From Pycnococcus provasolii (taxonomy: Eukaryota; Chlorophyta; Pseudoscourfieldiophyceae; Pseudoscourfieldiales; Pycnococcaceae), in assembly GCA_938743325.2 (NCBI GenBank), contig OW568902.1, positions 186,001-250,000 of the forward strand: DNA of 64,000 bases, given 5' to 3'. Below the pieces are notes generated by a model. It was not told the DNA's origin. It searched no databases and saw nothing but the letters and a program-made list of their open reading frames with translations. This document shows, piece by piece, positions 1 to 64,000 of the stretch. The position numbers and the translations under genes were made by a program. Positions within the stretch are counted from its first letter, which is position 1. Each line of letters starts with the position of its first letter.

Positions 1-607
1 CAATGCGAACTTGGTCGGGCTCCCCTGATGGCGGGCGGTTTCCCCTAGATCAACCAATTGAAAAATTCCCCTTGATCGAATAAACGACTCCCGACTCCGC
101 ATCGGTCCAAAGAGTCTGTCGGGATATTTCGGTCGCCTTGGTTTCAAATCGTACCACCCGAAATATCCCAAAGTTAACACCGACGGGGGAAGGGGTCTGT
201 TTTCGGGTTGGAAAACAACAAGACGGATGGATCACGAGCAGCTGAGCTGAGCTGGAGCTGCTCGGGACCCAATAAATGCAAAGAAAGTCTCGGCATAAAA
301 TTTGAATCCAGGCAGCACCTTGCGAGTTGCGGCGTAACCAGGCGTAACCCTGAAATGGAAACGTCGTCACACATGAGTCACCATGGCCCATGGGGGCATC
401 TCGACCATATTTAAGAATGGCCTTTTTTAGTTTTGTTTTGGTTTTGGTTTTCCACGACGTTTTTGTTTTTCTCAAGACTTTCTCACACACTCAAAGTAAG
501 TAAGTTTATGTGTGGTTGTCACTTTAACTAGAAGTAGAATGGGACAAACCACGCAACGAGCAAGCACAAGCAAGTGTTTTTAAAAAAAACATTTAGTAAC
601 TTAGAAG
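1..607. other. Left-edge flank, no supported gene
   Basis: This is the 3' side of the minus-strand gene at 608-1555. It holds a T/G-rich run near 430-470. The open frames here lack domains, codon character or recognisable protein sequence. I see no gene, RNA or repeat that I can support. Confidence 0.5.
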
Positions 608-1555
608 TCAGCACCACGCATCCACCCTGATTGGTCGGATGGTACGACCTGCCGCCTGCGACCTTCGCTCGCTGCACGACTGCACGAACGCGTGCGCGCG
701 CTGCTCCGCCGCCTTCTGACGCGCAACCTCCAGCTCGGCACGAGCCTTCGCCGCTGCCGCAGCTCGTGCCGCGGCGGCCGGGATCTGCACCCTCTGGACA
801 CGCGAGGGTGCGCTAAAGTCACGAGGAGGCGGCGTGGGCGGCGTTGCAAAGCCCGTCCCCTGCTTCGCCTCCTGGAACGCCCTCGTGCGAGCATCCGCAT
901 CCTTCTGTCGTATCGCCTGAATGTCCGCGCGAGCCTTGGCATAAGCCGCGTTATCAGCTTTCGCCTTCGCCGCACCGGCAGCCGCAAACGCCTTAGGCTT
1001 CGCCTCCATTCTTCGAACGGACTTGATCTGCTCCCGAGCTTGCGTGTACGCCTGCGTGTCCGCCTGCGCGTGCGCATCTCCGGCGGCAGCGTATGCACCC
1101 TCCCTGGCCGCAAGCCACGCCTGGCGCCGTTGTTCCGCTTCTTTCTGCCTCCTCGCGGCGATGTCTGCGCGTGCCTTTGCAACTTCCGCCATCTTTGCCG
1201 CCTTCTCTGCATCATTTTGCGTTTTTGGTACATGTTTTGTTTGTTTTGCGACCCTTTGAAGGGTAGGCGCGTTGAAGTCGAAGTTCGCCGGCGGTGCTGG
1301 CGCACGTGCAGCGGGTGTGCCACCTCCCCCCTTGGCATCGAGATACGCCTGGTGGCGAATCTCTGCGTCTCTTCGTTTCTTCGCTTCAATCTCCGCCATC
1401 AAACGCGCACGCTGCTGCTCCGACGCGTCGTGCTGCCCGTTCCCAGGATTACCCAATCTCCTGTGTGCTGCATGTGTGCGCACCACACAGCGCACATTAC
1501 GATTACGGGATCCCAGTGTTTGTTGCAAAGGAGCCAAGGACTTTAAGGACGCCAT
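608..1555 (-). CDS. Short EAK-motif repeat protein, plastid-targeted candidate (paralogue of 52861-53952)
   Basis: A 315-residue protein rich in Ala, Arg, Lys and Gln. The ATG at 1555 opens a Ser/Arg-rich, acid-poor N-terminus of about 45 residues that looks like a chloroplast transit peptide. The rest is a string of predicted helices carrying the family motif, for example RHQAYLDAK, RRQAWLAAREG, RTRAFQEAK and RAHAFVQS, separated by short Pro/Ala linkers such as FDFNAP. The central ~110 residues align almost without gaps to the protein at 52861-53952, including REQIxSxRRMEAKPKAFAAA, and both end in a similar A-W-C tail. There is no CBM20 or enzyme domain. It is transcribed divergently from RPT5. 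Function is unknown. By inference it is the EPYC1-like linker format of the family (short, basic, repeated helical motif with an aromatic residue). A general coiled-coil structural protein is the alternative. Confidence 0.8.
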   Translation of the reverse strand: MASLKSLAPLQQTLGSRNRNVRCVVRTHAAHRRLGNPGNGQHDASEQQRARLMAEIEAKKRRDAEIRHQAYLDAKGGGGTPAARAPAPPANFDFNAPTLQRVAKQTKHVPKTQNDAEKAAKMAEVAKARADIAARRQKEAEQRRQAWLAAREGAYAAAGDAHAQADTQAYTQAREQIKSVRRMEAKPKAFAAAGAAKAKADNAAYAKARADIQAIRQKDADARTRAFQEAKQGTGFATPPTPPPRDFSAPSRVQRVQIPAAAARAAAAAKARAELEVARQKAAEQRAHAFVQSCSERRSQAAGRTIRPIRVDAWC

Positions 1556-2101
1556 GGAGCCTTCTTCTACCTATAATAAGAATAAGAATAATATGTGCAG
1601 ACACAGACACAGGTGGAAATCACTAAAATATATATCAGATAAGATAGGACTATATCCGCCGGGGTTTCCCCTTCGACCGTGGAGAACAGCTGTACGACGG
1701 ATCCCCAAATAAACGCGAGAGTTTGCAGAGGCAGAGTGGACAGTGGTGCGATCCCATCGCCAACAGCGGATCCCCCAACAACGCGAGAGGATTACAGTGG
1801 AGTGAATCAGGAGTGAATGAGAAACAGGTGTATGTTATTCAACTAAACTATACGACGGATCCCCCAAGAAGAGAGTTTTTCCAGTGGCAGAGGCAGAGTG
1901 GACAACAGCGGATCCCCCAAGCAGCCAAGATCGCCTAATAAAAGACTGAAGAGGTGGCACATAATTGAAATTCGGGGTTTGAAATTATTCGGGGTTTGAA
2001 ATTAGGTTTTTGCCTCTCCCTCCCCCCCCATATTCTTCTCCCTCTCCCTCTCCATCTCCCGCGCTCATTTAGTCATTTCCCGCTCCGAACGAAACGCTAT
2101 C
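1556..2101. promoter_or_regulatory. Divergent intergenic region between the motif gene and RPT5, with a direct repeat
   Basis: 546 bp between two divergent start codons, so it should contain both promoters. It has an imperfect direct repeat: a block with tacgacggatccc and gcagaggcagagtggaca occurs from about 1693 and again from about 1851 (offset near 158 bp). The last 100 bp before the RPT5 ATG are a pyrimidine-rich leader (ctctccctc runs). No TATA box is obvious. Confidence 0.45.
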
Positions 2102-3409
2102 ATGGAGATGCTCGACGCGTTCGACAACGACACTAACGGTGGTTCAGTCGAGGATTCAGAGATGAATACCTTGTTGAGCGAACTCGACTCCCTATCTCCA
2201 GAAGATATCGTTCGTCGTACGCGTTTGCTGGATAACGAAGTGCGTGTACTCAAAGACGAATGCAGTCGACTGCAGATGGAAGTCGCGGCGAATAAAGATA
2301 AAGTCAAGGAAAACCACGAGAAGATTAAACTTAACAAACAGCTGCCGTACCTCGTCGGAAACGTCGTCGAAATACTCGACGTCAACCCTGACGAGGAGGC
2401 GGAGGAGGATGGCGCAGGTGCAGACCTCGACGCGCAGCGTAAGGGAAAGTGCGTCGTGCTCAAGACGAGCACGAGGCAGACGGTCTTCCTGCCCGTCGTC
2501 GGTCTCGTTCGGCCTGAAAATCTCAAGCCGGGCGATCTCGTCGGCGTCAACAAGGACTCGTACCTCATCCTTGACACGCTACCCGCGGAGTACGACGCGC
2601 GTGTGAAAGCCATGGAGGTGGACGAAAAACCCACCGAGGACTACAGCGACATTGGCGGGCTTGACAAGCAGATTCAGGAACTTGTCGAGGCGGTCGTGCT
2701 TCCCATGACACACAAGGAGCGCTTCGAAAAGATTGGAATCAAGCCTCCGAAGGGCGTGCTGCTGTACGGCCCACCGGGAACGGGAAAGACGCTCATCGCG
2801 CGCGCTTGCGCCGCGCAGACGAACGCGTGCTTCCTCAAGCTCGCGGGACCGCAGCTCGTTCAGATGTTCATCGGAGATGGCGCGAAGCTCGTGCGTGACG
2901 CCTTCACACTCGCTAAGGAGAAGGGTCCCGCGATTATTTTCATCGACGAGATTGACGCCATCGGAACAAAGCGCTTTGACAGCGAGCTGAGCGGCGACCG
3001 AGAGGTACAGCGAACGATGCTCGAGCTGCTGAACCAGCTTGACGGATTTGGGAGCGACGACAACATTAAGATCATCGCGGCAACGAACCGCGCAGACATT
3101 CTCGATCCTGCGCTTCTGCGAAGTGGCCGCATTGACCGTAAGATTGAGTTCCCGCATCCTTCCGAGGATGCGCGCGCGAAAATCATGCAGATCCACTCGC
3201 GCAAGATGAATGTGGGTGGAGATGTGAACTTTGAGGAGCTTGCACGTTCGACGGACGACTTCAACGCGGCGCAGCTCAAGGCTGTGTGCGTGGAGGCTGG
3301 CATGCTTGCGCTTCGCCGCGACGCGACTCAGATTGGACATGAGGACTTCGTCGAGGGCATTGTGCAGGTGCAAGCGAAGAAGAAGACGAGCTTGAACTAC
3401 TACGCGTAA
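2102..3409 (+). CDS. RPT5: 26S proteasome regulatory AAA-ATPase subunit RPT5 (PSMC3/S6A)
   Basis: A 435-residue subunit of the hexameric ATPase ring of the 19S particle. It unfolds ubiquitylated substrates and opens the 20S gate in cytosol and nucleus. Visible in order: an N-terminal coiled coil (about 20-80), an OB domain, then the AAA module with Walker A GPPGTGKT, Walker B IIFIDEID, sensor ATNR and the arginine-finger stretch [14 protein letters not shown]. The segment [15 protein letters not shown] is typical of RPT5. The C-terminus LNYYA is the HbYX tail that docks into the 20S alpha ring. The length matches plant and animal RPT5, and the reading frame has no intron. ATGGAGATG at 2102 is the first in-frame start and gives the expected N-terminus. 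It is the most securely identified gene here and supports a green-lineage nuclear genome. Confidence 0.98.
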
Positions 3410-4174
3410 GTTTACGAGTAAGATGCCTGTAACACGAATACTCCTCTCCTAAGACGTATCGATCGTACTTAGGTCACACAAGTCTGCCGTGCAGTATAGC
3501 GGTATCGTCAGCATCGTCATGTCGCTTTACAACTCAACTATGCCTTCGAGTTGACGGCCGGTCGGCGTGTTTTTGTTACATATCCGCAGAATTTGCTGCC
3601 ATCCATGTAGTGCTTCCTGAAGTCATTAGTGCACCGTGGAAGAGAAGTCGACGGCCGGTCGGCGTGTTTTTGTTGTCTCCCGCATGCACCGTGCCGTCGG
3701 ACGACCGCACGACCATCTTGCCGTCCGACGCCGCGAACTCGATGGTGTCGCCGCGCGCCGAGAAGAGCGTGAGAAGAGTCGTACTGCGCGTCCAGCCCGT
3801 TATCGTGTACGACGCTAGGAGATCGGGAACGGATACTCGCGCAACGTGGTTGTTTTTACAGGAGATTTTGTGCGCGTCGTCATCACTGCAACGGTGGACG
3901 CAGACTCCGTGAAGGTTGACACTTGTCGGGGTTTGGTATGGTGTCGGGGTTTAAGGATGTGGGGGAGTTTGGAGAGGTGGGTGCTGAGAGGGGCGAATCG
4001 ATTGGGGGTTTGTTTTGGTGAAACCCCCACTGGAGATTTGGTTTGTTTGGTTTTACGTCTTGACTTTTTCAGGACGTGGTGTATTTATAGTGGGTGACTG
4101 ACAGCCCACTATAATCCCCCCCTTTGGAATAAACAACTCAAGACGTTTTCCATTGATGTAAAGATAGCGATCGT
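3410..4174. other. Intergenic stretch with a 25-bp direct repeat and a coding-like remnant
   Basis: A 25-bp direct repeat (gacggccggtcggcgtgttt and five more bases) lies at 3553-3577 and 3650-3674, 97 bp apart. On the minus strand, about 3530-3900, an open stretch without ATG reads like ordinary protein (for example VSVPDLLASYTITGW and FAASDGKMVVRSSDGTVHAG). It may be a gene fragment, but I cannot name it. Near 4086-4113 a 9-bp inverted repeat (tatagtggg / cccactata) forms a small hairpin. Confidence 0.4.
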
Positions 4175-4804
4175 GTGATCACGATCAACTGGCGTCGCAA
4201 ATTCGACAAGGACAAAGATGATGACGACGGCAATGGCCGCACAGAGCACATCCTCGTTACGTACCGAGAGGATGCCAACCTCACTACGAATGCGGCAGCA
4301 TGGGACAACAACGCTGCGATCCACCTAACTGGGGACTTGTCATGGTTCCATCAGCAACCTCAGCCATCAAACGTCGTAATCACAGGTGCCGTACCACATG
4401 CAAAATCCAACAAAGCATTAGTAGGCACAGGCACGGTGCGATTACAACAACGAAATGGTACGTACGGGCCGCCAATATTGCTGCAGCAACTCTACTACAT
4501 CGCAGGCGCACCGAACATACTATGTGAAAATCAAATCATCCGGCAAATCATTCCAGATGCGACGCAACGGAACGCACGCGCCTTGCATACTCACATTGAC
4601 ATGGGCGCCTGGGATATTGAGCTTGACCGCGATTCAAAACCGGACCAAACCACGGTGCGCATTATCGCAACGCCGCAGATGGAAGCAGTTTATGCAGTGG
4701 CAGCTCAATCACGCACGTCAACGATGACTGCACGATTGTGCCGCGACGATCCACAGCTCCTCATTGGACGTGACCTCATGAGAACGTGGCAATCAGTGGG
4801 TTAG
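4175..4804 (+). mobile_element. Copia-type LTR retrotransposon relic (protease / pre-integrase region)
   Basis: The translated stretch resembles the protease to pre-integrase part of Ty1/Copia polyproteins: the spacing of HLTGD, a short G-x-G-x-V segment, then LQQLYYIAGAPNILCEN, which matches the common Copia pattern of a hydrophobic segment followed by P-x-x-N-L-L-S. No long terminal repeats were recognised. It is an old, broken fragment. It ends at a short telomere-like tract (gggttagggttagggtt). Confidence 0.55.
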
Positions 4805-5080
4805 GGTTAGGGTTACAGGAGGTGATGGGTCCCCACGGACGAACCTGATCCAAATGGATCTAAGGACAGATGGTTTTCCCCGGCCCTTTGGCACTTGCCT
4901 CACCTTCCCTGGTTGTCCCCTTCCCGGGTGTCACGGTGGTGGTCTTTTCACTACGGTTTTTCTTGTTTACGTCGTCTTAAGACACGTAGTTAACAAGTCA
5001 GTAACAAGGTTGAATTCTAAGGTTTATTTAAACAAGAAAAATTAACTGAGTTACAGCGCCGACCGTAGCGGCGCAAACAA

Positions 5081-5735
5081 GGTAAGGTGAGCAGCTCGCA
5101 TCAGCAGCTCAAGGTAAGGAGAGCAGCTCGCATCAGCAGCTCAAGGTAAGGAGAGCAGCTCGCATCAGCAGCTCAAGGTAAGGTGAGCAGCTCGCATCAG
5201 CAGCTCAAGGTGAGGTGAGCAGCTCGCATCAGCAGCTCAAGGTGAGGTGAGCAGCTCGCATCAGCAGCTCAAGGTGAGGTGAGCAGCTCGCATCAGCAGC
5301 TCAAGGTGAGGTGAGCAGCTCGCATCAGCAGCTCAAGGTGAGGTGAGCAGCTCGCATCAGCAGCTCAAGGCAAGGTGAGCAGCTCGCATCAGCAGCTCAA
5401 GGTAAGGTGAGCAGCTCGCATCAGCAGCTCAAGGTAAGGAGAGCAGCTCGCATCAGCAGCTTAAGGCAAGGTGAGCAGCTCGCATCAGCAGCTCAAGGCA
5501 AGGTGAGCAGCTTGCATCAGCAGCTCAAGGCAAGGAGAGCAGCTCGCATCAGCGGCTCCGTGCACTCCATCCCAACGCTCTTGCGTGGGTCGGAAGTGGC
5601 GGTCTGTTAGGTGTACAGCTCGCATCAGGAGCTTGCGGTAAGGTGTACGGCTCGCATCAGGAGCTCGCGGTAAGGCACACGGCTCGCATCAGGAGCTCAC
5701 GGTAAAGGGTACGGCTCGCATCAGCAGCTCGTGGT
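5081..5735. repeat. 32-bp minisatellite, about 18-19 units
   Basis: Tandem array with a period of 32 bp, checked from consecutive gcagctcgcatcagcagctc starts at 5091, 5123 and 5155. The main block runs to about 5560 with near-identical units that differ mainly in aaggtaagg versus aaggtgagg. After a break of about 50 bp, four more diverged units (5609-5735) carry gctcgcatcaggagct. The array overlaps the end of the Copia relic on the minus strand. There are no unique spacers between units, so it is not a CRISPR array. Confidence 0.9.
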
Positions 5736-6394
5736 AATGATCGGGCAGTTCGTGCGTCAGATAGTGATGAGCTGTAGCATGGGCGACTGGCTTGAAGGGC
5801 TGCTGGCAACTGACCATGAGATAACAAGGATGGGGCGAATGCGCCTTGTCCGTCCAGCAGCATCGCCATTCCTGAGATGGACTTGCGATCGGGTGATCCG
5901 GCGTGGTCTGCATCGACGAAGACGCGTACGTTTGCAGGCGATGCGATTCGGCCGTACACCAGCGGTCGATGGGGTTGCGCACGTAGGTAACCAAGTGCGC
6001 GGATTGCTGCGGCCAGATGGTGCTCAGTCGGGGCTGCCATGCCTTGTGCTGCTGTGCGAACTGCTTGGGCAAGATCCGGGCGGGACCAGTAGGCGAGATA
6101 CAGCAGCATTCCGACCAACTTGCGGAAGGTGCGCGTCATATCAGACGAAAGCGGTTCGGCAGGTGTCGTCGGAGGTTCAGATGCAGCAGGTGTACGCCAT
6201 GTGGTGGTCCAATCAGGGAAGGTTGCGATGAGCCGTTCGGCGTAGGCGTGCTGATGGACCAGCAGAGAGCCATCGGCGGCGCGATCGAGCTGGAGGCCAA
6301 TCAGTTTCGTCGGGTTGTCTTCGCGGGTGATCTTGTCGAATGCGGAGTTCACAGTCGCGTATGCCTCCTCCACGTCGACGGGTCTACTGGCCAC
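5657..6394 (-). mobile_element. Copia-type LTR retrotransposon relic (reverse transcriptase C-part and RNase H)
   Basis: The minus-strand translation has the Copia RT to RNase H signature: KLIGLQLDR, then RKLVGMLLYLAYWSRPDLAQAV, then VRVFVDADHAGSPDRKSISG. It is a partial, broken copy without recognised LTRs. It runs into the 32-bp minisatellite on one side and a dispersed hairpin repeat on the other. It lies in the opposite orientation to the relic at 4175-4804, so the two may come from different insertions. Confidence 0.8.
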
Positions 6395-6401
6395 GCAACA
6401 G

Positions 6402-6577
6402 ACAACGGTGAAAAAATTATTTTCGCATCCGATGAAAAAACAAAAAGGCGGAAAAACTCGGGCGCCAGGCGCCCGAGTTTTTCCGCCTCTTTTTTCGTCC
6501 AGGCGGTGTGTACACTGGTTGCTACGGGCGATTAGGGTTTTGGCCGCGTAAAGGGGGGGCTTTAGCTAATAGTCACC
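6402..6577. repeat. Dispersed ~176-bp repeat with a perfect 21-bp-arm hairpin; matches the right end of the 37169-37946 element
   Basis: Nearly identical to 37765-37946. It contains a perfect inverted repeat (arms 6446-6466 and 6468-6488, single-base loop, arm aggcggaaaaactcgggcgc plus c) followed by T-rich sequence. Its end, a G7 run with ctttag, an AT-rich step and tagtcaccc, matches the terminal inverted repeat of the second copy. No convincing left end was found, so this is probably a truncated or diverged copy. Confidence 0.75.
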
Positions 6578-7093
6578 CCCCTTCCAGGTATAACGTGATT
6601 CAGCCCTTTCGGGATCACGTGATTCCTCAGGAGGTATCACGTGATTCTTACCCATGGACTGGATAACCCCCAATTATTCCATCCCCCAACATGGTGGTTA
6701 CAATTGAAGATGTCTAACATAGGCCTTGTAGTGCACAAAGTGTCTGCTTAAGGTATGGAAAAAAACGCTATTTACTACGGGAAAATATAACGGGAAAATC
6801 TCAAGGTATTTTATAGTGTGACATGTCACACTTCGGGATAGCATAAGTGGTCGAGTTCGTGTCCGAATTGAACGATTCTTGGCCTAAATAGGATGACCCC
6901 ATCCCACAAAACCTCCCATGGAACGGCCCCAAAACGTTTTGTGGGACTGGAAATGGGACCCTATAAGGTTCTGCCTTACGACAAGGTTACACGCTTGAAC
7001 TAATCAAGCAACCTCTACGGTAGGTAGCTCCCTACGCCTCCCCGAACATTAGAAAAGGGCTTTCCCTACGATAATACTGTATCAACTTCCACC
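6578..7093. other. Intergenic stretch with repeated CACGTG motifs
   Basis: Between 6590 and 6650 there are two exact copies of atcacgtgattc and one related aacgtgattc, giving two G-box cores (CACGTG). A related aggaggtatcacgtga block occurs at about 37066-37082 near the other hairpin element, so this may be part of the same repeat family rather than a promoter. I see nothing else supportable before the bZIP stop codon. Confidence 0.45.
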
Positions 7094-8209
7094 TCAAATC
7101 GTATCGTGTATCGTACGAATCAGTTTAGGTTCCGTGACCACCGCAGAAGGCGACGTCGTGTATCCTCCCATCAAGGGGATACGTCGCTTGAGCAGGAAGC
7201 GAAACTTTCTCAACAACTCCTCCGCTTTATCCAAGCACTCGCGATGCGCGCGCATATGCTTGACGTTCACGCGGTGCTGGAGCCTCAGAAGGGGCACCAC
7301 CTTCTCTTCGTTCTCTTCGATTTCAATCCTCATTTCCGTATTCTGCCTCTCGATCTGCGTCAGCGCCCTCTGCCTCACTCGCCACCGCCGTTGTGCCAGG
7401 CGGTTCTGCTCACGTCGCCTTGAGGTGATGCCAGTGTGCTCATGCACCGTCGTCGTACCAAGGCCTGCTGCTACTTGCTCGGCCGATCCCACAACACGTG
7501 CCGCTTCTGCTAACCACGCGTCGGACGACATAGGTGGTGGTGGTGGTGGCGGTGGTGGTGGCAGCGGCGCAGGTGGTGGCCTCAAAGTTGCCGCAGCTAA
7601 CGCTCGTGCAGCCGCACTCTGCACTCCAGTGTAGCACAGAAAGGGATCCGCCGATGGTGCAGCTCCAGCTCCAGGTGCCGGCGAGAGTGTCATCGCGTCA
7701 TAGAAGTTCAAAGCCAAGGCGAGAGTCAGAGCTGCGTTTGTGGCTTGCGTAGTGTACTGCACCGACGCCGCTGGAAGCCAAGCGGAAGCGCCATAGTCTT
7801 GTTGTGTTGATGGTGCTGGTACTGTTGGTGGTGCTGTTGCACCACCTTGCTGACCACTTGCCACAAGCCTGCGTTCCTCCCGTCGCACGGCACGACGCTG
7901 GGCGGGTGGTGTTGGTGTTGACGAGGTAGGGTTTTCTTGCAAATGCTGCAGTGAAGTTCCTACGTTGTCTCGTGACTGTTGAGGTGGTGGTGATATACTC
8001 GCTGGTCCTTCCTCGTTCAAGAGGTCACCAAAGTCGTCGTCTTGGCGAGAGTGGTGAGACTGTACTCTTGGCAAAGGTGGTAGTTCATCTTTGAAGAGGT
8101 TTTGGAAGTCAGCCATACTGCATGCTACGGCGGCAGGTGCTTCCTCCGGCAGCACGAGGTCATCAAAGGTTGGGAGATTCATGTTTTGTAAGAGCTCTTG
8201 ACACCTCAT
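7094..8209 (-). CDS. bZIP transcription factor
   Basis: A 371-residue protein from ATG 8209; the frame is open further upstream, but that part is Ile/Leu microsatellite translation and unlikely to be coding. The N-terminal half is acidic and Pro/Gln-rich (activation-like), followed by a Pro run. The bZIP lies at roughly residues 265-315: basic region RRREQNRLAQRRWRVRQR with the invariant Asn and Arg spaced N-x7-R, then a short, imperfect leucine zipper. The N-R-x-A-Q-R-R pattern resembles fungal and algal bZIPs more than plant G-box bZIPs. It should bind DNA as a dimer in the nucleus; targets cannot be predicted. A downstream conserved basic block (LLRKFRFLLKRR) follows. It is transcribed divergently from the CBM20 gene at 9443, about 1.2 kb away. 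Confidence 0.88.
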   Translation of the reverse strand: MRCQELLQNMNLPTFDDLVLPEEAPAAVACSMADFQNLFKDELPPLPRVQSHHSRQDDDFGDLLNEEGPASISPPPQQSRDNVGTSLQHLQENPTSSTPTPPAQRRAVRREERRLVASGQQGGATAPPTVPAPSTQQDYGASAWLPAASVQYTTQATNAALTLALALNFYDAMTLSPAPGAGAAPSADPFLCYTGVQSAAARALAAATLRPPPAPLPPPPPPPPPPMSSDAWLAEAARVVGSAEQVAAGLGTTTVHEHTGITSRRREQNRLAQRRWRVRQRALTQIERQNTEMRIEIEENEEKVVPLLRLQHRVNVKHMRAHRECLDKAEELLRKFRFLLKRRIPLMGGYTTSPSAVVTEPKLIRTIHDTI

Positions 8210-9442
8210 AGTTATCAAAGACAAAACTAGAATGAGAATGAGAATGAGAATGGAGGGTGAGGTGGATGACGAGAGAAAGGGAGGCGGCAAGGTTACAGGG
8301 AACCTTATGTAACTACGCAGGCAGGCCACCTTACAGTACGCAACGCAGGCCAGTTCCGTAATCTGTAGTTCTGTAATCTGTCTATGGACCCATTTCCAGG
8401 CAGTTTTTTCCGACCCCAAATATGGTCCCACGCACTGGGCGTATGGTGGCGTTTGATAGCTCGTTGGAAAGCTCTATGTGTCTACTTTATTTCCTGCTAC
8501 TCAGTTGGCCAACTGGGCACCACTGCAAGCTTTGGACGCAGTGACCACCCCCGGCCGGTCCACCACGGGAGATCCGGATCCGGAGGTGCCTTTTATCACT
8601 TCCGGATCCGGATCCTATTATTTATTGGGAACAAGTTCTCCGGATGCCCTAACCCCTTGAGAAAGCTCCTGTCATGAGAGACTCACCCTGGATGGAGAGC
8701 AGCCCCTCTCAGTCTTGGGCAGCCCCTGGTCTCAAAATCACGTACTGTACCGGCAAGTACCTTACTCGACCTGCTAGCTACGTCCAGCGGTCCAGGTGCC
8801 AGGAGCAGGCCGAACCAGAACCCCAACCCAAGGAAAGATGCAAGCCATCAGGGGGCTCCAGAAGAGCTGCACGGCACGTCGTGACGTCACAGCATCCCTC
8901 TGGCCGAACCTCTCTCTACCAGCCCCTTCCCACTCGGGACACGGACAGCCTGACAGCCTGGACCTTGCACCTCTCTGACCTCTACGGTTATTTATTCCCT
9001 GCCAAGGTTGAAGTGCTTTCACGCGCAGAAACGAAAGCTCAGAGACTACCGGGTAAGAGGCCTAGGGTACCGCGCCTTCTCCTCCTACGAGGTACCGCGC
9101 CAAGAAACACCCGCTGAAGGAGGGAAGGGCCGGCCCCTCTATCCTTGCGCGGATAAACGGATCAAGAACCTTGCATGTGGAGGGAAGAGCAAAAACCTAC
9201 TACCCACTGTACTCTCCCGAGGGCTCCTCGCGCGTGTGGGTTTTTCGGGGGGAGGGGAGGGGCCCACGGACGCCTAAGGAGAGCCTCCTCAGGCCTCAGC
9301 AAGGTGGTTCTTGTGAGCGGTTCTGGGCACGGTTCTGGTTTTGGGTGCCCCTCTTCTGGACGCGCTTCAAAGGCTCGCCTTCTCCTCGCTTGCTTTCGAG
9401 CACGGTTCCTCACACGCTCAGTCAGACAAGTAGTTAAGAAGT
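8210..9442. other. Divergent intergenic region between bZIP and CBM20 genes
   Basis: A 1.2-kb region with no supported gene. Near 8220-8260 is a (tgagaa)n-type microsatellite just upstream of the bZIP ATG. At about 8573-8616 two arms of gatccggatccgga and its reverse complement could form a 14-bp hairpin. The last 200 bp are GC-rich with ggggagggg runs. Both flanking promoters must lie here. Confidence 0.4.
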
Positions 9443-10798
9443 ATGGCCGGTTGTCGTATTCATAGTAGTATGGCGTTCAGGGGTTCTTCTAGGGTCTCTT
9501 CTCAGGCTCGCAGTAGTGGTAGTTTAAACTCGCGGTTAACGGTTATTAACGGTGGTGGTAAGGTTTCTAAGAGGACTTGTCTGGTGTCTGTTCGCACCAA
9601 GGCGTTTCCGTCGGGAGGAAATGGAGGAAATGGAAATCATGGAAATGGAAATCAACCTACTCCGCTCAACGGCAAAGCCTCCCCCGGAGCTCCGTCCCCT
9701 GTGGAGGAGGTTCAAAGCGCGGCAGCTCTCGCGCGTCTTGAAATTCAAAAGAAGAGACAACGTGAGGCGGAGGACCGTGCGAGGGCGTTCGCGGAGGCGA
9801 AGGCGCAGCAGGGGCAGGGGAGTCCGACGACGGCCACGACGCAGCCGGGGAACAACGGACACCACCAGACGTATGAAAACAACCTGAGAAGTGAGGAGAT
9901 TAAGAAGGAGGCGGAGGCGCGCGCAAAGGCGTTCCTCGACGGCCTGAACGGAACGGAACAGCCGCCTCCCGCTCCTGCGGCAGCAGAGCAGGCGAACGCC
10001 AAGGCGGCGGCGGATGCAAAGCAGCTGTTCGCGAACGTCAGGCAAAACGATGTGGCAAGGTCAAACGAAGACGACGTGCCCGGCTTTCAAGCGTCGACCG
10101 AAGCGAGCATCATCCCCACGACGTCAGCCGCACCCACGGCACTAGCGCCGGCGACGTTCCAGGCGCCAGAGGGACCGGCAAACGTGCACTTCTCGGTGCA
10201 GTTCCACGCCGAACACGGGGAACGGCTTGTGGTGTGCGGCAAGCACCGCCTCCTGGGCGGATGGGATCACCACAAGGCGGTGACACTTGAATGGAACGAT
10301 GGCGATATCTGGACAGGCGCCGTGTCGCTTCCGGCTGCCGACTTGTACGACTACAAATACGCCGTGATCCACGACCATGGCGCGGTCACGTGGGAAAAGG
10401 GTGTCGACCGCATACTCGTCGTTGAGGCGAACGACATCAGTGATGGCATCGCCGTGAGCGACGCATGGGAAGACTCAGCGAGTTCCATGCTCGTCACCAA
10501 CGGCGTCGCGATGAGTGCAAGCCAAAAGCTTCGCGAATGTCTCGTGCAAGCACGCAAGGACGTGGAGGTGGCGCATGCTTCGAATCGCGCACTCAAGGCT
10601 GAGCTCGCGACGAAAGATATTGCTCTCAGGCAGCAAGCGAAGGAGGCAAGGGAGGCACTGGCGCGTGCATCAGAGGTTGCCGAAGCTGCGCTCGCGACCG
10701 CGGCGGCGCCCACTGCAATGTCGCGTAGTGACGCGCTGAAACGCGCCGAGGATGCACTCGAGCGCGCCGAGGCTGCGCTTTCACGGATTGGCGTTTAG
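9443..10798 (+). CDS. CBM20 starch-binding protein with EAK motifs and C-terminal coiled coil
   Basis: A 451-residue protein. Residues 1-55 are Ser/Arg/Gly-rich and acid-poor, as in a plastid transit peptide. Family motifs sit at about 104-120 (RQREAEDRARAFAEAK) and 154-165 (KEAEARAKAF) in Pro/Gly-rich linkers. A CBM20 spans about 247-332. It keeps the aromatic pair of starch-binding site 1, GGWD near 274 and TWEKG near 317. The C-terminus (360-450) is a Lys/Glu/Ala coiled coil. CBM20 binds alpha-glucan, so the protein should contact starch. There is no catalytic domain, so it is a tether or adaptor rather than an amylase. It converges with the giant CBM20 gene 151 bp downstream, which suggests local duplication. 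The pyrenoid role is inference; a general starch-metabolism adaptor is the alternative. Confidence 0.88.
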   Translation: MAGCRIHSSMAFRGSSRVSSQARSSGSLNSRLTVINGGGKVSKRTCLVSVRTKAFPSGGNGGNGNHGNGNQPTPLNGKASPGAPSPVEEVQSAAALARLEIQKKRQREAEDRARAFAEAKAQQGQGSPTTATTQPGNNGHHQTYENNLRSEEIKKEAEARAKAFLDGLNGTEQPPPAPAAAEQANAKAAADAKQLFANVRQNDVARSNEDDVPGFQASTEASIIPTTSAAPTALAPATFQAPEGPANVHFSVQFHAEHGERLVVCGKHRLLGGWDHHKAVTLEWNDGDIWTGAVSLPAADLYDYKYAVIHDHGAVTWEKGVDRILVVEANDISDGIAVSDAWEDSASSMLVTNGVAMSASQKLRECLVQARKDVEVAHASNRALKAELATKDIALRQQAKEAREALARASEVAEAALATAAAPTAMSRSDALKRAEDALERAEAALSRIGV

Positions 10799-10949
10799 AT
10801 GGGGGCAACGAATCAATGCCCTTGCGATCATTTTTGCTCATTCAGTAACGGAATGGGAGTTCATTTTTTGTTGTCAAGAATAAAAAAAGGTCGTCCTCGA
10901 TTCTCACCAAAAGAAAATACAGGGTGTATTACATGATTCAAAAACAATT

Positions 10950-13900
10950 TTACCAGCGACTGCCAGACAGCTGCTCCGCCTTCATGGCAGCAAACGCCTT
11001 TGCACGATCCTCTCTCTCCTTCTGCCTAATAGCGTGTAGGTCCTGTAAGCTATTCATTGCCCAATCTCTCGCCTTTGCGAACATTGACGTAGCGCCGGCG
11101 GATCGACTTTCCTTGACGTCGTACTCCTCCACCTCACAAACGCCCGATTGCTCATCGCAGCCGATGCGCCGGTTCTCGCCGCGCTCCCACTCGAGGCTGC
11201 CGTTCGCGCGCCTCACGAGCACCTTGAACTCGCACGTAGTACTACTCTCCAAGCTGTCGTGCAGCGATATCTCCGCGCTCCACATGTCGCCGCCCTTCAC
11301 GCACGTCAGAGGCAGCGCCTTGTCGGGGTTCCAATTGCCGAGTTGCTCCGTCGATCCGCAGATGAGCACGGTGTCGCCGTACTTGCACTGCAGCTGCACT
11401 TCAAAGTGCGCCGTATGCGCATTCGGCTGGGTCGTCATTGAGACCACTGGAGCGTCTTTTGTCGGACCTTGGATTTGAACTGCTTTCGCTTCGGCAAAAG
11501 CCTTAGCGCGAGCCTCCGCCTCTCTCTGCCGCGTCGCGAGTAGGTTCTCATGAGCCATCGATTCTCTCGACGGCAGATCATGACTCGTCTGTGCGTCGCT
11601 TTCACGCCCAATGCCCCGATTCTCGCCGCGCTCCCACTCGAGGCTGCCATCCTCGCGCCTCACCAGCATCTTGAACTCGCACGTGCTCTCCATGCCGTCG
11701 TGCAGCGGTATATCTGCGCTCCACATGTCGCCGCCCTTCGCACACGTCAGAGGCAGCGCCTTGTCGGGGTTCCAATTGCCGAGTTGCTCCGTCGATCCGC
11801 AGATGAGCACGGTGTCGCCATACTTGCACTGCAGCTGCACTTCAAAGAGTACGGTATGCGCATTCGGCGGGATCGTCGCAGACACCTTTGCGCTTGATAC
11901 AGGCGCTGGTTTCCGTTCGTTTTGGTCTTCAGCGTGTTTTGTCGTCGTCGCTTCTGGAGACACTGCGAGTTGCTGCGACTTCGCCTCCGCGAACGCCTTA
12001 GCGCGTGCTTCCGCGTCATGTTGTCTTGTTGTCATAAGTGCATCATTGAGGCTCTTGGAAGCAGCACGATTTGCCTGGATATCGTACGCATCGCCCACGA
12101 CTGGCTCGTGATCACGACCAATTTTCCGATTTGTGCCATCCTCTACTACCTCACAAACGCCCGATTGCTCATCGCAGCCGATGCGCCGATTCTCGCCGCG
12201 CTCCCACTCGAGGCTGCCGTTCGCGCGCCTCACGAGCACCTTGAACTCGCACGTACTCTCCAAGCTGTCGTGCAGCGATATCTCCGCGCTCCACATGTCG
12301 CCGCCCTTCACGCACGTCAGAGGCAGCGCCTTGTCAGGGTTCCAATTGCCGAGTTGCTCCGTCGATCCGCAGATGAGCACGGTGTCGCCGTACTTGCACT
12401 GCAGCTGCACTTCAAAGTGCGCGGTATGCGCATTCGGCTGGGTCGTCATTGAGACCGCTGGAGCGTCTTTTGTCGGACCTTGGATTTGAACTGCTTTCGC
12501 TTCGGCAAAAGCCTTAGCGCGAGCCTCGGCGTCTGTCTGGCGCGTTCGTATCAGTCTCTGATCTTCATTTGGCATTTCGGATGCCTGATTTCCTCGTCGC
12601 GCTTGCTCGCGTACAGCTGAAGTGGGAATCGAGGAAACCGGCTTTGGTGTAGAAGCAGGATTAGGTATTGGTTGCGAAACAAGCTGCACTGCTTTCGCTT
12701 CGGCAAAAGCCTTAGCGCGGGCCTCCGCCTCTCTCTGCCGCGTCGCGAGTAGGTTCTCATGAGCCACCGATTCTCTCGACGGCAGATCATGACTCGCCTG
12801 TGCGTCGCTTTCACGCCCAATGCCCCGATTCTCGCCGCGCTCCCACTCGAGGCTGCCATCCTCGCGCCTCACCAGCATCTTGAACTCGCACGTGCTCTCC
12901 ATGCCGTCGTGCAGCGGTATATCTGCGCTCCACATGTCGCCGCCCTTCGCACACGTCAGAGGCAGCGCCTTGTCGGGGTTCCAATTGCCGAGTTGCTCCG
13001 TCGATCCGCAGATGAGCACGGTGTCGCCATACTTGCACTGCAGCTGCACTTCAAAGTGTACGGTATGCGCATTCGGCGGGATCGTCGCAGACACCTTTGC
13101 GCTTGATACAGGCGCTGGTTTCCGTTCGTTTTGGTCTTCAGCGTGTTTTGTCGTCGTCGCTTCCGGAGACACTGCGAGTTGCTGCGACTTTGCCTCCGCG
13201 AACGCCTTAGCGCGTACCTCTGCCTCCTTGTGTCGAATGGATAATACTTCCAACTTGAAAGCTTTAGCATCTGCCTCTGCTTGTGCTCTGTTAGCTTCGG
13301 CAGCAGCGGCTCTCACCGCAGCTGCAGATATTGCGGAAGTCGCATTTTTATCGCTGTTAAGTTTTGCCCCTTCAGGTTTTGCAGATTGAAGTTGCTTAGC
13401 CTCTGCGAACGCTTTAGCACGATCTTCGGCTTGCCTTTGTCGCATAAAATTCACATCATGTCGCGCTGCCGCTTCTGCCAAATCCTGCTCCCTACTCTTG
13501 ACTTCTGAGCTCTGCGCAAATTCACTTCCCTTATTCGTATCACGTTCAGAGGCGGATTGCGATTGCGTGCTCTGCGAATGAATTTGTGACTTAGATGATG
13601 TCGTAGTTTCTGGCGAAAAAACCGCCGTAGACGCCTTCGCCTCGGCGAACGCCTTCGCGCGAGCTTCTGCGTCCATCTGACGTTGCGACATACGCGAAGA
13701 TGTCGCAGTCGCTGGCTCGAAAAAGGAAGGAATCTCCCTGCCTACTGTCGGCGTCGGATCAGCAGGACGCATCGCCTTCGCCTCGGCGAACGCCTTCGCG
13801 CGAGCTTCTGCGTCCATCTGACGTTGCGACATACGCGAAGATGTCGTTGTCGCTGGCTCGGTAAACGACGGCATTTCTCTACCTACTGTCGGCGTCGGAT

Positions 13901-16900
13901 CAGCAGGACGCATCGCCTTCGCCTCGGCGAACGCCTTCGCGCGAGCTTCTGCGTCCATCTGACGTTGCGACATACGCGAAGACGTCGGCGCCGCCGGTTC
14001 GGTAAATGAAGGAATCTCTTTGGCTGCTGGCTCGAAAAACGAAGGAATCTCCCTGCCTGCTATCGGCGTCGGATCTGCAGGACGCATCGCCTTCGCCTCG
14101 GCGAACGCCTTCGCGCGCGCGTCTGCGTCCATCTGACGTTGAGACATACGCGAAGACGTCGGCGCCGCCGGTTCGGTAAATGAAGGAATCTCTTTGGCTG
14201 CTGGCTCGAAAAAAGAAGGAATCTCCCTGCCTGCTATCGGCGTCGGATCTGCAGGGCGCATCGCCTTCGCCTCGGCGAACGCCTTCGCGCGAGCTTCTGC
14301 GTCCATCTGACGTTGAGACATACGCGAAGATGTCGGCACCACCGGTTCGGTAAATGAAGGAATCTCCCTGCCTGCTGTCGGCGTCGGATCTGCAGGACGC
14401 ATCGCCTTCGCCTCAGCGAACGCCTTCGCGCGCGCCTCTGCGTCGACCTGACGTTGCGACATACGTGAAGACGTCGGCGCCGCCGGCTCGAAAAAAGAAG
14501 GAATCTCCCTGCCTGCTGTCGGCGTCGGATCAGCAGGACGCATCGCCTTCGCCTCAGCGAACGCCTTCGCACGCGCCTCTGCGTCGACCTGACGTTGCGA
14601 CATACGCGATGACGTAACTTTTGACGGATCTGAAAATGCCGGTGGTTGCTGCGATACTGCTGGCGTCGGATCCGTGGAAAGGGACGCCTTCGCCTCCGCG
14701 TATGCCCTGGCGCGGGCTTCTTCATCCATCTGACGCTTCGACATGCGGGTATCTGATGCCATCGCCACGTTAAATTCTTCACGGGGTGATGCCGGTGTCG
14801 GGTCTGCGAAAAATGCAGACTTTGCCTCCGCTATTGCCTTAGCACGAGCTCCGGCACCCATTTCACGTTTGAGTGTATTTGGAGGCACACTATCAAACGA
14901 AAACGCTGATGCAGAATGCTCGATTTTCGGTGCAAAAAGATCATCCCAAGATTTCAATCTTTCCTGCTCTTTGTCTTCATTGCGATCCGTACTCTGTTCC
15001 TCTAGCAGAGATGCAAGCTCCTCCTCTCGAGCCCTCGCAGCTGCAGCTATAGCATCCGCTTCTTCCTTTGCAACTTTGTACGCCTTTGCTCGAGCCTCTG
15101 ATTCTCGTTTTTTAAGCTCAGCCATCGAAACAAACTTAACTTGAGAGTCCGCTTCCATAAGCGAAGGAAGCTGTGGCATCGTATCATCATCAACCAGGTT
15201 CGCCTGTTTCTGGGCCTGCTTGAGCGTAAGGAGATCAAGCTCCTCGCGAGCCTTTCTCTGTGCTTCCTCTTCCATCTTAGCTGTCAACTCATCAAGTGCA
15301 GCATTAGCAGCCTCCTCTTCTGCCTTTTCTTTTTCAAATGCCTTCGCACGAGCCTCCTTTTCTGTATTTTTGATAGCCTGTAGCTCTTCCCATCGCTGAA
15401 TATCAGCTTCAGCCTTCGCTTTTGCTTCTAACTGCATTCGTAAATACTCTTTAGCATTAGCCTCTGCCTTAGCCTTAGCATCTGCCTCTGCCTTCGCCGA
15501 CTCCATCTTTGACGTGACTTTGCCAGTAAAGGAGGCGGCTTTATCCTTCAATACCTTAAGCTTCTCTGCCGCCGCCAACGCGAGTTGCTGCGCCTTCTCC
15601 TCCTCAAATGCCTTTGCCCGATCCTCAACCTCCTTCTTCCGAATCGCTTTCAACTCCTCCCTGAACTTAGCGTCCGCTTCTGCCTTAGCCTTAGCCTCCG
15701 CCTCACTTCGCAAAAAGGCATCAGCTCCTTGTTTTGCCTTTGCTTTTGGCATCACCGCCGCAGCAACTGACGCAGCTTTCTGCTGTATCTTTCTCAGTTT
15801 TTCCGCTGCGGCTGCAGCCATCTGTTGCGCCTTCTCTTTCTCAAATGCCATCGCTCTATCTTCCTCCTGCTGTTGGCGCATAGCCTGCAACTCTTCCCGT
15901 TGCCTTGCCTCTGCTTCCGCCTTAGCCTTTGCTTCTGCCTGTTCGCGCAGAAACATTTCAGCCTTTTGTTTGGCCTCCTGCTCAGATAGCAATTTCGCAT
16001 TTGTCGCTGCCGCGGCAGCCTCCATCTCTCGAGCCTCCTGCTCAGCCTTTTCCCGGGCAGCCGCCATTGCAGCCGCAGCATGTACCCTCTGTTGCTCATC
16101 AGCGGCGGCTTTGGCAGCAGCAAGCTGCTCTTGTTGCCGTTTTTCCTCCTCGAACGCTCTCGCTCGGGTCTCCTCCTCTTGCCGTCTCATTTCCTGCTCA
16201 TGGGCTATGCGTCTTGCCTCCTCATCAGCCTTAGCCTTAGCTTCGGCTTCCTGTCGTTGGAATTCTGCACGCATAGCTGCTTCCCTCTCCTCCGCCTCTG
16301 CGGCAGCTAGAGCCTCCTGCTCAGCTCTCGCCCGCGCCTCCTGCTCAGCTCTCTGCCGCTCTGCTTCGGCGGCTGCGGCAGCGGCAGCCTCCTGCTCAGC
16401 TTTCACCCGAAATGCATGTTCGGCTCTCTCGCGCGCCGCTGCTTCGGCGGCGGCAGCAGCAGCCTCATGCTCAGCTCTCTCGCGCGCCGCTGCTTCGTCG
16501 GCGGCAGCAGCCGCTTCCTGCTGAGCTCTCTGTCGCTCAGCTGCTTCGGCGGCAGCCGCAGCGGCAGCCGCTTCCTGCTGAGCTCTCTGTCGCTCTGCTG
16601 CTTCAGCGGCAGCGGCAGCAGCGGCAGCTTCCTGCTGGGCTCTCTGTCGCTCAGCTGCTTCGGCAGCGGCAGCTTCTTGTTGCGCTCTCTCCCTTGCTTC
16701 TTGCTCAGCTCTTGCCCGAGCAATGTGATCAGCTCTCTGTTGTTCTGCTGCTTGTGCAGCCTCAGCAGCCTTGTTCTGTTCAAATTTCGCCCTCGCCGCG
16801 GCATGAGCAGTCTCCTCCCTATCTCTGAGATACCTTTCTTCTCTTGCAATCTCTTCTCGCAGAACATCAGCCTCCTTGCCGGTAAATGGCGCGTCGGACA

Positions 16901-18239
16901 TCGCGTCATCGTCGACTTCCCTGCGAGAGGACGTTTGTTCGGGTGAGCGCGATATCTCTTCCTCATCTTGAATGGCCTCCTTAAGATACTTGAGATCATC
17001 CACCCACGTATCGAACTCATCCTTCGACGAGGAGAGTAGCTGATTCAGCTTTTCAACATCGCCACGGAGTATGCCTCGCTCTTTGGCTCCCGTTGAGAGC
17101 GACTCGTACACAGCCTCAAGCTGCCTGTGTTTTTTCTCCATGATATCGTGCGACTCCATAAGTTGAGCACGAAGGTCGGACATCTCTTTTTCTCGCCGTT
17201 CCAGTTCGCCACTCAACTGATCGGTGTTGAAGCGTTCGTCGTTCAACTGCCGCTTGGTGGCTTCCACCTGTTCCTCCTTTCTTTTCAGAAGAGCCCGTGC
17301 TTTTGCCTCTCTCTCAATTTCTCTGATGGACTGCATGCCTTCCTGAAGCTTTGCGTCCGCAGCCGCCTTCGCCGTCGTAGCGGCAGCTGCTGCAGCCTGT
17401 TTTTCCTCCTGCTTAGCCTTTTCCGCAGCCGCGTGAGCAGCCTCCTCCTCCTGCCTTGCCTTTGCCGCAGCTGCGGCGGCAGCTTGCTTCTCACCGTGTT
17501 CCTTGGCTGTTTCCACGGCGGCAGCTAGCTGCCTTGCCTTTGTCTTTGCTTCCCTTTCTGCTCGCGCCTTTTCCTCCGCCGCGGCGTGCGCAGCCTCTTC
17601 TTCTTCTTTAGCCACAGCCGAAATTTCGGCGAGTTCTGCAGAGATTTTACTAGGCTTTGCAACCTTACCTTTCCTGCGTTCGCTCGTGTTGCCAAATCCT
17701 TTGCCCTGCGAGTTGTCCTTACTGTCCGTTTGGTTGCCTTTGTCGTCCGACTTGACATCCTTTCTCCACTTGGCTTGCGCCTCTTCCCACGCCTTGATAT
17801 CCGCCTCCGCCTTGGCGAGTGCCTCCGCTTCCGCACGTTTCTCCTGAGCCCTCGCCACCGCGTCCGTGCGTCTCTGCGCGTGCGAGTCGATGGATGCTTG
17901 CGTCTTGGCGAGTTTATTTGCCTTGGCGGCGTTTGAGCCCGGCGCGTCGTTGAAGTGGAATAGCTTGGATCCGTCAGGCAGGTCTTCGGGTGATTTTGAG
18001 CCGCCTGACTTTGCCGCGGCGATGACGAGCGTGCCTCTGGGACGCTTCTTCGAGGCATCTTCGCCAATGACTTGTTTGGCACAACTTGCCGCCGCAGAAG
18101 CGTGCGAGCGAAGCGAAGCGTTGCGACCGATGTCGTGCGACTCACCACCTCGCTGTCTTCTGGGTGCATGAGAGGATGCGCCTGCTGCCCTCTTTGCATG
18201 CGTGCGCGAAGTAGTCTCTCGTGCAGTCGTAGCAGTCAT
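10950..18239 (-). CDS. Giant coiled-coil protein with about 21 EAK motifs and four CBM20 domains (SAGA-like layout)
   Basis: About 2429 residues from ATG 18239; in-frame ATGs at 18257 and 18308 are alternatives, but MTATTARETTSRTHAKRAAG looks like a transit peptide. Residues about 150-1100 form long Ala/Glu/Arg/Lys/Gln-rich helices (coiled coil or single alpha-helix). Next, at about 1150-1540, comes a tandem repeat of about 43 residues, SRMSQRQMDAEARAKAFAEA followed by a PSFFEP-type linker. The C-terminal third has four CBM20 domains (nt about 12815-13085, 12160-12440, 11605-11875, 11150-11430), each preceded by a family motif. Each keeps the starch-site-1 aromatics in LGNWNPDK and LEWERGEN. 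In Chlamydomonas, SAGA1 and SAGA2 combine CBM20 with very long coiled coils and link Rubisco to the pyrenoid starch sheath. The architecture matches, but domain order differs, so orthology is not claimed. The reading frame is unbroken over 7.3 kb. Confidence 0.88.
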   Translation of the reverse strand: MTATTARETTSRTHAKRAAGASSHAPRRQRGGESHDIGRNASLRSHASAAASCAKQVIGEDASKKRPRGTLVIAAAKSGGSKSPEDLPDGSKLFHFNDAPGSNAAKANKLAKTQASIDSHAQRRTDAVARAQEKRAEAEALAKAEADIKAWEEAQAKWRKDVKSDDKGNQTDSKDNSQGKGFGNTSERRKGKVAKPSKISAELAEISAVAKEEEEAAHAAAEEKARAEREAKTKARQLAAAVETAKEHGEKQAAAAAAAKARQEEEAAHAAAEKAKQEEKQAAAAAATTAKAAADAKLQEGMQSIREIEREAKARALLKRKEEQVEATKRQLNDERFNTDQLSGELERREKEMSDLRAQLMESHDIMEKKHRQLEAVYESLSTGAKERGILRGDVEKLNQLLSSSKDEFDTWVDDLKYLKEAIQDEEEISRSPEQTSSRREVDDDAMSDAPFTGKEADVLREEIAREERYLRDREETAHAAARAKFEQNKAAEAAQAAEQQRADHIARARAEQEARERAQQEAAAAEAAERQRAQQEAAAAAAAAEAAERQRAQQEAAAAAAAAEAAERQRAQQEAAAAADEAAARERAEHEAAAAAAEAAARERAEHAFRVKAEQEAAAAAAAEAERQRAEQEARARAEQEALAAAEAEEREAAMRAEFQRQEAEAKAKADEEARRIAHEQEMRRQEEETRARAFEEEKRQQEQLAAAKAAADEQQRVHAAAAMAAAREKAEQEAREMEAAAAATNAKLLSEQEAKQKAEMFLREQAEAKAKAEAEARQREELQAMRQQQEEDRAMAFEKEKAQQMAAAAAEKLRKIQQKAASVAAAVMPKAKAKQGADAFLRSEAEAKAKAEADAKFREELKAIRKKEVEDRAKAFEEEKAQQLALAAAEKLKVLKDKAASFTGKVTSKMESAKAEADAKAKAEANAKEYLRMQLEAKAKAEADIQRWEELQAIKNTEKEARAKAFEKEKAEEEAANAALDELTAKMEEEAQRKAREELDLLTLKQAQKQANLVDDDTMPQLPSLMEADSQVKFVSMAELKKRESEARAKAYKVAKEEADAIAAAARAREEELASLLEEQSTDRNEDKEQERLKSWDDLFAPKIEHSASAFSFDSVPPNTLKREMGAGARAKAIAEAKSAFFADPTPASPREEFNVAMASDTRMSKRQMDEEARARAYAEAKASLSTDPTPAVSQQPPAFSDPSKVTSSRMSQRQVDAEARAKAFAEAKAMRPADPTPTAGREIPSFFEPAAPTSSRMSQRQVDAEARAKAFAEAKAMRPADPTPTAGREIPSFTEPVVPTSSRMSQRQMDAEARAKAFAEAKAMRPADPTPIAGREIPSFFEPAAKEIPSFTEPAAPTSSRMSQRQMDADARAKAFAEAKAMRPADPTPIAGREIPSFFEPAAKEIPSFTEPAAPTSSRMSQRQMDAEARAKAFAEAKAMRPADPTPTVGREMPSFTEPATTTSSRMSQRQMDAEARAKAFAEAKAMRPADPTPTVGREIPSFFEPATATSSRMSQRQMDAEARAKAFAEAKASTAVFSPETTTSSKSQIHSQSTQSQSASERDTNKGSEFAQSSEVKSREQDLAEAAARHDVNFMRQRQAEDRAKAFAEAKQLQSAKPEGAKLNSDKNATSAISAAAVRAAAAEANRAQAEADAKAFKLEVLSIRHKEAEVRAKAFAEAKSQQLAVSPEATTTKHAEDQNERKPAPVSSAKVSATIPPNAHTVHFEVQLQCKYGDTVLICGSTEQLGNWNPDKALPLTCAKGGDMWSADIPLHDGMESTCEFKMLVRREDGSLEWERGENRGIGRESDAQASHDLPSRESVAHENLLATRQREAEARAKAFAEAKAVQLVSQPIPNPASTPKPVSSIPTSAVREQARRGNQASEMPNEDQRLIRTRQTDAEARAKAFAEAKAVQIQGPTKDAPAVSMTTQPNAHTAHFEVQLQCKYGDTVLICGSTEQLGNWNPDKALPLTCVKGGDMWSAEISLHDSLESTCEFKVLVRRANGSLEWERGENRRIGCDEQSGVCEVVEDGTNRKIGRDHEPVVGDAYDIQANRAASKSLNDALMTTRQHDAEARAKAFAEAKSQQLAVSPEATTTKHAEDQNERKPAPVSSAKVSATIPPNAHTVLFEVQLQCKYGDTVLICGSTEQLGNWNPDKALPLTCAKGGDMWSADIPLHDGMESTCEFKMLVRREDGSLEWERGENRGIGRESDAQTSHDLPSRESMAHENLLATRQREAEARAKAFAEAKAVQIQGPTKDAPVVSMTTQPNAHTAHFEVQLQCKYGDTVLICGSTEQLGNWNPDKALPLTCVKGGDMWSAEISLHDSLESSTTCEFKVLVRRANGSLEWERGENRRIGCDEQSGVCEVEEYDVKESRSAGATSMFAKARDWAMNSLQDLHAIRQKEREDRAKAFAAMKAEQLSGSRW
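11130..13230 (-). repeat. Two-copy duplication of a CBM20-pair unit inside the giant gene
   Basis: Blocks 11130-12020 and 12150-13230 each encode one type-A CBM20 (REDGSLEWERGENRGIG) and one type-B CBM20 (RANGSLEWERGENRRIG). The A copies lie 1209 bp apart and the B copies about 1012-1018 bp apart, with few base differences. Protein order is A, B, A, B. The near-identity at the DNA level points to a recent duplication or ongoing gene conversion. Confidence 0.85.
13640..14690 (-). repeat. Tandem ~43-residue motif array in the giant gene
   Basis: Seven near-identical copies of a unit with SRMSQRQMDAEARAKAFAEA, then KAMRPADPTP and a GREIPSF(F/T)EP linker, plus two diverged copies on the N-terminal side. 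Two units carry an extra inserted AAKEIPSFTEP. Each unit is one predicted amphipathic helix plus one Pro-rich, Phe-containing linker. Confidence 0.85.
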
Positions 18240-18834
18240 CTTCTCCCCTGCGAACATGGCGAAGGTAACCGTGTATTGCGAGCTGTACAGCGTGCGAAGA
18301 AGAAACACGGGAGGGGGAATGACACGTGGAATGGAGAAGGGGGGAGTGGATAGGGGAGCAGGGTTTCTGCAGAGGAGGTTTTCTTTCCGCGGTGCCCCGG
18401 GCTTGGTGAATGGTGGGCCCCCGGGGGACTGCTTTCCTCCCCCGACCTAATAATAACGATGCCGCCTCCCCCCTTCCCCAGACTTTTCCCTCGAGTCCGT
18501 CCGAGTGCCTAGACTAACTATTGAGTGTCTTTCTCGGTCCGTCGGGGGCTCGTTCTCCTCTCCCCGCTTTTCCCTTTCCCAGTCGGCCAGGATGATTATT
18601 CGGGGGGTTCCAACAGATGGGTCCAACCCCGTTCTTTCTCTTTCTCCTCTACGATAGTCCATAGGGTACGATTCCTTTTTTTTCGGGGTTGGGGTGAGCT
18701 CAGTCTACCTTTAGAGGGCGTTGGCCGTTGGGGGTTTGATTCCTCTCCTCTTGAGTCCCCCAAAGGGCTCTAGCTACCCGGTAGAGCTCTACTCCGGAGG
18801 GAGCGGCCTTGGAGATTCACAACCTTTTTTTAGC
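18240..18834. promoter_or_regulatory. Shared divergent promoter region
   Basis: 595 bp between the giant minus-strand gene and the plus-strand coiled-coil gene. It is GC-rich at first (ccgcggtgccccgggc near 18390), then pyrimidine-rich. Open frames here are not convincing. If the two genes are co-regulated, the elements are expected here. Confidence 0.35.
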
Positions 18835-19344
18835 ATGTCGTCGAACGCGATGCGCGCGCCCGCCCTCGCCGTCGTCTCCGCACTCGCAGGCTACGGAGCG
18901 GTCGCGGGAGGGTACGCCGCGTCCAAGGAGTCGTCGCGGTCGTCGCTCGAATCCAAAACCACGTCACTGGCTGTCGCGGCTTCCACGCTCAAGTCGCAGA
19001 TCGCAACGGAAACACAGAACAGCGTGGTATTGGCGGAATCCTTAAAGAAAACCGCCGACGAGGCAAAAACCGCGTCGGAGTCCGTCAGCAAGCTCGAGAA
19101 GGCGCTCACCAACGCAAGGACGAAGAGCACGAAGGCGACCACGTCGCTGGAGACGCTGCATGAGAAACAACAAACACAACAGCGTCGCTTGCGCGCGATG
19201 GAGGAGGACTTGGCAATGAAGAGGCAGACGTTAACGGAAGCGCAGTCGAAGTTGAAGGAGGCGACGGCGGAGGCGGATGCGGCGAAAGCGGCGGTGTTGA
19301 CGCCGTGGAGTCACCCGCTGCTCACGGGCGCACCATCGAAGTAA
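18835..19344 (+). CDS. Small coiled-coil protein with hydrophobic N-terminus
   Basis: 169 residues from ATG 18835; the longer open frame upstream reads through the leader and was not used. Residues 5-30 (MRAPALAVVSALAGYGAVAG and on) form one hydrophobic Ala/Gly-rich segment that could be a membrane anchor or targeting signal. The remainder (35-155) is a continuous Lys/Glu/Ala/Thr heptad-like coiled coil. It ends with a short PWSHPLLTGAPSK tail. No family is recognised. It lies head-to-head with the giant CBM20 coiled-coil gene, so co-expression is plausible, but it lacks the EAK motif. It could be a small organellar or thylakoid structural protein. Confidence 0.65.
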   Translation: MSSNAMRAPALAVVSALAGYGAVAGGYAASKESSRSSLESKTTSLAVAASTLKSQIATETQNSVVLAESLKKTADEAKTASESVSKLEKALTNARTKSTKATTSLETLHEKQQTQQRRLRAMEEDLAMKRQTLTEAQSKLKEATAEADAAKAAVLTPWSHPLLTGAPSK

Positions 19345-19564
19345 GACAAGTGAGCCTATCCCATCACATATCAACACGTCGTGTACCCCTAGCTGGTCTC
19401 CCCGCGACGGAACCCCGAGAAAGTAGTTTGGAACGAGGGGGGGTTGTGAGAATCCCGTGCAGGTCCGGCCAATGCGGAGAGGGGCCGGACCCCACCGGGA
19501 AAGGTGGATTCCTCCCCACCGCCCCCCCCCCTTTGCGCCCCCCCCTCTCCCACGCTTGCCGCCC

Positions 19565-21661
19565 ATGGCGCACAGATGGCAAGGGAAGGCTGTGGCCGTG
19601 TGCATCGCGTGCTGCGTCGTGATGCACACAACCACCGCGCAGCTCGTCGGACCGGGGGCCATGGCGCCGCGTACAGGGGGCGCGGGACGACAGCGGTCGT
19701 TCGGGTACGTGCGGGAACCTGCGCTCGGATTCTTCGTCGCAGGATCAGACATCGACGACGTTAATGGCGTGTACTTTCGCGTCGACCCAACAACAGAACC
19801 TTCGGGAAAAGCCACCGGGCACAATTTTCACCTGCTCTACAAAAGCACGAAGAGCAACTGGTTGCTCGGCCTCGCATTTGCACCCGAAGACGGGCGATAC
19901 CAAACCGTGGGAAACATGAATACCGAGGTAGGTTCTTGCACATACTTGCACTCGCTCACACGAACATAAAAAAAACTTCGCAAAACACTTACGTATGAGA
20001 CATAACCTTCAACACTACTACCGAAACAGTGGGTATTTGTCGACGGCCAAGCCGACCGACTCGCGCACGAGGGGGAAACCATCCTTCCCGGTGCGGGAGA
20101 TCGTTGGAAGCATGTCAGGAGACCGTCTCGATTCCATCCCGGGGAATTCGAGCACCACCACGTCGACGAGTCTATGGACAATCTTCCGTGGCAGGTGGTA
20201 GGCATCATGGACGAGGAGAGGCTGCGCCAGCTGTACAACTACCAGCAGCATCAGCTCCGGCTAGTGCGCGACGCACTGCATGCCGGCGAATCGCAGAGAG
20301 CCGCTCTGCCAGCTGGAGGGCGAGCCGCGCACGCGCCGCCCTCCGGCGTTCCAAACCCACCCGAGGCACTGCTTGAGGCGGAGGAGGCGAAAGACTACAA
20401 TGCACGCATCGACGCGCTCGAGGCAGATGCGATTAGGCTCGAAAACGAGGGCATGAGGTTGCCAGGAGCAAACGGCGAGCCAGCGATGTGGACAGCCGCG
20501 ATGAGGCGGCTACAGGCGGCTGAGACTGCGCGGCGAGCGCGAGAGTTTACTCTCGCCCGCAAATTCGTGGAAAAAAGCCGACTTCACTTCTTCCGCTTCG
20601 ACGCAAGTTTCGTGGAGGAGGGAAAGCTCGCGTACGATCAGGGTGACTACCAGGCGGCATTAGCGGCATTCGCACGCGTTCTGGACATCAACCGCAATTT
20701 CGACGGACTTAACGTATGGCTTGTTCGCGCCCGCGCGGCAATTGACCGCCAGAAGCGCCTTGAGGAGGAGGCAGAGCGGCGCGGTGCGAGTGATGCAGTA
20801 TCGCTGGTGGAGAGAGAGACCGCGTTCTGCATCGCGTGGAGGCAGACGGGTGGGTGCATGCCTCATGGCCCTCGTGAGCCTCAGCGTGACATGCCATGCG
20901 ACGCGCGCATTCCAGCTGGAAATAGTGGTTTCTGCGAGTGCCGCACCCATGGTGGCCTTATGGCGCCACAGGCAAACCCGATGACGTGCCAAGGCATGGG
21001 AGTTCGTTGCGACGAGGCGTGCTCAGCCGCATTCCAAGGACGCATGAGCCACCTCCAAGGAACGTCGGAGGCCGACACACTGGTGGCATTCGCGAAACAA
21101 ATGGAAGATAGCATCTCGTCGGCTCGTGCCGAGTCGTTAGCTCGACAAAATTCGCCAAGCGTAGATCTCGTTCGCAAGATGTTGAAGCAGCAATACTATC
21201 TCATCCTTTCCTTGCCCTGCGACTTTACGGCAAAGGAGCTCAAGGTGGCATTTCGAAAAGAGGGCCTCCGTATGCATCCGGACAAGCACGGTGGTTCAAA
21301 CGACGGATTTCAGATCGTATCGCAGGCGCACGACTTGCTCAGTGACGATGAGCGGCGGCGTGCTTTCGACGAGGGTGAAGATCTGCGGACGGATGACGAC
21401 GACAACAACGAGCGCGAGCCATACGTCGTGCGTGTGACAAAGGAGTACTACCCAGATCGATTTGGTTTTCACCCGTTTGGCGATCCTTTCGAGCGCAAGC
21501 GCCAGATCGTGGAACAGGAGCGGAAGCGACGCGAGCTCGACGAGCAACGGCGCAATGCTGCCGCCGCAGCTATCGCGGCTGAGGAGGAGGCTCAGAAAGA
21601 GCGTGAGCGCGAGAGACGTCTCGATGCAATGACGACGGAGCATGATGCAACAGAATTCTAG
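19565..21661 (+). CDS. Secretory-pathway J-domain protein with Cys-rich module (two exons)
   Basis: Exons 19565-19927 and 20030-21661 join in phase 0 across a 102-bp GT-AG intron, giving about 664 residues. ATG 19565 starts a signal peptide (GKAVAVCIACCVV core). Next is an unassigned N-terminal domain that reads across the junction (MNTE then WVFVDGQADRLAHEGETI). A helical TPR-like region follows (FVEEGKLAYDQGDYQAALAA), then a Cys-rich module (CIAWRQTGGC ... SGFCEC ... CDEAC). A J domain with the HPDK tripeptide (LRMHPDKHGGSND) comes next, and an acidic/basic helical tail closes the protein. J domains stimulate Hsp70 ATPase; with a signal peptide the partner would be ER-luminal BiP. The layout recalls TPR plus J co-chaperones such as P58IPK/DNAJC3, but the Cys-rich module is extra. 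The product is probably soluble ER-luminal; no retention signal is seen (ends DATEF). Confidence 0.85.
19928..20029 (+). other. Spliceosomal intron of the J-domain gene
   Basis: The donor gtaggt follows codon GAG, and the acceptor ccgaaacag precedes TGG. Removing 102 bp restores one continuous frame in phase 0, and both sides read as one domain. Confidence 0.85.
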
Positions 21662-22189
21662 GTCTTGCAATTTTACTTTGATTTCTTTTGTAGATCATAA
21701 TGATTCAAAATTATTTTCAAATGACTGTATGTTAGGCCACTTTTCACTGGCGTCTGGCGTAATACCCCGGGACATTGCGCTTGTTGTCGCTGTTGCCATC
21801 GCCATCGCCACCAACCGTGCATCAACACGATGACTGAAGAGTCGCATTTACTACTCTACCTACCACTAGAGTATCTAAAGGAGTACAATTTGTGACGAAA
21901 GGAGCTGTCTTGGAGTTGAAGCTTACAATCGTATTGTATTTACATACACTGTACACAAACACGCACCACTCTGACATATGTTCGACAAAGTCCTCGTCGG
22001 CGTCTTCACCACAAGCATTGATGACACGCGCGTGAAATACGTCCGTCTTCGCCTCTCTTTCCAAGAGCCCTGCACCCGCCTGCTAGCTGAGCGGTCGCAC
22101 CGTACGCGTCGATATCGATTGAATAAAATATTATTACAAATTTGGTAGTATACGCAATGATTGTGTTGCATCATTGCGCGCGTCTCCTC
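21662..22189. other. Convergent 3' region
   Basis: 528 bp between the stop codons of two convergent genes. It is AT-richer than its neighbours and holds both 3' UTRs. No gene or repeat is recognised. Confidence 0.5.
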
Positions 22190-23962
22190 TCAAGATGCAT
22201 GCACGGATTGCTTCTCCGCCTCCTCGCGAAATTCACTGATCAAACTCTTGAGTGCGAAGTTAGGACGCAGCTCCTTGCTGGCTAGTTTCTCGCCAGTCAA
22301 AGGCGAGGTGTCGTGCCGCACAAGCCAACGTTCGATTGCACGACGTTCGTAACTTTGGCCATCTGCACAGACGCACGGATCAAGCATCACCGCAAGCGTA
22401 ATGGGACATATGAACGACTTGTGTGGTTCTGTGTTGGCTGGCCATCCGATATTTGCACTCACTGATGCTTCCCCATCGCCCTTGTCGCGTACCACATCTA
22501 TGGCGACTTTCTCGTCGTCGTCGTCGTCGTCCTCCTCCTCATCATCGTCGTCGTCGTCGTCGTCGACATCATCCGTCAGAGCTGCTTCAACGCTTGCACT
22601 CAATCCGCCGCGTCCACATCTCGCCAGAACGCTTGCTACGATGTCAAACGCGTCATCCTCCCCAATGGCAGGTGCTAGCGGCGCCGCATTGGCGGATATG
22701 GCGGCTGACATTGAGGCACCACCGTGAATGTCAGAGGTGGATGATGTGGCTCCTCTTATGCTGCCGCCGCCACGACCACCACCACTGCCTCCAGCAGATT
22801 CATGGGCTGTGTATGAAGTTGAGGCAGAGCTCCGCCGCGCGGCACGACTGGCCGCGGTCGCAAAGGATCCTACGAAAGGTGCCTGCATGGTCGCGTGCGA
22901 CGTGTCACGCGCCGGCGATACTGGTGCAGGTGGCATGGCAATTCGGCGCGGCATGGGCTCGCCGATTTCACGAGGAGTTGGTGGCCGTCGGTTCCCGTTG
23001 TCCGGACGAGTTGGCGATGCGCCTGCGGAGTCAGACGTCGCCGGCAACGGAGGCAACGCCGCACGCGTTGGCGACGAAGTCAGCGATTCCAGCGCCGTTT
23101 CCTTGTCAGGATCGAGGCTGCCGCCTCGCTCGAAGAAGCCTGCTTCTACGAGAAGTCTCGCTGTGTACGCTTCCATTTCTGCCATTTGCTCTGGACTGTG
23201 CGCGGTGGCGTGCGCAAGTACCGTGGCCGTCGCCTGCGCTGTAGTTGTCGTGCTTGCCGAGCGCATTGCCATCGGCGTGTGGTTTGCGCCACCTGCACCA
23301 CCCTTCTTGCTCTCCTCGCGCTGAAACCATTGAAGCACGCCCTTTGCGCCCTCAAGGAGCACGTCCGGTGGAGGGAACGACATTCGCGTGTTACCGGCGG
23401 CACTCAGCGACGCAAGGCGCGTGAGCTTACCGAACCCGGGCGGTAGAGCTGTGAGTGCGTTGTACTGCACGTTAAGGTGCTGCAACGTCTTACCAAGCAC
23501 GCCTAGCGAAGATGGCAGGCTTGTGATTGTGTTGTCGTTGCACACGAGCGCGCGCAGTGCCGGTTGTCTTGAAACGCACTCTGGCAAGCTGTTCAGCTGG
23601 TTGAAAGCGCAATGCAGCTCACGTAGCTGGTTGAGCATCAGGTGTCCTTCGGTGATCTCCTGGAGGCGATTCCAGTTGGCTGTGAGGCACGTAAGTGCCT
23701 CGCACGCTGCGCGCACCGGCCCGTTTGCATCAAAGATGTCAAGCTCGGCGATGGCGTTGTGGCTGACGTCCACCGTGTGAACTTGCGGTGCAACCTGAGG
23801 TAAGGTTGTCAGGTTCCTGCGCGTGCATATGAGCTGGTTCGTCGATTCGCCGTTACAACTGTGATCGCTGCTGGCAAAGTTGTCGTCGTCGGCGTCGCCT
23901 ATTGTGTTCGTGAGCGCGTGCGCAGCGTGCAGCTGCGCAAGCAGTCGCGAGCGCGCCGGCAT
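22190..23962 (-). CDS. LRR plus U-box protein, candidate E3 ubiquitin ligase
   Basis: 590 residues. Residues about 45-215 hold five or six leucine-rich repeats of the SDS22/Shoc2-like short type (LRELHCAFNQLNSLPECV, LQHLNVQYNALTALPPGF). A Ser/Ala/Pro-rich linker follows, then a run of Asp and Glu near 475-495 encoded by a gtc/atc trinucleotide tract. The C-terminal U-box (about 510-580) reads FICPITLAVMLDPC, then DGQSYERRAIERWL, then SPLTGEKL, matching the canonical E2-binding fold. It should transfer ubiquitin to a partner chosen by the LRRs, in the cytosol or nucleus. The N-terminal LRR with C-terminal U-box arrangement is uncommon. A 5.6-kb transposon sits only 142 bp upstream of its ATG and may have displaced its promoter. 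Confidence 0.88.
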   Translation of the reverse strand: MPARSRLLAQLHAAHALTNTIGDADDDNFASSDHSCNGESTNQLICTRRNLTTLPQVAPQVHTVDVSHNAIAELDIFDANGPVRAACEALTCLTANWNRLQEITEGHLMLNQLRELHCAFNQLNSLPECVSRQPALRALVCNDNTITSLPSSLGVLGKTLQHLNVQYNALTALPPGFGKLTRLASLSAAGNTRMSFPPPDVLLEGAKGVLQWFQREESKKGGAGGANHTPMAMRSASTTTTAQATATVLAHATAHSPEQMAEMEAYTARLLVEAGFFERGGSLDPDKETALESLTSSPTRAALPPLPATSDSAGASPTRPDNGNRRPPTPREIGEPMPRRIAMPPAPVSPARDTSHATMQAPFVGSFATAASRAARRSSASTSYTAHESAGGSGGGRGGGSIRGATSSTSDIHGGASMSAAISANAAPLAPAIGEDDAFDIVASVLARCGRGGLSASVEAALTDDVDDDDDDDDEEEDDDDDDEKVAIDVVRDKGDGEASVSANIGWPANTEPHKSFICPITLAVMLDPCVCADGQSYERRAIERWLVRHDTSPLTGEKLASKELRPNFALKSLISEFREEAEKQSVHAS

Positions 23963-24104
23963 GCCTCCTCAGCGCACGATCCACGTGGTGCCGGTGGCGC
24001 AAGGCGGACGTTGGCGGTGCACGAGGCGCAATGATCATGCGTGACGTCACGCAGAGGTCGTCGGGCCCCGGGAGCGTTGCGGCCCCTCGCCCGTCCCCGC
24101 TAAC

Positions 24105-24176
24105 CAAGGGCATATTAACGTATGGGCCGGTCACTCCCGTTGGGCCCCGTTGAAGCAAGGCCAGGGAACCGGGGTT
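24105..24176 (+). repeat. Left terminal inverted repeat of the P-like transposon
   Basis: 72 bp: a 33-bp outer block identical to the right end, an 11-bp non-matching spacer, and a 28-bp inner block (24149-24176) identical to the right end. Confidence 0.92.
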
Positions 24177-24443
24177 AGCGGATTTTGTTTGTACCCTAAT
24201 CTGTTTGGCCAGCCCCGTCATTCTCCTCCGACAATGGCGGGTCAACAGGTGCGTGGCTCTTACATTTCTCAGGGTTGTGAACAATCTGCCTATGAAAATC
24301 ACATTCCGTTCTATCAGAAATGTCCGTACCTGTGTGTTGAACACGCGTGCAAAGTTTGGGCCAGGGTTTATAGATAGAGTTTTTGTTTTTTTGATCTAAC
24401 ATAAACTCATCCACACACGACAACTTACACATAGAACCTTGAC

Positions 24444-24829
24444 ATGGCCTCGCAGACTGCCGCTCGCGGCGAACCCGCCACAGGCCAGCAAAAAGTACCA
24501 ACTGTTAGCACAAAGGAGACATCGAACTTGCCAAATAGCCTTTCAAAGGACGCCGACATGGCCTCGCAGACTGCCGCTCGCGGCGAACCCGCCACAGGCC
24601 AGCAAAAAGTACCAACCGTTAGCACAAAGGAGACATCGAACTTGCCAAATAGCCTTTCAAAGGACGCCGACATGGCCTCGCAGACTGCCGCTCGCGGCGA
24701 ACCCGCCACAGGCCAGCAAAAAGTACCAACCGTCAGCACAAAGGAGACATCGAACTTGCCAAATAGCCTTTCAAAGGACGCCGACATGGCCTCGCAGACT
24801 GCCGCTCGCGGCGAACCCGCCACAGGCCA
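24444..24829 (+). repeat. 114-bp tandem repeat in the transposase N-terminus
   Basis: Units start at 24444, 24558, 24672 and 24786, with the last one partial. Each encodes 38 residues beginning MASQTAARGEPATGQQ, and each begins with an in-frame ATG. Differences between copies are only one or two bases, so the expansion is recent. Confidence 0.92.
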
Positions 24830-27212
24830 CCTCTACTCTCGTACCGGTGATGTATTATCGCCCTTACATTCGTCCAAAGTACTTCAACCGTTTCATAAAT
24901 TTGCACAGGAAAAAAAAGGCATGAAACGTACAAGGGTGGCAAATACCTGCGCAAAAGCGAGGGCAGCCTTAACAGGGAAGGAAGCGGCCGCAGTTGAGGC
25001 TTCGAGAACGTCGCACTTACCAGAAGAAGCACGGGTGTCATCCATGGCACAACGCAAAAAAAGGAAGTCGTCGTGCTCAGGGTTCACAGAGAATGATGTA
25101 CAACCTGAAAAGAGGAGAGCATGGAGAAGCGTCGTTGTCGATTCTTTACGCGCGAACATTTCAGACTTTGTCGAAGAAGGTGGTCAAACGCCTGTGCTCG
25201 ACGAGGCGCTTGGCATGCGCGTGTCAAGCGCTTCGGGTGTCACAGCCTTACACGCGTGTGGCGGACTGGGACTTGTTCAACATAACGCCAAGCGGTGTGA
25301 GGCCTGCAATGCTCATCGCAGTCGGGTGTGGAAAGCAGTCGCCTCGCGCGAAGAACATCTGCGAAACGGTGCACCAAGTAATGCGTCTAAGAAAGTGATA
25401 GCACGGGAACCGTTGCTCGCCGAAGCAGCTCTTAACGAGCAAGCTACTCATAGAAAAACATTATTGCAACAGCACCGTCGAGCGCTCATCGCACAACATC
25501 GAAAGGACACTGGAGTCGAAGTATCTGACGACGCGAATATCGTCGCGGTTCTTCGCGCGGCGAACCCAGTCTTCATCAAAAAGCACAGTGACAACCATGA
25601 TTTCATGGACATTTGGAATGAAATTATGGAGATGACATCGGTACCCGGAAACGTTCGCCGGTACAGCCGTCCGGTGCTTGAGTATGCCTGCTTGCTCTCG
25701 CACGATAAGCATTACGACCTCGTCAGGTTGTTGATGCCCGGATTGCCGTCACCAAGCACGCTGCGGCGTCATAAGTCGCGAGTCGCAGGGAAGGCAAGCA
25801 AGTCAGGCGTTCTTGACGAAGTTTTGGATGAGATGGCACGACAGCAAACGAGCCGCGAGAATTCGACTCGATCCAAGCAGGTGAACGGGCATACACGGCG
25901 TTTGGCACTGTGTGGCGACGACATGATAACGAGACGCAGTTTTCAGTTCACATCCACAGGTGCCTTCGTAGGCCTTGCCAACGAAATCCGGGAGCCAGAC
26001 GTTGTGTTGCGCATGTTCGCAAAACATTGCAAGTCAGCATTGAACGACACGCCGTCTATCGATCGCACTCAGCCGGAGCTCGCGAGTAGGCACTTCGTCG
26101 TATATTGCACTACAATTGACGCGCGAGAAAAGCTTCAGTACCTCGTCGCGAAAGTCAATTGGGGGTCGATCAAGGCTCATCTGACATACGCTTTAATCAT
26201 GGAAATCATCATAAAGTTGGCAGAACGAAACTTTGTCGTGGCTTCAGTATGCATGGACGGGTCAGCGGACAACCGCGCCACTATGGAGGCGCTCGCAACC
26301 ATGACAGTGGACGAGTGCATCACACCTGAAGAAGTCCACCGCCTTAAGCTCCAACAGTTCGCCAAGTTGAAGGTCGCCATTCGGCATCCAGTATGGGATT
26401 CTCCTATAGTTCTTATCGGAGACATGCCCCACGCGGTTAAAAAAATAAGAAATAACATGGAACGTTCAGACGCGGATACTAGTGAGTGGTCTATGAAGCT
26501 CAATGGATTCCCGGTCACTTTGAAGACGATTGAAACTGCATGGAAGATGTACGGAGGAGGAGGCTCAGTTACAACTCTCCGAGTGAATAAGTTAAGTCCC
26601 GAGTGCTTTGAGTTAACTCCTAGCTCAAGGCTTCGTGTGGATCTGGCAATGCGAGTACTATCAAAATCAGTTTCTCACATGTGTTCAGATTTGGTCGCGC
26701 AAAAGTCAGAATGTGCTTGTCTCCAAGGTGTCGTAGAACTGTCTAGGACTGTGAATCGTCTTGTTGACATATGCAATTCAAGATATGGAACGATGTATTC
26801 TCCGTACGATCCAAGAATATCAGAATTGGCTGGCATACTCGTGTGGTTCAAGAACTGGAAGGGCACCTCCAAGGCTGTCGAATTTCTCACAGTGGAGTGT
26901 TGGACTGACATGCAATACCTCATTCTAGGTTCAGTGGTAATGTGTTTGACGCATTTGGATGAGAATGAATGGCGAACCATATCTCTGCGGCGTATCACCA
27001 ATCAAGATGTGGCTGAAAACCATTTCAATAATTGCCGGTACGGGTCGTCGGCAGGTGGCGGAAGCGCGCCAACGACGATGCAAGCGGATGCTTCAGCCGT
27101 CGTGGCGAATGCCATTAGAGCTGCTTCACAAGAATCATCTCGACGTGGGAACTGTGAACGAAGCGAGGTGTCGCTCGTCGATCCGCTGCCACCACCACCG
27201 CCACCTTTGTAG
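24444..27212 (+). CDS. P-superfamily transposase (THAP9/P-like)
   Basis: 922 residues in one frame. Residues 1-130 are three full and one partial 38-residue repeats. A basic, possibly nuclear-targeting and DNA-binding region follows (about 155-220), with a CxxC pair near 285 (RCEACNAH). The RNase H-like catalytic core has the family landmarks: CGDDMITRRSF with FTSTGAFVGL (about 490), CMDGSADNRA (about 604), GDMPHAVKKIRNNM (about 658, equivalent to the P-family D-P-H-x-x-K-x-x-R-N stretch) and TNQDVAENHF (about 852, equivalent to the T-Q-D-x-x-E-N-x-F motif near the C-terminus). It should excise and insert its element. A canonical N-terminal THAP finger (C2CH) is not obvious. The frame is intact, so the protein may be functional. 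It ends in a poly-Pro tract. Confidence 0.85.
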   Translation: MASQTAARGEPATGQQKVPTVSTKETSNLPNSLSKDADMASQTAARGEPATGQQKVPTVSTKETSNLPNSLSKDADMASQTAARGEPATGQQKVPTVSTKETSNLPNSLSKDADMASQTAARGEPATGHLYSRTGDVLSPLHSSKVLQPFHKFAQEKKGMKRTRVANTCAKARAALTGKEAAAVEASRTSHLPEEARVSSMAQRKKRKSSCSGFTENDVQPEKRRAWRSVVVDSLRANISDFVEEGGQTPVLDEALGMRVSSASGVTALHACGGLGLVQHNAKRCEACNAHRSRVWKAVASREEHLRNGAPSNASKKVIAREPLLAEAALNEQATHRKTLLQQHRRALIAQHRKDTGVEVSDDANIVAVLRAANPVFIKKHSDNHDFMDIWNEIMEMTSVPGNVRRYSRPVLEYACLLSHDKHYDLVRLLMPGLPSPSTLRRHKSRVAGKASKSGVLDEVLDEMARQQTSRENSTRSKQVNGHTRRLALCGDDMITRRSFQFTSTGAFVGLANEIREPDVVLRMFAKHCKSALNDTPSIDRTQPELASRHFVVYCTTIDAREKLQYLVAKVNWGSIKAHLTYALIMEIIIKLAERNFVVASVCMDGSADNRATMEALATMTVDECITPEEVHRLKLQQFAKLKVAIRHPVWDSPIVLIGDMPHAVKKIRNNMERSDADTSEWSMKLNGFPVTLKTIETAWKMYGGGGSVTTLRVNKLSPECFELTPSSRLRVDLAMRVLSKSVSHMCSDLVAQKSECACLQGVVELSRTVNRLVDICNSRYGTMYSPYDPRISELAGILVWFKNWKGTSKAVEFLTVECWTDMQYLILGSVVMCLTHLDENEWRTISLRRITNQDVAENHFNNCRYGSSAGGGSAPTTMQADASAVVANAIRAASQESSRRGNCERSEVSLVDPLPPPPPPL

Positions 27213-27251
27213 CCCATCTGCTACGCGCCTTGCAATCAGCCGTCTCACTCG

Positions 27252-27274
27252 TCACTCGTCATCGTCATCGTCAC

Positions 27275-27305
<31 letters not shown>

Positions 27306-29045
27306 ATCTAGAAGTGCAACCTCATCGTCGACATCGTCGAGAAGGTCTTCGAATGTGCTCTCGAAGCCGTCAAGAGCGTCCTCCTCAGATGCGTTTGGTT
27401 CCGCAGATGTCGCAAGAGTGCGAGGTGCCGCCGATGCGTTTGGTTCCGCAGATGTCGCAAGAGTGCGAGGTGCCGCCGATGCGTTTGGTTCCGCAGATGT
27501 CGCAAGAGTGCGAGGTGCCGCCGATGCGTTTGGTTCCGCAGATGTCGCAAGAGTGCGAGGTGCCGCCGATGCGTTTGGTTCCGCAGATGTCGCAAGAGTG
27601 CGAGATGCCGCCGATGCGTTTGGTTCCGCAGATGTCGCAAGAGTGCGAGGTGCCGCCGATGCGTTTGGTTCCGCAGATGTCGCAAGAGTGCGAGGTGCCG
27701 CCGATGCATCCGTTCTCGCAGGGGTGCGATGTGCTGCGGATCGAGGCCTGTGATCGGGATTCGATGGCGACGCGACGAGGGAACGGGCGCTGTCACTCAC
27801 GCGCTTACTCTTTGTGGAAGCTGCCGCCAATTTTTGACGCGTAGCCAGGGCCTCTTGTTGGTCTTTGCGCCTATACAAGGCGCGAAGCTGAGTCGCGAGG
27901 TCATTGCCTCTACACTTGAGAAATGCTGTAACGATTCTCTCTTCCATTAACACCGCAGACTCTCTGAGCGACGATAATAGCACATTCCCGTCGACTAATC
28001 CTAGCTCGACCGTAGTCTTGACCACAGATGACCAATACTCAGAAAATGTTGTAGACTTCAAAATGCTGTCTCGTAACTCGTTTAACCCGTTTGTTCTTAT
28101 GACCAGGATTGAACTTTTGAATGCCCGCTCCACGACGACTTCTATGCGTCGAATAAACGCGAAAAGTTGTTCCGATGCGCAGATAAGTGCGTTGTGTCTG
28201 CGCTGCCGACGGAGGACGGCCCCCGTAGGCAGGCCAGCAGCTTTCGCGTCATCATGCACGCACGTGTTGTGGACAACCCAGACGCTCACAAATGCATCGT
28301 TGTTTTTGTGAGCACGTGTTAGTTCTTTCGACACAAGCCAGCCTGATATGTAATATAGAACACTATCTGCGCGGAGTTCTTGATACAACGAGTCGTCCGG
28401 GACTAGGTCGTAAACAACATTGTCTGTCTGAAACGCTAACTTATTCCATTCAAAGTTGAGCTGTTGGTCCAACTGAACGGCCATCAAAAGCGCGACGCTC
28501 CTAGCAACTTTAACCTTAGCCAGTGCAGCCACAACGAGTTCACGAAACGGAAATAAAGTATCTGCTACTTTTTTATTTCTCCTCAGCGCACACGAGCTAA
28601 TCTGACGGAGAGATGTTGCAGCGCACTCCGACGTGATATCGCAGATTTGTTCTAGCCGATCACGGATGTGCTTGGCCAGTTCGTCGTATAGAGTATCAGG
28701 CCATTGCGCGTTGTCTCCACAAGCTCTGTATTTCCTAACCCGTTCCGTTTGATAAAGACACGCAGTGGTTGACTTGAGGTCGCGACTCAGTTTGTCTCTA
28801 TCGATTATCAGCTTTTGTGCGCGTGGGCATGTGGCAAGCTGGCGCGCGTCACGCCAATTTCTTAGACAACGCGACACCTGATCACCGTTCAAGTCGTGCT
28901 TCTCCATGATGGCGTCGAGTTCGGGCACAGTGCCCTCTCGGGGCCTCTGCCCGTGCAGCATGTTCCGGCCGGCGAAGAAACCTTCCAACTCTGACCTTGC
29001 CGTGGGTGACATTGCCGGCTTCTTCTGACGATTGGAGTACGCCAT
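27252..29045 (-). CDS. Second transposon gene: homeodomain-like N-terminus, tandem repeats, acidic tail
   Basis: 597 residues from ATG 29045; the open frame extends to 29273 but MAYSNRQKKPAMSPTARSEL fits a domain start. Residues about 12-70 read like a homeodomain-type helix-turn-helix: LEGFF, a spaced ELDAIMEKHDLNGDQVSRCL, then RNWRDAR in place of the usual W-F-x-N-x-R recognition helix. The middle (100-430) is helical and unrecognised. Then come seven copies of a 15-residue repeat (SAAPRTLATSAEPNA) and a C-terminal poly-Asp run. It lies convergent to the transposase inside the same inverted repeats, so it is probably part of the element rather than a host gene. A DNA-binding accessory or regulator of transposition is an inference. 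Classical Drosophila P elements have no such second gene. Confidence 0.72.
27388..27702 (-). repeat. 45-bp tandem repeat (7 units) in the second transposon gene
   Basis: Exact 45-bp period, units starting at 27388, 27433, 27478 and so on to 27658, almost identical, followed by a diverged partial unit. In frame it gives a 15-residue repeat. Next to it, 27252-27310, a (gtcatc)n microsatellite encodes the acidic tail. Confidence 0.92.
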
Positions 29046-29298
29046 GATGGGACGTATGGCCTTCTGATGTAAGGGAACTTGCAGAGGGGAAGGTGGACAC
29101 GCGCCTGCAAGGTGCGTGTCTCCTGGAACGCCATGCTGGAACCTGGAACTGTGACAACGGACAAAAAAGCGAAGGGAACCCGTCCACCTGGACCTGAGTG
29201 GCAGTAGCAGGGGATCCCTCGCAGAACCAGTTTGGATGCACCTGTTTGGTGCTTGCAACAAGGGGAAATACACAAGCCAAACCTCTAGCCCTAGCCCT

Positions 29299-29580
29299 AA
29301 CCCAGTCGGAGGTTAGGTAAAATGTACCACCTTCTCTAGCTTGGCAAAAACAAGCCATGCCCTTGTAGTTTTTCTGGCAAGGTGTGCTCGTAGGGTGGGC
29401 ATCCTGAAAAACAAGATTGCCGCCTTGGGAGCAGGAATGTTAATAACCCAGTCGGAGGTTTGGCAAACTGTACCAGCTCGCAAGCTTGGCAGATCCAACC
29501 AACACCCTTGTACATACTGGGACAAGCTGTGCTCCCAGAGTGGGCAATCGTGACAAAAACTGGACAAAATATAGGAGGAA
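29299..29580. repeat. Imperfect subterminal direct duplication in the P-like transposon
   Basis: Blocks starting with cccagtcggaggtt at 29301 and 29447 (offset 146 bp) share order and spacing of further short matches: agcttggcaa, cccttgta, gtgctc and gtgggca. Subterminal repeats often serve as transposase-binding sites. Confidence 0.7.
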
Positions 29581-29628
29581 ACTGCTCGCGTTTCCCCTTG
29601 CTTGCGATAACCCTTATTAGATGGGGCA

Positions 29629-29697
29629 AACCCCGGTTCCCTGGCCTTGCTTCAACCCTTGGTAGGAGTGACCGGCCCATACGTTAATATGCCCTTG
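29629..29697 (-). repeat. Right terminal inverted repeat of the P-like transposon
   Basis: 69 bp, reverse complement of the left end: outer 33 bp at 29665-29697, spacer of 8 bp, inner 28 bp at 29629-29656. It is followed directly by the cgctaac target duplicate. Confidence 0.92.
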
Positions 29698-29817
29698 CGC
29701 TAACATCCCCTGGGGGTTCCGGGAACGAGCCATCTCCGGCGACCAGTCACGCGCGGCGAACCGGGCGAGCGAGGCGAGGCGGCTTCCCGGGTGCGTAAAC
29801 TTCTTCGCGATCCGCGT

Positions 29818-31347
29818 ATGGCTTTCACGCGCGGCGTGCTCGTGCTCGTGGGCGTGCTTGTGGCCCTGGCCGTCGTCGAGGCGGCGTTCACAACGGACGT
29901 GCTAGATCTGCACGCGCCGTCACATGTACTGGACGATCGGGGGCGTGCGACAGCAACGGCGGCATCGCGGAGACGAAGATCACTAGCGTTCTTCGCAAAG
30001 ACTTCAGTTGGCGCAGATGCCGATGCGTCGTCGGAAGACTCGGCCACGCAGGAACGGCAAGAAGACGGCGACGGCTCTGCTTCTGAAGATGAGGAGGGAG
30101 AGTTTCAACTCGTCGACAACAACGCACCTGCGGCGGCCGAGACTGCGCCGGAGGACGGGGGGGTTGTCGAGGACGACGTATTGTCAAATATGCCCGACGA
30201 GAGTGCGCTTGGTATTGACGACGAGGCGTCGGAACCGACCACGCCTTCAAACGACCTTCAGGTGACAAGGCTGGCCAACGCCACGATCAGCAAGGGAGTG
30301 CTCGCCGCCGCGAAGGCGCGAGCGCAAATTTTGCAGAGGCAGGCGGCACAGGCGAAGGCGCGTGCGAAGGCGCCGAGGTCGTCCGTCAAGGGCAAGGGAA
30401 CGCTCGCCAAGCTCACGGGCAAGTACGCGCAGCCGACGAGCGGCGTTGACGGGCAGAAGTGCGACGGCAAGTGCCCAGGTCGGCTGTTGTGCAACCGTCC
30501 GCTGCAGCAGCGCGGCAAGGGCAAGGGCGTGTGTCGCTGCCCGATCATGTTCAGCGGCGACAAAAAGTGCACAACGCCGCCGAAGAAGACGCCATCGTGG
30601 TGCGGCATGAACATGCACAGCACGAAGCTGACGCAGCTCGCGGAGCTCGGCGATAGGTTCAATCGCATGCAGTCCGTGGGAGTGGGCATGGGCATGCGCA
30701 ACCGCATCCTCACGGGCAAGAACGACCTCGGGCAGATGGCGGACTGGAGCAGTTGCGCGGTGGTGGGCAGCAGTGGCGGCTTGCTCAAACAGCGCGCGGG
30801 CCTGGCGATCGACAAGCACGCGGCGGTGATTCGCTTCAACGAGGCGCCGACGAAGAAGTTCGAGAGGCACGTGGGTAGCAAGACGACGCTTCGCCTGCAG
30901 AACTATGACCACTGTGGCTTCTCCGAAGGCAGCGAGCTGTGCATGCAGTACTCGCTCACGGGCCAGACGCACAAGTGCCTCGACAAGTGGTGGAAGCGCG
31001 GCAAGTGCAAGGTGATCAAGCCGTCGCGCCGCCTGCAGAGTTACGTGCAAGGCTACTGGATGCTCGCCCGGCCGAACAACGTCAAGCCCAACTGGATTCC
31101 AGCGAGGGAGCCGCCGCATAAGCTCTCCGCCGGTTTCTTCGGCATCATGCTCGCCATGCACCTGTGCGCGAAAGTGTCCGTGTATGGCTTCACGCAAAGC
31201 CCGCTCGGACACTACTTCAAAAAGGAGAAGAAGAACAAAGGCTTCTCCAAAGGCCGAAACGTGCTTAAGCGACACTTCTGGGAAGGCGAGCGTGCGTGCT
31301 TAAGTGCGCTCAAGAACACGAAGACCATTCCCGTCGGCGTGGCGTGA
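29818..31347 (+). CDS. GT29 sialyltransferase-like glycosyltransferase, type II Golgi protein
   Basis: 509 residues from ATG 29818. A signal anchor (GVLVLVGVLVALAVVEAAF) near the N-terminus gives type II topology. A long acidic, low-complexity stem follows (30-200). Next is a compact Cys cluster, CDGKCPGRLLCNRPL to VCRCP, resembling an EGF-like or short disulphide module. The catalytic region has a sialylmotif L-like stretch (CAVVGSSGGLLKQRAGLAID ... VIRFNEAP) and a sialylmotif S-like stretch (PHKLSAGFFGIMLAMHLCAK), then HYFK and a later H-x-x-x-x-E. GT29 enzymes transfer sialic acid or Kdo-like sugars from CMP donors in the Golgi. Green algae generally lack sialic acid, and plant GT29-like proteins probably use other CMP-sugars, so the donor is open. 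The P-like transposon ends about 120 bp upstream of the ATG. Confidence 0.85.
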   Translation: MAFTRGVLVLVGVLVALAVVEAAFTTDVLDLHAPSHVLDDRGRATATAASRRRRSLAFFAKTSVGADADASSEDSATQERQEDGDGSASEDEEGEFQLVDNNAPAAAETAPEDGGVVEDDVLSNMPDESALGIDDEASEPTTPSNDLQVTRLANATISKGVLAAAKARAQILQRQAAQAKARAKAPRSSVKGKGTLAKLTGKYAQPTSGVDGQKCDGKCPGRLLCNRPLQQRGKGKGVCRCPIMFSGDKKCTTPPKKTPSWCGMNMHSTKLTQLAELGDRFNRMQSVGVGMGMRNRILTGKNDLGQMADWSSCAVVGSSGGLLKQRAGLAIDKHAAVIRFNEAPTKKFERHVGSKTTLRLQNYDHCGFSEGSELCMQYSLTGQTHKCLDKWWKRGKCKVIKPSRRLQSYVQGYWMLARPNNVKPNWIPAREPPHKLSAGFFGIMLAMHLCAKVSVYGFTQSPLGHYFKKEKKNKGFSKGRNVLKRHFWEGERACLSALKNTKTIPVGVA

Positions 31348-31579
31348 GTGAGGAGAGTGACACTCTATGTGTACGTGTACATCGTAATAGGTAGAAACTA
31401 GTAATCACTATATTTATATGTGTGTTATCTGACAAGTCCTCTTCGTAATAGAAACTTATCACTACACGACGACAACAGCGACAACAAGGGCAAGTAATGC
31501 TCTCACGCCGGACGCCAGTGAGAAGTGGCCAAACAAACATGCCATTTGAAATTATTTTTCAATTTTCAATCGTAATTAT

Positions 31580-32194
31580 CTACAAAATAGCGCGCTGGGT
31601 GGCGAGCATGAAGAGCATGCACGCGCTACCCGCGGCGTGTCCAGCAAGCGCACCGAGAATGAGCGACTTGGGGTACGTCTGATACGACTCGCCCCAGTCG
31701 AGCGGGATGACGACAGCACCCGCCCACGCACCAACTACCGCACCCATGCTCGGCATCATTCTCGGGTCGGCGAGACGCACAATCGGAAACGTGGTTTGTA
31801 TGGAAGCCGGAGGCGCGGTAGAGACGATGAGCGCTGCGACGCAAGCGCACCACGCGAATGTCGCGTGCCAGAGTCTTGTGATGGGTGCACCTAAGAGTAG
31901 CGCGGCTGCTATCGTGCCTGCTAGTACGCCCGGCATCTCGACTAGTATTGTGCGTAGAAAGCTAGACCAAGCTGCCTCACGTACTGCCTGAGTTGCTTTC
32001 TGCACGCCAGCGCGAGCGACGAAGACGGGTACGAAAACACGCAAAAGCTCGCCACATGTGATTGGAAACCCAGGAGCACTTTGTTCGTCGTCGTCGTCGC
32101 GAGCCACTAGGCGCGGTGCGATTGCGGCGACTATGAAGGCGCTGACTCCGACTGTGAAGACTCCGGTGACCGCTTCATGTCGCGCCATGGCCAT
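31580..32194 (-). CDS. PIGF: PIG-F, GPI-anchor ethanolamine-phosphate transferase subunit
   Basis: 204 residues from ATG 32194 (ATG 32188 is also possible); the longer upstream frame is not supported. The protein is almost all hydrophobic, with about six membrane segments. The diagnostic C-terminal signature is present: MGAVVGAWAGAVVIPLDWGE, then a Tyr-Gln-x-Tyr-Pro stretch and a Gly-rich final segment, matching the PIG-F pattern G-A-W-x-G-A-x-x-x-P-L-D-W. Human PIG-F is 219 residues, so length agrees. PIG-F sits in the ER membrane and partners PIG-O and PIG-G in adding ethanolamine phosphate to mannoses of the GPI precursor. It is divergent from the large gene at 32369, with only 174 bp between start codons. 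Confidence 0.85.
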   Translation of the reverse strand: MAMARHEAVTGVFTVGVSAFIVAAIAPRLVARDDDDEQSAPGFPITCGELLRVFVPVFVARAGVQKATQAVREAAWSSFLRTILVEMPGVLAGTIAAALLLGAPITRLWHATFAWCACVAALIVSTAPPASIQTTFPIVRLADPRMMPSMGAVVGAWAGAVVIPLDWGESYQTYPKSLILGALAGHAAGSACMLFMLATQRAIL

Positions 32195-32368
32195 GTGGCA
32201 TGTGGCATGTGGGAGAGGGAGACCTGAGAGCCGAGAGGGAGAGGGGACGGGAAACCGCTTTGAGCTCTGTAACCCCGAATAGGAGGCGTGCCCGAGCCGT
32301 TCGGGGATTCCTTCCCTTTCTGTCCTTCCCTTCCCTCTGTCGGGACTCCCTAGTACTACGATAGAGTC

Positions 32369-35300
32369 ATGTCCGACAGCTCTGTCCCGCGCCTTGCGGT
32401 GCGCCTCGCGTGCAAGACGACAACTCACACACCTCTTTGTGCCTTGACAGCGGTGTGCCCGCCCTGGCCGCACCTGCACACGGCGCTGACTGCACTAGCT
32501 CTCGGGAAACATGTCACCACCTTCTCCGCGTCGGCGGACGGGGCCTACGCAGCAACACCCGTCGGACACGACGTCGTCGTGAACGCAACGATTTGCAGCG
32601 TCGAGTTCGTGCACCGCGAAGCCGTCAGGAGAAAAGCAGAAGCACTCCTCATATCGCACGAAGACGGAACGGTAAGCCTCGTGGACACAAACACGGCAGT
32701 TCGAAACACGATGGACGCAAACCTCGAGACGCACGCATCCTTAGCGAAGAGGAACGGCATGCGCGCTACGCCGCTCGCGCGTTCGGGCGTCGCTGTTGTG
32801 GCGGTGAACATGGTACCTAAAGCAAGCTTGTGGGTCGCGCTCACGGAGCTGAGGGGAGGCGGTTGGTCGAGCCAGCAGCAGCAGGAGGAGGTTCAACTGG
32901 ACGAAGACGAGCCTCCCGCCGCCGCAGCGGCAGCGGCTAAGAGGCGGAAACCCGGAAGCGCGAAAGGACGGCTTCCGGGAGACGCACGCGACGCACCTGT
33001 CGCGGCGCACGCAAGTCACCCAACGCACCCATGGTGCTTTCTTGCGCTTGGGAATGGAAAACTTGTCGGTCTCGCCGCAACGGGTGCGACGCCGAACACC
33101 ACCATAGCCAAAACGCCCGTTGCTATGCTCTACACCTTGTCCTGCCCGCCTCGTGCACCACCAGGCCAAAGTACAGGTGGGCCTCTGCCGCCATCTCCCC
33201 CAAAGTCACCTCCCCCGCCTCCAGTGATGGAAATGTTCGTGCTCGCGGAAACTTGGCCAGGTGCACCACCCGGCACTCTGGCGATTGTTCACGGAGGCGG
33301 AGCGCGGAGTGTTGACGGAAGCCACAGCGCCGACATTCACTCGTACGACCTTTCGACGTGCACAAAACCCGCCGACCCAAAACATGGAAGTCCTCCGCGT
33401 GCCACTGGCTGGCAGCGACTGCGCCTCCAAGCACGATGTGGCGACATGGATGCGACGGGCGTGCAAGATGCCGCTAGCACCCGTTTCGGCGGTGGCAAGC
33501 TCCGCGCTTGTACTTTGTACGGCGATGGCACTTCCTGCTCGCCATTAGTTTACTTTGTGCGTGAAAGAGCGAACACCTTCGCGACAGGCGACGCCGTCAT
33601 TGCTTGGGCTTTCGGCCACGACGCCACCGCCGCACCCGCGCTGATGCGCCGCATGTCACATCGCGACGTGCCCGCGGAAACACTGCGTGGTGGGGTCGCG
33701 ACAATATCAAGACCGCTCTTGGCATTTGCACCGTACGCGCCAGACCGTGCGCTTGTCGTTGCCCTGGAAGGGGATGCGTGCGTCGAGGTGCTCGATGTGC
33801 GAGTCATGCACATGCGCCATTTTCGTCTTGAATCAAGTCGCGATGTGAAGTGCCTCGCCGCGCCGTGCCCTCCAACGCATGGATTTGCAAGGCTTGATGC
33901 ATCATTTGGCGTCAGTGGCGCGCCATGTAGTCGCCCCTACACGCCGATGCCTCCCGCTAGTCCGCTTGCCTTCATGCGCGGCCTTGATATCTACACCACG
34001 CCCTGGAAGTCTGGCGGTGGCATGCCGACTGCATTCACGAGCGTCGCGAATGACCTCAAGAAGGGTGGGGAAGAGGCACACGTGCTCCGAGTGAGCGTGT
34101 CATACACAGCCGGCATGGTGCTCCTCACGCTACTCGCCGACCTGAACCAATCCAAAGATTTGTCAGAAACACCGGTGGTATGGGAGAGCCGTGCATTTTG
34201 CTACCACGGGCCTGGGGCGAATCAGTGGCCATGTGCACGATTTCCGCTCGCGGCGGATTTATGTTTCTGTGCAATAGACGACGCACTCGTTTGCACCGCC
34301 ACATGCCAAGGCGAGGTGATAGTCTTGAGGCGATATCGAACCGATGTGCTTCGCACCACCAATGCTGAATCGGGCATGCACAAGGAAGTGGACAGCGCTT
34401 CAGTGCCGATTCCACCGAATATTTCGCCACGCATGGCGTTCACACCTCGTACTTTCGCATCGTCGAACACAGATGCGATTATCGTCACGACACAAGCACA
34501 GAACGGTGGCTGTCGAACTGCACTGCGCATGTTGAACTTTGCAGACTCCCACGCCTCCTCGTCTCCAGAGTTCGTGTTGCGATCCAACGAAATGCCACTA
34601 GACGTGCGATGGATGCCACTCATGCACGCGGCGAAAAAAAGCACGCACGCCGCATTGCTCACAAACATGCGCACGGTTATCTTGGACTCGAATCTCAAGC
34701 CTGTGAAAGTTTTCAAGGCAATGCCAGTCATCTCTGCACTTTGGATCGGCCCTCTTCTGACTTGCATTGATCCGCGATCGCAAGGGGTTTCATGTCTCCT
34801 CTGGGATGGACACGTTCTACCTTTCGCATCCTCAACGCGCAGCACTGCATCAGCAGATGGGTTTGTGGGGTCCAAGCCGGTATCTCTGCTGTTTGGCGAT
34901 GGAGAAGCAGTCGCGGTGGGTCTGGTCAATCGAGTCGACAAGTGCACTGTTGGTTTTCGGCGTGCACCGCTGCCCATTCCTCTGGCTCTCGCATATGCAA
35001 CATACGCAAGCATTTCAGAACAACCTGACGCAGATCTTAACGCGAGCACCGTTCAAAAGCTTTGTGCAAGTCTGGATGCAAGCCGCATATCGTCGGACGC
35101 CTTGCGCCATCTTGCGCTTTGCTTGACTACCCCAAAGATCAAATTTGCGGCACCGTGGCTGAGCGATGTTGCGCATGCCATCTCACGAGCAGGCGGCCCA
35201 CTTGTGCGCTCACATGGCGCTCTTCTTGCCTTGTCGCGTTGTGATGTCCTCGTCTCGGTGAATAGGTTTTGTGAAGCATCGTCAACACTCAACGAGATGG

Positions 35301-36370
35301 CACGGCGAGACGTCTGTGCGGGTGTTGTTGAGAACATTGCACCTGATTTGCAGCAAAGTTTGGCAACCGTTGGCATTGCTACCCACGATACGCATCGTAC
35401 AGAAGACTTACAACATGTTATCGGAGGTCGCTTCCGAGAGCCCATTCTGCACCTAGCATCCCGTGCTGCGAATCAAGAACGTGCGATAGAAGCGCGTGTA
35501 TTGGCCAACCAAGCTGTGCATGAGTTGGCTGGCGACGTGCCCAGTCCACGCCAAATGCACCATCGTGCGCATATTCTTGCAAAGACTGCTATGAAGAATG
35601 ATTCCGGTGCTTGGAGGCTTGATGACATCACGGCGAGCTTACCAGCTGATCAATCCCATTCGACGAATGGTCAATGGGATCTCGCGGACGACTGCAGACT
35701 TACGTATGACCGTTCGTGCATGTCAGCCTTTAGTCAATTTGCTCCAACTATAGGAGACTCCGGCAGCGGTGGCGGCGGCTCGAGCGCTTTTCTAAATTCC
35801 ACGAACTTCGGTGATATTCACGAAACTTCGTACGCAGCCGATCAAAGTGCCGCGGAAGAACGGCAGAGGGAAGCACGAGAGGACTTTACTTGTCAGCAAG
35901 CGAGCGATTCGGATGACAGCAGTGATGACGATGTTAGTTCGACTTCGTTCGGGGCAAAACTTCGAGGTGCTGCGAGTGGAAAAAGCGGCGGCAGGTTTAA
36001 GGCGCGGATTGCAATCAGAGGTTTGGAAAAATCAAGTCCTCAAGATTCACCGGCATCGGAGAGTGGTCCAATTGCTGCGTTTATTCCTCCACCCGAAACC
36101 ATCACCGCGGCCGCGGCCGCCGCCGCGAGTGCGTCGTCTGGTGCAGAAGCGGGTTCTTTCCTCGCATCATTTGACGCCATGCCAACACCGTCAGCAACAT
36201 CGCCTGAGAAGAATCCTGATGCAAGTTCGAAAACAGGAGGAGGTGTACAGCCGCCCCCTCCACAACAACAAAATTCTCCTCCTCCTCCGGCTACAGATGG
36301 ACAACCAGAATCGCCAGGGACTCCATTTTCCACATCCTTTGCTGATGCTTTTTTTGCGTCCGAAGATTAA
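32369..36370 (+). CDS. Large protein of unknown family, possible beta-propeller / alpha-solenoid scaffold
   Basis: 1333 residues in a single frame. The first ~850 residues are beta-strand-like with short repeated blades (for example EALLISHEDGTVSLVDTNT) that could form a degenerate beta-propeller, interrupted by disordered Pro/Ala inserts. Residues about 870-1090 look helical (LALCLTTPKIKFAAPWLSDV, ALLALSRCDVLVSVNRFCEA). The C-terminus (1120-1333) is disordered and acidic-Ser-rich, with a basic island (GGRFKARIAIRGLEK) and poly-Ala/poly-Pro tracts. I do not recognise the family. Propeller-solenoid-tail proteins are typical of membrane-coat and trafficking scaffolds such as TSET/TPLATE TWD40 subunits, but no diagnostic motif proves this. 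Long uninterrupted coding and a tight divergent promoter with PIG-F support a real gene. Confidence 0.8.
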   Translation: MSDSSVPRLAVRLACKTTTHTPLCALTAVCPPWPHLHTALTALALGKHVTTFSASADGAYAATPVGHDVVVNATICSVEFVHREAVRRKAEALLISHEDGTVSLVDTNTAVRNTMDANLETHASLAKRNGMRATPLARSGVAVVAVNMVPKASLWVALTELRGGGWSSQQQQEEVQLDEDEPPAAAAAAAKRRKPGSAKGRLPGDARDAPVAAHASHPTHPWCFLALGNGKLVGLAATGATPNTTIAKTPVAMLYTLSCPPRAPPGQSTGGPLPPSPPKSPPPPPVMEMFVLAETWPGAPPGTLAIVHGGGARSVDGSHSADIHSYDLSTCTKPADPKHGSPPRATGWQRLRLQARCGDMDATGVQDAASTRFGGGKLRACTLYGDGTSCSPLVYFVRERANTFATGDAVIAWAFGHDATAAPALMRRMSHRDVPAETLRGGVATISRPLLAFAPYAPDRALVVALEGDACVEVLDVRVMHMRHFRLESSRDVKCLAAPCPPTHGFARLDASFGVSGAPCSRPYTPMPPASPLAFMRGLDIYTTPWKSGGGMPTAFTSVANDLKKGGEEAHVLRVSVSYTAGMVLLTLLADLNQSKDLSETPVVWESRAFCYHGPGANQWPCARFPLAADLCFCAIDDALVCTATCQGEVIVLRRYRTDVLRTTNAESGMHKEVDSASVPIPPNISPRMAFTPRTFASSNTDAIIVTTQAQNGGCRTALRMLNFADSHASSSPEFVLRSNEMPLDVRWMPLMHAAKKSTHAALLTNMRTVILDSNLKPVKVFKAMPVISALWIGPLLTCIDPRSQGVSCLLWDGHVLPFASSTRSTASADGFVGSKPVSLLFGDGEAVAVGLVNRVDKCTVGFRRAPLPIPLALAYATYASISEQPDADLNASTVQKLCASLDASRISSDALRHLALCLTTPKIKFAAPWLSDVAHAISRAGGPLVRSHGALLALSRCDVLVSVNRFCEASSTLNEMARRDVCAGVVENIAPDLQQSLATVGIATHDTHRTEDLQHVIGGRFREPILHLASRAANQERAIEARVLANQAVHELAGDVPSPRQMHHRAHILAKTAMKNDSGAWRLDDITASLPADQSHSTNGQWDLADDCRLTYDRSCMSAFSQFAPTIGDSGSGGGGSSAFLNSTNFGDIHETSYAADQSAAEERQREAREDFTCQQASDSDDSSDDDVSSTSFGAKLRGAASGKSGGRFKARIAIRGLEKSSPQDSPASESGPIAAFIPPPETITAAAAAAASASSGAEAGSFLASFDAMPTPSATSPEKNPDASSKTGGGVQPPPPQQQNSPPPPATDGQPESPGTPFSTSFADAFFASED

Positions 36371-37168
36371 ATTTAACAAATGTAACTATCTATTATTAAT
36401 TTTGTCATTTCAAAAAGGCGGCGCAACAGCGTGGTGCGAATAAATAAGCCCGGGTATCAAACCAATGATAATCATTATCGGTATTAGTATCAGATTTTTA
36501 AAGACATATCGAGTCGGTATCATCATCACTTGGCTCGACTTTGTGTAGGGCACATCATATCCACTATCACTATCGACAGCCACGTGCTAATGGCGATATA
36601 TCACTCTACCGACCATTTTTATCGGTCTGGGTCACCACGTGCGGCGAATTGGGTGGGGGATTTCCTGGACCATTATTACCTAGTTCTAGGAGGTGATAAT
36701 CTGCCTAGTCCATATTGAGTTATACCGAAAGGCGCTTTCAGTGTGTGTGTGTGTATGCATGCGTACGCGTATGAGGCTCATAACATTTTGTTGGAACCGC
36801 TGGCCTACGAGTACGTCAGTACTCAGTACGGGAAGAGGGCTTGTTGGAAACCTTCCGGCCTATGAGTGCGGGGGAGAGGACTACGGAGTGTAAGGTATGT
36901 ATTTGTGAACTTAAGGTCGTATTGTGTTACTTAATATAACACACAACAACAATAATAAACTCCGTACGTGGTTCTTTCCACCACGTTCCCACCTTCCCTT
37001 ACAAGGTGGGGGAGGGAGACTTCCCCGGACTCCCTCTTCTTTCCAAGGGTTCTCGTGAGCCCTTTAGGAGGTATCACGTGACTCAGTGTTGGAAACCTGT
37101 TACGGTTAACCCTAACCCTAACTCTTTTCTTTTTCTTGGTTTCTTTTCTTTTGGTTTCTGGATCCACT
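36371..37168. other. Intergenic region with short repeats, no gene
   Basis: It holds the 3' UTR of the upstream gene, a (gt)n tract near 36741-36755, two related ttggaaaccttccggcctatgag-type segments about 50 bp apart (36793 and 36844), an aggaggtatcacgtga block (37066-37082) also seen near 6630, and a short aaccctaaccctaac tract (37109-37125). No coding sequence is supported. Confidence 0.5.
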
Positions 37169-37946
37169 GGGTGACTAATCGCTAAAGCCCCCCCTTTAGA
37201 CCCCGGTTTTGGCCATTTGGGGGGAAAAAACAGATTTTCTGATACCACCCCCTAGTCGGGGAAAATGGTCGGGGAGGGAACCAAGATCCCTAGTCGGGGA
37301 AAATGGTCGGGGAGGGAAAATAATGTTTGCTCGCCATGCCGGCGCCATGGCGTCGTCGCCGGCGCTAGTGGCGTGCGTAGTGGCGCAGTCTGTGGCGTCT
37401 GACTGTTGTCCAGGCTTACGGGCTGACTGTGACAACGTTTGAGACACTCATGTAAGAACATGTAACAACATCTTTCACATTACATGAACATGGAGGGGGA
37501 AGGCGACCTTAAGGGAGAGTGGGTGACCTTAAGGATGCGGCAAGATGTTGTTGATGTTGTTACACAAGAGTCTTACAAGAGGCACACGTGCACCTGAACA
37601 GGCAGCCAGGCAGCCAGGCACGCCACTGCGCGCCATAGACCGCGCCACTACGCGCGCCACTAGCGCCGGCGACGACGCCATGGCGCCGGCATGGTGGGCA
37701 GACAGGTCGGGTTAGGTCGGGGGGGGACCCCTCCCCGACCAAAATTACGACCAAGCTTTTTTTTACAACGGTGAAAAAATTATTTTCGCATCCGATGAAA
37801 AAACAAAAAGGCGGAAAAACTCGGGCGCCAGGCGCCCGAGTTTTTCCGCCTCTTTTTTCGTCCAGGCGGTGTGGTGTGTACACTGGTTGCTACGGGCGAT
37901 TAGGGTTTTGGCCGCGTAAAGGGGGGGCTTTAGCGATTAGTCACCC
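37169..37946. mobile_element. Palindromic foldback-like non-autonomous DNA element, 778 bp
   Basis: The ends are a perfect 30-bp inverted repeat (gggtgactaatcgctaaagc, C7, ttta) flanked by a 4-bp direct repeat cact (37165-37168 and 37947-37950). The inversion continues inside: about 37336-37400 is the near-exact reverse complement of about 37630-37694, and tracts around 37440-37470 and 37550-37580 also pair. The right arm carries an extra block with a perfect 21-bp-arm hairpin (37809-37851). The left arm holds a tandem duplicate ccctagtcggggaaaatggt at 37249 and 37289. No coding capacity was seen. The superfamily is not assigned. Confidence 0.82.
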
Positions 37947-38633
37947 CACTCTTGGACGGAGTCTTTGCCGTCATGATGTCGTGTGATGTCTCGATGGCCG
38001 TATCCGTACGGTCCGTTTATACTATGTAATAGTGTGGTAACTTACGTGTATTGAGGTTTGTACGCGTAGTTCTTATACTGAACTGACAATGTATGAAACC
38101 CCATTGTCCACAAGGGCCAGTTAGGGGTTTGCACCACACCCTCCCCCCGGGCTCCGCTCCGAATCCACGTCCGAGAGGCGTGTTCGATGGGTAACGAAGC
38201 CCAACGAAGCTCACTTCCCACGCAAAATTCCACCATCCCAACCGAGCGCCGTCCGTGAACTTCTCTGAACGTTACACCACAAAAAGTAAAAACCTGAGAA
38301 ACCCAAAATCCCGAAAAGGAGAGCCATTGCACCGGGTTTTTTTTAGAACCGTTAGAACCGGCTCGTACCTACCCTAGGGTACTACCTAGGCTACTGTACT
38401 ACCCTAAAAGCCAGTTCTTACGAATCCCCACGCGAGAGGGGCCCGCGCGAAGGAAGGTCCTGGATCCAGGCTTCTTTCCCACCACGAAAAGCAAGCGTCT
38501 GGGATCCCCTCCCCTCCCGTCCCGTCCCGCCCCCTTCTCTTCTCGGCCCTATCTCCGGGGGACGACGAGTGGCTCGTACACGTTCACGTACTCGTACACG
38601 CCGCCATACGGTGGCCAGTGGTGTCAGTGAGTG
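37947..38633. other. Upstream region of the hybrid kinase gene
   Basis: 687 bp with no supported gene. It contains short self-complementary stretches (cctaccctagggtac near 38370) and a GC-rich 100 bp just before the kinase ATG. The promoter of the kinase gene should lie here. Confidence 0.4.
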
Positions 38634-41600
38634 ATGGCCTCACAGCAGCTTGCAGTGGTTGGAGGAAGGCCTCAGCTGGAGGTGGAGCTTGTGGTGGTGG
38701 AGGAGGAGGAGGGTGATTTCCACGCCGCCAGGGATGATTCCGAACGCGAAGTCGGTGATTCCGCACGGTCCTTGGGAGGTCGCTCGACTGAGTCGGCGGC
38801 GGCGTCACAGCAGAGTATGATGAGTCGGGACACCTCAGAAGACACCTTGATAAGAGAGGCCGACGATGTTTCTGTTCAAGTTGAAGCTGAAGTTGCTGAA
38901 GTTGTTGTTGACGAGCCTGCTGCAACTTCGGGATGGCTCGGAGCAATCAAGTCGAAAGTTCGCCTGAGCGCCATTCTTGCTGACTCGGACTTGCGCGACG
39001 AGTATGTGCTTCGACATAGGAACGGTATTCAGGGGTGGGCTTGCCCGACTACACTTGCTGCCGTACACGCACTCGTCTTTTGGTTCGCCACTTGGAGGAG
39101 GATGTTGCCAGGCATCACCAACTTTGGGGGAGACTTCATCACGGCGAACGCGTCGAGAGAATGTGTCGAGGCACTGCGTATTCTTGGGCCGTCCATGGTT
39201 GCCACCTTCAGCTTACTACTATTCGCACAAGCGGCTGCGTGTCGCGGCTTGCTACCTGAGACGACGAAGCGCATGGGAATGAGAGCTTACCAAGTTCTCG
39301 TGTTCGGCTTCATGCTCCACCTCATCCCCTTGCACGTCGTTGCGAGCATGCACGGCATGGAAGAACTCGCCTCTTCGCAGATAACCGTGCTGTACGTCTT
39401 GCTGTATGCGGCGCACTTCAACATCCTCAGGGGCGAATACGCAGTCGCTAGTCTCATACACGGAGCTGCTGTTGCCATCGCCATCGCCGTCGTAAGCATC
39501 TGGTTCAAAGCACCGCCATTCTCCGTCGTCTCAAACTTCATGTTGAAGTCGGGTCTTCTCGCCATGCTGTACCAGCTGGAGTTGGGCAAACGAGAGTTGT
39601 TCGCGGGGCAGCAAAACATGAGTGAGATGGCGAAGCGCATAACGCAGGAGGAGGGGCACAGATTCAAGACAACTATCCAAACCATCATGCACGACCTCAA
39701 GCCGCCTGTTCGCACCCTCGAGCACGCCTGCGAACAGGCGGAGCCGGACATGCGCGTCATTACCAACCTGGCGCGGCAGGTGAAGCACCAAATACTCGCG
39801 CTCAATCAGTACGAAGATGCGCCAAAGGCGTACGGCCTCATCAATTTGTCCGCGCACCTGACAAAACTAACCGACATGTACATGCCGATGTTCGAAAGAT
39901 TGGGTCAAAGTTTTACTCTCGATAACAAAATCGACGAGTCTGCAACGTCGTGCGTGCCGGTGGAAATGCTCGACCGTGCGGTGGCCAATCTGCTATCGAA
40001 CTCGTCCAAGTTCACGCCGTCGGATGGCGCCATCGTGCTGATGCCATCCGTGAAGCATCTCGAGGAGGGCGGTGGCATGCTGATTATCGAAGTATGCGAC
40101 ACGGGCAAAGGCATTCCTGTTCACAGCCGCGGCGAGATCTGGCATAGAGGCAATAGAGGCAACTCGGCTACGACAGCCATGGAAGGACTGGGGCTTGGGC
40201 TGGCTAATGTCAAGGCATTCGCCGAGGCGGAAAGTGGCAAAGTTTGGTGCAAAGGCAATCAGACAGGCGAAGGCGTCACACTTGGCTTTTCCATCAAATT
40301 GAAAGACCTTTCTTTCAATCTTTCGGAGCAACTTTCTTCAGAAAGGCAGGTGAAGCACCATCGCGACGATAATGAGTCGTCAGCTTCCTCCTCTACGACG
40401 AAGGCGCCGCCGTCATCGTACGAGGAGAATGCACATTTGCGCATCCTGTTGGTGGAGGATGACAAGCCGCAGCGTCTGGTGATGAATAGATGCATGAAAA
40501 AACTGTTTCCGCGCGCAATGATCGAACTCGCTGTGAATGGGTTGGAAGGACTTGAGTGCATGAGAGAGCGCTTCTTCGACCTCGTGCTGAGCGACATGGT
40601 AATGCCTATCATGGATGGCATGACGATGCTACGCTTGGCTAAAAATGAGGGCTACATTCCGCGCGTTGCAATTCTGGTCACGCACAACATCGTTGAGGAT
40701 ACCAACGACAATGACGCATTTCAAGTGCACGATAAGGGTGTGGGTATGCCAACGATTGCCAAGATTGCGCATGATCAACTTATGAATGAGGATGCACTTG
40801 CAAAATTGCGGATTTTGATTGTAGAAGATGACTCGGAGCAGATGAATGTTCTTCGCAAGAGGTTGGAGGCAAGGCTGCCGGAGGCTGAGGTGCACTGCGC
40901 TATGAATGGAAAGGAGGGCCTGCTGCGCATGACTTCCCTGAGCTTCGACGCGCTCATCACAGACTTTTATTTGCCACATATGAATGGCATGCAGATGGTC
41001 AATTCAGCACGCGAGTGGGAGCGGCTGCCACCGATAACAAAGATTGTCACCGCCTCGATTGGCGACAAGAATAAAGAAAACATCGCTGAGAAATCGGGTC
41101 TGAGCGCCTCGGATCTGTACACGAAAGGCAATTTGTTAATGATTGACGACTTGGCACTCGCGCTGCAGGCCACAACATCAAACGAGAGTTCGAGCAGGCG
41201 CTTGCTTAGAAAAATGACCCAATCTGGGCAAAGTGAGACAGCGGCGGCGGCGGCGACACCGCCATCCACACCACTAAGCAGCAGGGACATCGACGACGTA
41301 AGTTCCACGCTACATGACGAGACTGTGGCGAAAAGCTTGATTCGTCGGTATCGTAGCCTTGTGGATGCCATGCAGATGTGCGACGAAAAGGCGATGAAAC
41401 ATGACATTCACAAGTTGCGAGGGTGGGGCATAAGCCTCCACCTGCATGAGCTTGTTCGGGCATGTGCCGCGTACAAGGATGTCCCCGGAATGCTTGCAGC
41501 GGATGACGTTCGGTCTTGCATTGAAGAACTGCTTGGAATCGAAGGGGATGAGAATTTTCTTTCGAAACTGCGGTCTGAAGGTGGTTTAAACGAAGACTTC

Positions 41601-42446
41601 GACGGTTCTCCCCATGCAAAAGAAGGAACAAGCACGCAGGATGAGAAGCGCGACGGGCGACGGTCATTCGATGATGTGTCGAAGACGTCGTTGGAAGCCG
41701 CACGCCGTGTTACCGCACGCGTCACGAATCGCCTGCTTGACCTTTTGAGGAGTAGCATTCCGATCGAGCTCATAGAGACGCTGTCTCTGCTGGACGATCG
41801 CAGCGACTTCGGAAAGTCGATGAAACCGCTCCACCACGACGCGGTGGCGATCATCTTTGTGGACAAGGTTGGGTCAACGCGCCTGTCTGAGGAGATGAAA
41901 TCTCAGCACTCGAGTGTAGAGGATGGCTCCCATGAGTTCGTGAAGCACATGCAAGCCTATTTCTCCAGGGTTGACCAGATCGCAAAACAATGCAGGGTGG
42001 AGAAAATTCGGACGATTGGAGACGGGTACTTGGCCACCGTGGGAGTTTTCGAGGACTACCATCACGACAAGGCGTCAAGACGGACAAATCGAGACAGCAC
42101 AAGCCGAGTCGTCGACGCGCTCGACTTTGGTAAACGCGTTATTTTGCAGTATGGAAGTCAAGTACGCGTTGGTGTGCATTTCGGAAGCTGCGAATCATGT
42201 ATCATTGGTCAAACGAGCGCGCAATTCGATCTCTTTGGATCTGACGTAAATTTTTGTGCGCGTCTCGAGGCGGCGTGCACGCCTGGTTGTTTGCACGCGA
42301 GCTCGCAGGCGATGGACGTGCTGCAGCAGAGAGGTGACGCGGTTGATCTGGACGACCCGGCATGGGTTCAAGAATCCTCGACGTCGGAATATAAAGGATT
42401 CGACGGCGCCATTCGCACGACGCTGCTTTCACCACGAGAACCATGA
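38634..42446 (+). CDS. Membrane hybrid histidine kinase - receiver - receiver - HPt - class III nucleotide cyclase
   Basis: 1270 residues from ATG 38634. An acidic N-terminus precedes about six hydrophobic segments (about 130-305). The kinase follows: phospho-acceptor His353 in MHDLKPP, N-box NLLSNSSKF (Asn near 452), G boxes CDTGKGIP and GLGLGLANV. Receiver 1 has the VEDD pocket and Asp654 (LSDMVMP). Receiver 2 has VEDD and Asp777 (ITDFYLP). An HPt-like helix carries His926 in HKLRGWGIS. The C-terminal cyclase (about 1065-1260) has metal-site aspartates in IFVDKVGST (1077) and TIGDGYL (1130), and VNFCARLEA. The Lys in EKIRTIGD and Asp in FDLFGSD favour ATP as substrate. It probably couples a membrane signal through an internal phosphorelay to cAMP. 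Chlamydomonas histidine-kinase rhodopsins join kinase, receiver and cyclase, but no retinal-binding helix is evident here. Confidence 0.92.
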   Translation: MASQQLAVVGGRPQLEVELVVVEEEEGDFHAARDDSEREVGDSARSLGGRSTESAAASQQSMMSRDTSEDTLIREADDVSVQVEAEVAEVVVDEPAATSGWLGAIKSKVRLSAILADSDLRDEYVLRHRNGIQGWACPTTLAAVHALVFWFATWRRMLPGITNFGGDFITANASRECVEALRILGPSMVATFSLLLFAQAAACRGLLPETTKRMGMRAYQVLVFGFMLHLIPLHVVASMHGMEELASSQITVLYVLLYAAHFNILRGEYAVASLIHGAAVAIAIAVVSIWFKAPPFSVVSNFMLKSGLLAMLYQLELGKRELFAGQQNMSEMAKRITQEEGHRFKTTIQTIMHDLKPPVRTLEHACEQAEPDMRVITNLARQVKHQILALNQYEDAPKAYGLINLSAHLTKLTDMYMPMFERLGQSFTLDNKIDESATSCVPVEMLDRAVANLLSNSSKFTPSDGAIVLMPSVKHLEEGGGMLIIEVCDTGKGIPVHSRGEIWHRGNRGNSATTAMEGLGLGLANVKAFAEAESGKVWCKGNQTGEGVTLGFSIKLKDLSFNLSEQLSSERQVKHHRDDNESSASSSTTKAPPSSYEENAHLRILLVEDDKPQRLVMNRCMKKLFPRAMIELAVNGLEGLECMRERFFDLVLSDMVMPIMDGMTMLRLAKNEGYIPRVAILVTHNIVEDTNDNDAFQVHDKGVGMPTIAKIAHDQLMNEDALAKLRILIVEDDSEQMNVLRKRLEARLPEAEVHCAMNGKEGLLRMTSLSFDALITDFYLPHMNGMQMVNSAREWERLPPITKIVTASIGDKNKENIAEKSGLSASDLYTKGNLLMIDDLALALQATTSNESSSRRLLRKMTQSGQSETAAAAATPPSTPLSSRDIDDVSSTLHDETVAKSLIRRYRSLVDAMQMCDEKAMKHDIHKLRGWGISLHLHELVRACAAYKDVPGMLAADDVRSCIEELLGIEGDENFLSKLRSEGGLNEDFDGSPHAKEGTSTQDEKRDGRRSFDDVSKTSLEAARRVTARVTNRLLDLLRSSIPIELIETLSLLDDRSDFGKSMKPLHHDAVAIIFVDKVGSTRLSEEMKSQHSSVEDGSHEFVKHMQAYFSRVDQIAKQCRVEKIRTIGDGYLATVGVFEDYHHDKASRRTNRDSTSRVVDALDFGKRVILQYGSQVRVGVHFGSCESCIIGQTSAQFDLFGSDVNFCARLEAACTPGCLHASSQAMDVLQQRGDAVDLDDPAWVQESSTSEYKGFDGAIRTTLLSPREP

Positions 42447-42902
42447 GGAGTCAACAACAATGAGCATGGAACAACAACGCCTGGGTTTCTGTTTCTGACT
42501 TTCTGTGCCTGCAGGCAAGAAACAACGGCTCGCGTATGTCCTAACCCAACCTTCGTGTTTTTATGTTTTTTTTTTTCAGTAATTTTAAGCAGTAGACTAT
42601 ATTTTTTCTCAAACCGGACACACGCATCCCATCTCCCAAACACTCGATTCCGAATCGAGTTAGGGTTCGATTCGATTCGCCATGGACCTCCTCCCCAAAC
42701 CAAAACCATGGTCAACGCACTTCTTCCTCGCTATCCCTACTCCCACGCGCACCCACATGCCGTACCGCGCTTAAGTGGTCACGCTCACAGTTGTCGTTGT
42801 CGTTGTCGTTGTCTTCAGTTCTTTTTCCACATAAAAAGAATGTTATTACTTGTAGACAAACAAAGTCTTGTTTACACACACAGGCTATGTACAGTAGTCG
42901 TT
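42447..42902. other. Convergent 3' region
   Basis: 456 bp between two convergent stop codons. A (gttgtc)n microsatellite lies at about 42792-42815. A hairpin ctcgattccgaatcgag followed by gggttcgattcgattcg lies near 42645-42680; it resembles a tRNA arm plus T-loop but lacks the rest of a tRNA. Confidence 0.45.
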
Positions 42903-45866
42903 TCAAAGGTCTTCGTGGCGTGACGTCGCCACCGTCGAGCTCGACGAAGTTGCAGCAAGATGGCTCACCCACCGATCCATCCTTCTCTTGCGTTCGTAGT
43001 TCGTAGACGAAACAAGAATCTCCGCAGAGCCAGCATACGCCATTGCCACGTCGTCTACAGCCTTTGCCACGGCAACCTCCGTGGCATCCACATGCGCAGT
43101 TGCCTGACGTCTCACCGTGTCGAGCAGCGGCTCAGAAGCAAAGCGAGCACCCTGATCGGCACGACGTGTGCGCTGCGTGCCAATGAGCTGCGAAGCAGGG
43201 CACCAGTACAATGTATCCGGCACAAGTTCGCTGCGTGACTTCTGCCAAAACATGTCACTCTCGTCCTCGCCATCAACGCGCTGGTCTAAGCTTGCAGCCT
43301 CGGCATGCATGCGCCAAATGCGATGAGCGTCAAGAACCTGATTGGCGCCAGAAAAGTCAACAGGAACCACGTTCGCCGTTGCAAGGAGAGCAAGGAGAGG
43401 TGCGCCGACAAGATTCACGGGGCCACCAATCGCATTGCGTATGGCACCCAGGCTCGTGGAAGATCCGAGAAATGCCGTAAATGTGCGATCGCGATCAGGC
43501 ACCGATTCCCAACGTCGCAGACCGTGATCTGTACCTAGGTCATTCGACGAGTACGACATGGCAAAACCCGTTGCGATTGTCATCGAAGCAGGTGCTGCCG
43601 GTCCATGGCCAGCATGGTCGTTTTGAGATCCTCTGCGCTCCTCGCCGCTCGCGCCAATCGGACGGTGAGCGGCAGCCACGAGACTTGAGATGGCGTGCGA
43701 CTCGAGGTACGCACCCGCGGGCAGCAGAAGCGCGTGCTGCGTACTTGGCAGCATGGACCTGTCATCGCGATTCGCCGCGGCGGGTGGTCGCACGTCGAGC
43801 TCCTGCGCCACATCTTTGGCGCACAGGTGCTGCACAGCACCACAGTCCGATACAGCCGCGGCGACCACGACGTGAATACCATCACGGGAAAACGATTCAA
43901 GGTCTGTGGCGGGTGGCTGCGCAACGCCGCCAGACGCGTCGTACATGAACACAGTCGCGAGGCCAAAGTGAACAGCCTTGGGAAGCGCCTCAACACTGTC
44001 ATCCTCCGGCGCCGCCGCCGTGACTATCACGGCGCCAACTCGATCAGACCTCGCCAACGACGTGAGTGATGCAAGAACGTCGTTCACGGCAGAGTCTCGT
44101 GGTATGCAAAGGCATGCCGCGATGTGTGCCGCTGCATGTTGTTTGGCAGCAGTCGAGGCTGACAGCCTCACCTTTGCATTCTTGACTGCTACATCACCAT
44201 GCCAGTTGATCCACCCACGCTCCACCTCGTCAAGGTCGAGCGCCGCTCGAACGAGGCGCGCGCTCCGATCATCCGTGCCGTCAGACGACTGCGGCGGTGT
44301 TCGTGGCAGTGTCGTCGTTGTCGTCGTCATCTCGATGGTTGGCCAGAGTCGCCTAGGCACAAGCGCGCGCACGAGTCGGTCGAGCAGGCTGTCAACGTCG
44401 CCAGCGCGAAAAACCGCATCCGCGTGGTCCTCACGTAGGATGAGCTCTGGAATGCCACCCGCATCGGAAGCCACGAAAGGCACACGTGCGCCAATTAGCT
44501 CGAGAATGCTGAGAGGCGAATTTTCGTGAAGGCTTGGCAGCACTGCGAGGCGCCGTGCATCGGCGTCACGCAAGTACGTCAGCGCACCTCGCTGATCCTT
44601 GTCCGTGACAACTTGCGTCGCAACACCCGTCCACGCCGCGGAACGCCTGCGTGCGAAAACCCCTCCATTTTCGCCACGCACGTCGTTGCGATCCGAGCCC
44701 AGGAAACTTACAGCAAAGTCACGCGCACGCAGCAAATTTGCCAGCTTCGAGGTGTCGAGCATAGCCGTGGTTCCGTCCGCCCGACGTGCCGCAACTGGCG
44801 CGGCGGCGGCATTTTCGCCAAAGATGCGGTCAAGAGCGTCGCAGAACGTCTCGATTCCCTTGCGCACCTCGAGGCGTCCGAAGAACGTGAGCTGCCTTGC
44901 GTCAACATGGCGCTGATTGGCTGTTACGCCCGCGCCGTTCGTTCGATCAAGCTCTCTGAGCAGCTCACGTGCAGCATGCGGCATGGTGTACGGCTGGACG
45001 TACACTCGGTTGTGCGGCGGCATCGCCCAGCCGTTACCTGATACCCAGCTGAGCAGATAGCGCGACGGCGAGTTAAGCCTCGGCGTGATTCGTATGCTCT
45101 GCGACTCGAGGAAGTCCACCTCGAGATCCTCCAGGTTGTCGAGCGTCTGACCGTTCGAGTGCCGTGCCCACTGCAGCGGCCCGTGGATCATGAGCACTAT
45201 ATCTGTCGTTTGAAATGCCAGCTGCTGGTGTTTTGCGAGAAGTGTGAAGTACCCGTGGCCTTGCCAGTCAGCGAAGTGCACGGCGTCGAATGGTTTTTCG
45301 TTCAGTTCGTGGTTTCTGAGCCAGTCGTACGCCGCGTACGCGGTTCCAGCGTGCCATCCCACCCCGTTAGGCCTGTGCTCCGCCAGCGCGTGCAGTGTGA
45401 TATTCGACAGCGCGTAGTGTCGCTTCCAGTAAGCGTAGTCCTTGCTTGGGTCCTGGTGCTGGCTTCTTGCCCCTTGCGTGTATAGCAGGTGCACATCCGC
45501 ACCAGCTGCTGCAAGCGTTTCGGCCAGCGCCGTGTAAAACGTCCCGATACCTCCGTTTGGAACGATGCCCGCAAACTCGCTACACACGAAAGCAACGCGC
45601 GCATGTGGCTCGCCGTTCGCACCCGCGAGCGACCTAGAAGGCGGCGTGCCCCCGTCCGCCAGCCGGCCGCTGTATGACGGGTACGACGGCGCCGCCGTGT
45701 CGATCATCGAAGCCTGAGAAGACGAAGAAGCTGAGGTGGCCAGGCCAAGAAGGCCAAGGAGGTAAGCGCCGAGGAGCAGAGCATGACTGAGTAAGCGAAG
45801 CACCGCGCCACCCCGAACGGCGCCGGCGCGCACACATCCACGCGCGCGCGCGACAGAGGCGGCCAT
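42903..45866 (-). CDS. GT4-type glycosyltransferase with N-terminal signal anchor
   Basis: 987 residues. The N-terminus has a basic stretch and a hydrophobic segment (LLSHALLLGAYLLGLLGLAT), indicating a signal peptide or type II anchor. A GT-B fold follows: the N-lobe begins FVCSEFAGIVPNGGIGTFY, has the glycine-rich acceptor loop, and continues with VHFADWQGHGYF and IHGPLQWARHS. The C-lobe has FFGRLEVRKGIETF and the donor-site E-x7-E motif in HENSPLSILELI followed by FVASDAGGIPEL. These are family GT4 hallmarks, with GT5-like touches in the N-lobe. The C-terminal ~420 residues (570-987) are less conserved, resemble a GT-A-like or glycan-binding add-on, and are unassigned. It probably acts in the Golgi or ER lumen on a glycoprotein or wall polysaccharide; donor and acceptor are unknown. 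Thr runs come from a gtc-rich microsatellite. Confidence 0.83.
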   Translation of the reverse strand: MAASVARARGCVRAGAVRGGAVLRLLSHALLLGAYLLGLLGLATSASSSSQASMIDTAAPSYPSYSGRLADGGTPPSRSLAGANGEPHARVAFVCSEFAGIVPNGGIGTFYTALAETLAAAGADVHLLYTQGARSQHQDPSKDYAYWKRHYALSNITLHALAEHRPNGVGWHAGTAYAAYDWLRNHELNEKPFDAVHFADWQGHGYFTLLAKHQQLAFQTTDIVLMIHGPLQWARHSNGQTLDNLEDLEVDFLESQSIRITPRLNSPSRYLLSWVSGNGWAMPPHNRVYVQPYTMPHAARELLRELDRTNGAGVTANQRHVDARQLTFFGRLEVRKGIETFCDALDRIFGENAAAAPVAARRADGTTAMLDTSKLANLLRARDFAVSFLGSDRNDVRGENGGVFARRRSAAWTGVATQVVTDKDQRGALTYLRDADARRLAVLPSLHENSPLSILELIGARVPFVASDAGGIPELILREDHADAVFRAGDVDSLLDRLVRALVPRRLWPTIEMTTTTTTLPRTPPQSSDGTDDRSARLVRAALDLDEVERGWINWHGDVAVKNAKVRLSASTAAKQHAAAHIAACLCIPRDSAVNDVLASLTSLARSDRVGAVIVTAAAPEDDSVEALPKAVHFGLATVFMYDASGGVAQPPATDLESFSRDGIHVVVAAAVSDCGAVQHLCAKDVAQELDVRPPAAANRDDRSMLPSTQHALLLPAGAYLESHAISSLVAAAHRPIGASGEERRGSQNDHAGHGPAAPASMTIATGFAMSYSSNDLGTDHGLRRWESVPDRDRTFTAFLGSSTSLGAIRNAIGGPVNLVGAPLLALLATANVVPVDFSGANQVLDAHRIWRMHAEAASLDQRVDGEDESDMFWQKSRSELVPDTLYWCPASQLIGTQRTRRADQGARFASEPLLDTVRRQATAHVDATEVAVAKAVDDVAMAYAGSAEILVSSTNYERKRRMDRWVSHLAATSSSSTVATSRHEDL

Positions 45867-46087
45867 AGATAGATCCGGAGAGGAAGAATCGGAGGCGCCG
45901 AAGAGGGTGGGGGTCCTTAACCCCTAATTTATTCTTTCGATGGAGTTCGGGGTTGGGGAGGGACCGACCCCTCGAGGTTGGCAGTTGGCAGGTTGTCACA
46001 TGGTGCGGCAGGTACAGTACGGTACCACTACATTATTTATATACTTTCACATTTTTTACATTTTTTGTACACCTCTTCAGCCTTTAG

Positions 46088-47848
46088 TTAGTTTGTAGTG
46101 CTACGCACGACGCTCACGCTCACGCCCAGCAGCTTGAATTTCGTCTTTGCTTTGTTCTCTGCGCTCTGAGCGTTTGGTTGTTTGGTTGTGACGCTCTCGA
46201 GACGCACCACAACCAAACAAGGAAGAGGTTGCAAGCTCCTCGGACGCCGGCCAATCTTCAACGAAAATTCGCGAGTGCGCTCCACAGCGGTGGCGGGTGG
46301 ATCTAAACTTGCATCAATCAGCATCGAATCGCAAGAACACACACCCTCGCAACCGTCGATGCGCGCAGCGCCGACGTGGTCTTTCGCAGCCAAGTAGGAA
46401 ATCGAAACGGTCCACGCACCGTCAAGGCCGTCGATCAGCTCGCCGTGGTGCTCGAGCATCTGTGGTGTGATCAGCGTTATTCCCACCTTTGCACCTGGGG
46501 CGACCGCGACGAGGCCGGGCTTCGTGCGACGTTTCTGCTCGTCCGTGCCATCAAGCGGGTGTTTTGTGAAGAACCAGTTCGCGGGATGCTGATCACGGTA
46601 CTGAGGTGCCATTTGTTCATACGAGCCATCGTGCGTATACGCAATCGTCTCCTTGTCGCTTAAGTTCAAGCAGTTGACTGTGATCGCGCCGTCGCGTGGC
46701 GCGGCAGGCGGAGGTGGTGGGATTGACGAAGGCGGCGTGGTGCTCCTGGCTTGCTCGATCGCCAGCTTCGTCCACCCAACGAGCATGTCGGCGTACAACG
46801 AGCAGAGCTTGCATTTACCGCTTACGTGAAACGGGTGAATGCCGTCCTGTGTGAGCGACGTGAGTGGCCATGCACGCTCGTCGTGTTGTTCCATCAAGGG
46901 CATAAGCGCCCGTTTGACGGAGTAGTGCGCCACCTCGCCATCCAACGCCTCGACAACCTTGCTAAACTCCTCCGTCATAATGCCGACTTCTCCTTCGCGC
47001 TTCAGATTTTCGAGATTGCCATCCTCGAGGTTGCGCCGACACGCGTTGTTTTCCGTATGGCGTATACGGTCAGAGTTGATGCACCACGCGTTCACGTCGA
47101 AAAGTAGCACCGCCGGTCGACTTGGCAGGCGAAGCAGGGTGTCGACGAGATATCGCATATGGTGAACTCCATCTTCTACTGAGCTGTTGACGCCATACTC
47201 GACGATGACTAAGTCCGCGTCAGGATAAAGATAGGCGCCTGGACAGTTCAACACCGTCAGTGGAGAGGTTGCGCCGACTCCGACGTTGATGGCGGTATGC
47301 GGGTAGCCCGCAAACGACGCGTTTGAGTTGAGTCCTTGCAGAGCGGCAACTTCTCTGAGAAACACGGGTAAGATGTAGTCTTCACTGTGCAAGCGCGCGT
47401 GCGCTGCTGCGACAGCTGAGAAGAACGCCACACGCTTTGCAAGCCACGGTTCGACGTCTGAGAACGGCGGAGAGTGCACAGGTTCGTTCATTCCGCCTCT
47501 GAGGTAGCTGTCACATCCGAGTCCTGCGCATCCAAAGAAGCTTTCCGTGTTGGATCCGCCGACCGCGAGCACTTTCAAGGTTTTCTTTTCCAGAACTTTG
47601 TGTGCGAACCTTTCCGTGGCGTGTTTTCCCATCGTGATGAGACCGCGCGAGACTTCGGAAAGAGTGAGTTGGTGCTGCCGGTCCAGAGAAGCGTTAATGC
47701 GGGTCACTGATAGAAGTAAACATAGTGATAGAAGCAGGATGCTAGTGCTAATGGTGGACGTGCCGCGGACGTGGACGTGGACGTGGACGTGGACGTGGAC
47801 ATCACCGCGTGGACCCCCCGTACTGTTCCAACTACTACTTCGCCCCAT
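46088..47848 (-). CDS. Secreted SGNH/GDSL-like hydrolase domain protein
   Basis: 586 residues. After a His-Val dipeptide run (from a 12-bp-scale gtggac repeat at about 47763-47800) comes a hydrophobic signal segment (SILLLSLCLLLSV), so the protein enters the secretory route. The SGNH core is visible: block I VLAVGGSNTESFFG with the nucleophile Ser, block III IVEYGVNSS with the Asn, and block V DGIHPFHVSG with the catalytic Asp and His. The family includes esterases that remove acyl groups from polysaccharides and lipids. The C-terminal ~200 residues (Pro-rich hinge, then WFFTKHPLDGTDEQKRR and WTVSISYL) form an additional beta-rich, Cys-containing domain that I cannot name. It lies in tandem, same strand, upstream of the GT4 gene with 221 bp between, and may act on the same glycans. 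Confidence 0.83.
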   Translation of the reverse strand: MGRSSSWNSTGGPRGDVHVHVHVHVHVRGTSTISTSILLLSLCLLLSVTRINASLDRQHQLTLSEVSRGLITMGKHATERFAHKVLEKKTLKVLAVGGSNTESFFGCAGLGCDSYLRGGMNEPVHSPPFSDVEPWLAKRVAFFSAVAAAHARLHSEDYILPVFLREVAALQGLNSNASFAGYPHTAINVGVGATSPLTVLNCPGAYLYPDADLVIVEYGVNSSVEDGVHHMRYLVDTLLRLPSRPAVLLFDVNAWCINSDRIRHTENNACRRNLEDGNLENLKREGEVGIMTEEFSKVVEALDGEVAHYSVKRALMPLMEQHDERAWPLTSLTQDGIHPFHVSGKCKLCSLYADMLVGWTKLAIEQARSTTPPSSIPPPPPAAPRDGAITVNCLNLSDKETIAYTHDGSYEQMAPQYRDQHPANWFFTKHPLDGTDEQKRRTKPGLVAVAPGAKVGITLITPQMLEHHGELIDGLDGAWTVSISYLAAKDHVGAARIDGCEGVCSCDSMLIDASLDPPATAVERTREFSLKIGRRPRSLQPLPCLVVVRLESVTTKQPNAQSAENKAKTKFKLLGVSVSVVRSTTN

Positions 47849-47939
47849 TTATTTGTATTCATGAACAACTCGGAGGGACATGGAGCTCCGGACGAGTTAA
47901 GGTTAGGTCGGTCCCTCTCTTAGGCGAGGTGATTTATTA

Positions 47940-49881
47940 GGCTATTTCTTAAACTCGCGAAGTTCGGGGCGAAAACCGAAAATGGGGGAGGGTTTCGGTT
48001 CCTGTTTTCGGGGGGTTGCAAATTGTGACGTCCTTAAACTCCTGAAAAGTGTTCAAATTTTTCGGTCCCCCCCCGGCGGGGGGGCGAAACTGGCCGGTTC
48101 TTGCCCCTGCCCCCAAGATTTTCGCCCCGGGGGGGCGAAATTCAAACTGCCTCCCGACGCCTGCCTTAACCGCTTGTTTCTCGTCATTGCGGCCACTTGT
48201 CTTGCACATGACGAGGTCAAACCCAGCACTCTCGCAGCACGCGACGCCATCGCAACGCTCGCAACACGCGAAGCGCGCTGCGGCGGCGGCTCAACGCGAG
48301 TCGACACGCCTCGCACAGGTCGCGCGCGCGACTGAGGCGGCTCAGGCGGCTCAGGCGGCTCAGGAAACATCCCCGCCAGCTCCTTTGCCTTTGGCCACTG
48401 CGCCTTGTCACGAAGCAGGAGACCCACACGCCGACGATGACGATGGCGCACTGGACGCGAACGGCTTAGTGCTGAACTACGACGTCTACGAAGGAGTACT
48501 TCCTCCAGATCCTCCGCACCCCGACGATTGAATATTCTGTCGATTCCCTTTTTGTGCGTTCCGACGTTGAATTTCTTTTTCAGTGCCCTCATGAAATCGT
48601 CATTGATTTCTTGAGTCCTACCTGCGACCTTTCCGTCGTCAGTGTGGACAAAGATCATCAGGTCCACCTTCTGATTCTCTCCGTATTTGAACCATAGGCT
48701 GGTGTCAGACATTGATTGCTCAAATCCATAGTCACGGAGAAATGCGAATAGATCACGCATCCAATTGTGCCCTGCTTGACGCAGGCCATAGAGAGACTTG
48801 TTCAGCTTCCAGATCATCGGATTTCCTTTCAAATCAAGTCGTTCCAAACCATATGGCGGCCTGTCCGCAAACCGTGAGCTCACTGCAGCCACTTCACTTT
48901 GCCATTCGTGACCAAGGCCGTCGTAGCCGTGACGCGGCGTCCTGGTGCGCGGCTGCTGCGCTGACGCCCTGAACATGGCCGCCGGGTCCAGTGCCGCAGG
49001 CATAGACCAGTGGTCGTCGTTGCTGTTGTCGCTGTCAGCGCTGTCATAACTGAGCTCGTTGAGCGCTGCCATGGCCGCGTCGACGTTCGCCGCCATGTTC
49101 GCCGCGGCCGTGCTCGCGGGCACTGCAGCAGCTTGAGTCGCGTCCTCGTCTTCGTCCGCGAAGGACATGTCGAAGCTCCACCCGTCCAAATCATTGTTGA
49201 AGACCGAAGGGTCATTGTCGAAGGCGTGCGTCGTCGGTCCAGGGTACGGCGCGACGGGCGTGATGTGCGTGGGAACCCACGGTTCAAAGTCTTCACCAGA
49301 CATAGTAAACAGGAAGACAGAGAAAAGAAGGTTGAAAGAAGGTGTAAAGGTGCTGAAAAAAGCACCGGTTTACTTAAGAGCGAAAGTAAAAGTGATGGCC
49401 GCAATGGCCGATGTGCAAGGCGGAAGGGACAACAGCGGCAAGCTGCGTGTTGCGTGCTGCGCTCTGCGGGCCACTCGTTGGCCTGGCCTTAACGCGTTCA
49501 CTCTGTGCAAAAGGCGAGAAAGGAAAGAGGGGCCACCAGCTGCGAGGTGAGAGAGTACGCGTGCAATGTGACGCGCGAGCAACGGGGGAAAAAGCACGGG
49601 ATGTTCAGCCCACGCAGAACGAACGACCAAACGTGACCTTTTTGCCAGAAAAGGTGGAGGAACCCCGGACCCAGAACTCGAACCGTTCTTGCCCGAAATT
49701 TTCGGTTTTCGCAACTTTCGGGCACGTCGCACCGTCGCGAAGACCGAAAGTTCGGGCAAGAATCTTTTCGCGAATATAAGGTGGATAACGCGACATCGCG
49801 AAAAACGAAATTTCAGACCGAAAAAACCCCCCGAAAACCTTTTCGCCCCGATTTTCGGGTTTCGCAGTTTAAGAAATAGCC
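47940..49881. mobile_element. Harbinger-like non-autonomous DNA element, 1942 bp, carrying a Copia relic
   Basis: Inverted ends begin ggctatttcttaaact (identical for 16 bp), then diverge while keeping ggggcgaaaa and ttttcgggggg blocks in mirrored order. The flanks are the trinucleotide tta on both sides (47937-47939 and 49882-49884), the target size and sequence used by PIF/Harbinger elements. Inner ends are rich in ttttcg / cgaaaa motifs. An open minus-strand frame from 49303 starts MSGEDFEPWVPTHITPV; its acidic first half is unrecognised and it runs into the Copia relic. No Harbinger transposase was found. Confidence 0.68.
48536..48868 (-). mobile_element. Copia-type reverse transcriptase relic
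   Basis: The minus-strand translation includes WKLNKSLYGLRQAGHNWMRD, then a DTSLWFKY segment, IFVHTDDGKVAG and a KKKFNVG segment, which are Copia (RVT_2) reverse-transcriptase motifs in the right order. Only a part of the domain is present and no LTRs are seen. It is an old, broken fragment nested in the 47940-49881 element. Confidence 0.8.
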
Positions 49882-50088
49882 TTAGGGGAGGGAAGGACGG
49901 GGAAGGACAGGGAAAGCTTTCCGCCTGATTAGGGCTAGGGTTAGGGTTGGGGTTCGCCCCTGGCACCTGGCAGATCCGGGGGACTAACGGTAACGGCCGG
50001 TCGCCTCTTCTTTCGTTCGTGTTCGTGCCCGTCACCACTCGCACGTTGTCATAAGCCATAGACTCACTCTTTGGTCCAACGCTGTGCC

Positions 50089-51824
50089 ATGCCCGTCCGC
50101 AAAACTCCACATCTGAGTCTACTTGCATGCTCACTCATTCTCAGCGCCATACGCCACTCGGGCTGCTCACAAGCTCGATCTATCACCCCTGCTCCAGAGA
50201 AGAACCTGAACGAGCATGATGACGCTCCTTCCGCGCGCAACGACGTCACAAGTTTACCCGGCGTCGGACCATTAGACGCCGTTGGGATTGCCATGGCTGC
50301 CGGGTACCTCGACGCAGGCGCGCCGCCCTCAGGAGAGGCGGGGAACATGTACGCGCACTACATATGCACCGCGGATGCCTCGATATGGACAGACATGTCG
50401 AAGCCTGTTGTGTTCTGGTACAACGGCGGGCCCGGTGCGTCGTCGCTCTTTGGACTCATGCAGGAATTCGGACCGCTGCTTCTCACCGTAAGTCTAACTC
50501 TCATCAGTTGTGGTACACATAAACAACAACTAACCTAACACACTAACAAAAATAGGACGACGCGTACACGCCAAGCGGCATGCAGCCCGTTCGAAACGCA
50601 TACGCGTGGTCGCAACAAGCTGTCGTGTGCGCCATAGACTCGCCGCCACCCATAGGACTCGGATTCTGCACACAACAAGGACCCGCGGGACCGGCGACGT
50701 CGTGCGGCGCGTGGAAAGACAGCCTCGTGTTTGAGGCGAACCGAAACGCGTACGACACGTTCTTCAAGGACGCGTTCCCTGAGTGGAAAGGACGAACGCT
50801 CTATCTCGCAGGAGAGAGCTACGCGGGAATTTACGTCCCAGGATTTGCCAAGGCCATCATGGACCGACCCATCGAAGGTGTTCCGTTCGGAGGACTCATG
50901 GTCGGTGACGGGTTTACAGGCTGCGAACCTCAGGCAGGCAAGCCGGCAGATTACTGCGTCAACTTCAAGAACGTCGGACTGTTCGAGTACCCGAACGCAA
51001 TGCCAGGGCCGTTCTACGACATCCAGTTCTTCCACGGACACTCGCAGATGTCCGAAAGTCTGTATCGCAGTCTCATGCAGACGTGCACGGGTGCTGAGCA
51101 AGCGGGAGACGCGCCCATCTCCGCGCAGTGTCAATCACTCCTCGACGAGATGCAGTCACAAGTGGGGTACTTTTACCCGTACAATCTCTACGACGCGTGC
51201 TTGCCTCGCTGGAACACAAGCGCGCACGACTTTGCCGGGGATAAGCATGGAACGAACGCCGCGGTGCGAAGGAGACGAACGGCACGTCGATCGAGCTCCC
51301 TTCGATCGCCGAGTGCAGGCGATCAGGATGGTGGTGTCGGCAGCCCGTGCCTTGGCAACGCACTTCCTGACTGGCTCCTGCAGGATGAGACGCTCGCCGC
51401 CCTCGGTGTCATCGCGGGAAGTCGATTCGTCAACACCGACAACGGCGAAGGATTCAGCTACACCACAGATCAAGGTAGCGTCGGAGACATCTACCTCCGA
51501 GCCCTCTCGCTTGGATTGCGAGTTCTCATCTACGAGGGCGATTCAGACGCGTGCGGTCTGCAGACGGCGCCTATCGAGGACTACTTCACGAAGTTGTTCG
51601 ATGACAACGGCATCAAGCAGACTGCTGTGTGGCGCCCGTGGTCGCTCGAAAATTCTGTACAAGCAGGATATCGCATCGAATGGCTCGATGGCAACGCGAC
51701 ATTTGCAAGCATTCGTGGTAGCGGCCATCTCGCACCTCTCAATCGACCGGCAGCGAGTTTGGCGCTTTTCTCGAGTTTTGTTCAGGGGGCGTCGCTACCG
51801 GGCACTACCTGGCATGCGGCTTGA
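50089..51824 (+). CDS. Serine carboxypeptidase, family S10 (two exons)
   Basis: Exons 50089-50487 and 50556-51824 join in phase 0 across a 68-bp GT-AG intron (gtaagt donor), giving about 555 residues. ATG 50089 opens a signal peptide (HLSLLACSLILSAI). Family S10 landmarks: FWYNGGPGASSLFG for the oxyanion region, GESYAGIYVPG with the catalytic Ser, LIYEGDSDACG around the catalytic Asp and SGHLAPLNRP with the catalytic His. Cys residues are spaced as in disulphide-rich carboxypeptidases. It removes C-terminal residues from peptides in the vacuole or outside the cell. An Arg/Ser-rich insert (RRRRTARRSSSL) near residue 365 sits where the precursor of two-chain carboxypeptidases is processed, so proteolytic maturation is possible. 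Confidence 0.92.
50488..50555 (+). other. Spliceosomal intron of the carboxypeptidase gene
   Basis: The donor is gtaagt after CTCACC, and the acceptor is aaaaatag before GACGACGCG. At 68 bp it is short, and it restores the S10 frame in phase 0 (EFGPLLLT then DDAYTPSG). Confidence 0.9.
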
Positions 51825-52860
51825 ATAGATTTATTTATTTATTTAGATAAATGGATGTAGTAGAAAGTAAAGTCAGTCTTCCTGTCTTCGTGATGAAATT
51901 TTAATTGTTTTTTTTTTCAATTAGACACGCCATTTCTTTAAGGCTGCGCGAACGGTGGCCGCGCACGGCACCTTAAGGAGGCTTCTTCGTTGCCACGTCC
52001 TGATCTCGAGCGAGATCAGCTCGACGCGGCCGACGTCTTCGACGTCGCCTTAATAAGGCTTATCTTCTTGTGTTAAGATAACAACACAGATAACTCAACT
52101 ACTTTGCCTTTAGCCCTTTACAAACTCATAAGTCATACCTCACTTCCGTTGTCTATCTTCAGTCAGTGACTTGCTGAGCCCGAGGGTCGCTCCACATGTC
52201 ACCACTCGCCAAAGAGCAAGCAAAGAGGAGAAACAAAGATTGATTGCGATGATGAAGAATCTTCTTATTAACGCCTGGCAGCCTGCCTGGGGCGATCGCC
52301 TCTTCGTGAATTTCTTCTTCTCCTGTTGAGTACTACAGAATAAGAAGAAGCGGAGAGAGGAGAACGAGGCCGCGGAGGCGGTACTGTACCCGTCGTCCAG
52401 TTGACGAGACGTGAGAAGAAGGCTAAAATAAGAAGGTTCACCTGTAGGTGGTATCAAACCCCCGAGCCCCGAGGTGGGAGGAAATCCCGCTATTATCTCT
52501 CTCTCAAGATTTCTCTTCCACGATCACGAAACAGAAATCAAGGAAGGCTCTTTCCACGTCGGATCTCGGAAGAAGAAATCAACGCGTCGTTTTTTCGTCC
52601 TGGGGGGACTTTCCCGACCATCGACATCGAGCAGTCGAGGGCAAAATCTTCTCCCAGGAGGAAGGTGTATCATGCCATGCAGTCAATCTTTCACCAATCT
52701 TCTTCGCTACCCTGTTACCCGTCCCTAGGTGGGGAAAAAAGGATTCGCATCAGAAGGGAAGAGAAGGGGAGGGGAGGCAAAGCTGCCACCTGGGACCTCA
52801 CCGGACCTTCGTATCACACCTGCAAGCACTCTCATTCTACACCAGCACTCGAGGGAAGGG
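51825..52860. other. Intergenic region upstream of the second short motif gene
   Basis: It contains the carboxypeptidase 3' UTR, a hairpin-rich GC block near 52005-52055 (gatctcgagcgagatc and gacgtcttcgacgtc) and a purine-rich leader before 52861. Open frames here are low-complexity and unsupported. Confidence 0.45.
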
Positions 52861-53952
52861 ATGGCCGCCATCAGCAGCACGAAACATATGGCTCGCATCC
52901 GCGCTCGGGCACCTAGCACCCCCTCTCTCAGCTCTCGACGTCACCAGGCACCTAGTAAGGTGACCGCACGCCCTTGCACAGCTGCTTGCGCGTCCCGTGT
53001 TCTTACCTTGTGCGCCACACCGTCCCCATCTTCCTCGAATGCCTCATCTCGCGACTCCGTGTCCCCTTCGAATGTCGCACAGGCCAGGGCGCTTCTTAGA
53101 GAGACGAGGCGTCAACAAGAAGAGCAGAGGAGGCTCGCGTGGCTGGCGGCCAAGGAAGGAGGATCGGCCGCGGGCACTTCAAGAACAAACGAAACGGATT
53201 CGTGGAGTACAGCAGAAGTCGAAGCTGAACCAGAACAGGAACACGCAGAAGTCGTCTTGCCAGACTTCAACGCGCCCGTTCACGGAACAGGATCCGTGTC
53301 CGCATCCGCGGAAAATATGCAGGCGGATTACGCCAAGGCACGCGCCGAGATCGCAGTGAGGAGGCAGAGAGGGGCGGAGGAACGCCGCCAGGCGTGGCTG
53401 GCGGCGAAGGAGGGGGCGTATGCAGCCGCCAGTGAAGCGAAGACGCGCGCGGACACGAAAGCTTACGCTCGAGCTCGTGAACAGATACAGTCCATCCGCA
53501 GAATGGAGGCGAAGCCTAAGGCGTTTGCGGCTGCTGGTATGGCGAAGGCGCAGGCGGACGAGGAGGCGTACTTCAAGGCTCGCGACGAGATTCAGTCGAT
53601 CCGTGAGAAGGATTCGGACGCTCGCTTGAGGGCATACCAGGAGGCGAAGCAAAAGGCATCGGAGGTTCGTAGGCAATTTGGCGCTGGTGCCGCAGCTCCG
53701 TCTTGCAGTTTGCCGCCGCCGAAAGCGGTTGATCAGCAGGAGGCGTCGGACAAGCAGAAGGCTTACGACGAGGCGAAGGCTGCGAACTCGATGGAGTCTT
53801 CCGCGCCCTCATTCAGCGGCGAATCGTGGAAGGAGGGGCAGAACTACTACGCGTCTTCATCATACGGAGAGAGTGTGAAAAGCCTAGCGGTGCCGAATCC
53901 TGGAACCACCAGTGGCCTGGTGGCGAGTGTGCAAGCATGGTGCACGGCATGA
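52861..53952 (+). CDS. Short EAK-motif repeat protein, plastid-targeted candidate (paralogue of 608-1555)
   Basis: 363 residues from ATG 52861; the frame is open back to 52729, but MAAISSTKHMARIRARAPST is a typical Ser/Arg transit peptide and the better start. Family motifs: RRLAWLAAKEG, RRQAWLAAKEG, RMEAKPKAFAAAG, RLRAYQEAK and a KQKAYDEAK variant. Two of them have Trp in the aromatic position, as in the paralogue. The stretch from about 155 to 265 aligns nearly residue-for-residue with the protein at 608-1555. DFNAP linkers and an A-W-C end are also shared. The C-terminal 80 residues are Ser/Tyr/Gly-rich and disordered. There is no CBM20. It is 1.1 kb upstream of the membrane-anchored family member, same strand. 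By format it is the best EPYC1-like linker candidate here, although no sequence similarity to EPYC1 is claimed. Confidence 0.82.
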   Translation: MAAISSTKHMARIRARAPSTPSLSSRRHQAPSKVTARPCTAACASRVLTLCATPSPSSSNASSRDSVSPSNVAQARALLRETRRQQEEQRRLAWLAAKEGGSAAGTSRTNETDSWSTAEVEAEPEQEHAEVVLPDFNAPVHGTGSVSASAENMQADYAKARAEIAVRRQRGAEERRQAWLAAKEGAYAAASEAKTRADTKAYARAREQIQSIRRMEAKPKAFAAAGMAKAQADEEAYFKARDEIQSIREKDSDARLRAYQEAKQKASEVRRQFGAGAAAPSCSLPPPKAVDQQEASDKQKAYDEAKAANSMESSAPSFSGESWKEGQNYYASSSYGESVKSLAVPNPGTTSGLVASVQAWCTA

Positions 53953-55087
53953 TGATGATGACGATGATGATGATATAGGTTGGTTGGTTGGTGCTAACCA
54001 TATGATTTTTGTTTTGTATCTGCTGCTTATGAGGGAGAGAGACAGAGAGACAGACGGCGAGAAGAAAGAAGAGCGGAGTATTTATGAAAGAGGAAGAAGA
54101 AGAAGAACAAATCTTGAGGTTTTGAGTGGCTGTAAGAATTTCACAATGTGTTTGATTTTATTTTATTTAAGAAGCTCAGAAGAAGTGAGCTGCCTCGGGC
54201 AGGTGTGCGCGTGTGACTGATCATGATAACCAATTGGTAGACCGTACTGTTGCCATCATAGACAACCGTAAAGCTTTTTCAGTATCTTACGTGCGCAGCT
54301 TAGCTTCTTGGTGGGGTGCCGAAAGCTCATGATATATGGAAAAACAAATCCAAACCCCTAACTCATTCCTCCCGTTCTTTCCCCATGAAGTGGTCAATTC
54401 TGTTTCTTCATTCAGATTTGATTGAGACGTTCCGGAATTTCCGTGAGAAAAAAGATTTGCTCCAGTTTTTCAAACCGAGCTTGCGTGATATTCTCCCTCT
54501 ACCGGGTCCACATGCGCCGGCCGAAGTTCATCATTTCTGCGCTACCGTACCTCCCAGGCAAATCCAGAGAAAAGAAAGAGAAGAAAACGTGTGTGTGTGC
54601 GTGAAGGGGGGGGAGCCCATACAGCGCGGCGGCGTACACGCTACGCTCCCCTAGAACTACACACGAACCGTCGAAAGCCGAGAAAACCTTCCCTACAGGA
54701 ACCTTTCTTGTTGAGAGAGGGGGAAATGCATGGAAACTGAGGGGAAACTGCATGAAAAACAAAGAAAACCACACCCCAGTGGTCCAAAGTAACCCTAGCC
54801 CTACCCTAACACCCAGCCTTTCCTAGGCGTGAAGCGAGGGTAATAATTCCCCCCCGACTCCCGAGGTGCCTCCTACTCCGGATTTTATCCCTTTTTCTCC
54901 CAGCCACGAGAACTCCTGCATATCTCGAGACGGACTGGACACGCGTCAGAGTTCGAGAAAAAGAACCAGTGTTGTCCCTGCCCTTTTTTCTCCGGTGCTG
55001 CTTTTTTCCATCCCCCGAGGTGCACAACCACGTTTATAAAGCTGCCATATCCACAACAACAACCTCAGAAGCTGGCAGAAGAATAGA
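53953..55087. other. Intergenic region with microsatellites
   Basis: It holds a (gatgat)n tract right after the stop codon (53949-53976), a purine-rich gagagagacagagag stretch (54030-54060), (gt)n at about 54588-54602 and a short telomere-like aaccctagccctaccctaac (54790-54810). No coding sequence or RNA is supported. The promoter of the next gene must lie near its right end. Confidence 0.5.
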
Positions 55088-57436
55088 ATGTCAGCCATGG
55101 CATCAGCACAGGTATCTGGCTCGCTCCTCACCTCGCGAAAAAAATATGCAAATGGGCGGCGTGTTCGTAAAAGAGAATCGTCCTTGTCTCGCTTGGGGGC
55201 ACACGCGTCGTCGTCGTCCCCGTCTGCTCACCACAACCACCACCAGCAGCAGCAACAGACCTCTGATATGCATCTGAATCAGCAGCATGACGGTGCTCAC
55301 CATTGGAATCCGAGTCATCCAAATAATCCGAGTCATTCTGCTCGAAATGTCGCTGCTCGTGCGACGACAATCCGAAGCAGCACGCAGCAGTCTGGGTTTG
55401 AAGACTACTCTTCAACGCAGATGCGAAACGGAACAGTCTCGCCGTCCATGGAGGCGAAACAGGCGGAAGCGAGGGCGCGAGAATATGAAAACGCCATGGC
55501 GCGCGAACAACTCCAGTCGAAACGCCAGAGAGAAGCGGAGGAAAGGGCGAGGGCGTTTGCCGAGGCGAAGGGTCTGCAAAACGCACCACACGTCCAAATG
55601 CCGCAGACGGCATTTTCTTCTCCTCCACCACCATCGCCTCCTCCACCACCACCTCCACCACCTCCTCCAACCCCACCAAAACAGACGGCGGACGATGCCG
55701 TGGCAAGGGCGGAGGCGAACGCAAAGGCTCGTTTCGAGCTGGAGGCTCGACGCAAACAGGAGGCGGAGGCACGAGCAAGGGCATACGCCGAGGCGAAGGG
55801 AGCTGCAACATCCGCACACGCACCCACACCCGCCGCTCCTCCTCCGTCTCCTCCATCTCCTGCTCCTCCATCCCCACCATCTGCATCGAAACCAACGGGC
55901 GCAAATCGAACGCTCAGTCGGTCAGGTCACGTCGTCAGTGTAGAGGAGGCGCACGCAGAGGCGCGAGCAATACGGGCAGAGGCTCACTTTGAGCGACACC
56001 AGCAGACAGCAGCATCCCCTCCTCCTCCTCCTCCTCCTCCTCCTCCTCCTCCTCCTCCTCCTCCTTCTCCTTCTCCTCCTCCTTCTCCTCCTCGGACATC
56101 TCGGCAGCAGGATATGGAGGCTCGTGCGAGGGCGTACGCGGAAGCGAAGGCTGCACCCGCACCACCCGCACAACATATCGCAGGAGCTGGCTCGGAGACG
56201 GATACGTTTGCCGCAGCGATTACAAAGGCAAACACGCAAGCGCAACCCGTGAGTACGGAGCAGATGCAAGCTCGCGACGAACTTATGATGAAGAGGCAGG
56301 CGGATGCTGACGAACGTGCAAGGGAGTTCATGGCAATCAAGATTGAGCAGTCGATGACTTCCGCGGCTATGACGAAGGAAAAAGCCGAGGACGAGGCGAT
56401 CGTCATGGCTGGGGAGAGAATCCGGGCGGAGGAGAGGGCTGAAGCCGCGTCAGCAAAGGCAAAGATGCTGAAGCAGGAGGCTGCGAATGCCGCGACTGCC
56501 AGGGCAATGGCTGAGCAGAGAGCTGCGAATGCCGCCGCGGAGATTGCAAACGCGGAGGCGTACAAGGCTGCCACCGCAAGGCAGGAGGCGGAGGAGGCTG
56601 CCGCATTTGCACGAGCAGCCATCGCGAGGGCGGAGGCGGAGGCTGCCGCCGCAGCTGCTAAGGCGAAAATGTTTGAGGATGAGGCTGCGCAAGCTGCTAG
56701 GATGAGGGCAGATTCCGAGGCACTTGCAAAAGCACAGGCTGACCTCAAGGATCTCGAGGATGTGAGGGAGAGGCGGAACGGGGAGGTGGAGATGCGCAAG
56801 CATTCTTACCTCGCAGCGAAAGAGGAGCTGAAGATTGCGACGGATTGGCAAGCGCAGTGCCGTGCTGCCGAGAAGGCTGCCTCCGCCGAGGCGCAGTCGG
56901 AGGTACGCGGAGCGGTTTCGCAGTACATGCTCAAGGTGCCGAAATTCAAACCGATCGATGCCGCCACAGCCGCGGCTGCCGCCGAGTCTAACGCCAATGC
57001 GATTGCAAAGATGCAGGGGGCTGCCGCCGCAAGCATCGCGAGGACGCAGGCGGATGATCGGCTGGCTACCGCAAATGCCAGGATGGCTGCGGAAGGCGAG
57101 GCACTGTCAAAGGCTGAGGCTGATGTGACAGCTTTGGAGTGGATTCGTGCGAGGCGACAGCAGGATGTGGAGGATAAGATGCGTGCTGTGAATAGGACGG
57201 AACATCTGCTTCATGCGGATGACGTGAAGGAGAGGGCGCAGGCGGCTGTGAAGGAGGCTAGGGCTGAAATGGACGATACACCTAAGCTCAAGGCGGCGAG
57301 CGAGCCAACAAAGCCTTTCTGGGAGAAGCATGCGGAGACTTTACGTGAGTTCGCCAGCCCGACTGGGGCGGGTTTGGTAACCGCGGCTGGACTCTGTGCG
57401 GTGTTTGTGATGCGCAAGGTGTTGACTGGAGTTTAG
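55088..57436 (+). CDS. EAK-motif, Pro-rich protein with C-terminal membrane segment
   Basis: 782 residues. A Ser/Arg-rich N-terminus (MSAMASAQVSGSLLTSRKKY) suggests plastid targeting. A His/Gln low-complexity region follows, then family motifs (RQREAEERARAFAEAK, RKQEAEARARAYAEAK, RQQDMEARARAYAEAK, RQADADERAREFMAIK, RKHSYLAAKEEL) separated by long poly-Pro linkers (SPPPPPPPPPP). Residues about 420-740 are Ala/Glu/Lys/Arg coiled coil. The last 25 residues contain one hydrophobic helix (GAGLVTAAGLCAVFVMRKVL), a tail-anchor-like membrane segment. There is no CBM20. In the scaffold model it would tie the motif-binding partner to a membrane such as a thylakoid, as the Chlamydomonas Rubisco-binding membrane proteins do. 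That is inference. A dual reading as an envelope or ER tail-anchored protein cannot be excluded. Confidence 0.85.
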   Translation: MSAMASAQVSGSLLTSRKKYANGRRVRKRESSLSRLGAHASSSSPSAHHNHHQQQQQTSDMHLNQQHDGAHHWNPSHPNNPSHSARNVAARATTIRSSTQQSGFEDYSSTQMRNGTVSPSMEAKQAEARAREYENAMAREQLQSKRQREAEERARAFAEAKGLQNAPHVQMPQTAFSSPPPPSPPPPPPPPPPPTPPKQTADDAVARAEANAKARFELEARRKQEAEARARAYAEAKGAATSAHAPTPAAPPPSPPSPAPPSPPSASKPTGANRTLSRSGHVVSVEEAHAEARAIRAEAHFERHQQTAASPPPPPPPPPPPPPPPPSPSPPPSPPRTSRQQDMEARARAYAEAKAAPAPPAQHIAGAGSETDTFAAAITKANTQAQPVSTEQMQARDELMMKRQADADERAREFMAIKIEQSMTSAAMTKEKAEDEAIVMAGERIRAEERAEAASAKAKMLKQEAANAATARAMAEQRAANAAAEIANAEAYKAATARQEAEEAAAFARAAIARAEAEAAAAAAKAKMFEDEAAQAARMRADSEALAKAQADLKDLEDVRERRNGEVEMRKHSYLAAKEELKIATDWQAQCRAAEKAASAEAQSEVRGAVSQYMLKVPKFKPIDAATAAAAAESNANAIAKMQGAAAASIARTQADDRLATANARMAAEGEALSKAEADVTALEWIRARRQQDVEDKMRAVNRTEHLLHADDVKERAQAAVKEARAEMDDTPKLKAASEPTKPFWEKHAETLREFASPTGAGLVTAAGLCAVFVMRKVLTGV

Positions 57437-58348
57437 AGTACATATAAACAACTGAATTCAATTGAGGGCTTAAGAGAGGTGGGCTCTTTTACTTTTTACT
57501 CTTTACTTTTTTAATCAACAAAAAAACCTTAAGTAACTTAGAGGTAGTCTCTATTCGGTCAGGAGTGGTAGCTGGTAGCTGGGGAACCGTCGTAGGCTAA
57601 TCTTCTCCGAACCACTCCTTTTCTCCTGTTGTGGTTCAAACACCTCGTAGAGTTGAGTTTTTAAATAGTTGTGCCAGATGGCTATGGGATCCCTTGCAAT
57701 CGACCTACGTAAATCCTCCCGCGGACTTGTTGGCGTGGTTGTTTGAAATGGACACCGAAGGAGATGTCGATGCTTTCCGCAAGTGGATAATAAAGTGGAA
57801 AAGAGAGCGGCGAAGTTGATTTTGCCTTGATTTCCGTGTTTTGAGCAAGAAATGCAAGCCACGAGCTGCATGGAGGGAAATCTCCGTTGATTTTAGGCAT
57901 TCAGCTCCTGGTTGTCCATAAAGTTAGCAAGGCTTAATGACACGACCATGTTGATGGGATTGCCAAGGATGAATGGGCGCTTGGCGAATGCGGTTGCGAT
58001 GGAAAAAGAAAGGAAAAAGGAAGGGAAAAAAAAGGGAGGAAAAGTTTCCGGGAAGCAAAAAGGACGAAAAAGCAAGGAAAAATGGCGAAAAAGCGGAAAA
58101 AGGCTGTTTCAGGAAAAAGGGGTAAAGTGAGCGGCAGAAACGGATAAGGGCGGGTTAATTGGAAATCGTGGACTTAAACGCCCGACCAAAGACACTCCCC
58201 TAACAGTGGTATAAATCTGCTCTGAAGGGGGCTCGAAGGGCGCAGTTCTCGCCCTCGACATCCGTGTTTGCTCTTCTTGTTCTTTTCAGTTGAGGCAGTT
58301 GTACCCTCCTATCTGCTTTTCGCCACTTCATTTCTGTCCCAAAAAGCC
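57437..58348. other. Intergenic region with a polypurine tract and a possible splice acceptor
   Basis: About 57995-58115 is a ~120-bp almost pure A/G strand (gaaaaagg-type repeats) able to form unusual DNA. At 58272-58289 the sequence ctcttcttgttcttttcag looks like an intron acceptor, so the next gene may have an upstream 5' exon; no matching donor or exon was identified. Nothing else is supported. Confidence 0.4.
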
Positions 58349-61300
58349 ATGCTCGTGCACGCGCCGGGCCAGCGCCATGGCGCTGGGCGCGCAGTGGCGT
58401 TCGTCTCCAGCCGTACGCATGCTGGACCTCGTATTCGACCTCGCTGGATTTCGGCGGCAATCCAAATCAAACACGATGGTGCTGGCGCTTCGTCCGTGGG
58501 AATCTCAGACGAGGAATCCTTACGACGTCGTTCTCTGGAATCGGAGAAACTCGAAAAAGCTCAAGAAAGAGCGAGGCAGTTCGCAGAGGCGAAAGCGATG
58601 CAACTTGCCGAGAATACCGGTGCGACGTCAATCAATACCAAAAAGGCGAAAGTTGTGCACTTCCGCGTCTACTACCCGTGCGAGCATGGGGCCAGCGTGC
58701 TCGTATGCGGAAGCGTCGACCGGCTCGGGAACTGGGATCCCGAAAAGGCGATTCCACTCACGTGGACAGACAGCGACGTCTGGGCCGCTGACATTCCCAT
58801 CGACGAAGACCTCATCGACGCCTGCGAGTTCAAGGTGATGGTCAAGCGGAGCGACGGGTCCATCAGCTGGGAATCTGGACCCAACCAACGCATACGAAGA
58901 GACGAGGACCGAGACGACGCGAACGAGGAGACCACAACTCCACCACCACCGCCACCAACGACGTCGTATCCTGCTGTGACTCAGGCTCAGGCGAGAGAGA
59001 AGCTCAGGCAACAAGTCGAAGCGCTGGCTCAAGAAAACGAAAAGGCGCGGCAGCAACTACATGGTCTACGGCAAAGAGAGGCGGAATCTCGCGCTCAGGC
59101 GTTCGCGAAGGCTAAGGCTGAGCAGCACTCTTCTGCAGGACAAATCCCAGCAGCACCAGCGAATCTTCAAAACGTGGACAACACGAAGAAGCTGGTGCAC
59201 CTCCGCGTGCATCTCGCCTCCGAATTTGGTGACAGCGTATTCGTCTCCGGGTCTGTCACGGATCTCGGCAACTGGGACCCGCAGAAAGCATTGCCGCTGA
59301 AATGGACAGCCAGTGACGTGTGGTCTGCCGATGTGCCAATCAACAACACGGAGATCGACACGTGCGAGTTCAAAGTAATGGTGAAACGGCGCGACGGAAG
59401 TATCGCATGGGAACCCGGTCCGAATCAGCGCATCCGACGCACAGAAGGTGACAAAAGGTCGTCACAAAAACCACATGCTCAAATCCAGGCGCAGACACAG
59501 CATCAAGCTGACGAGCAGGCGAAGGCGCGAGCGGCTGCCGATGCGAAGGCGCGCGAGCAGCGCGATGCTCAGCGTCAGAAGCAGGCTGAGGAGCGCGCAA
59601 AAGCCTTCTTAGCTGCCAAGCAGTCGCAGTCGCCGTCGCCATCTTCACCGCCGTCTACATCGCCGCCCTCGTCACCACGGGCGGCGAAATCGAAGCAGCA
59701 GGCGGGCGAGCAGGCGAGGGCACAAGCTGCGGCTGATTTGAGGGCGCGCGAGCAGCGCGATGCTCAGCGTCAGAAGCAGGCGGACGCTCGCGCGCAGGCG
59801 TATGCTGCGGCGAAGCAGATGTCGCCGCCGCCGTCGCCCCGTGCGATGCCGTCATCTGCTCCAGTGCCGGCAGTTCCCTCGCCGCAAGCGCAGGCGCAAT
59901 CGAAGCAGCAGGCGGACGTGCAGGCGAGAGCACAAGCTGCGGCTGACCTGAGGGCGCGCGAGCAGCTCGATGCTCAGCGTCAGAAGCAGGCGGACGCTCG
60001 CGCGCAGGCGTATGCTGCGGCGAAGCAGACGTCGCCGCCGCCGTCGCCCCGTGCGATGCCGTCATCTGCTCCAGTGCCGGCAGTTCCCTCGCCGCAAGCG
60101 CAGGCGCAATCGAAGCAGCAGGCGGACGAGCAGGCGAGGGCACAAGCTGCGACTGACTTGAGGGCGCGCGAGCAGCTCGATGCTCAGCGTCAGAAGCAGG
60201 CGGACGCTCGCGCGCAGGCGTATGCTGCGGCGAAGCAGACGTCGCCGCCGCCGTCGCCCCGTGCGATGCCGTCATCTGCTCCAGTGCCGGCAGTTCCCTC
60301 GCCGCAAGCGCAGGCGCAATCGAAGCAGCAGGCGGACGAGCAGGCGAGGGCACAAGCTGCGGCTGACCTGAGGGCGCGCGAGCAGCTCGATGCTCAGCGT
60401 CAGAAGCAGGCGGACGCTCGCGCGCAGGCGTATGCTGCGGCGAAGCAGATGTCGCCGCCGCCGTCGCCCCGTGCGATGCCGTCATCTGCTCCAGTGCCGG
60501 CAGTTCCCTCGCCGCAAGCGCAGGCGCAATCGAAGCAGCAGGCGGACGAGCAGGCGAGGGCACAAGCTGCGGCTGACCTGAGGGCGCGCGAGCAGCTCGA
60601 TGCTCAGCTTCAGAAGCAGGCGGACGCTCGCGCGCAGGCGTATGCTGCGGCGAAGCAGACGTCGCCGCCGCCGTCGCCCCGTGCGATGCCGTCATCTGCA
60701 CCGGCGCCGGCAGTTCCCTCGCCGCAAGCGCAGGCGCAATCGAAGCAGCAGGCGGACGAGCAGGCGAGGGCACAAGCTGCGACTGACTTGAGGGCGCGCG
60801 AGCAGCTCGATGCTCAGCGTCAGAAGCAGGCGGACGCTCGCGCGCAGGCGTATGCTGCGGCGAAGCAGACGTCGCCGCCGCCGTCGCCCCGTGCGATGCC
60901 GTCATCTGCTCCAGTGCCGGCAGTTCCCTCGCCGCAAGCGCAGGCGCAATCGAAGCAGCAGGCGGACGAGCAGGCGAGGGCACAAGCTGCGGCTGACCTG
61001 AGGGCGCGCGAGCAGCTCGATGCTCAGCGTCAGAAGCAGGCGGACGCTCGCGCGCAGGCGTATGCTGCGGCGAAGCAGATGTCGCCGCCGCCGTCGCCCC
61101 GTGCGATGCCGTCATCTGCTCCAGTGCCGGCAGTTCCCTCGCCGCAAGCGCAGGCGCAATCGAAGCAGCAGGCGGACGAGCAGGCGAGGGCACAAGCTGC
61201 GGCTGACCTGAGGGCGCGCGAGCAGCTCGATGCTCAGCTTCAGAAGCAGGCGGACGCTCGCGCGCAGGCGTATGCTGCGGCGAAGCAGATGTCGCCGCCG

Positions 61301-64000
61301 CCGTCGCCCCGTGCGATGCCGTCATCTGCACCGGCGCCGGCAGTTCCCTCGCCGCAAGCGCAGGCGCAATCGAAGCAGCAGGCGGACGAGCAGGCGAGGG
61401 CACAAGCTGCGGCTGACTTGAGGGCGCGCGAGCAGCTCGATGCTCAGCGTCAGAAGCAGGCGGACGCTCGCGCGCAGGCGTATGCTGCGGCGAAGCAGAT
61501 GTCGCCGCCGCCGTCGCCCCGTGCGATGCCGTCATCTGCTCCAGTGCCGGCAGTTCCCTCGCCGCAAGCGCAGGCGCAATCGAAGCAGCAGGCGGACGAG
61601 CAGGCGAGGGCACAAGCTGCGGCTGACTTGAGGGCGCGCGAGCAGCGCGATGCTCAGCGTCAGAAGCAGGCGGACGCTCGCGCGCAGGCGTATGCTGCGG
61701 CGAAGCAGGCGTCGCCGCCGCCGTCGCCCCGTGCGATGCCGTCATCTGCACCGGCGCCGGCAGTTCCCTCGCCGCAAGCGCAGGCGCAATCGAAGCAGCA
61801 GGCGGACGAGCAGGCGAGGGCACAAGCTGCGGCTGACTTGAGGGCGCGCGAGCAGCGCGATGCTCAGCGTCAGAAGCAGGCGGACGCTCGCGCGCAGGCG
61901 TATGCTGCGGCGAAGCAGACGTCGCCGCCGCCGTCGCCCCGTGCGATGCCGTCATCTGCTCCAGTGCCGGCAGTTCCCTCGCCGCAAGCGCAGGCGCAAT
62001 CGAAGCAGCAGGCGGACGAGCAGGCGAGGGCACAAGCTGCGGCTGACCTGAGGGCGCGCGAGCAGCTCGATGCTCAGCGTCAGAAGCAGGCGGACGCTCG
62101 CGCGCAGGCGTATGCTGCGGCGAAGCAGACGTCGCCGCCGCCGTCGCCCCGTGCGATGCCGTCATCTGCTCCAGTGCCGGCAGTTCCCTCGCCGCAAGCG
62201 CAGGCGCAATCGAAGCAGCAGGCGGACGAGCAGGCGAGGGCACAAGCTGCGGCTGACCTGAGGGCGCGCGAGCAGCTCGATGCTCAGCGTCAGAAGCAGG
62301 CGGACGCTCGCGCGCAGGCGTATGCTGCGGCGAAGCAGATGTCGCCGCCGCCGTCGCCCCGTGCGATGCCGTCATCTGCACCGGCGCCGGCAGTTCCCTC
62401 GCCGCAAGCGCAGGCGCAATCGAAGCAGCAGGCGGACGAGCAGGCGAGGGCGCAAGCTGCGGCTGACTTGAGGGCGCGCGAGCAGCTCGATGCTCAGCGT
62501 CAGAAGCAGGCGGACGCTCGCGCGCAGGCGTATGCTGCGGCGAAGCAGACGTCGCCGCCGCCGTCGCCCCGTGCGATGCCGTCATCTGCTCCGGCGCCGG
62601 CAGTTCCCTCGCCGCAAGCGCAGGCGCAATCGAAGCAGCAGGCGGACGAGCAGGCGAGAGCACAAGCTGCGGCTGACTTGAGGGCGCGCGAGCAGCGCGA
62701 TGCTCAGCGTCAGAAGCAGGCTGAGGAGCGCGCAAAAGCCTTCTTAGCTGCCAAGCAGTCGCAGTCGCCGTCGCCATCTTCACCGCCGTCTACATCGCCG
62801 CCCTCGTCACCACGGGCGACGAAATCGAAGCAGCAGGCGGACGAGCAGGCGAGGGCACAAGCTGCGGCTGATTTGAGGGCGCGCGAGCAGCGCGATGCTC
62901 AGCGTCAGAAGCAGGCGGACGCTCGCGCGCAGGCGTATGCTGCGGCGAAGCAGGCGTCGCCGCTGCCGTCGCCCCGTGCGATGCCGTCATCTGCACCGGC
63001 GCCGGCAGTTCCCTCGCCGCAAGCGCAGGCGCAATCGAAGCAGCAGGCGGACGAGCAAGCGAGGGCGCAAGCTGCGGCTGACCTGAGGGCGCGCGAGCAG
63101 CGCGATGCTCAGCGTCAGAAGCAGGCGGACGCTCGCGCGCAGGCGTATGCTGCGGCGAAGCAGGCGTCGCCGTCATCATCTCCACCAATTTCCCCGACAT
63201 CGTCACCACCCTTATCACCTCGCGCGACGTCGCCGGCTCAAGATGTGCTCAACAAAGAACGACAAGAGCAGGCGGAGGCGGCGTTGCGTATCTGGTCACG
63301 ACAGAAACAGACCGAGGAGCGCATGACGGCGATGCTTCAGCAAGCTGAGGCAGATTCTGCTGCGAAACTTGCAGCCGACGCAAAGATTCGCAGTCATCTC
63401 AATGATCGTCGACAGAAGGAGGCGGAACTTCGAGCAAGGGCATTCGCTGAGGCGAAGGCCACGACTCCACCGCCTCAAGCCGCCTACACGTCACCCGCTT
63501 CTGTTTCGCCAGCGGTGCCGTCGCCTCAGCTGCGACAAGAGGCAAAGCAGCAAGCGGATGACAAGGCAAGGGAAAATGCGGCAGCTGCTGCCAAGGCTCG
63601 AGAGGAGCTGCAGAACCGTCGGAATAAGGACGCAGAAGCGCGCGCGAAAGCATATGCGGATTACAAAGCCTCGACGCCGGCGCCGGCGCCGGTCATTCCG
63701 CAGACGGCACCAGTCGTTCCGCAGGCGCCACCCCAGCCGACGCGAGAGCAGAAACAGGAGCAAGCCCGCATTAAGGCTGCTGCCGATGCGAAGCTTCGCG
63801 GGGCACGAAACCAAATGCAACAGCAGGAGGCGGCATCCCGCGCTAAGGCGTTTGCGGAGGCGAAGGCTGCTCAGTTTGAATCAACGTCTGCACCAGCTGC
63901 ACCGATTCCCGTCGCTGCCCGTGCCGCGTTTGCTCAATCGCACACAGATCAAAAGAAGATTGAGGCGCAGGCGAAGGCGAAGGCTGACGCGCAGGCACGA
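58349..64000 (+). CDS. Large CBM20 protein with 70-residue EAK-motif repeats, partial at right edge
   Basis: The frame is open from ATG 58349 through the window end (1884 codons, no stop seen), so the C-terminus is missing. The N-terminus is Arg/Ser/Gly-rich and transit-like. CBM20 domains lie at about 102-185 and 282-365. Both keep LGNWDP and WE(S/P)GPNQR, the usual starch-site-1 aromatics. Motifs precede and follow each domain (ERARQFAEAK, RQREAESRAQAFAKAK). From about residue 435 to 1605 runs a 70-residue repeat: REQ(L/R)DAQRQKQADARAQA then YAAAKQ, followed by a SPPPSPRAMPSSAP linker and AQSKQQADEQARAQAAADLR. Diverged motif copies continue to the edge. The antisense strand is also open over the repeats, but CBM20 fixes the coding strand. 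It is a candidate starch-anchored, highly multivalent scaffold. A 5' exon upstream is possible. Confidence 0.85.
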   Translation, partial: MLVHAPGQRHGAGRAVAFVSSRTHAGPRIRPRWISAAIQIKHDGAGASSVGISDEESLRRRSLESEKLEKAQERARQFAEAKAMQLAENTGATSINTKKAKVVHFRVYYPCEHGASVLVCGSVDRLGNWDPEKAIPLTWTDSDVWAADIPIDEDLIDACEFKVMVKRSDGSISWESGPNQRIRRDEDRDDANEETTTPPPPPPTTSYPAVTQAQAREKLRQQVEALAQENEKARQQLHGLRQREAESRAQAFAKAKAEQHSSAGQIPAAPANLQNVDNTKKLVHLRVHLASEFGDSVFVSGSVTDLGNWDPQKALPLKWTASDVWSADVPINNTEIDTCEFKVMVKRRDGSIAWEPGPNQRIRRTEGDKRSSQKPHAQIQAQTQHQADEQAKARAAADAKAREQRDAQRQKQAEERAKAFLAAKQSQSPSPSSPPSTSPPSSPRAAKSKQQAGEQARAQAAADLRAREQRDAQRQKQADARAQAYAAAKQMSPPPSPRAMPSSAPVPAVPSPQAQAQSKQQADVQARAQAAADLRAREQLDAQRQKQADARAQAYAAAKQTSPPPSPRAMPSSAPVPAVPSPQAQAQSKQQADEQARAQAATDLRAREQLDAQRQKQADARAQAYAAAKQTSPPPSPRAMPSSAPVPAVPSPQAQAQSKQQADEQARAQAAADLRAREQLDAQRQKQADARAQAYAAAKQMSPPPSPRAMPSSAPVPAVPSPQAQAQSKQQADEQARAQAAADLRAREQLDAQLQKQADARAQAYAAAKQTSPPPSPRAMPSSAPAPAVPSPQAQAQSKQQADEQARAQAATDLRAREQLDAQRQKQADARAQAYAAAKQTSPPPSPRAMPSSAPVPAVPSPQAQAQSKQQADEQARAQAAADLRAREQLDAQRQKQADARAQAYAAAKQMSPPPSPRAMPSSAPVPAVPSPQAQAQSKQQADEQARAQAAADLRAREQLDAQLQKQADARAQAYAAAKQMSPPPSPRAMPSSAPAPAVPSPQAQAQSKQQADEQARAQAAADLRAREQLDAQRQKQADARAQAYAAAKQMSPPPSPRAMPSSAPVPAVPSPQAQAQSKQQADEQARAQAAADLRAREQRDAQRQKQADARAQAYAAAKQASPPPSPRAMPSSAPAPAVPSPQAQAQSKQQADEQARAQAAADLRAREQRDAQRQKQADARAQAYAAAKQTSPPPSPRAMPSSAPVPAVPSPQAQAQSKQQADEQARAQAAADLRAREQLDAQRQKQADARAQAYAAAKQTSPPPSPRAMPSSAPVPAVPSPQAQAQSKQQADEQARAQAAADLRAREQLDAQRQKQADARAQAYAAAKQMSPPPSPRAMPSSAPAPAVPSPQAQAQSKQQADEQARAQAAADLRAREQLDAQRQKQADARAQAYAAAKQTSPPPSPRAMPSSAPAPAVPSPQAQAQSKQQADEQARAQAAADLRAREQRDAQRQKQAEERAKAFLAAKQSQSPSPSSPPSTSPPSSPRATKSKQQADEQARAQAAADLRAREQRDAQRQKQADARAQAYAAAKQASPLPSPRAMPSSAPAPAVPSPQAQAQSKQQADEQARAQAAADLRAREQRDAQRQKQADARAQAYAAAKQASPSSSPPISPTSSPPLSPRATSPAQDVLNKERQEQAEAALRIWSRQKQTEERMTAMLQQAEADSAAKLAADAKIRSHLNDRRQKEAELRARAFAEAKATTPPPQAAYTSPASVSPAVPSPQLRQEAKQQADDKARENAAAAAKAREELQNRRNKDAEARAKAYADYKASTPAPAPVIPQTAPVVPQAPPQPTREQKQEQARIKAAADAKLRGARNQMQQQEAASRAKAFAEAKAAQFESTSAPAAPIPVAARAAFAQSHTDQKKIEAQAKAKADAQAR
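59571..63166 (+). repeat. 210-bp tandem repeat, about 16 units, in the right-edge CBM20 gene
   Basis: Fourteen consecutive units keep an exact 210-bp period (gatgctcagcgtcagaagca at 59759, 59969 and so on to 62489), followed by two more after a break. A variant leader unit (AEERAKAFLAAKQSQSPSP and TSPPSSPRA) occurs both at 59571-59690 and 62711-62830, so the array has a higher-order duplication of about 3.1 kb. Units differ by only a few bases, which indicates recent expansion or homogenisation. Confidence 0.93.

Follow-up and report, generated by a model that had tools for sequence, protein, structure and literature searches.

A helical motif shared by starch-binding, membrane-tailed and motif-only proteins of Pycnococcus provasolii: a candidate pyrenoid scaffold family

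Described scaffold systems and the Pycnococcus locus

Pyrenoids are held to be convergent in the literature covered, and within it the assembly of matrix, starch and membrane through one motif has been worked out in Chlamydomonas only. In that alga, one short motif runs across the matrix linker EPYC1, the CBM20 coiled-coil starch binders SAGA1/2 and the membrane proteins RBMP1/2. Excerpts of two papers state that SAGA1/2 pair CBM20 with the Chlamydomonas Rubisco-binding motif and that the authors regard this motif as limited to the Volvocales (PMC13167743; PMC10473226). The excerpt of the former, a 2026 paper, also speculates that other algae use functional analogues of SAGA, in which carbohydrate-binding domains accompany a local Rubisco-binding motif (PMC13167743). 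The family analysed here, from an early-diverging marine green alga, has the shape predicted in that excerpt. Further described systems include CsLinker of Chlorella sorokiniana, whose Phe173, Arg176 and Lys177 dock on E51, D86, I87 and Y97 of RbcL (PMC11570498, excerpt), PYCO1 of Phaeodactylum, whose sticker possibly makes sticker-sticker as well as sticker-Rubisco contacts (PMC10288592, excerpt), and the plant starch initiation proteins MFP1 and PTST2, a membrane-bound coiled-coil protein and a CBM coiled-coil protein (PMC13167743, excerpt). Among the matches listed from the open-licence literature on Pycnococcus pyrenoid, starch, EPYC1, Rubisco or CBM20, we found no description of the present family.

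The window, that is, the whole 64,000-nucleotide stretch analysed, spans C42:186001-250000 of Pycnococcus provasolii CCAP 190/2, the strain of assembly ucPycProv1.2 (PMC11130579, excerpt), in a genome that totals 32,333,900 bases over 46 contigs. The host species has a pyrenoid, and according to an excerpt on the Pycnococcaceae, the plastid of this family contains a pyrenoid into which mitochondrial membranes intrude (PMC6492006); the excerpts covered make no mention of a starch sheath in Pycnococcus itself. It had been proposed that six clustered genes of the window form a family united by one helical motif. All six share the motif, but six proved too few: the genome holds at least 12 such genes, ten of them on C42 (a 321-kb contig), one on C35 (K) and one on C13 (L). 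Genes A to F lie within the window, and G, H, I and J elsewhere on C42 (Table 1). The original observation holds and was understated. By its parts, the family should work like the Chlamydomonas system, of which it is not a member by sequence: the Pycnococcus motif has a different sequence, and starch-binding, sticker and membrane parts are combined in one chain (F). On balance, we favour a lineage-specific pyrenoid scaffold in which one sticker helix ties together matrix, starch and membrane, most likely via Rubisco binding.

Table 1. Genes, domains and repeats of the motif family (window positions unless a contig is named; motif copies counted at 7 or more of 12 positions)
Feature	Position	Strand	Description
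Gene A	608..1555	-	315 aa; four motif copies, three-helix module, without CBM20; pI 10.9
Gene B	9443..10798	+	451 aa; one CBM20, one strong and one weak motif copy
CBM20, gene B	10181..10432 (C42:196181-196432)	+	Pfam profile
Gene C	10950..18257	-	2435 aa; 25 motif copies, four CBM20
CBM20, gene C, most C-terminal	11142..11408	-	Pfam profile
CBM20, gene C	11586..11855	-	Pfam profile
CBM20, gene C	12159..12419	-	Pfam profile
CBM20, gene C, most N-terminal	12798..13064	-	Pfam profile
Near-tandem array, gene C	13632..14615	-	motif units of 47 to 58 residues
Gene D	52861..53952	+	363 aa; four motif copies, without CBM20
Three-helix module, gene D	53299..53682	+	residues 147-274
Gene E	55088..57436	+	782 aa; five motif copies, polyproline spacers, helical stretch
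Hydrophobic tail, gene E	57368..57424	+	mean Kyte-Doolittle 1.72 over 19 residues
Gene F	58349..64000, on to about C42:256975-256978 (window position 70978)	+	4,209 aa from Met58349
CBM20 first, gene F	58655..58903	+	Pfam profile
CBM20 second, gene F	59195..59461	+	Pfam profile
Tandem repeat, gene F	59683..63172	+	16.7 copies of a 210-base unit
Gene G	C42 71.3-73.6 kb		four CBM20 and motif
Gene H	C42 74.9-76.4 kb		one CBM20 and motif
Gene I	C42 77.2-78.0 kb		motif, without CBM20 or membrane segment
Gene J	C42, start codon 158 bases left of the window		1,219 aa; motif, without CBM20 or membrane segment
Gene K	C35		one CBM20 and motif
Gene L	C13 (L054, 26991 onward)		at least 903 aa; three clear motif copies, hydrophobic segment

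The motif, its controls and its carriers

The core of the motif is an R-x3-[FYW]-x3-K stripe on an alanine-rich helix. The originally proposed consensus (near R-Q-x-E-A-E-x-R-A-x-A-[FYW]-x-E-A-K) was scored on 12 fixed positions. A six-frame scan of the 64 kb gave 51 matches at 8/12 positions or more, and 51 out of 51 fell inside the six named genes (3, 1, 20, 2, 3 and 22 in genes A to F, in order). Residue shuffles of A-K yielded a mean of 0 to 0.07 matches per protein at this threshold and never more than one (100 shuffles each; 30 for F), which bears out that the motif is common to the six genes. Proteins A-K carry 97 copies at 8 or more and 125 at 7 or more, the latter threshold giving a mean of 0.01-0.83 per shuffled protein. 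The range first given, from two to more than twenty copies per protein, has an exception at its lower end in gene B, where one of the two copies is weak. Because both counts lean on the selecting consensus, the reduced core R-x3-[FYW]-x3-[KR] was counted too. It occurred 118 times in the 12 proteins, where shuffles averaged no more than 1.42 per protein; for four of the proteins (A, B, D and K), the best of 200 shuffles reached at least the observed stripe number. The stripe was 13 times denser in the ten family frames on C42 (112 in 11,537 aa, 9.7 per 1000 aa) than in the 143 other frames of that contig (250 aa or longer, antisense included; 55 in 74,110 aa, 0.74 per 1000 aa). Within this set, which was selected for the motif, the basic-aromatic-basic stripe was near-invariant.

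The motif scan covered 244,000 bases of C42 and found 13 open frames with a match, ten being family members and three having a single score-8 match; C42:1-66000 and 310001-321581 (77,581 bases) were covered by similarity in genome-wide protein searches only. A 443-aa frame at C42:263672 with one score-8 match was read and rejected as a family member. Stripes were also present in frames at C42:82044, 121783 and 80081, but by eye these frames read as out of frame and were left out of the family. When D was searched against the genome, it hit six places, namely D, A, J, I, H and K, while searches with L and with E joined E, F and L as one group. The protein search with E, in which the best 58 of 426 candidates were scored, gave at least 38 rows, with weak matches among those listed on C20, C31, C6, C26, C10, C15, C5, C7 and C12 and a second one on C3; L also had a weak match on C12. 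As the DNA was read for two of the matches of E on further contigs, 12 genes is a minimum. These two, L055 (C28:554081-554500) and L056 (C3:69281-69620), are short, closely resemble one another and a portion of F, and have frames that diverge from that of F; L055 is identical to F at 100 out of 110 aligned residues before its frame departs.

Protein searches with D, B and alignment A3 returned 4, 2 and 4 proteins, six different ones. They are counterparts of D, A (two), B and K, with 92-99% identical columns, plus the hybrid P0002. In keeping with the original proposal, the motif family was narrowly distributed among the ~8,000 best candidates that each search scored by shared words, a procedure by which distant relatives could be missed, and a prokaryote genome scan gave no relative. 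P0002 resembles D towards its N-terminus and A towards its C-terminus, and may reflect gene conversion, a real hybrid gene or an assembly chimera.

These counterparts bear on whether the family consists of helical proteins rich in alanine, glutamate and lysine that simply duplicated in tandem, with the motif being a favoured helix repeat without a common ligand. We regard this as improbable, although ten of the twelve genes lie on one contig, the overall composition of the family proteins is alanine-rich, the repeats arrayed in F and C are of recent origin and, across 14 near-identical F units, the spacer is under stronger constraint (pN/pS 0.20) than the helix part (0.68). The shuffles control for composition, K and L are unlinked to the other genes, and the motif is found on CBM20 domains of two groups. 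In addition, the three-helix modules of A and D differ with a dN of 0.19 and a dS of 0.69, and four pairings with public counterparts, gene A figuring in two, revealed changes at 4 of 208 motif residues, compared with 75 differences or indels for 1,275 other residues; dN/dS comparisons with J, which were out of register, were left aside.

CBM20 domains, membrane tails and predicted helices

We identified 13 CBM20 (PF00686) domains in B, C, F, G, H and K, all above the Pfam curated cut-off of 23.3 bits (best E-value 2e-18). In the window they occur once in B, four times in C and twice in F, in agreement with the three starch binders predicted there. In an alignment with solved starch-binding domains, one F domain kept LGNW, FK and WE.GPN; the CBM20 of K is without the Trp of the WE..N site (second Trp). 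The genome contains 27 CBM20 domains: these 13 and 14 others without a motif scoring 8 or more within ~1.5 kb. A tree of all 27 placed the motif carriers in two separate positions, C/F/G/H and B/K, the latter grouping with the non-motif L007 (support 100/98). The former has the non-motif L014 at its base and L016 inside at low support. On this tree the motif label has to change three times, at least two gains or losses being required by the starred branches, and the tree is indifferent between gain and loss. Since motif carriers stand at two places, motif and CBM20 were joined or separated more than once, as would be expected of a portable tag. L016 (C43:109.5-110.1 kb), a possible thirteenth member, encodes 600 aa with two CBM20, of which one groups with the C/F/G type. 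By eye it also has a hydrophobic stretch, and a single segment resembles the motif weakly (6/12).

The modular logic of the prediction, with one motif placed beside CBM20, beside membrane tails or alone, was seen across the 12 genes. Its single member with a membrane tail, gene E, does end in a hydrophobic segment (terminating in RKVLTGV), but is not the sole one. Gene F (at 58,226) is truncated by the window edge, and the rest, read on C42, comprises a helical stretch followed by a hydrophobic tail ending in RKVLTGV like that of E. Within their last 420 residues, E and F matched with 75 out of 209 columns identical (E-value 2e-11), and E, F and L matched one another over helical and membrane-proximal parts. 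The hydrophobic segment of L has a mean Kyte-Doolittle value of 1.85; after it, L (C13:26991 onward) continues with a long Lys/Glu/Ala/Pro tail carrying APMMGVTLSPSKDAVKKEE repeats. Gene F has two CBM20 near its N end and 57 motif copies at 7/12 or more. The C-terminus of B is a helical stretch, coiled-coil-like by eye and similar to that of K, and the N-terminal part of C is long and, by eye, K/E/A-rich. Among the five members that have CBM20 but no membrane tail, four have an acidic pI (5.6-6.7).

All six proteins of the window had been said to start with transit-like sequence, and the N-terminal composition, poor in acidic residues, fits. Specifically, the first 50 residues are 0-4% acidic in ten of eleven proteins and 8% in one, with 9-17% in later residues, and the twelfth protein has 2 acidic residues out of 50 at its N-terminus. 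Together with CBM20 in six genes, this transit-like composition makes a non-plastid filament or cytoskeletal family very improbable; the Tektin match in P0006 that would speak for such a family is weak and falls under the cut-off for Tektin, and no other cytoskeletal domain appeared in the nine proteins scanned.

AlphaFold2, run on a single sequence, predicted six helices of 45-50 residues in a stretch of 421 residues of F (window 59486-60748), with core pLDDT of about 80-90 and low-confidence, proline-rich spacers of ~20 residues between them; about 290 of the 421 residues were predicted helix and 106 had pLDDT below 50. For D, modelled with nine sequences (overall mean pLDDT 61, pTM 0.34; pLDDT below 50 in 179 out of 363 residues), the prediction contained one lone helix (69-99, pLDDT about 80) and the consecutive helices 147-196, 199-230 and 234-274 with tight turns between them, where ten-residue blocks from 161 to 260 averaged 92-96. 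By sequence, this module consists of two motif helices flanking one with a shortened copy. Its R175, K218 and R255 are invariant in the nine sequences, several of which are close relatives. Confidence and turns, not coordinates, suggest that the three adjoining helices form a helical bundle. Similar stretches occur in A, H, I, J and K, and fold searches gave no meaningful match. A and D had been described as two short linkers; they do carry the motif without CBM20, but because their module is predicted as three confident helices with tight turns, they would not be simple disordered linkers of the EPYC1 type.

The three adjoining confident helices suggest that motif helices can pack mutually, and self-association could be their real function. 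Such packing is at the centre of the main rival reading, to which we give a lower probability: a plastid starch-granule scaffold similar to MFP1/PTST2. Here CBM20 members would bind glucan, membrane members would fix the site, helices of different chains would zip into bundles, and the stickers would bind each other or starch enzymes, not Rubisco. High-confidence motif-type helices adjacent through tight turns are what a self-packing helix would be predicted to give, six members have CBM20, and plants likewise pair a membrane-bound coiled coil with a carbohydrate-binding coiled coil (PMC13167743, excerpt). The F model, however, had a pTM of 0.24 and no sign of inter-copy packing, weak evidence as it comes from a single sequence, and four members have the motif without CBM20 or a membrane segment. 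Moreover, the basic-aromatic-basic stripe would suit a face that binds a ligand better than the core of a bundle. The module of PTST2 is CBM48, whereas the Pycnococcus family has CBM20, and we know of no repeated sticker array in MFP1/PTST2.

Rubisco as candidate partner and neighbouring observations

The motif was predicted to differ from that of Chlamydomonas, and the known linker motifs were indeed absent from the 12 family proteins. We found in them no match to [DN]W[RK]xx[LIVA], which we take to be the Rubisco-binding motif pattern of EPYC1/SAGA/RBMP (L being covered over at least 903 aa), to KWSP, the PYCO1 sticker, or to the exact CsLinker pattern E-x3-F[LM]-x2-K. The RbcS helix residues that contact EPYC1 are presumably D23, E24, M87, L90, R91 and V94 (the Chlamydomonas reference was verified against 1gk8_I). 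The corresponding residues of P. provasolii RbcS (one copy) are N, Q, G, L, E and Y, five out of six being changed. With this site mostly changed, the motif, if it binds Rubisco, would dock elsewhere or differently.

With CsLinker the family shares repeated helices, spacers and an aromatic-to-Lys spacing of four, equal to Phe173-Lys177 (PMC11570498, excerpt). In contrast, Arg176 has no counterpart in the Pycnococcus consensus, the residue four positions before the aromatic is Arg in Pycnococcus and Glu in CsLinker, and the helices of CsLinker measure ~10 residues (PMC11570498, excerpt) compared with the 45-50 predicted in F. PYCO1 also has aromatic sticker motifs, but its Rubisco is red-type and that of Pycnococcus green-type. 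The FLIPPer criterion, as excerpted, is repeated structured elements 20-120 residues apart in a largely disordered protein (PMC11570498). Motif spacing was 20-120 residues in 101 out of 114 intervals in A-K, with low-confidence spacers between helices; the "largely disordered" part is doubtful, since the F stretch is mostly predicted helix.

The genome has three LCIB-type and six bestrophin matches, and four rbcS matches on one contig, C2; rbcL was not found in the genome assembly. Motif spacing, the green-type RbcS, the LCIB-type and bestrophin matches and the CsLinker-like aromatic-Lys spacing are our reasons for proposing Rubisco as the partner. Rubisco binding, plastid import, pyrenoid location and a function at the starch sheath are all inferred. 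In the mechanism that we favour, at least 12 nuclear genes would encode probably plastid-targeted scaffolds with one common sticker helix, alone (A, D, I, J), with CBM20 (B, C, G, H, K), with a membrane tail or segment (E, L) or, in the giant chain of F, with both CBM20 and a membrane tail. Held on flexible spacers, sticker helices that are numerous but individually weak would attach to a shared constituent of the pyrenoid matrix, Rubisco being the likeliest. Proteins with stickers alone would cross-link the matrix, those with CBM20 would keep starch on its surface or seed it there, and those with membrane parts would attach it to membrane. Against this reading stand the looser constraint on the helix part of the F units, the doubtful disorder, the stripe numbers of A, B, D and K, the acidic pI of four CBM20 members, the lack of a counterpart to Arg176, the Trp missing from the CBM20 of K and the suggested packing of motif helices on one another. 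We put forward more tentatively that P. provasolii has a pyrenoid wiring code of its own. Its sticker would be unrelated to the EPYC1, CsLinker and PYCO1 motifs and placed on two CBM20 groups and a membrane group, F (4,209 residues) would bridge starch, Rubisco matrix and membrane, and the sticker would also self-bundle, giving cross-linking as well as Rubisco capture. The gene set is small, its short peptides lend themselves to testing, and its starch and membrane anchors could be used as they are in synthetic pyrenoids.

Several other loci were noted. At least two rbcS copies (L047 and L048, C2:1062-1064 kb) have a proline-rich C-terminal extension ending in YNYSW. A 545-aa frame (L050, C14:239973-240221) encodes a long protein, disordered and transit-like by eye, that ends in a divergent Rubisco small-subunit domain (48.5 bits); it recalls the SSU-like domains of carboxysomal CcmM and, judged by its sequence, is possibly a second Rubisco-organising protein. 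L051 (C8:308973-309701) is a Rubisco-like protein in a 644-aa frame, cupin-like by eye in its C-terminal part. In the window, sub-threshold matches to a transposase-like (TNP) protein lie at 24435-27212 and, by eye, Copia-type polymerase fragments at 5657-6565 and 48053-49369. A protein with a glycosyltransferase family 29 (sialyltransferase) domain is encoded at 29704-31347 in this green alga, and a 1271-aa protein at 38631-42446 combines a histidine-kinase ATPase with a guanylate/adenylate cyclase domain and two response-regulator matches. L042 (C42:97066-102450), which shares its contig with ten family genes, encodes a 1794-aa phytochrome with a PHY domain, followed by what by eye are kinase and receiver regions.
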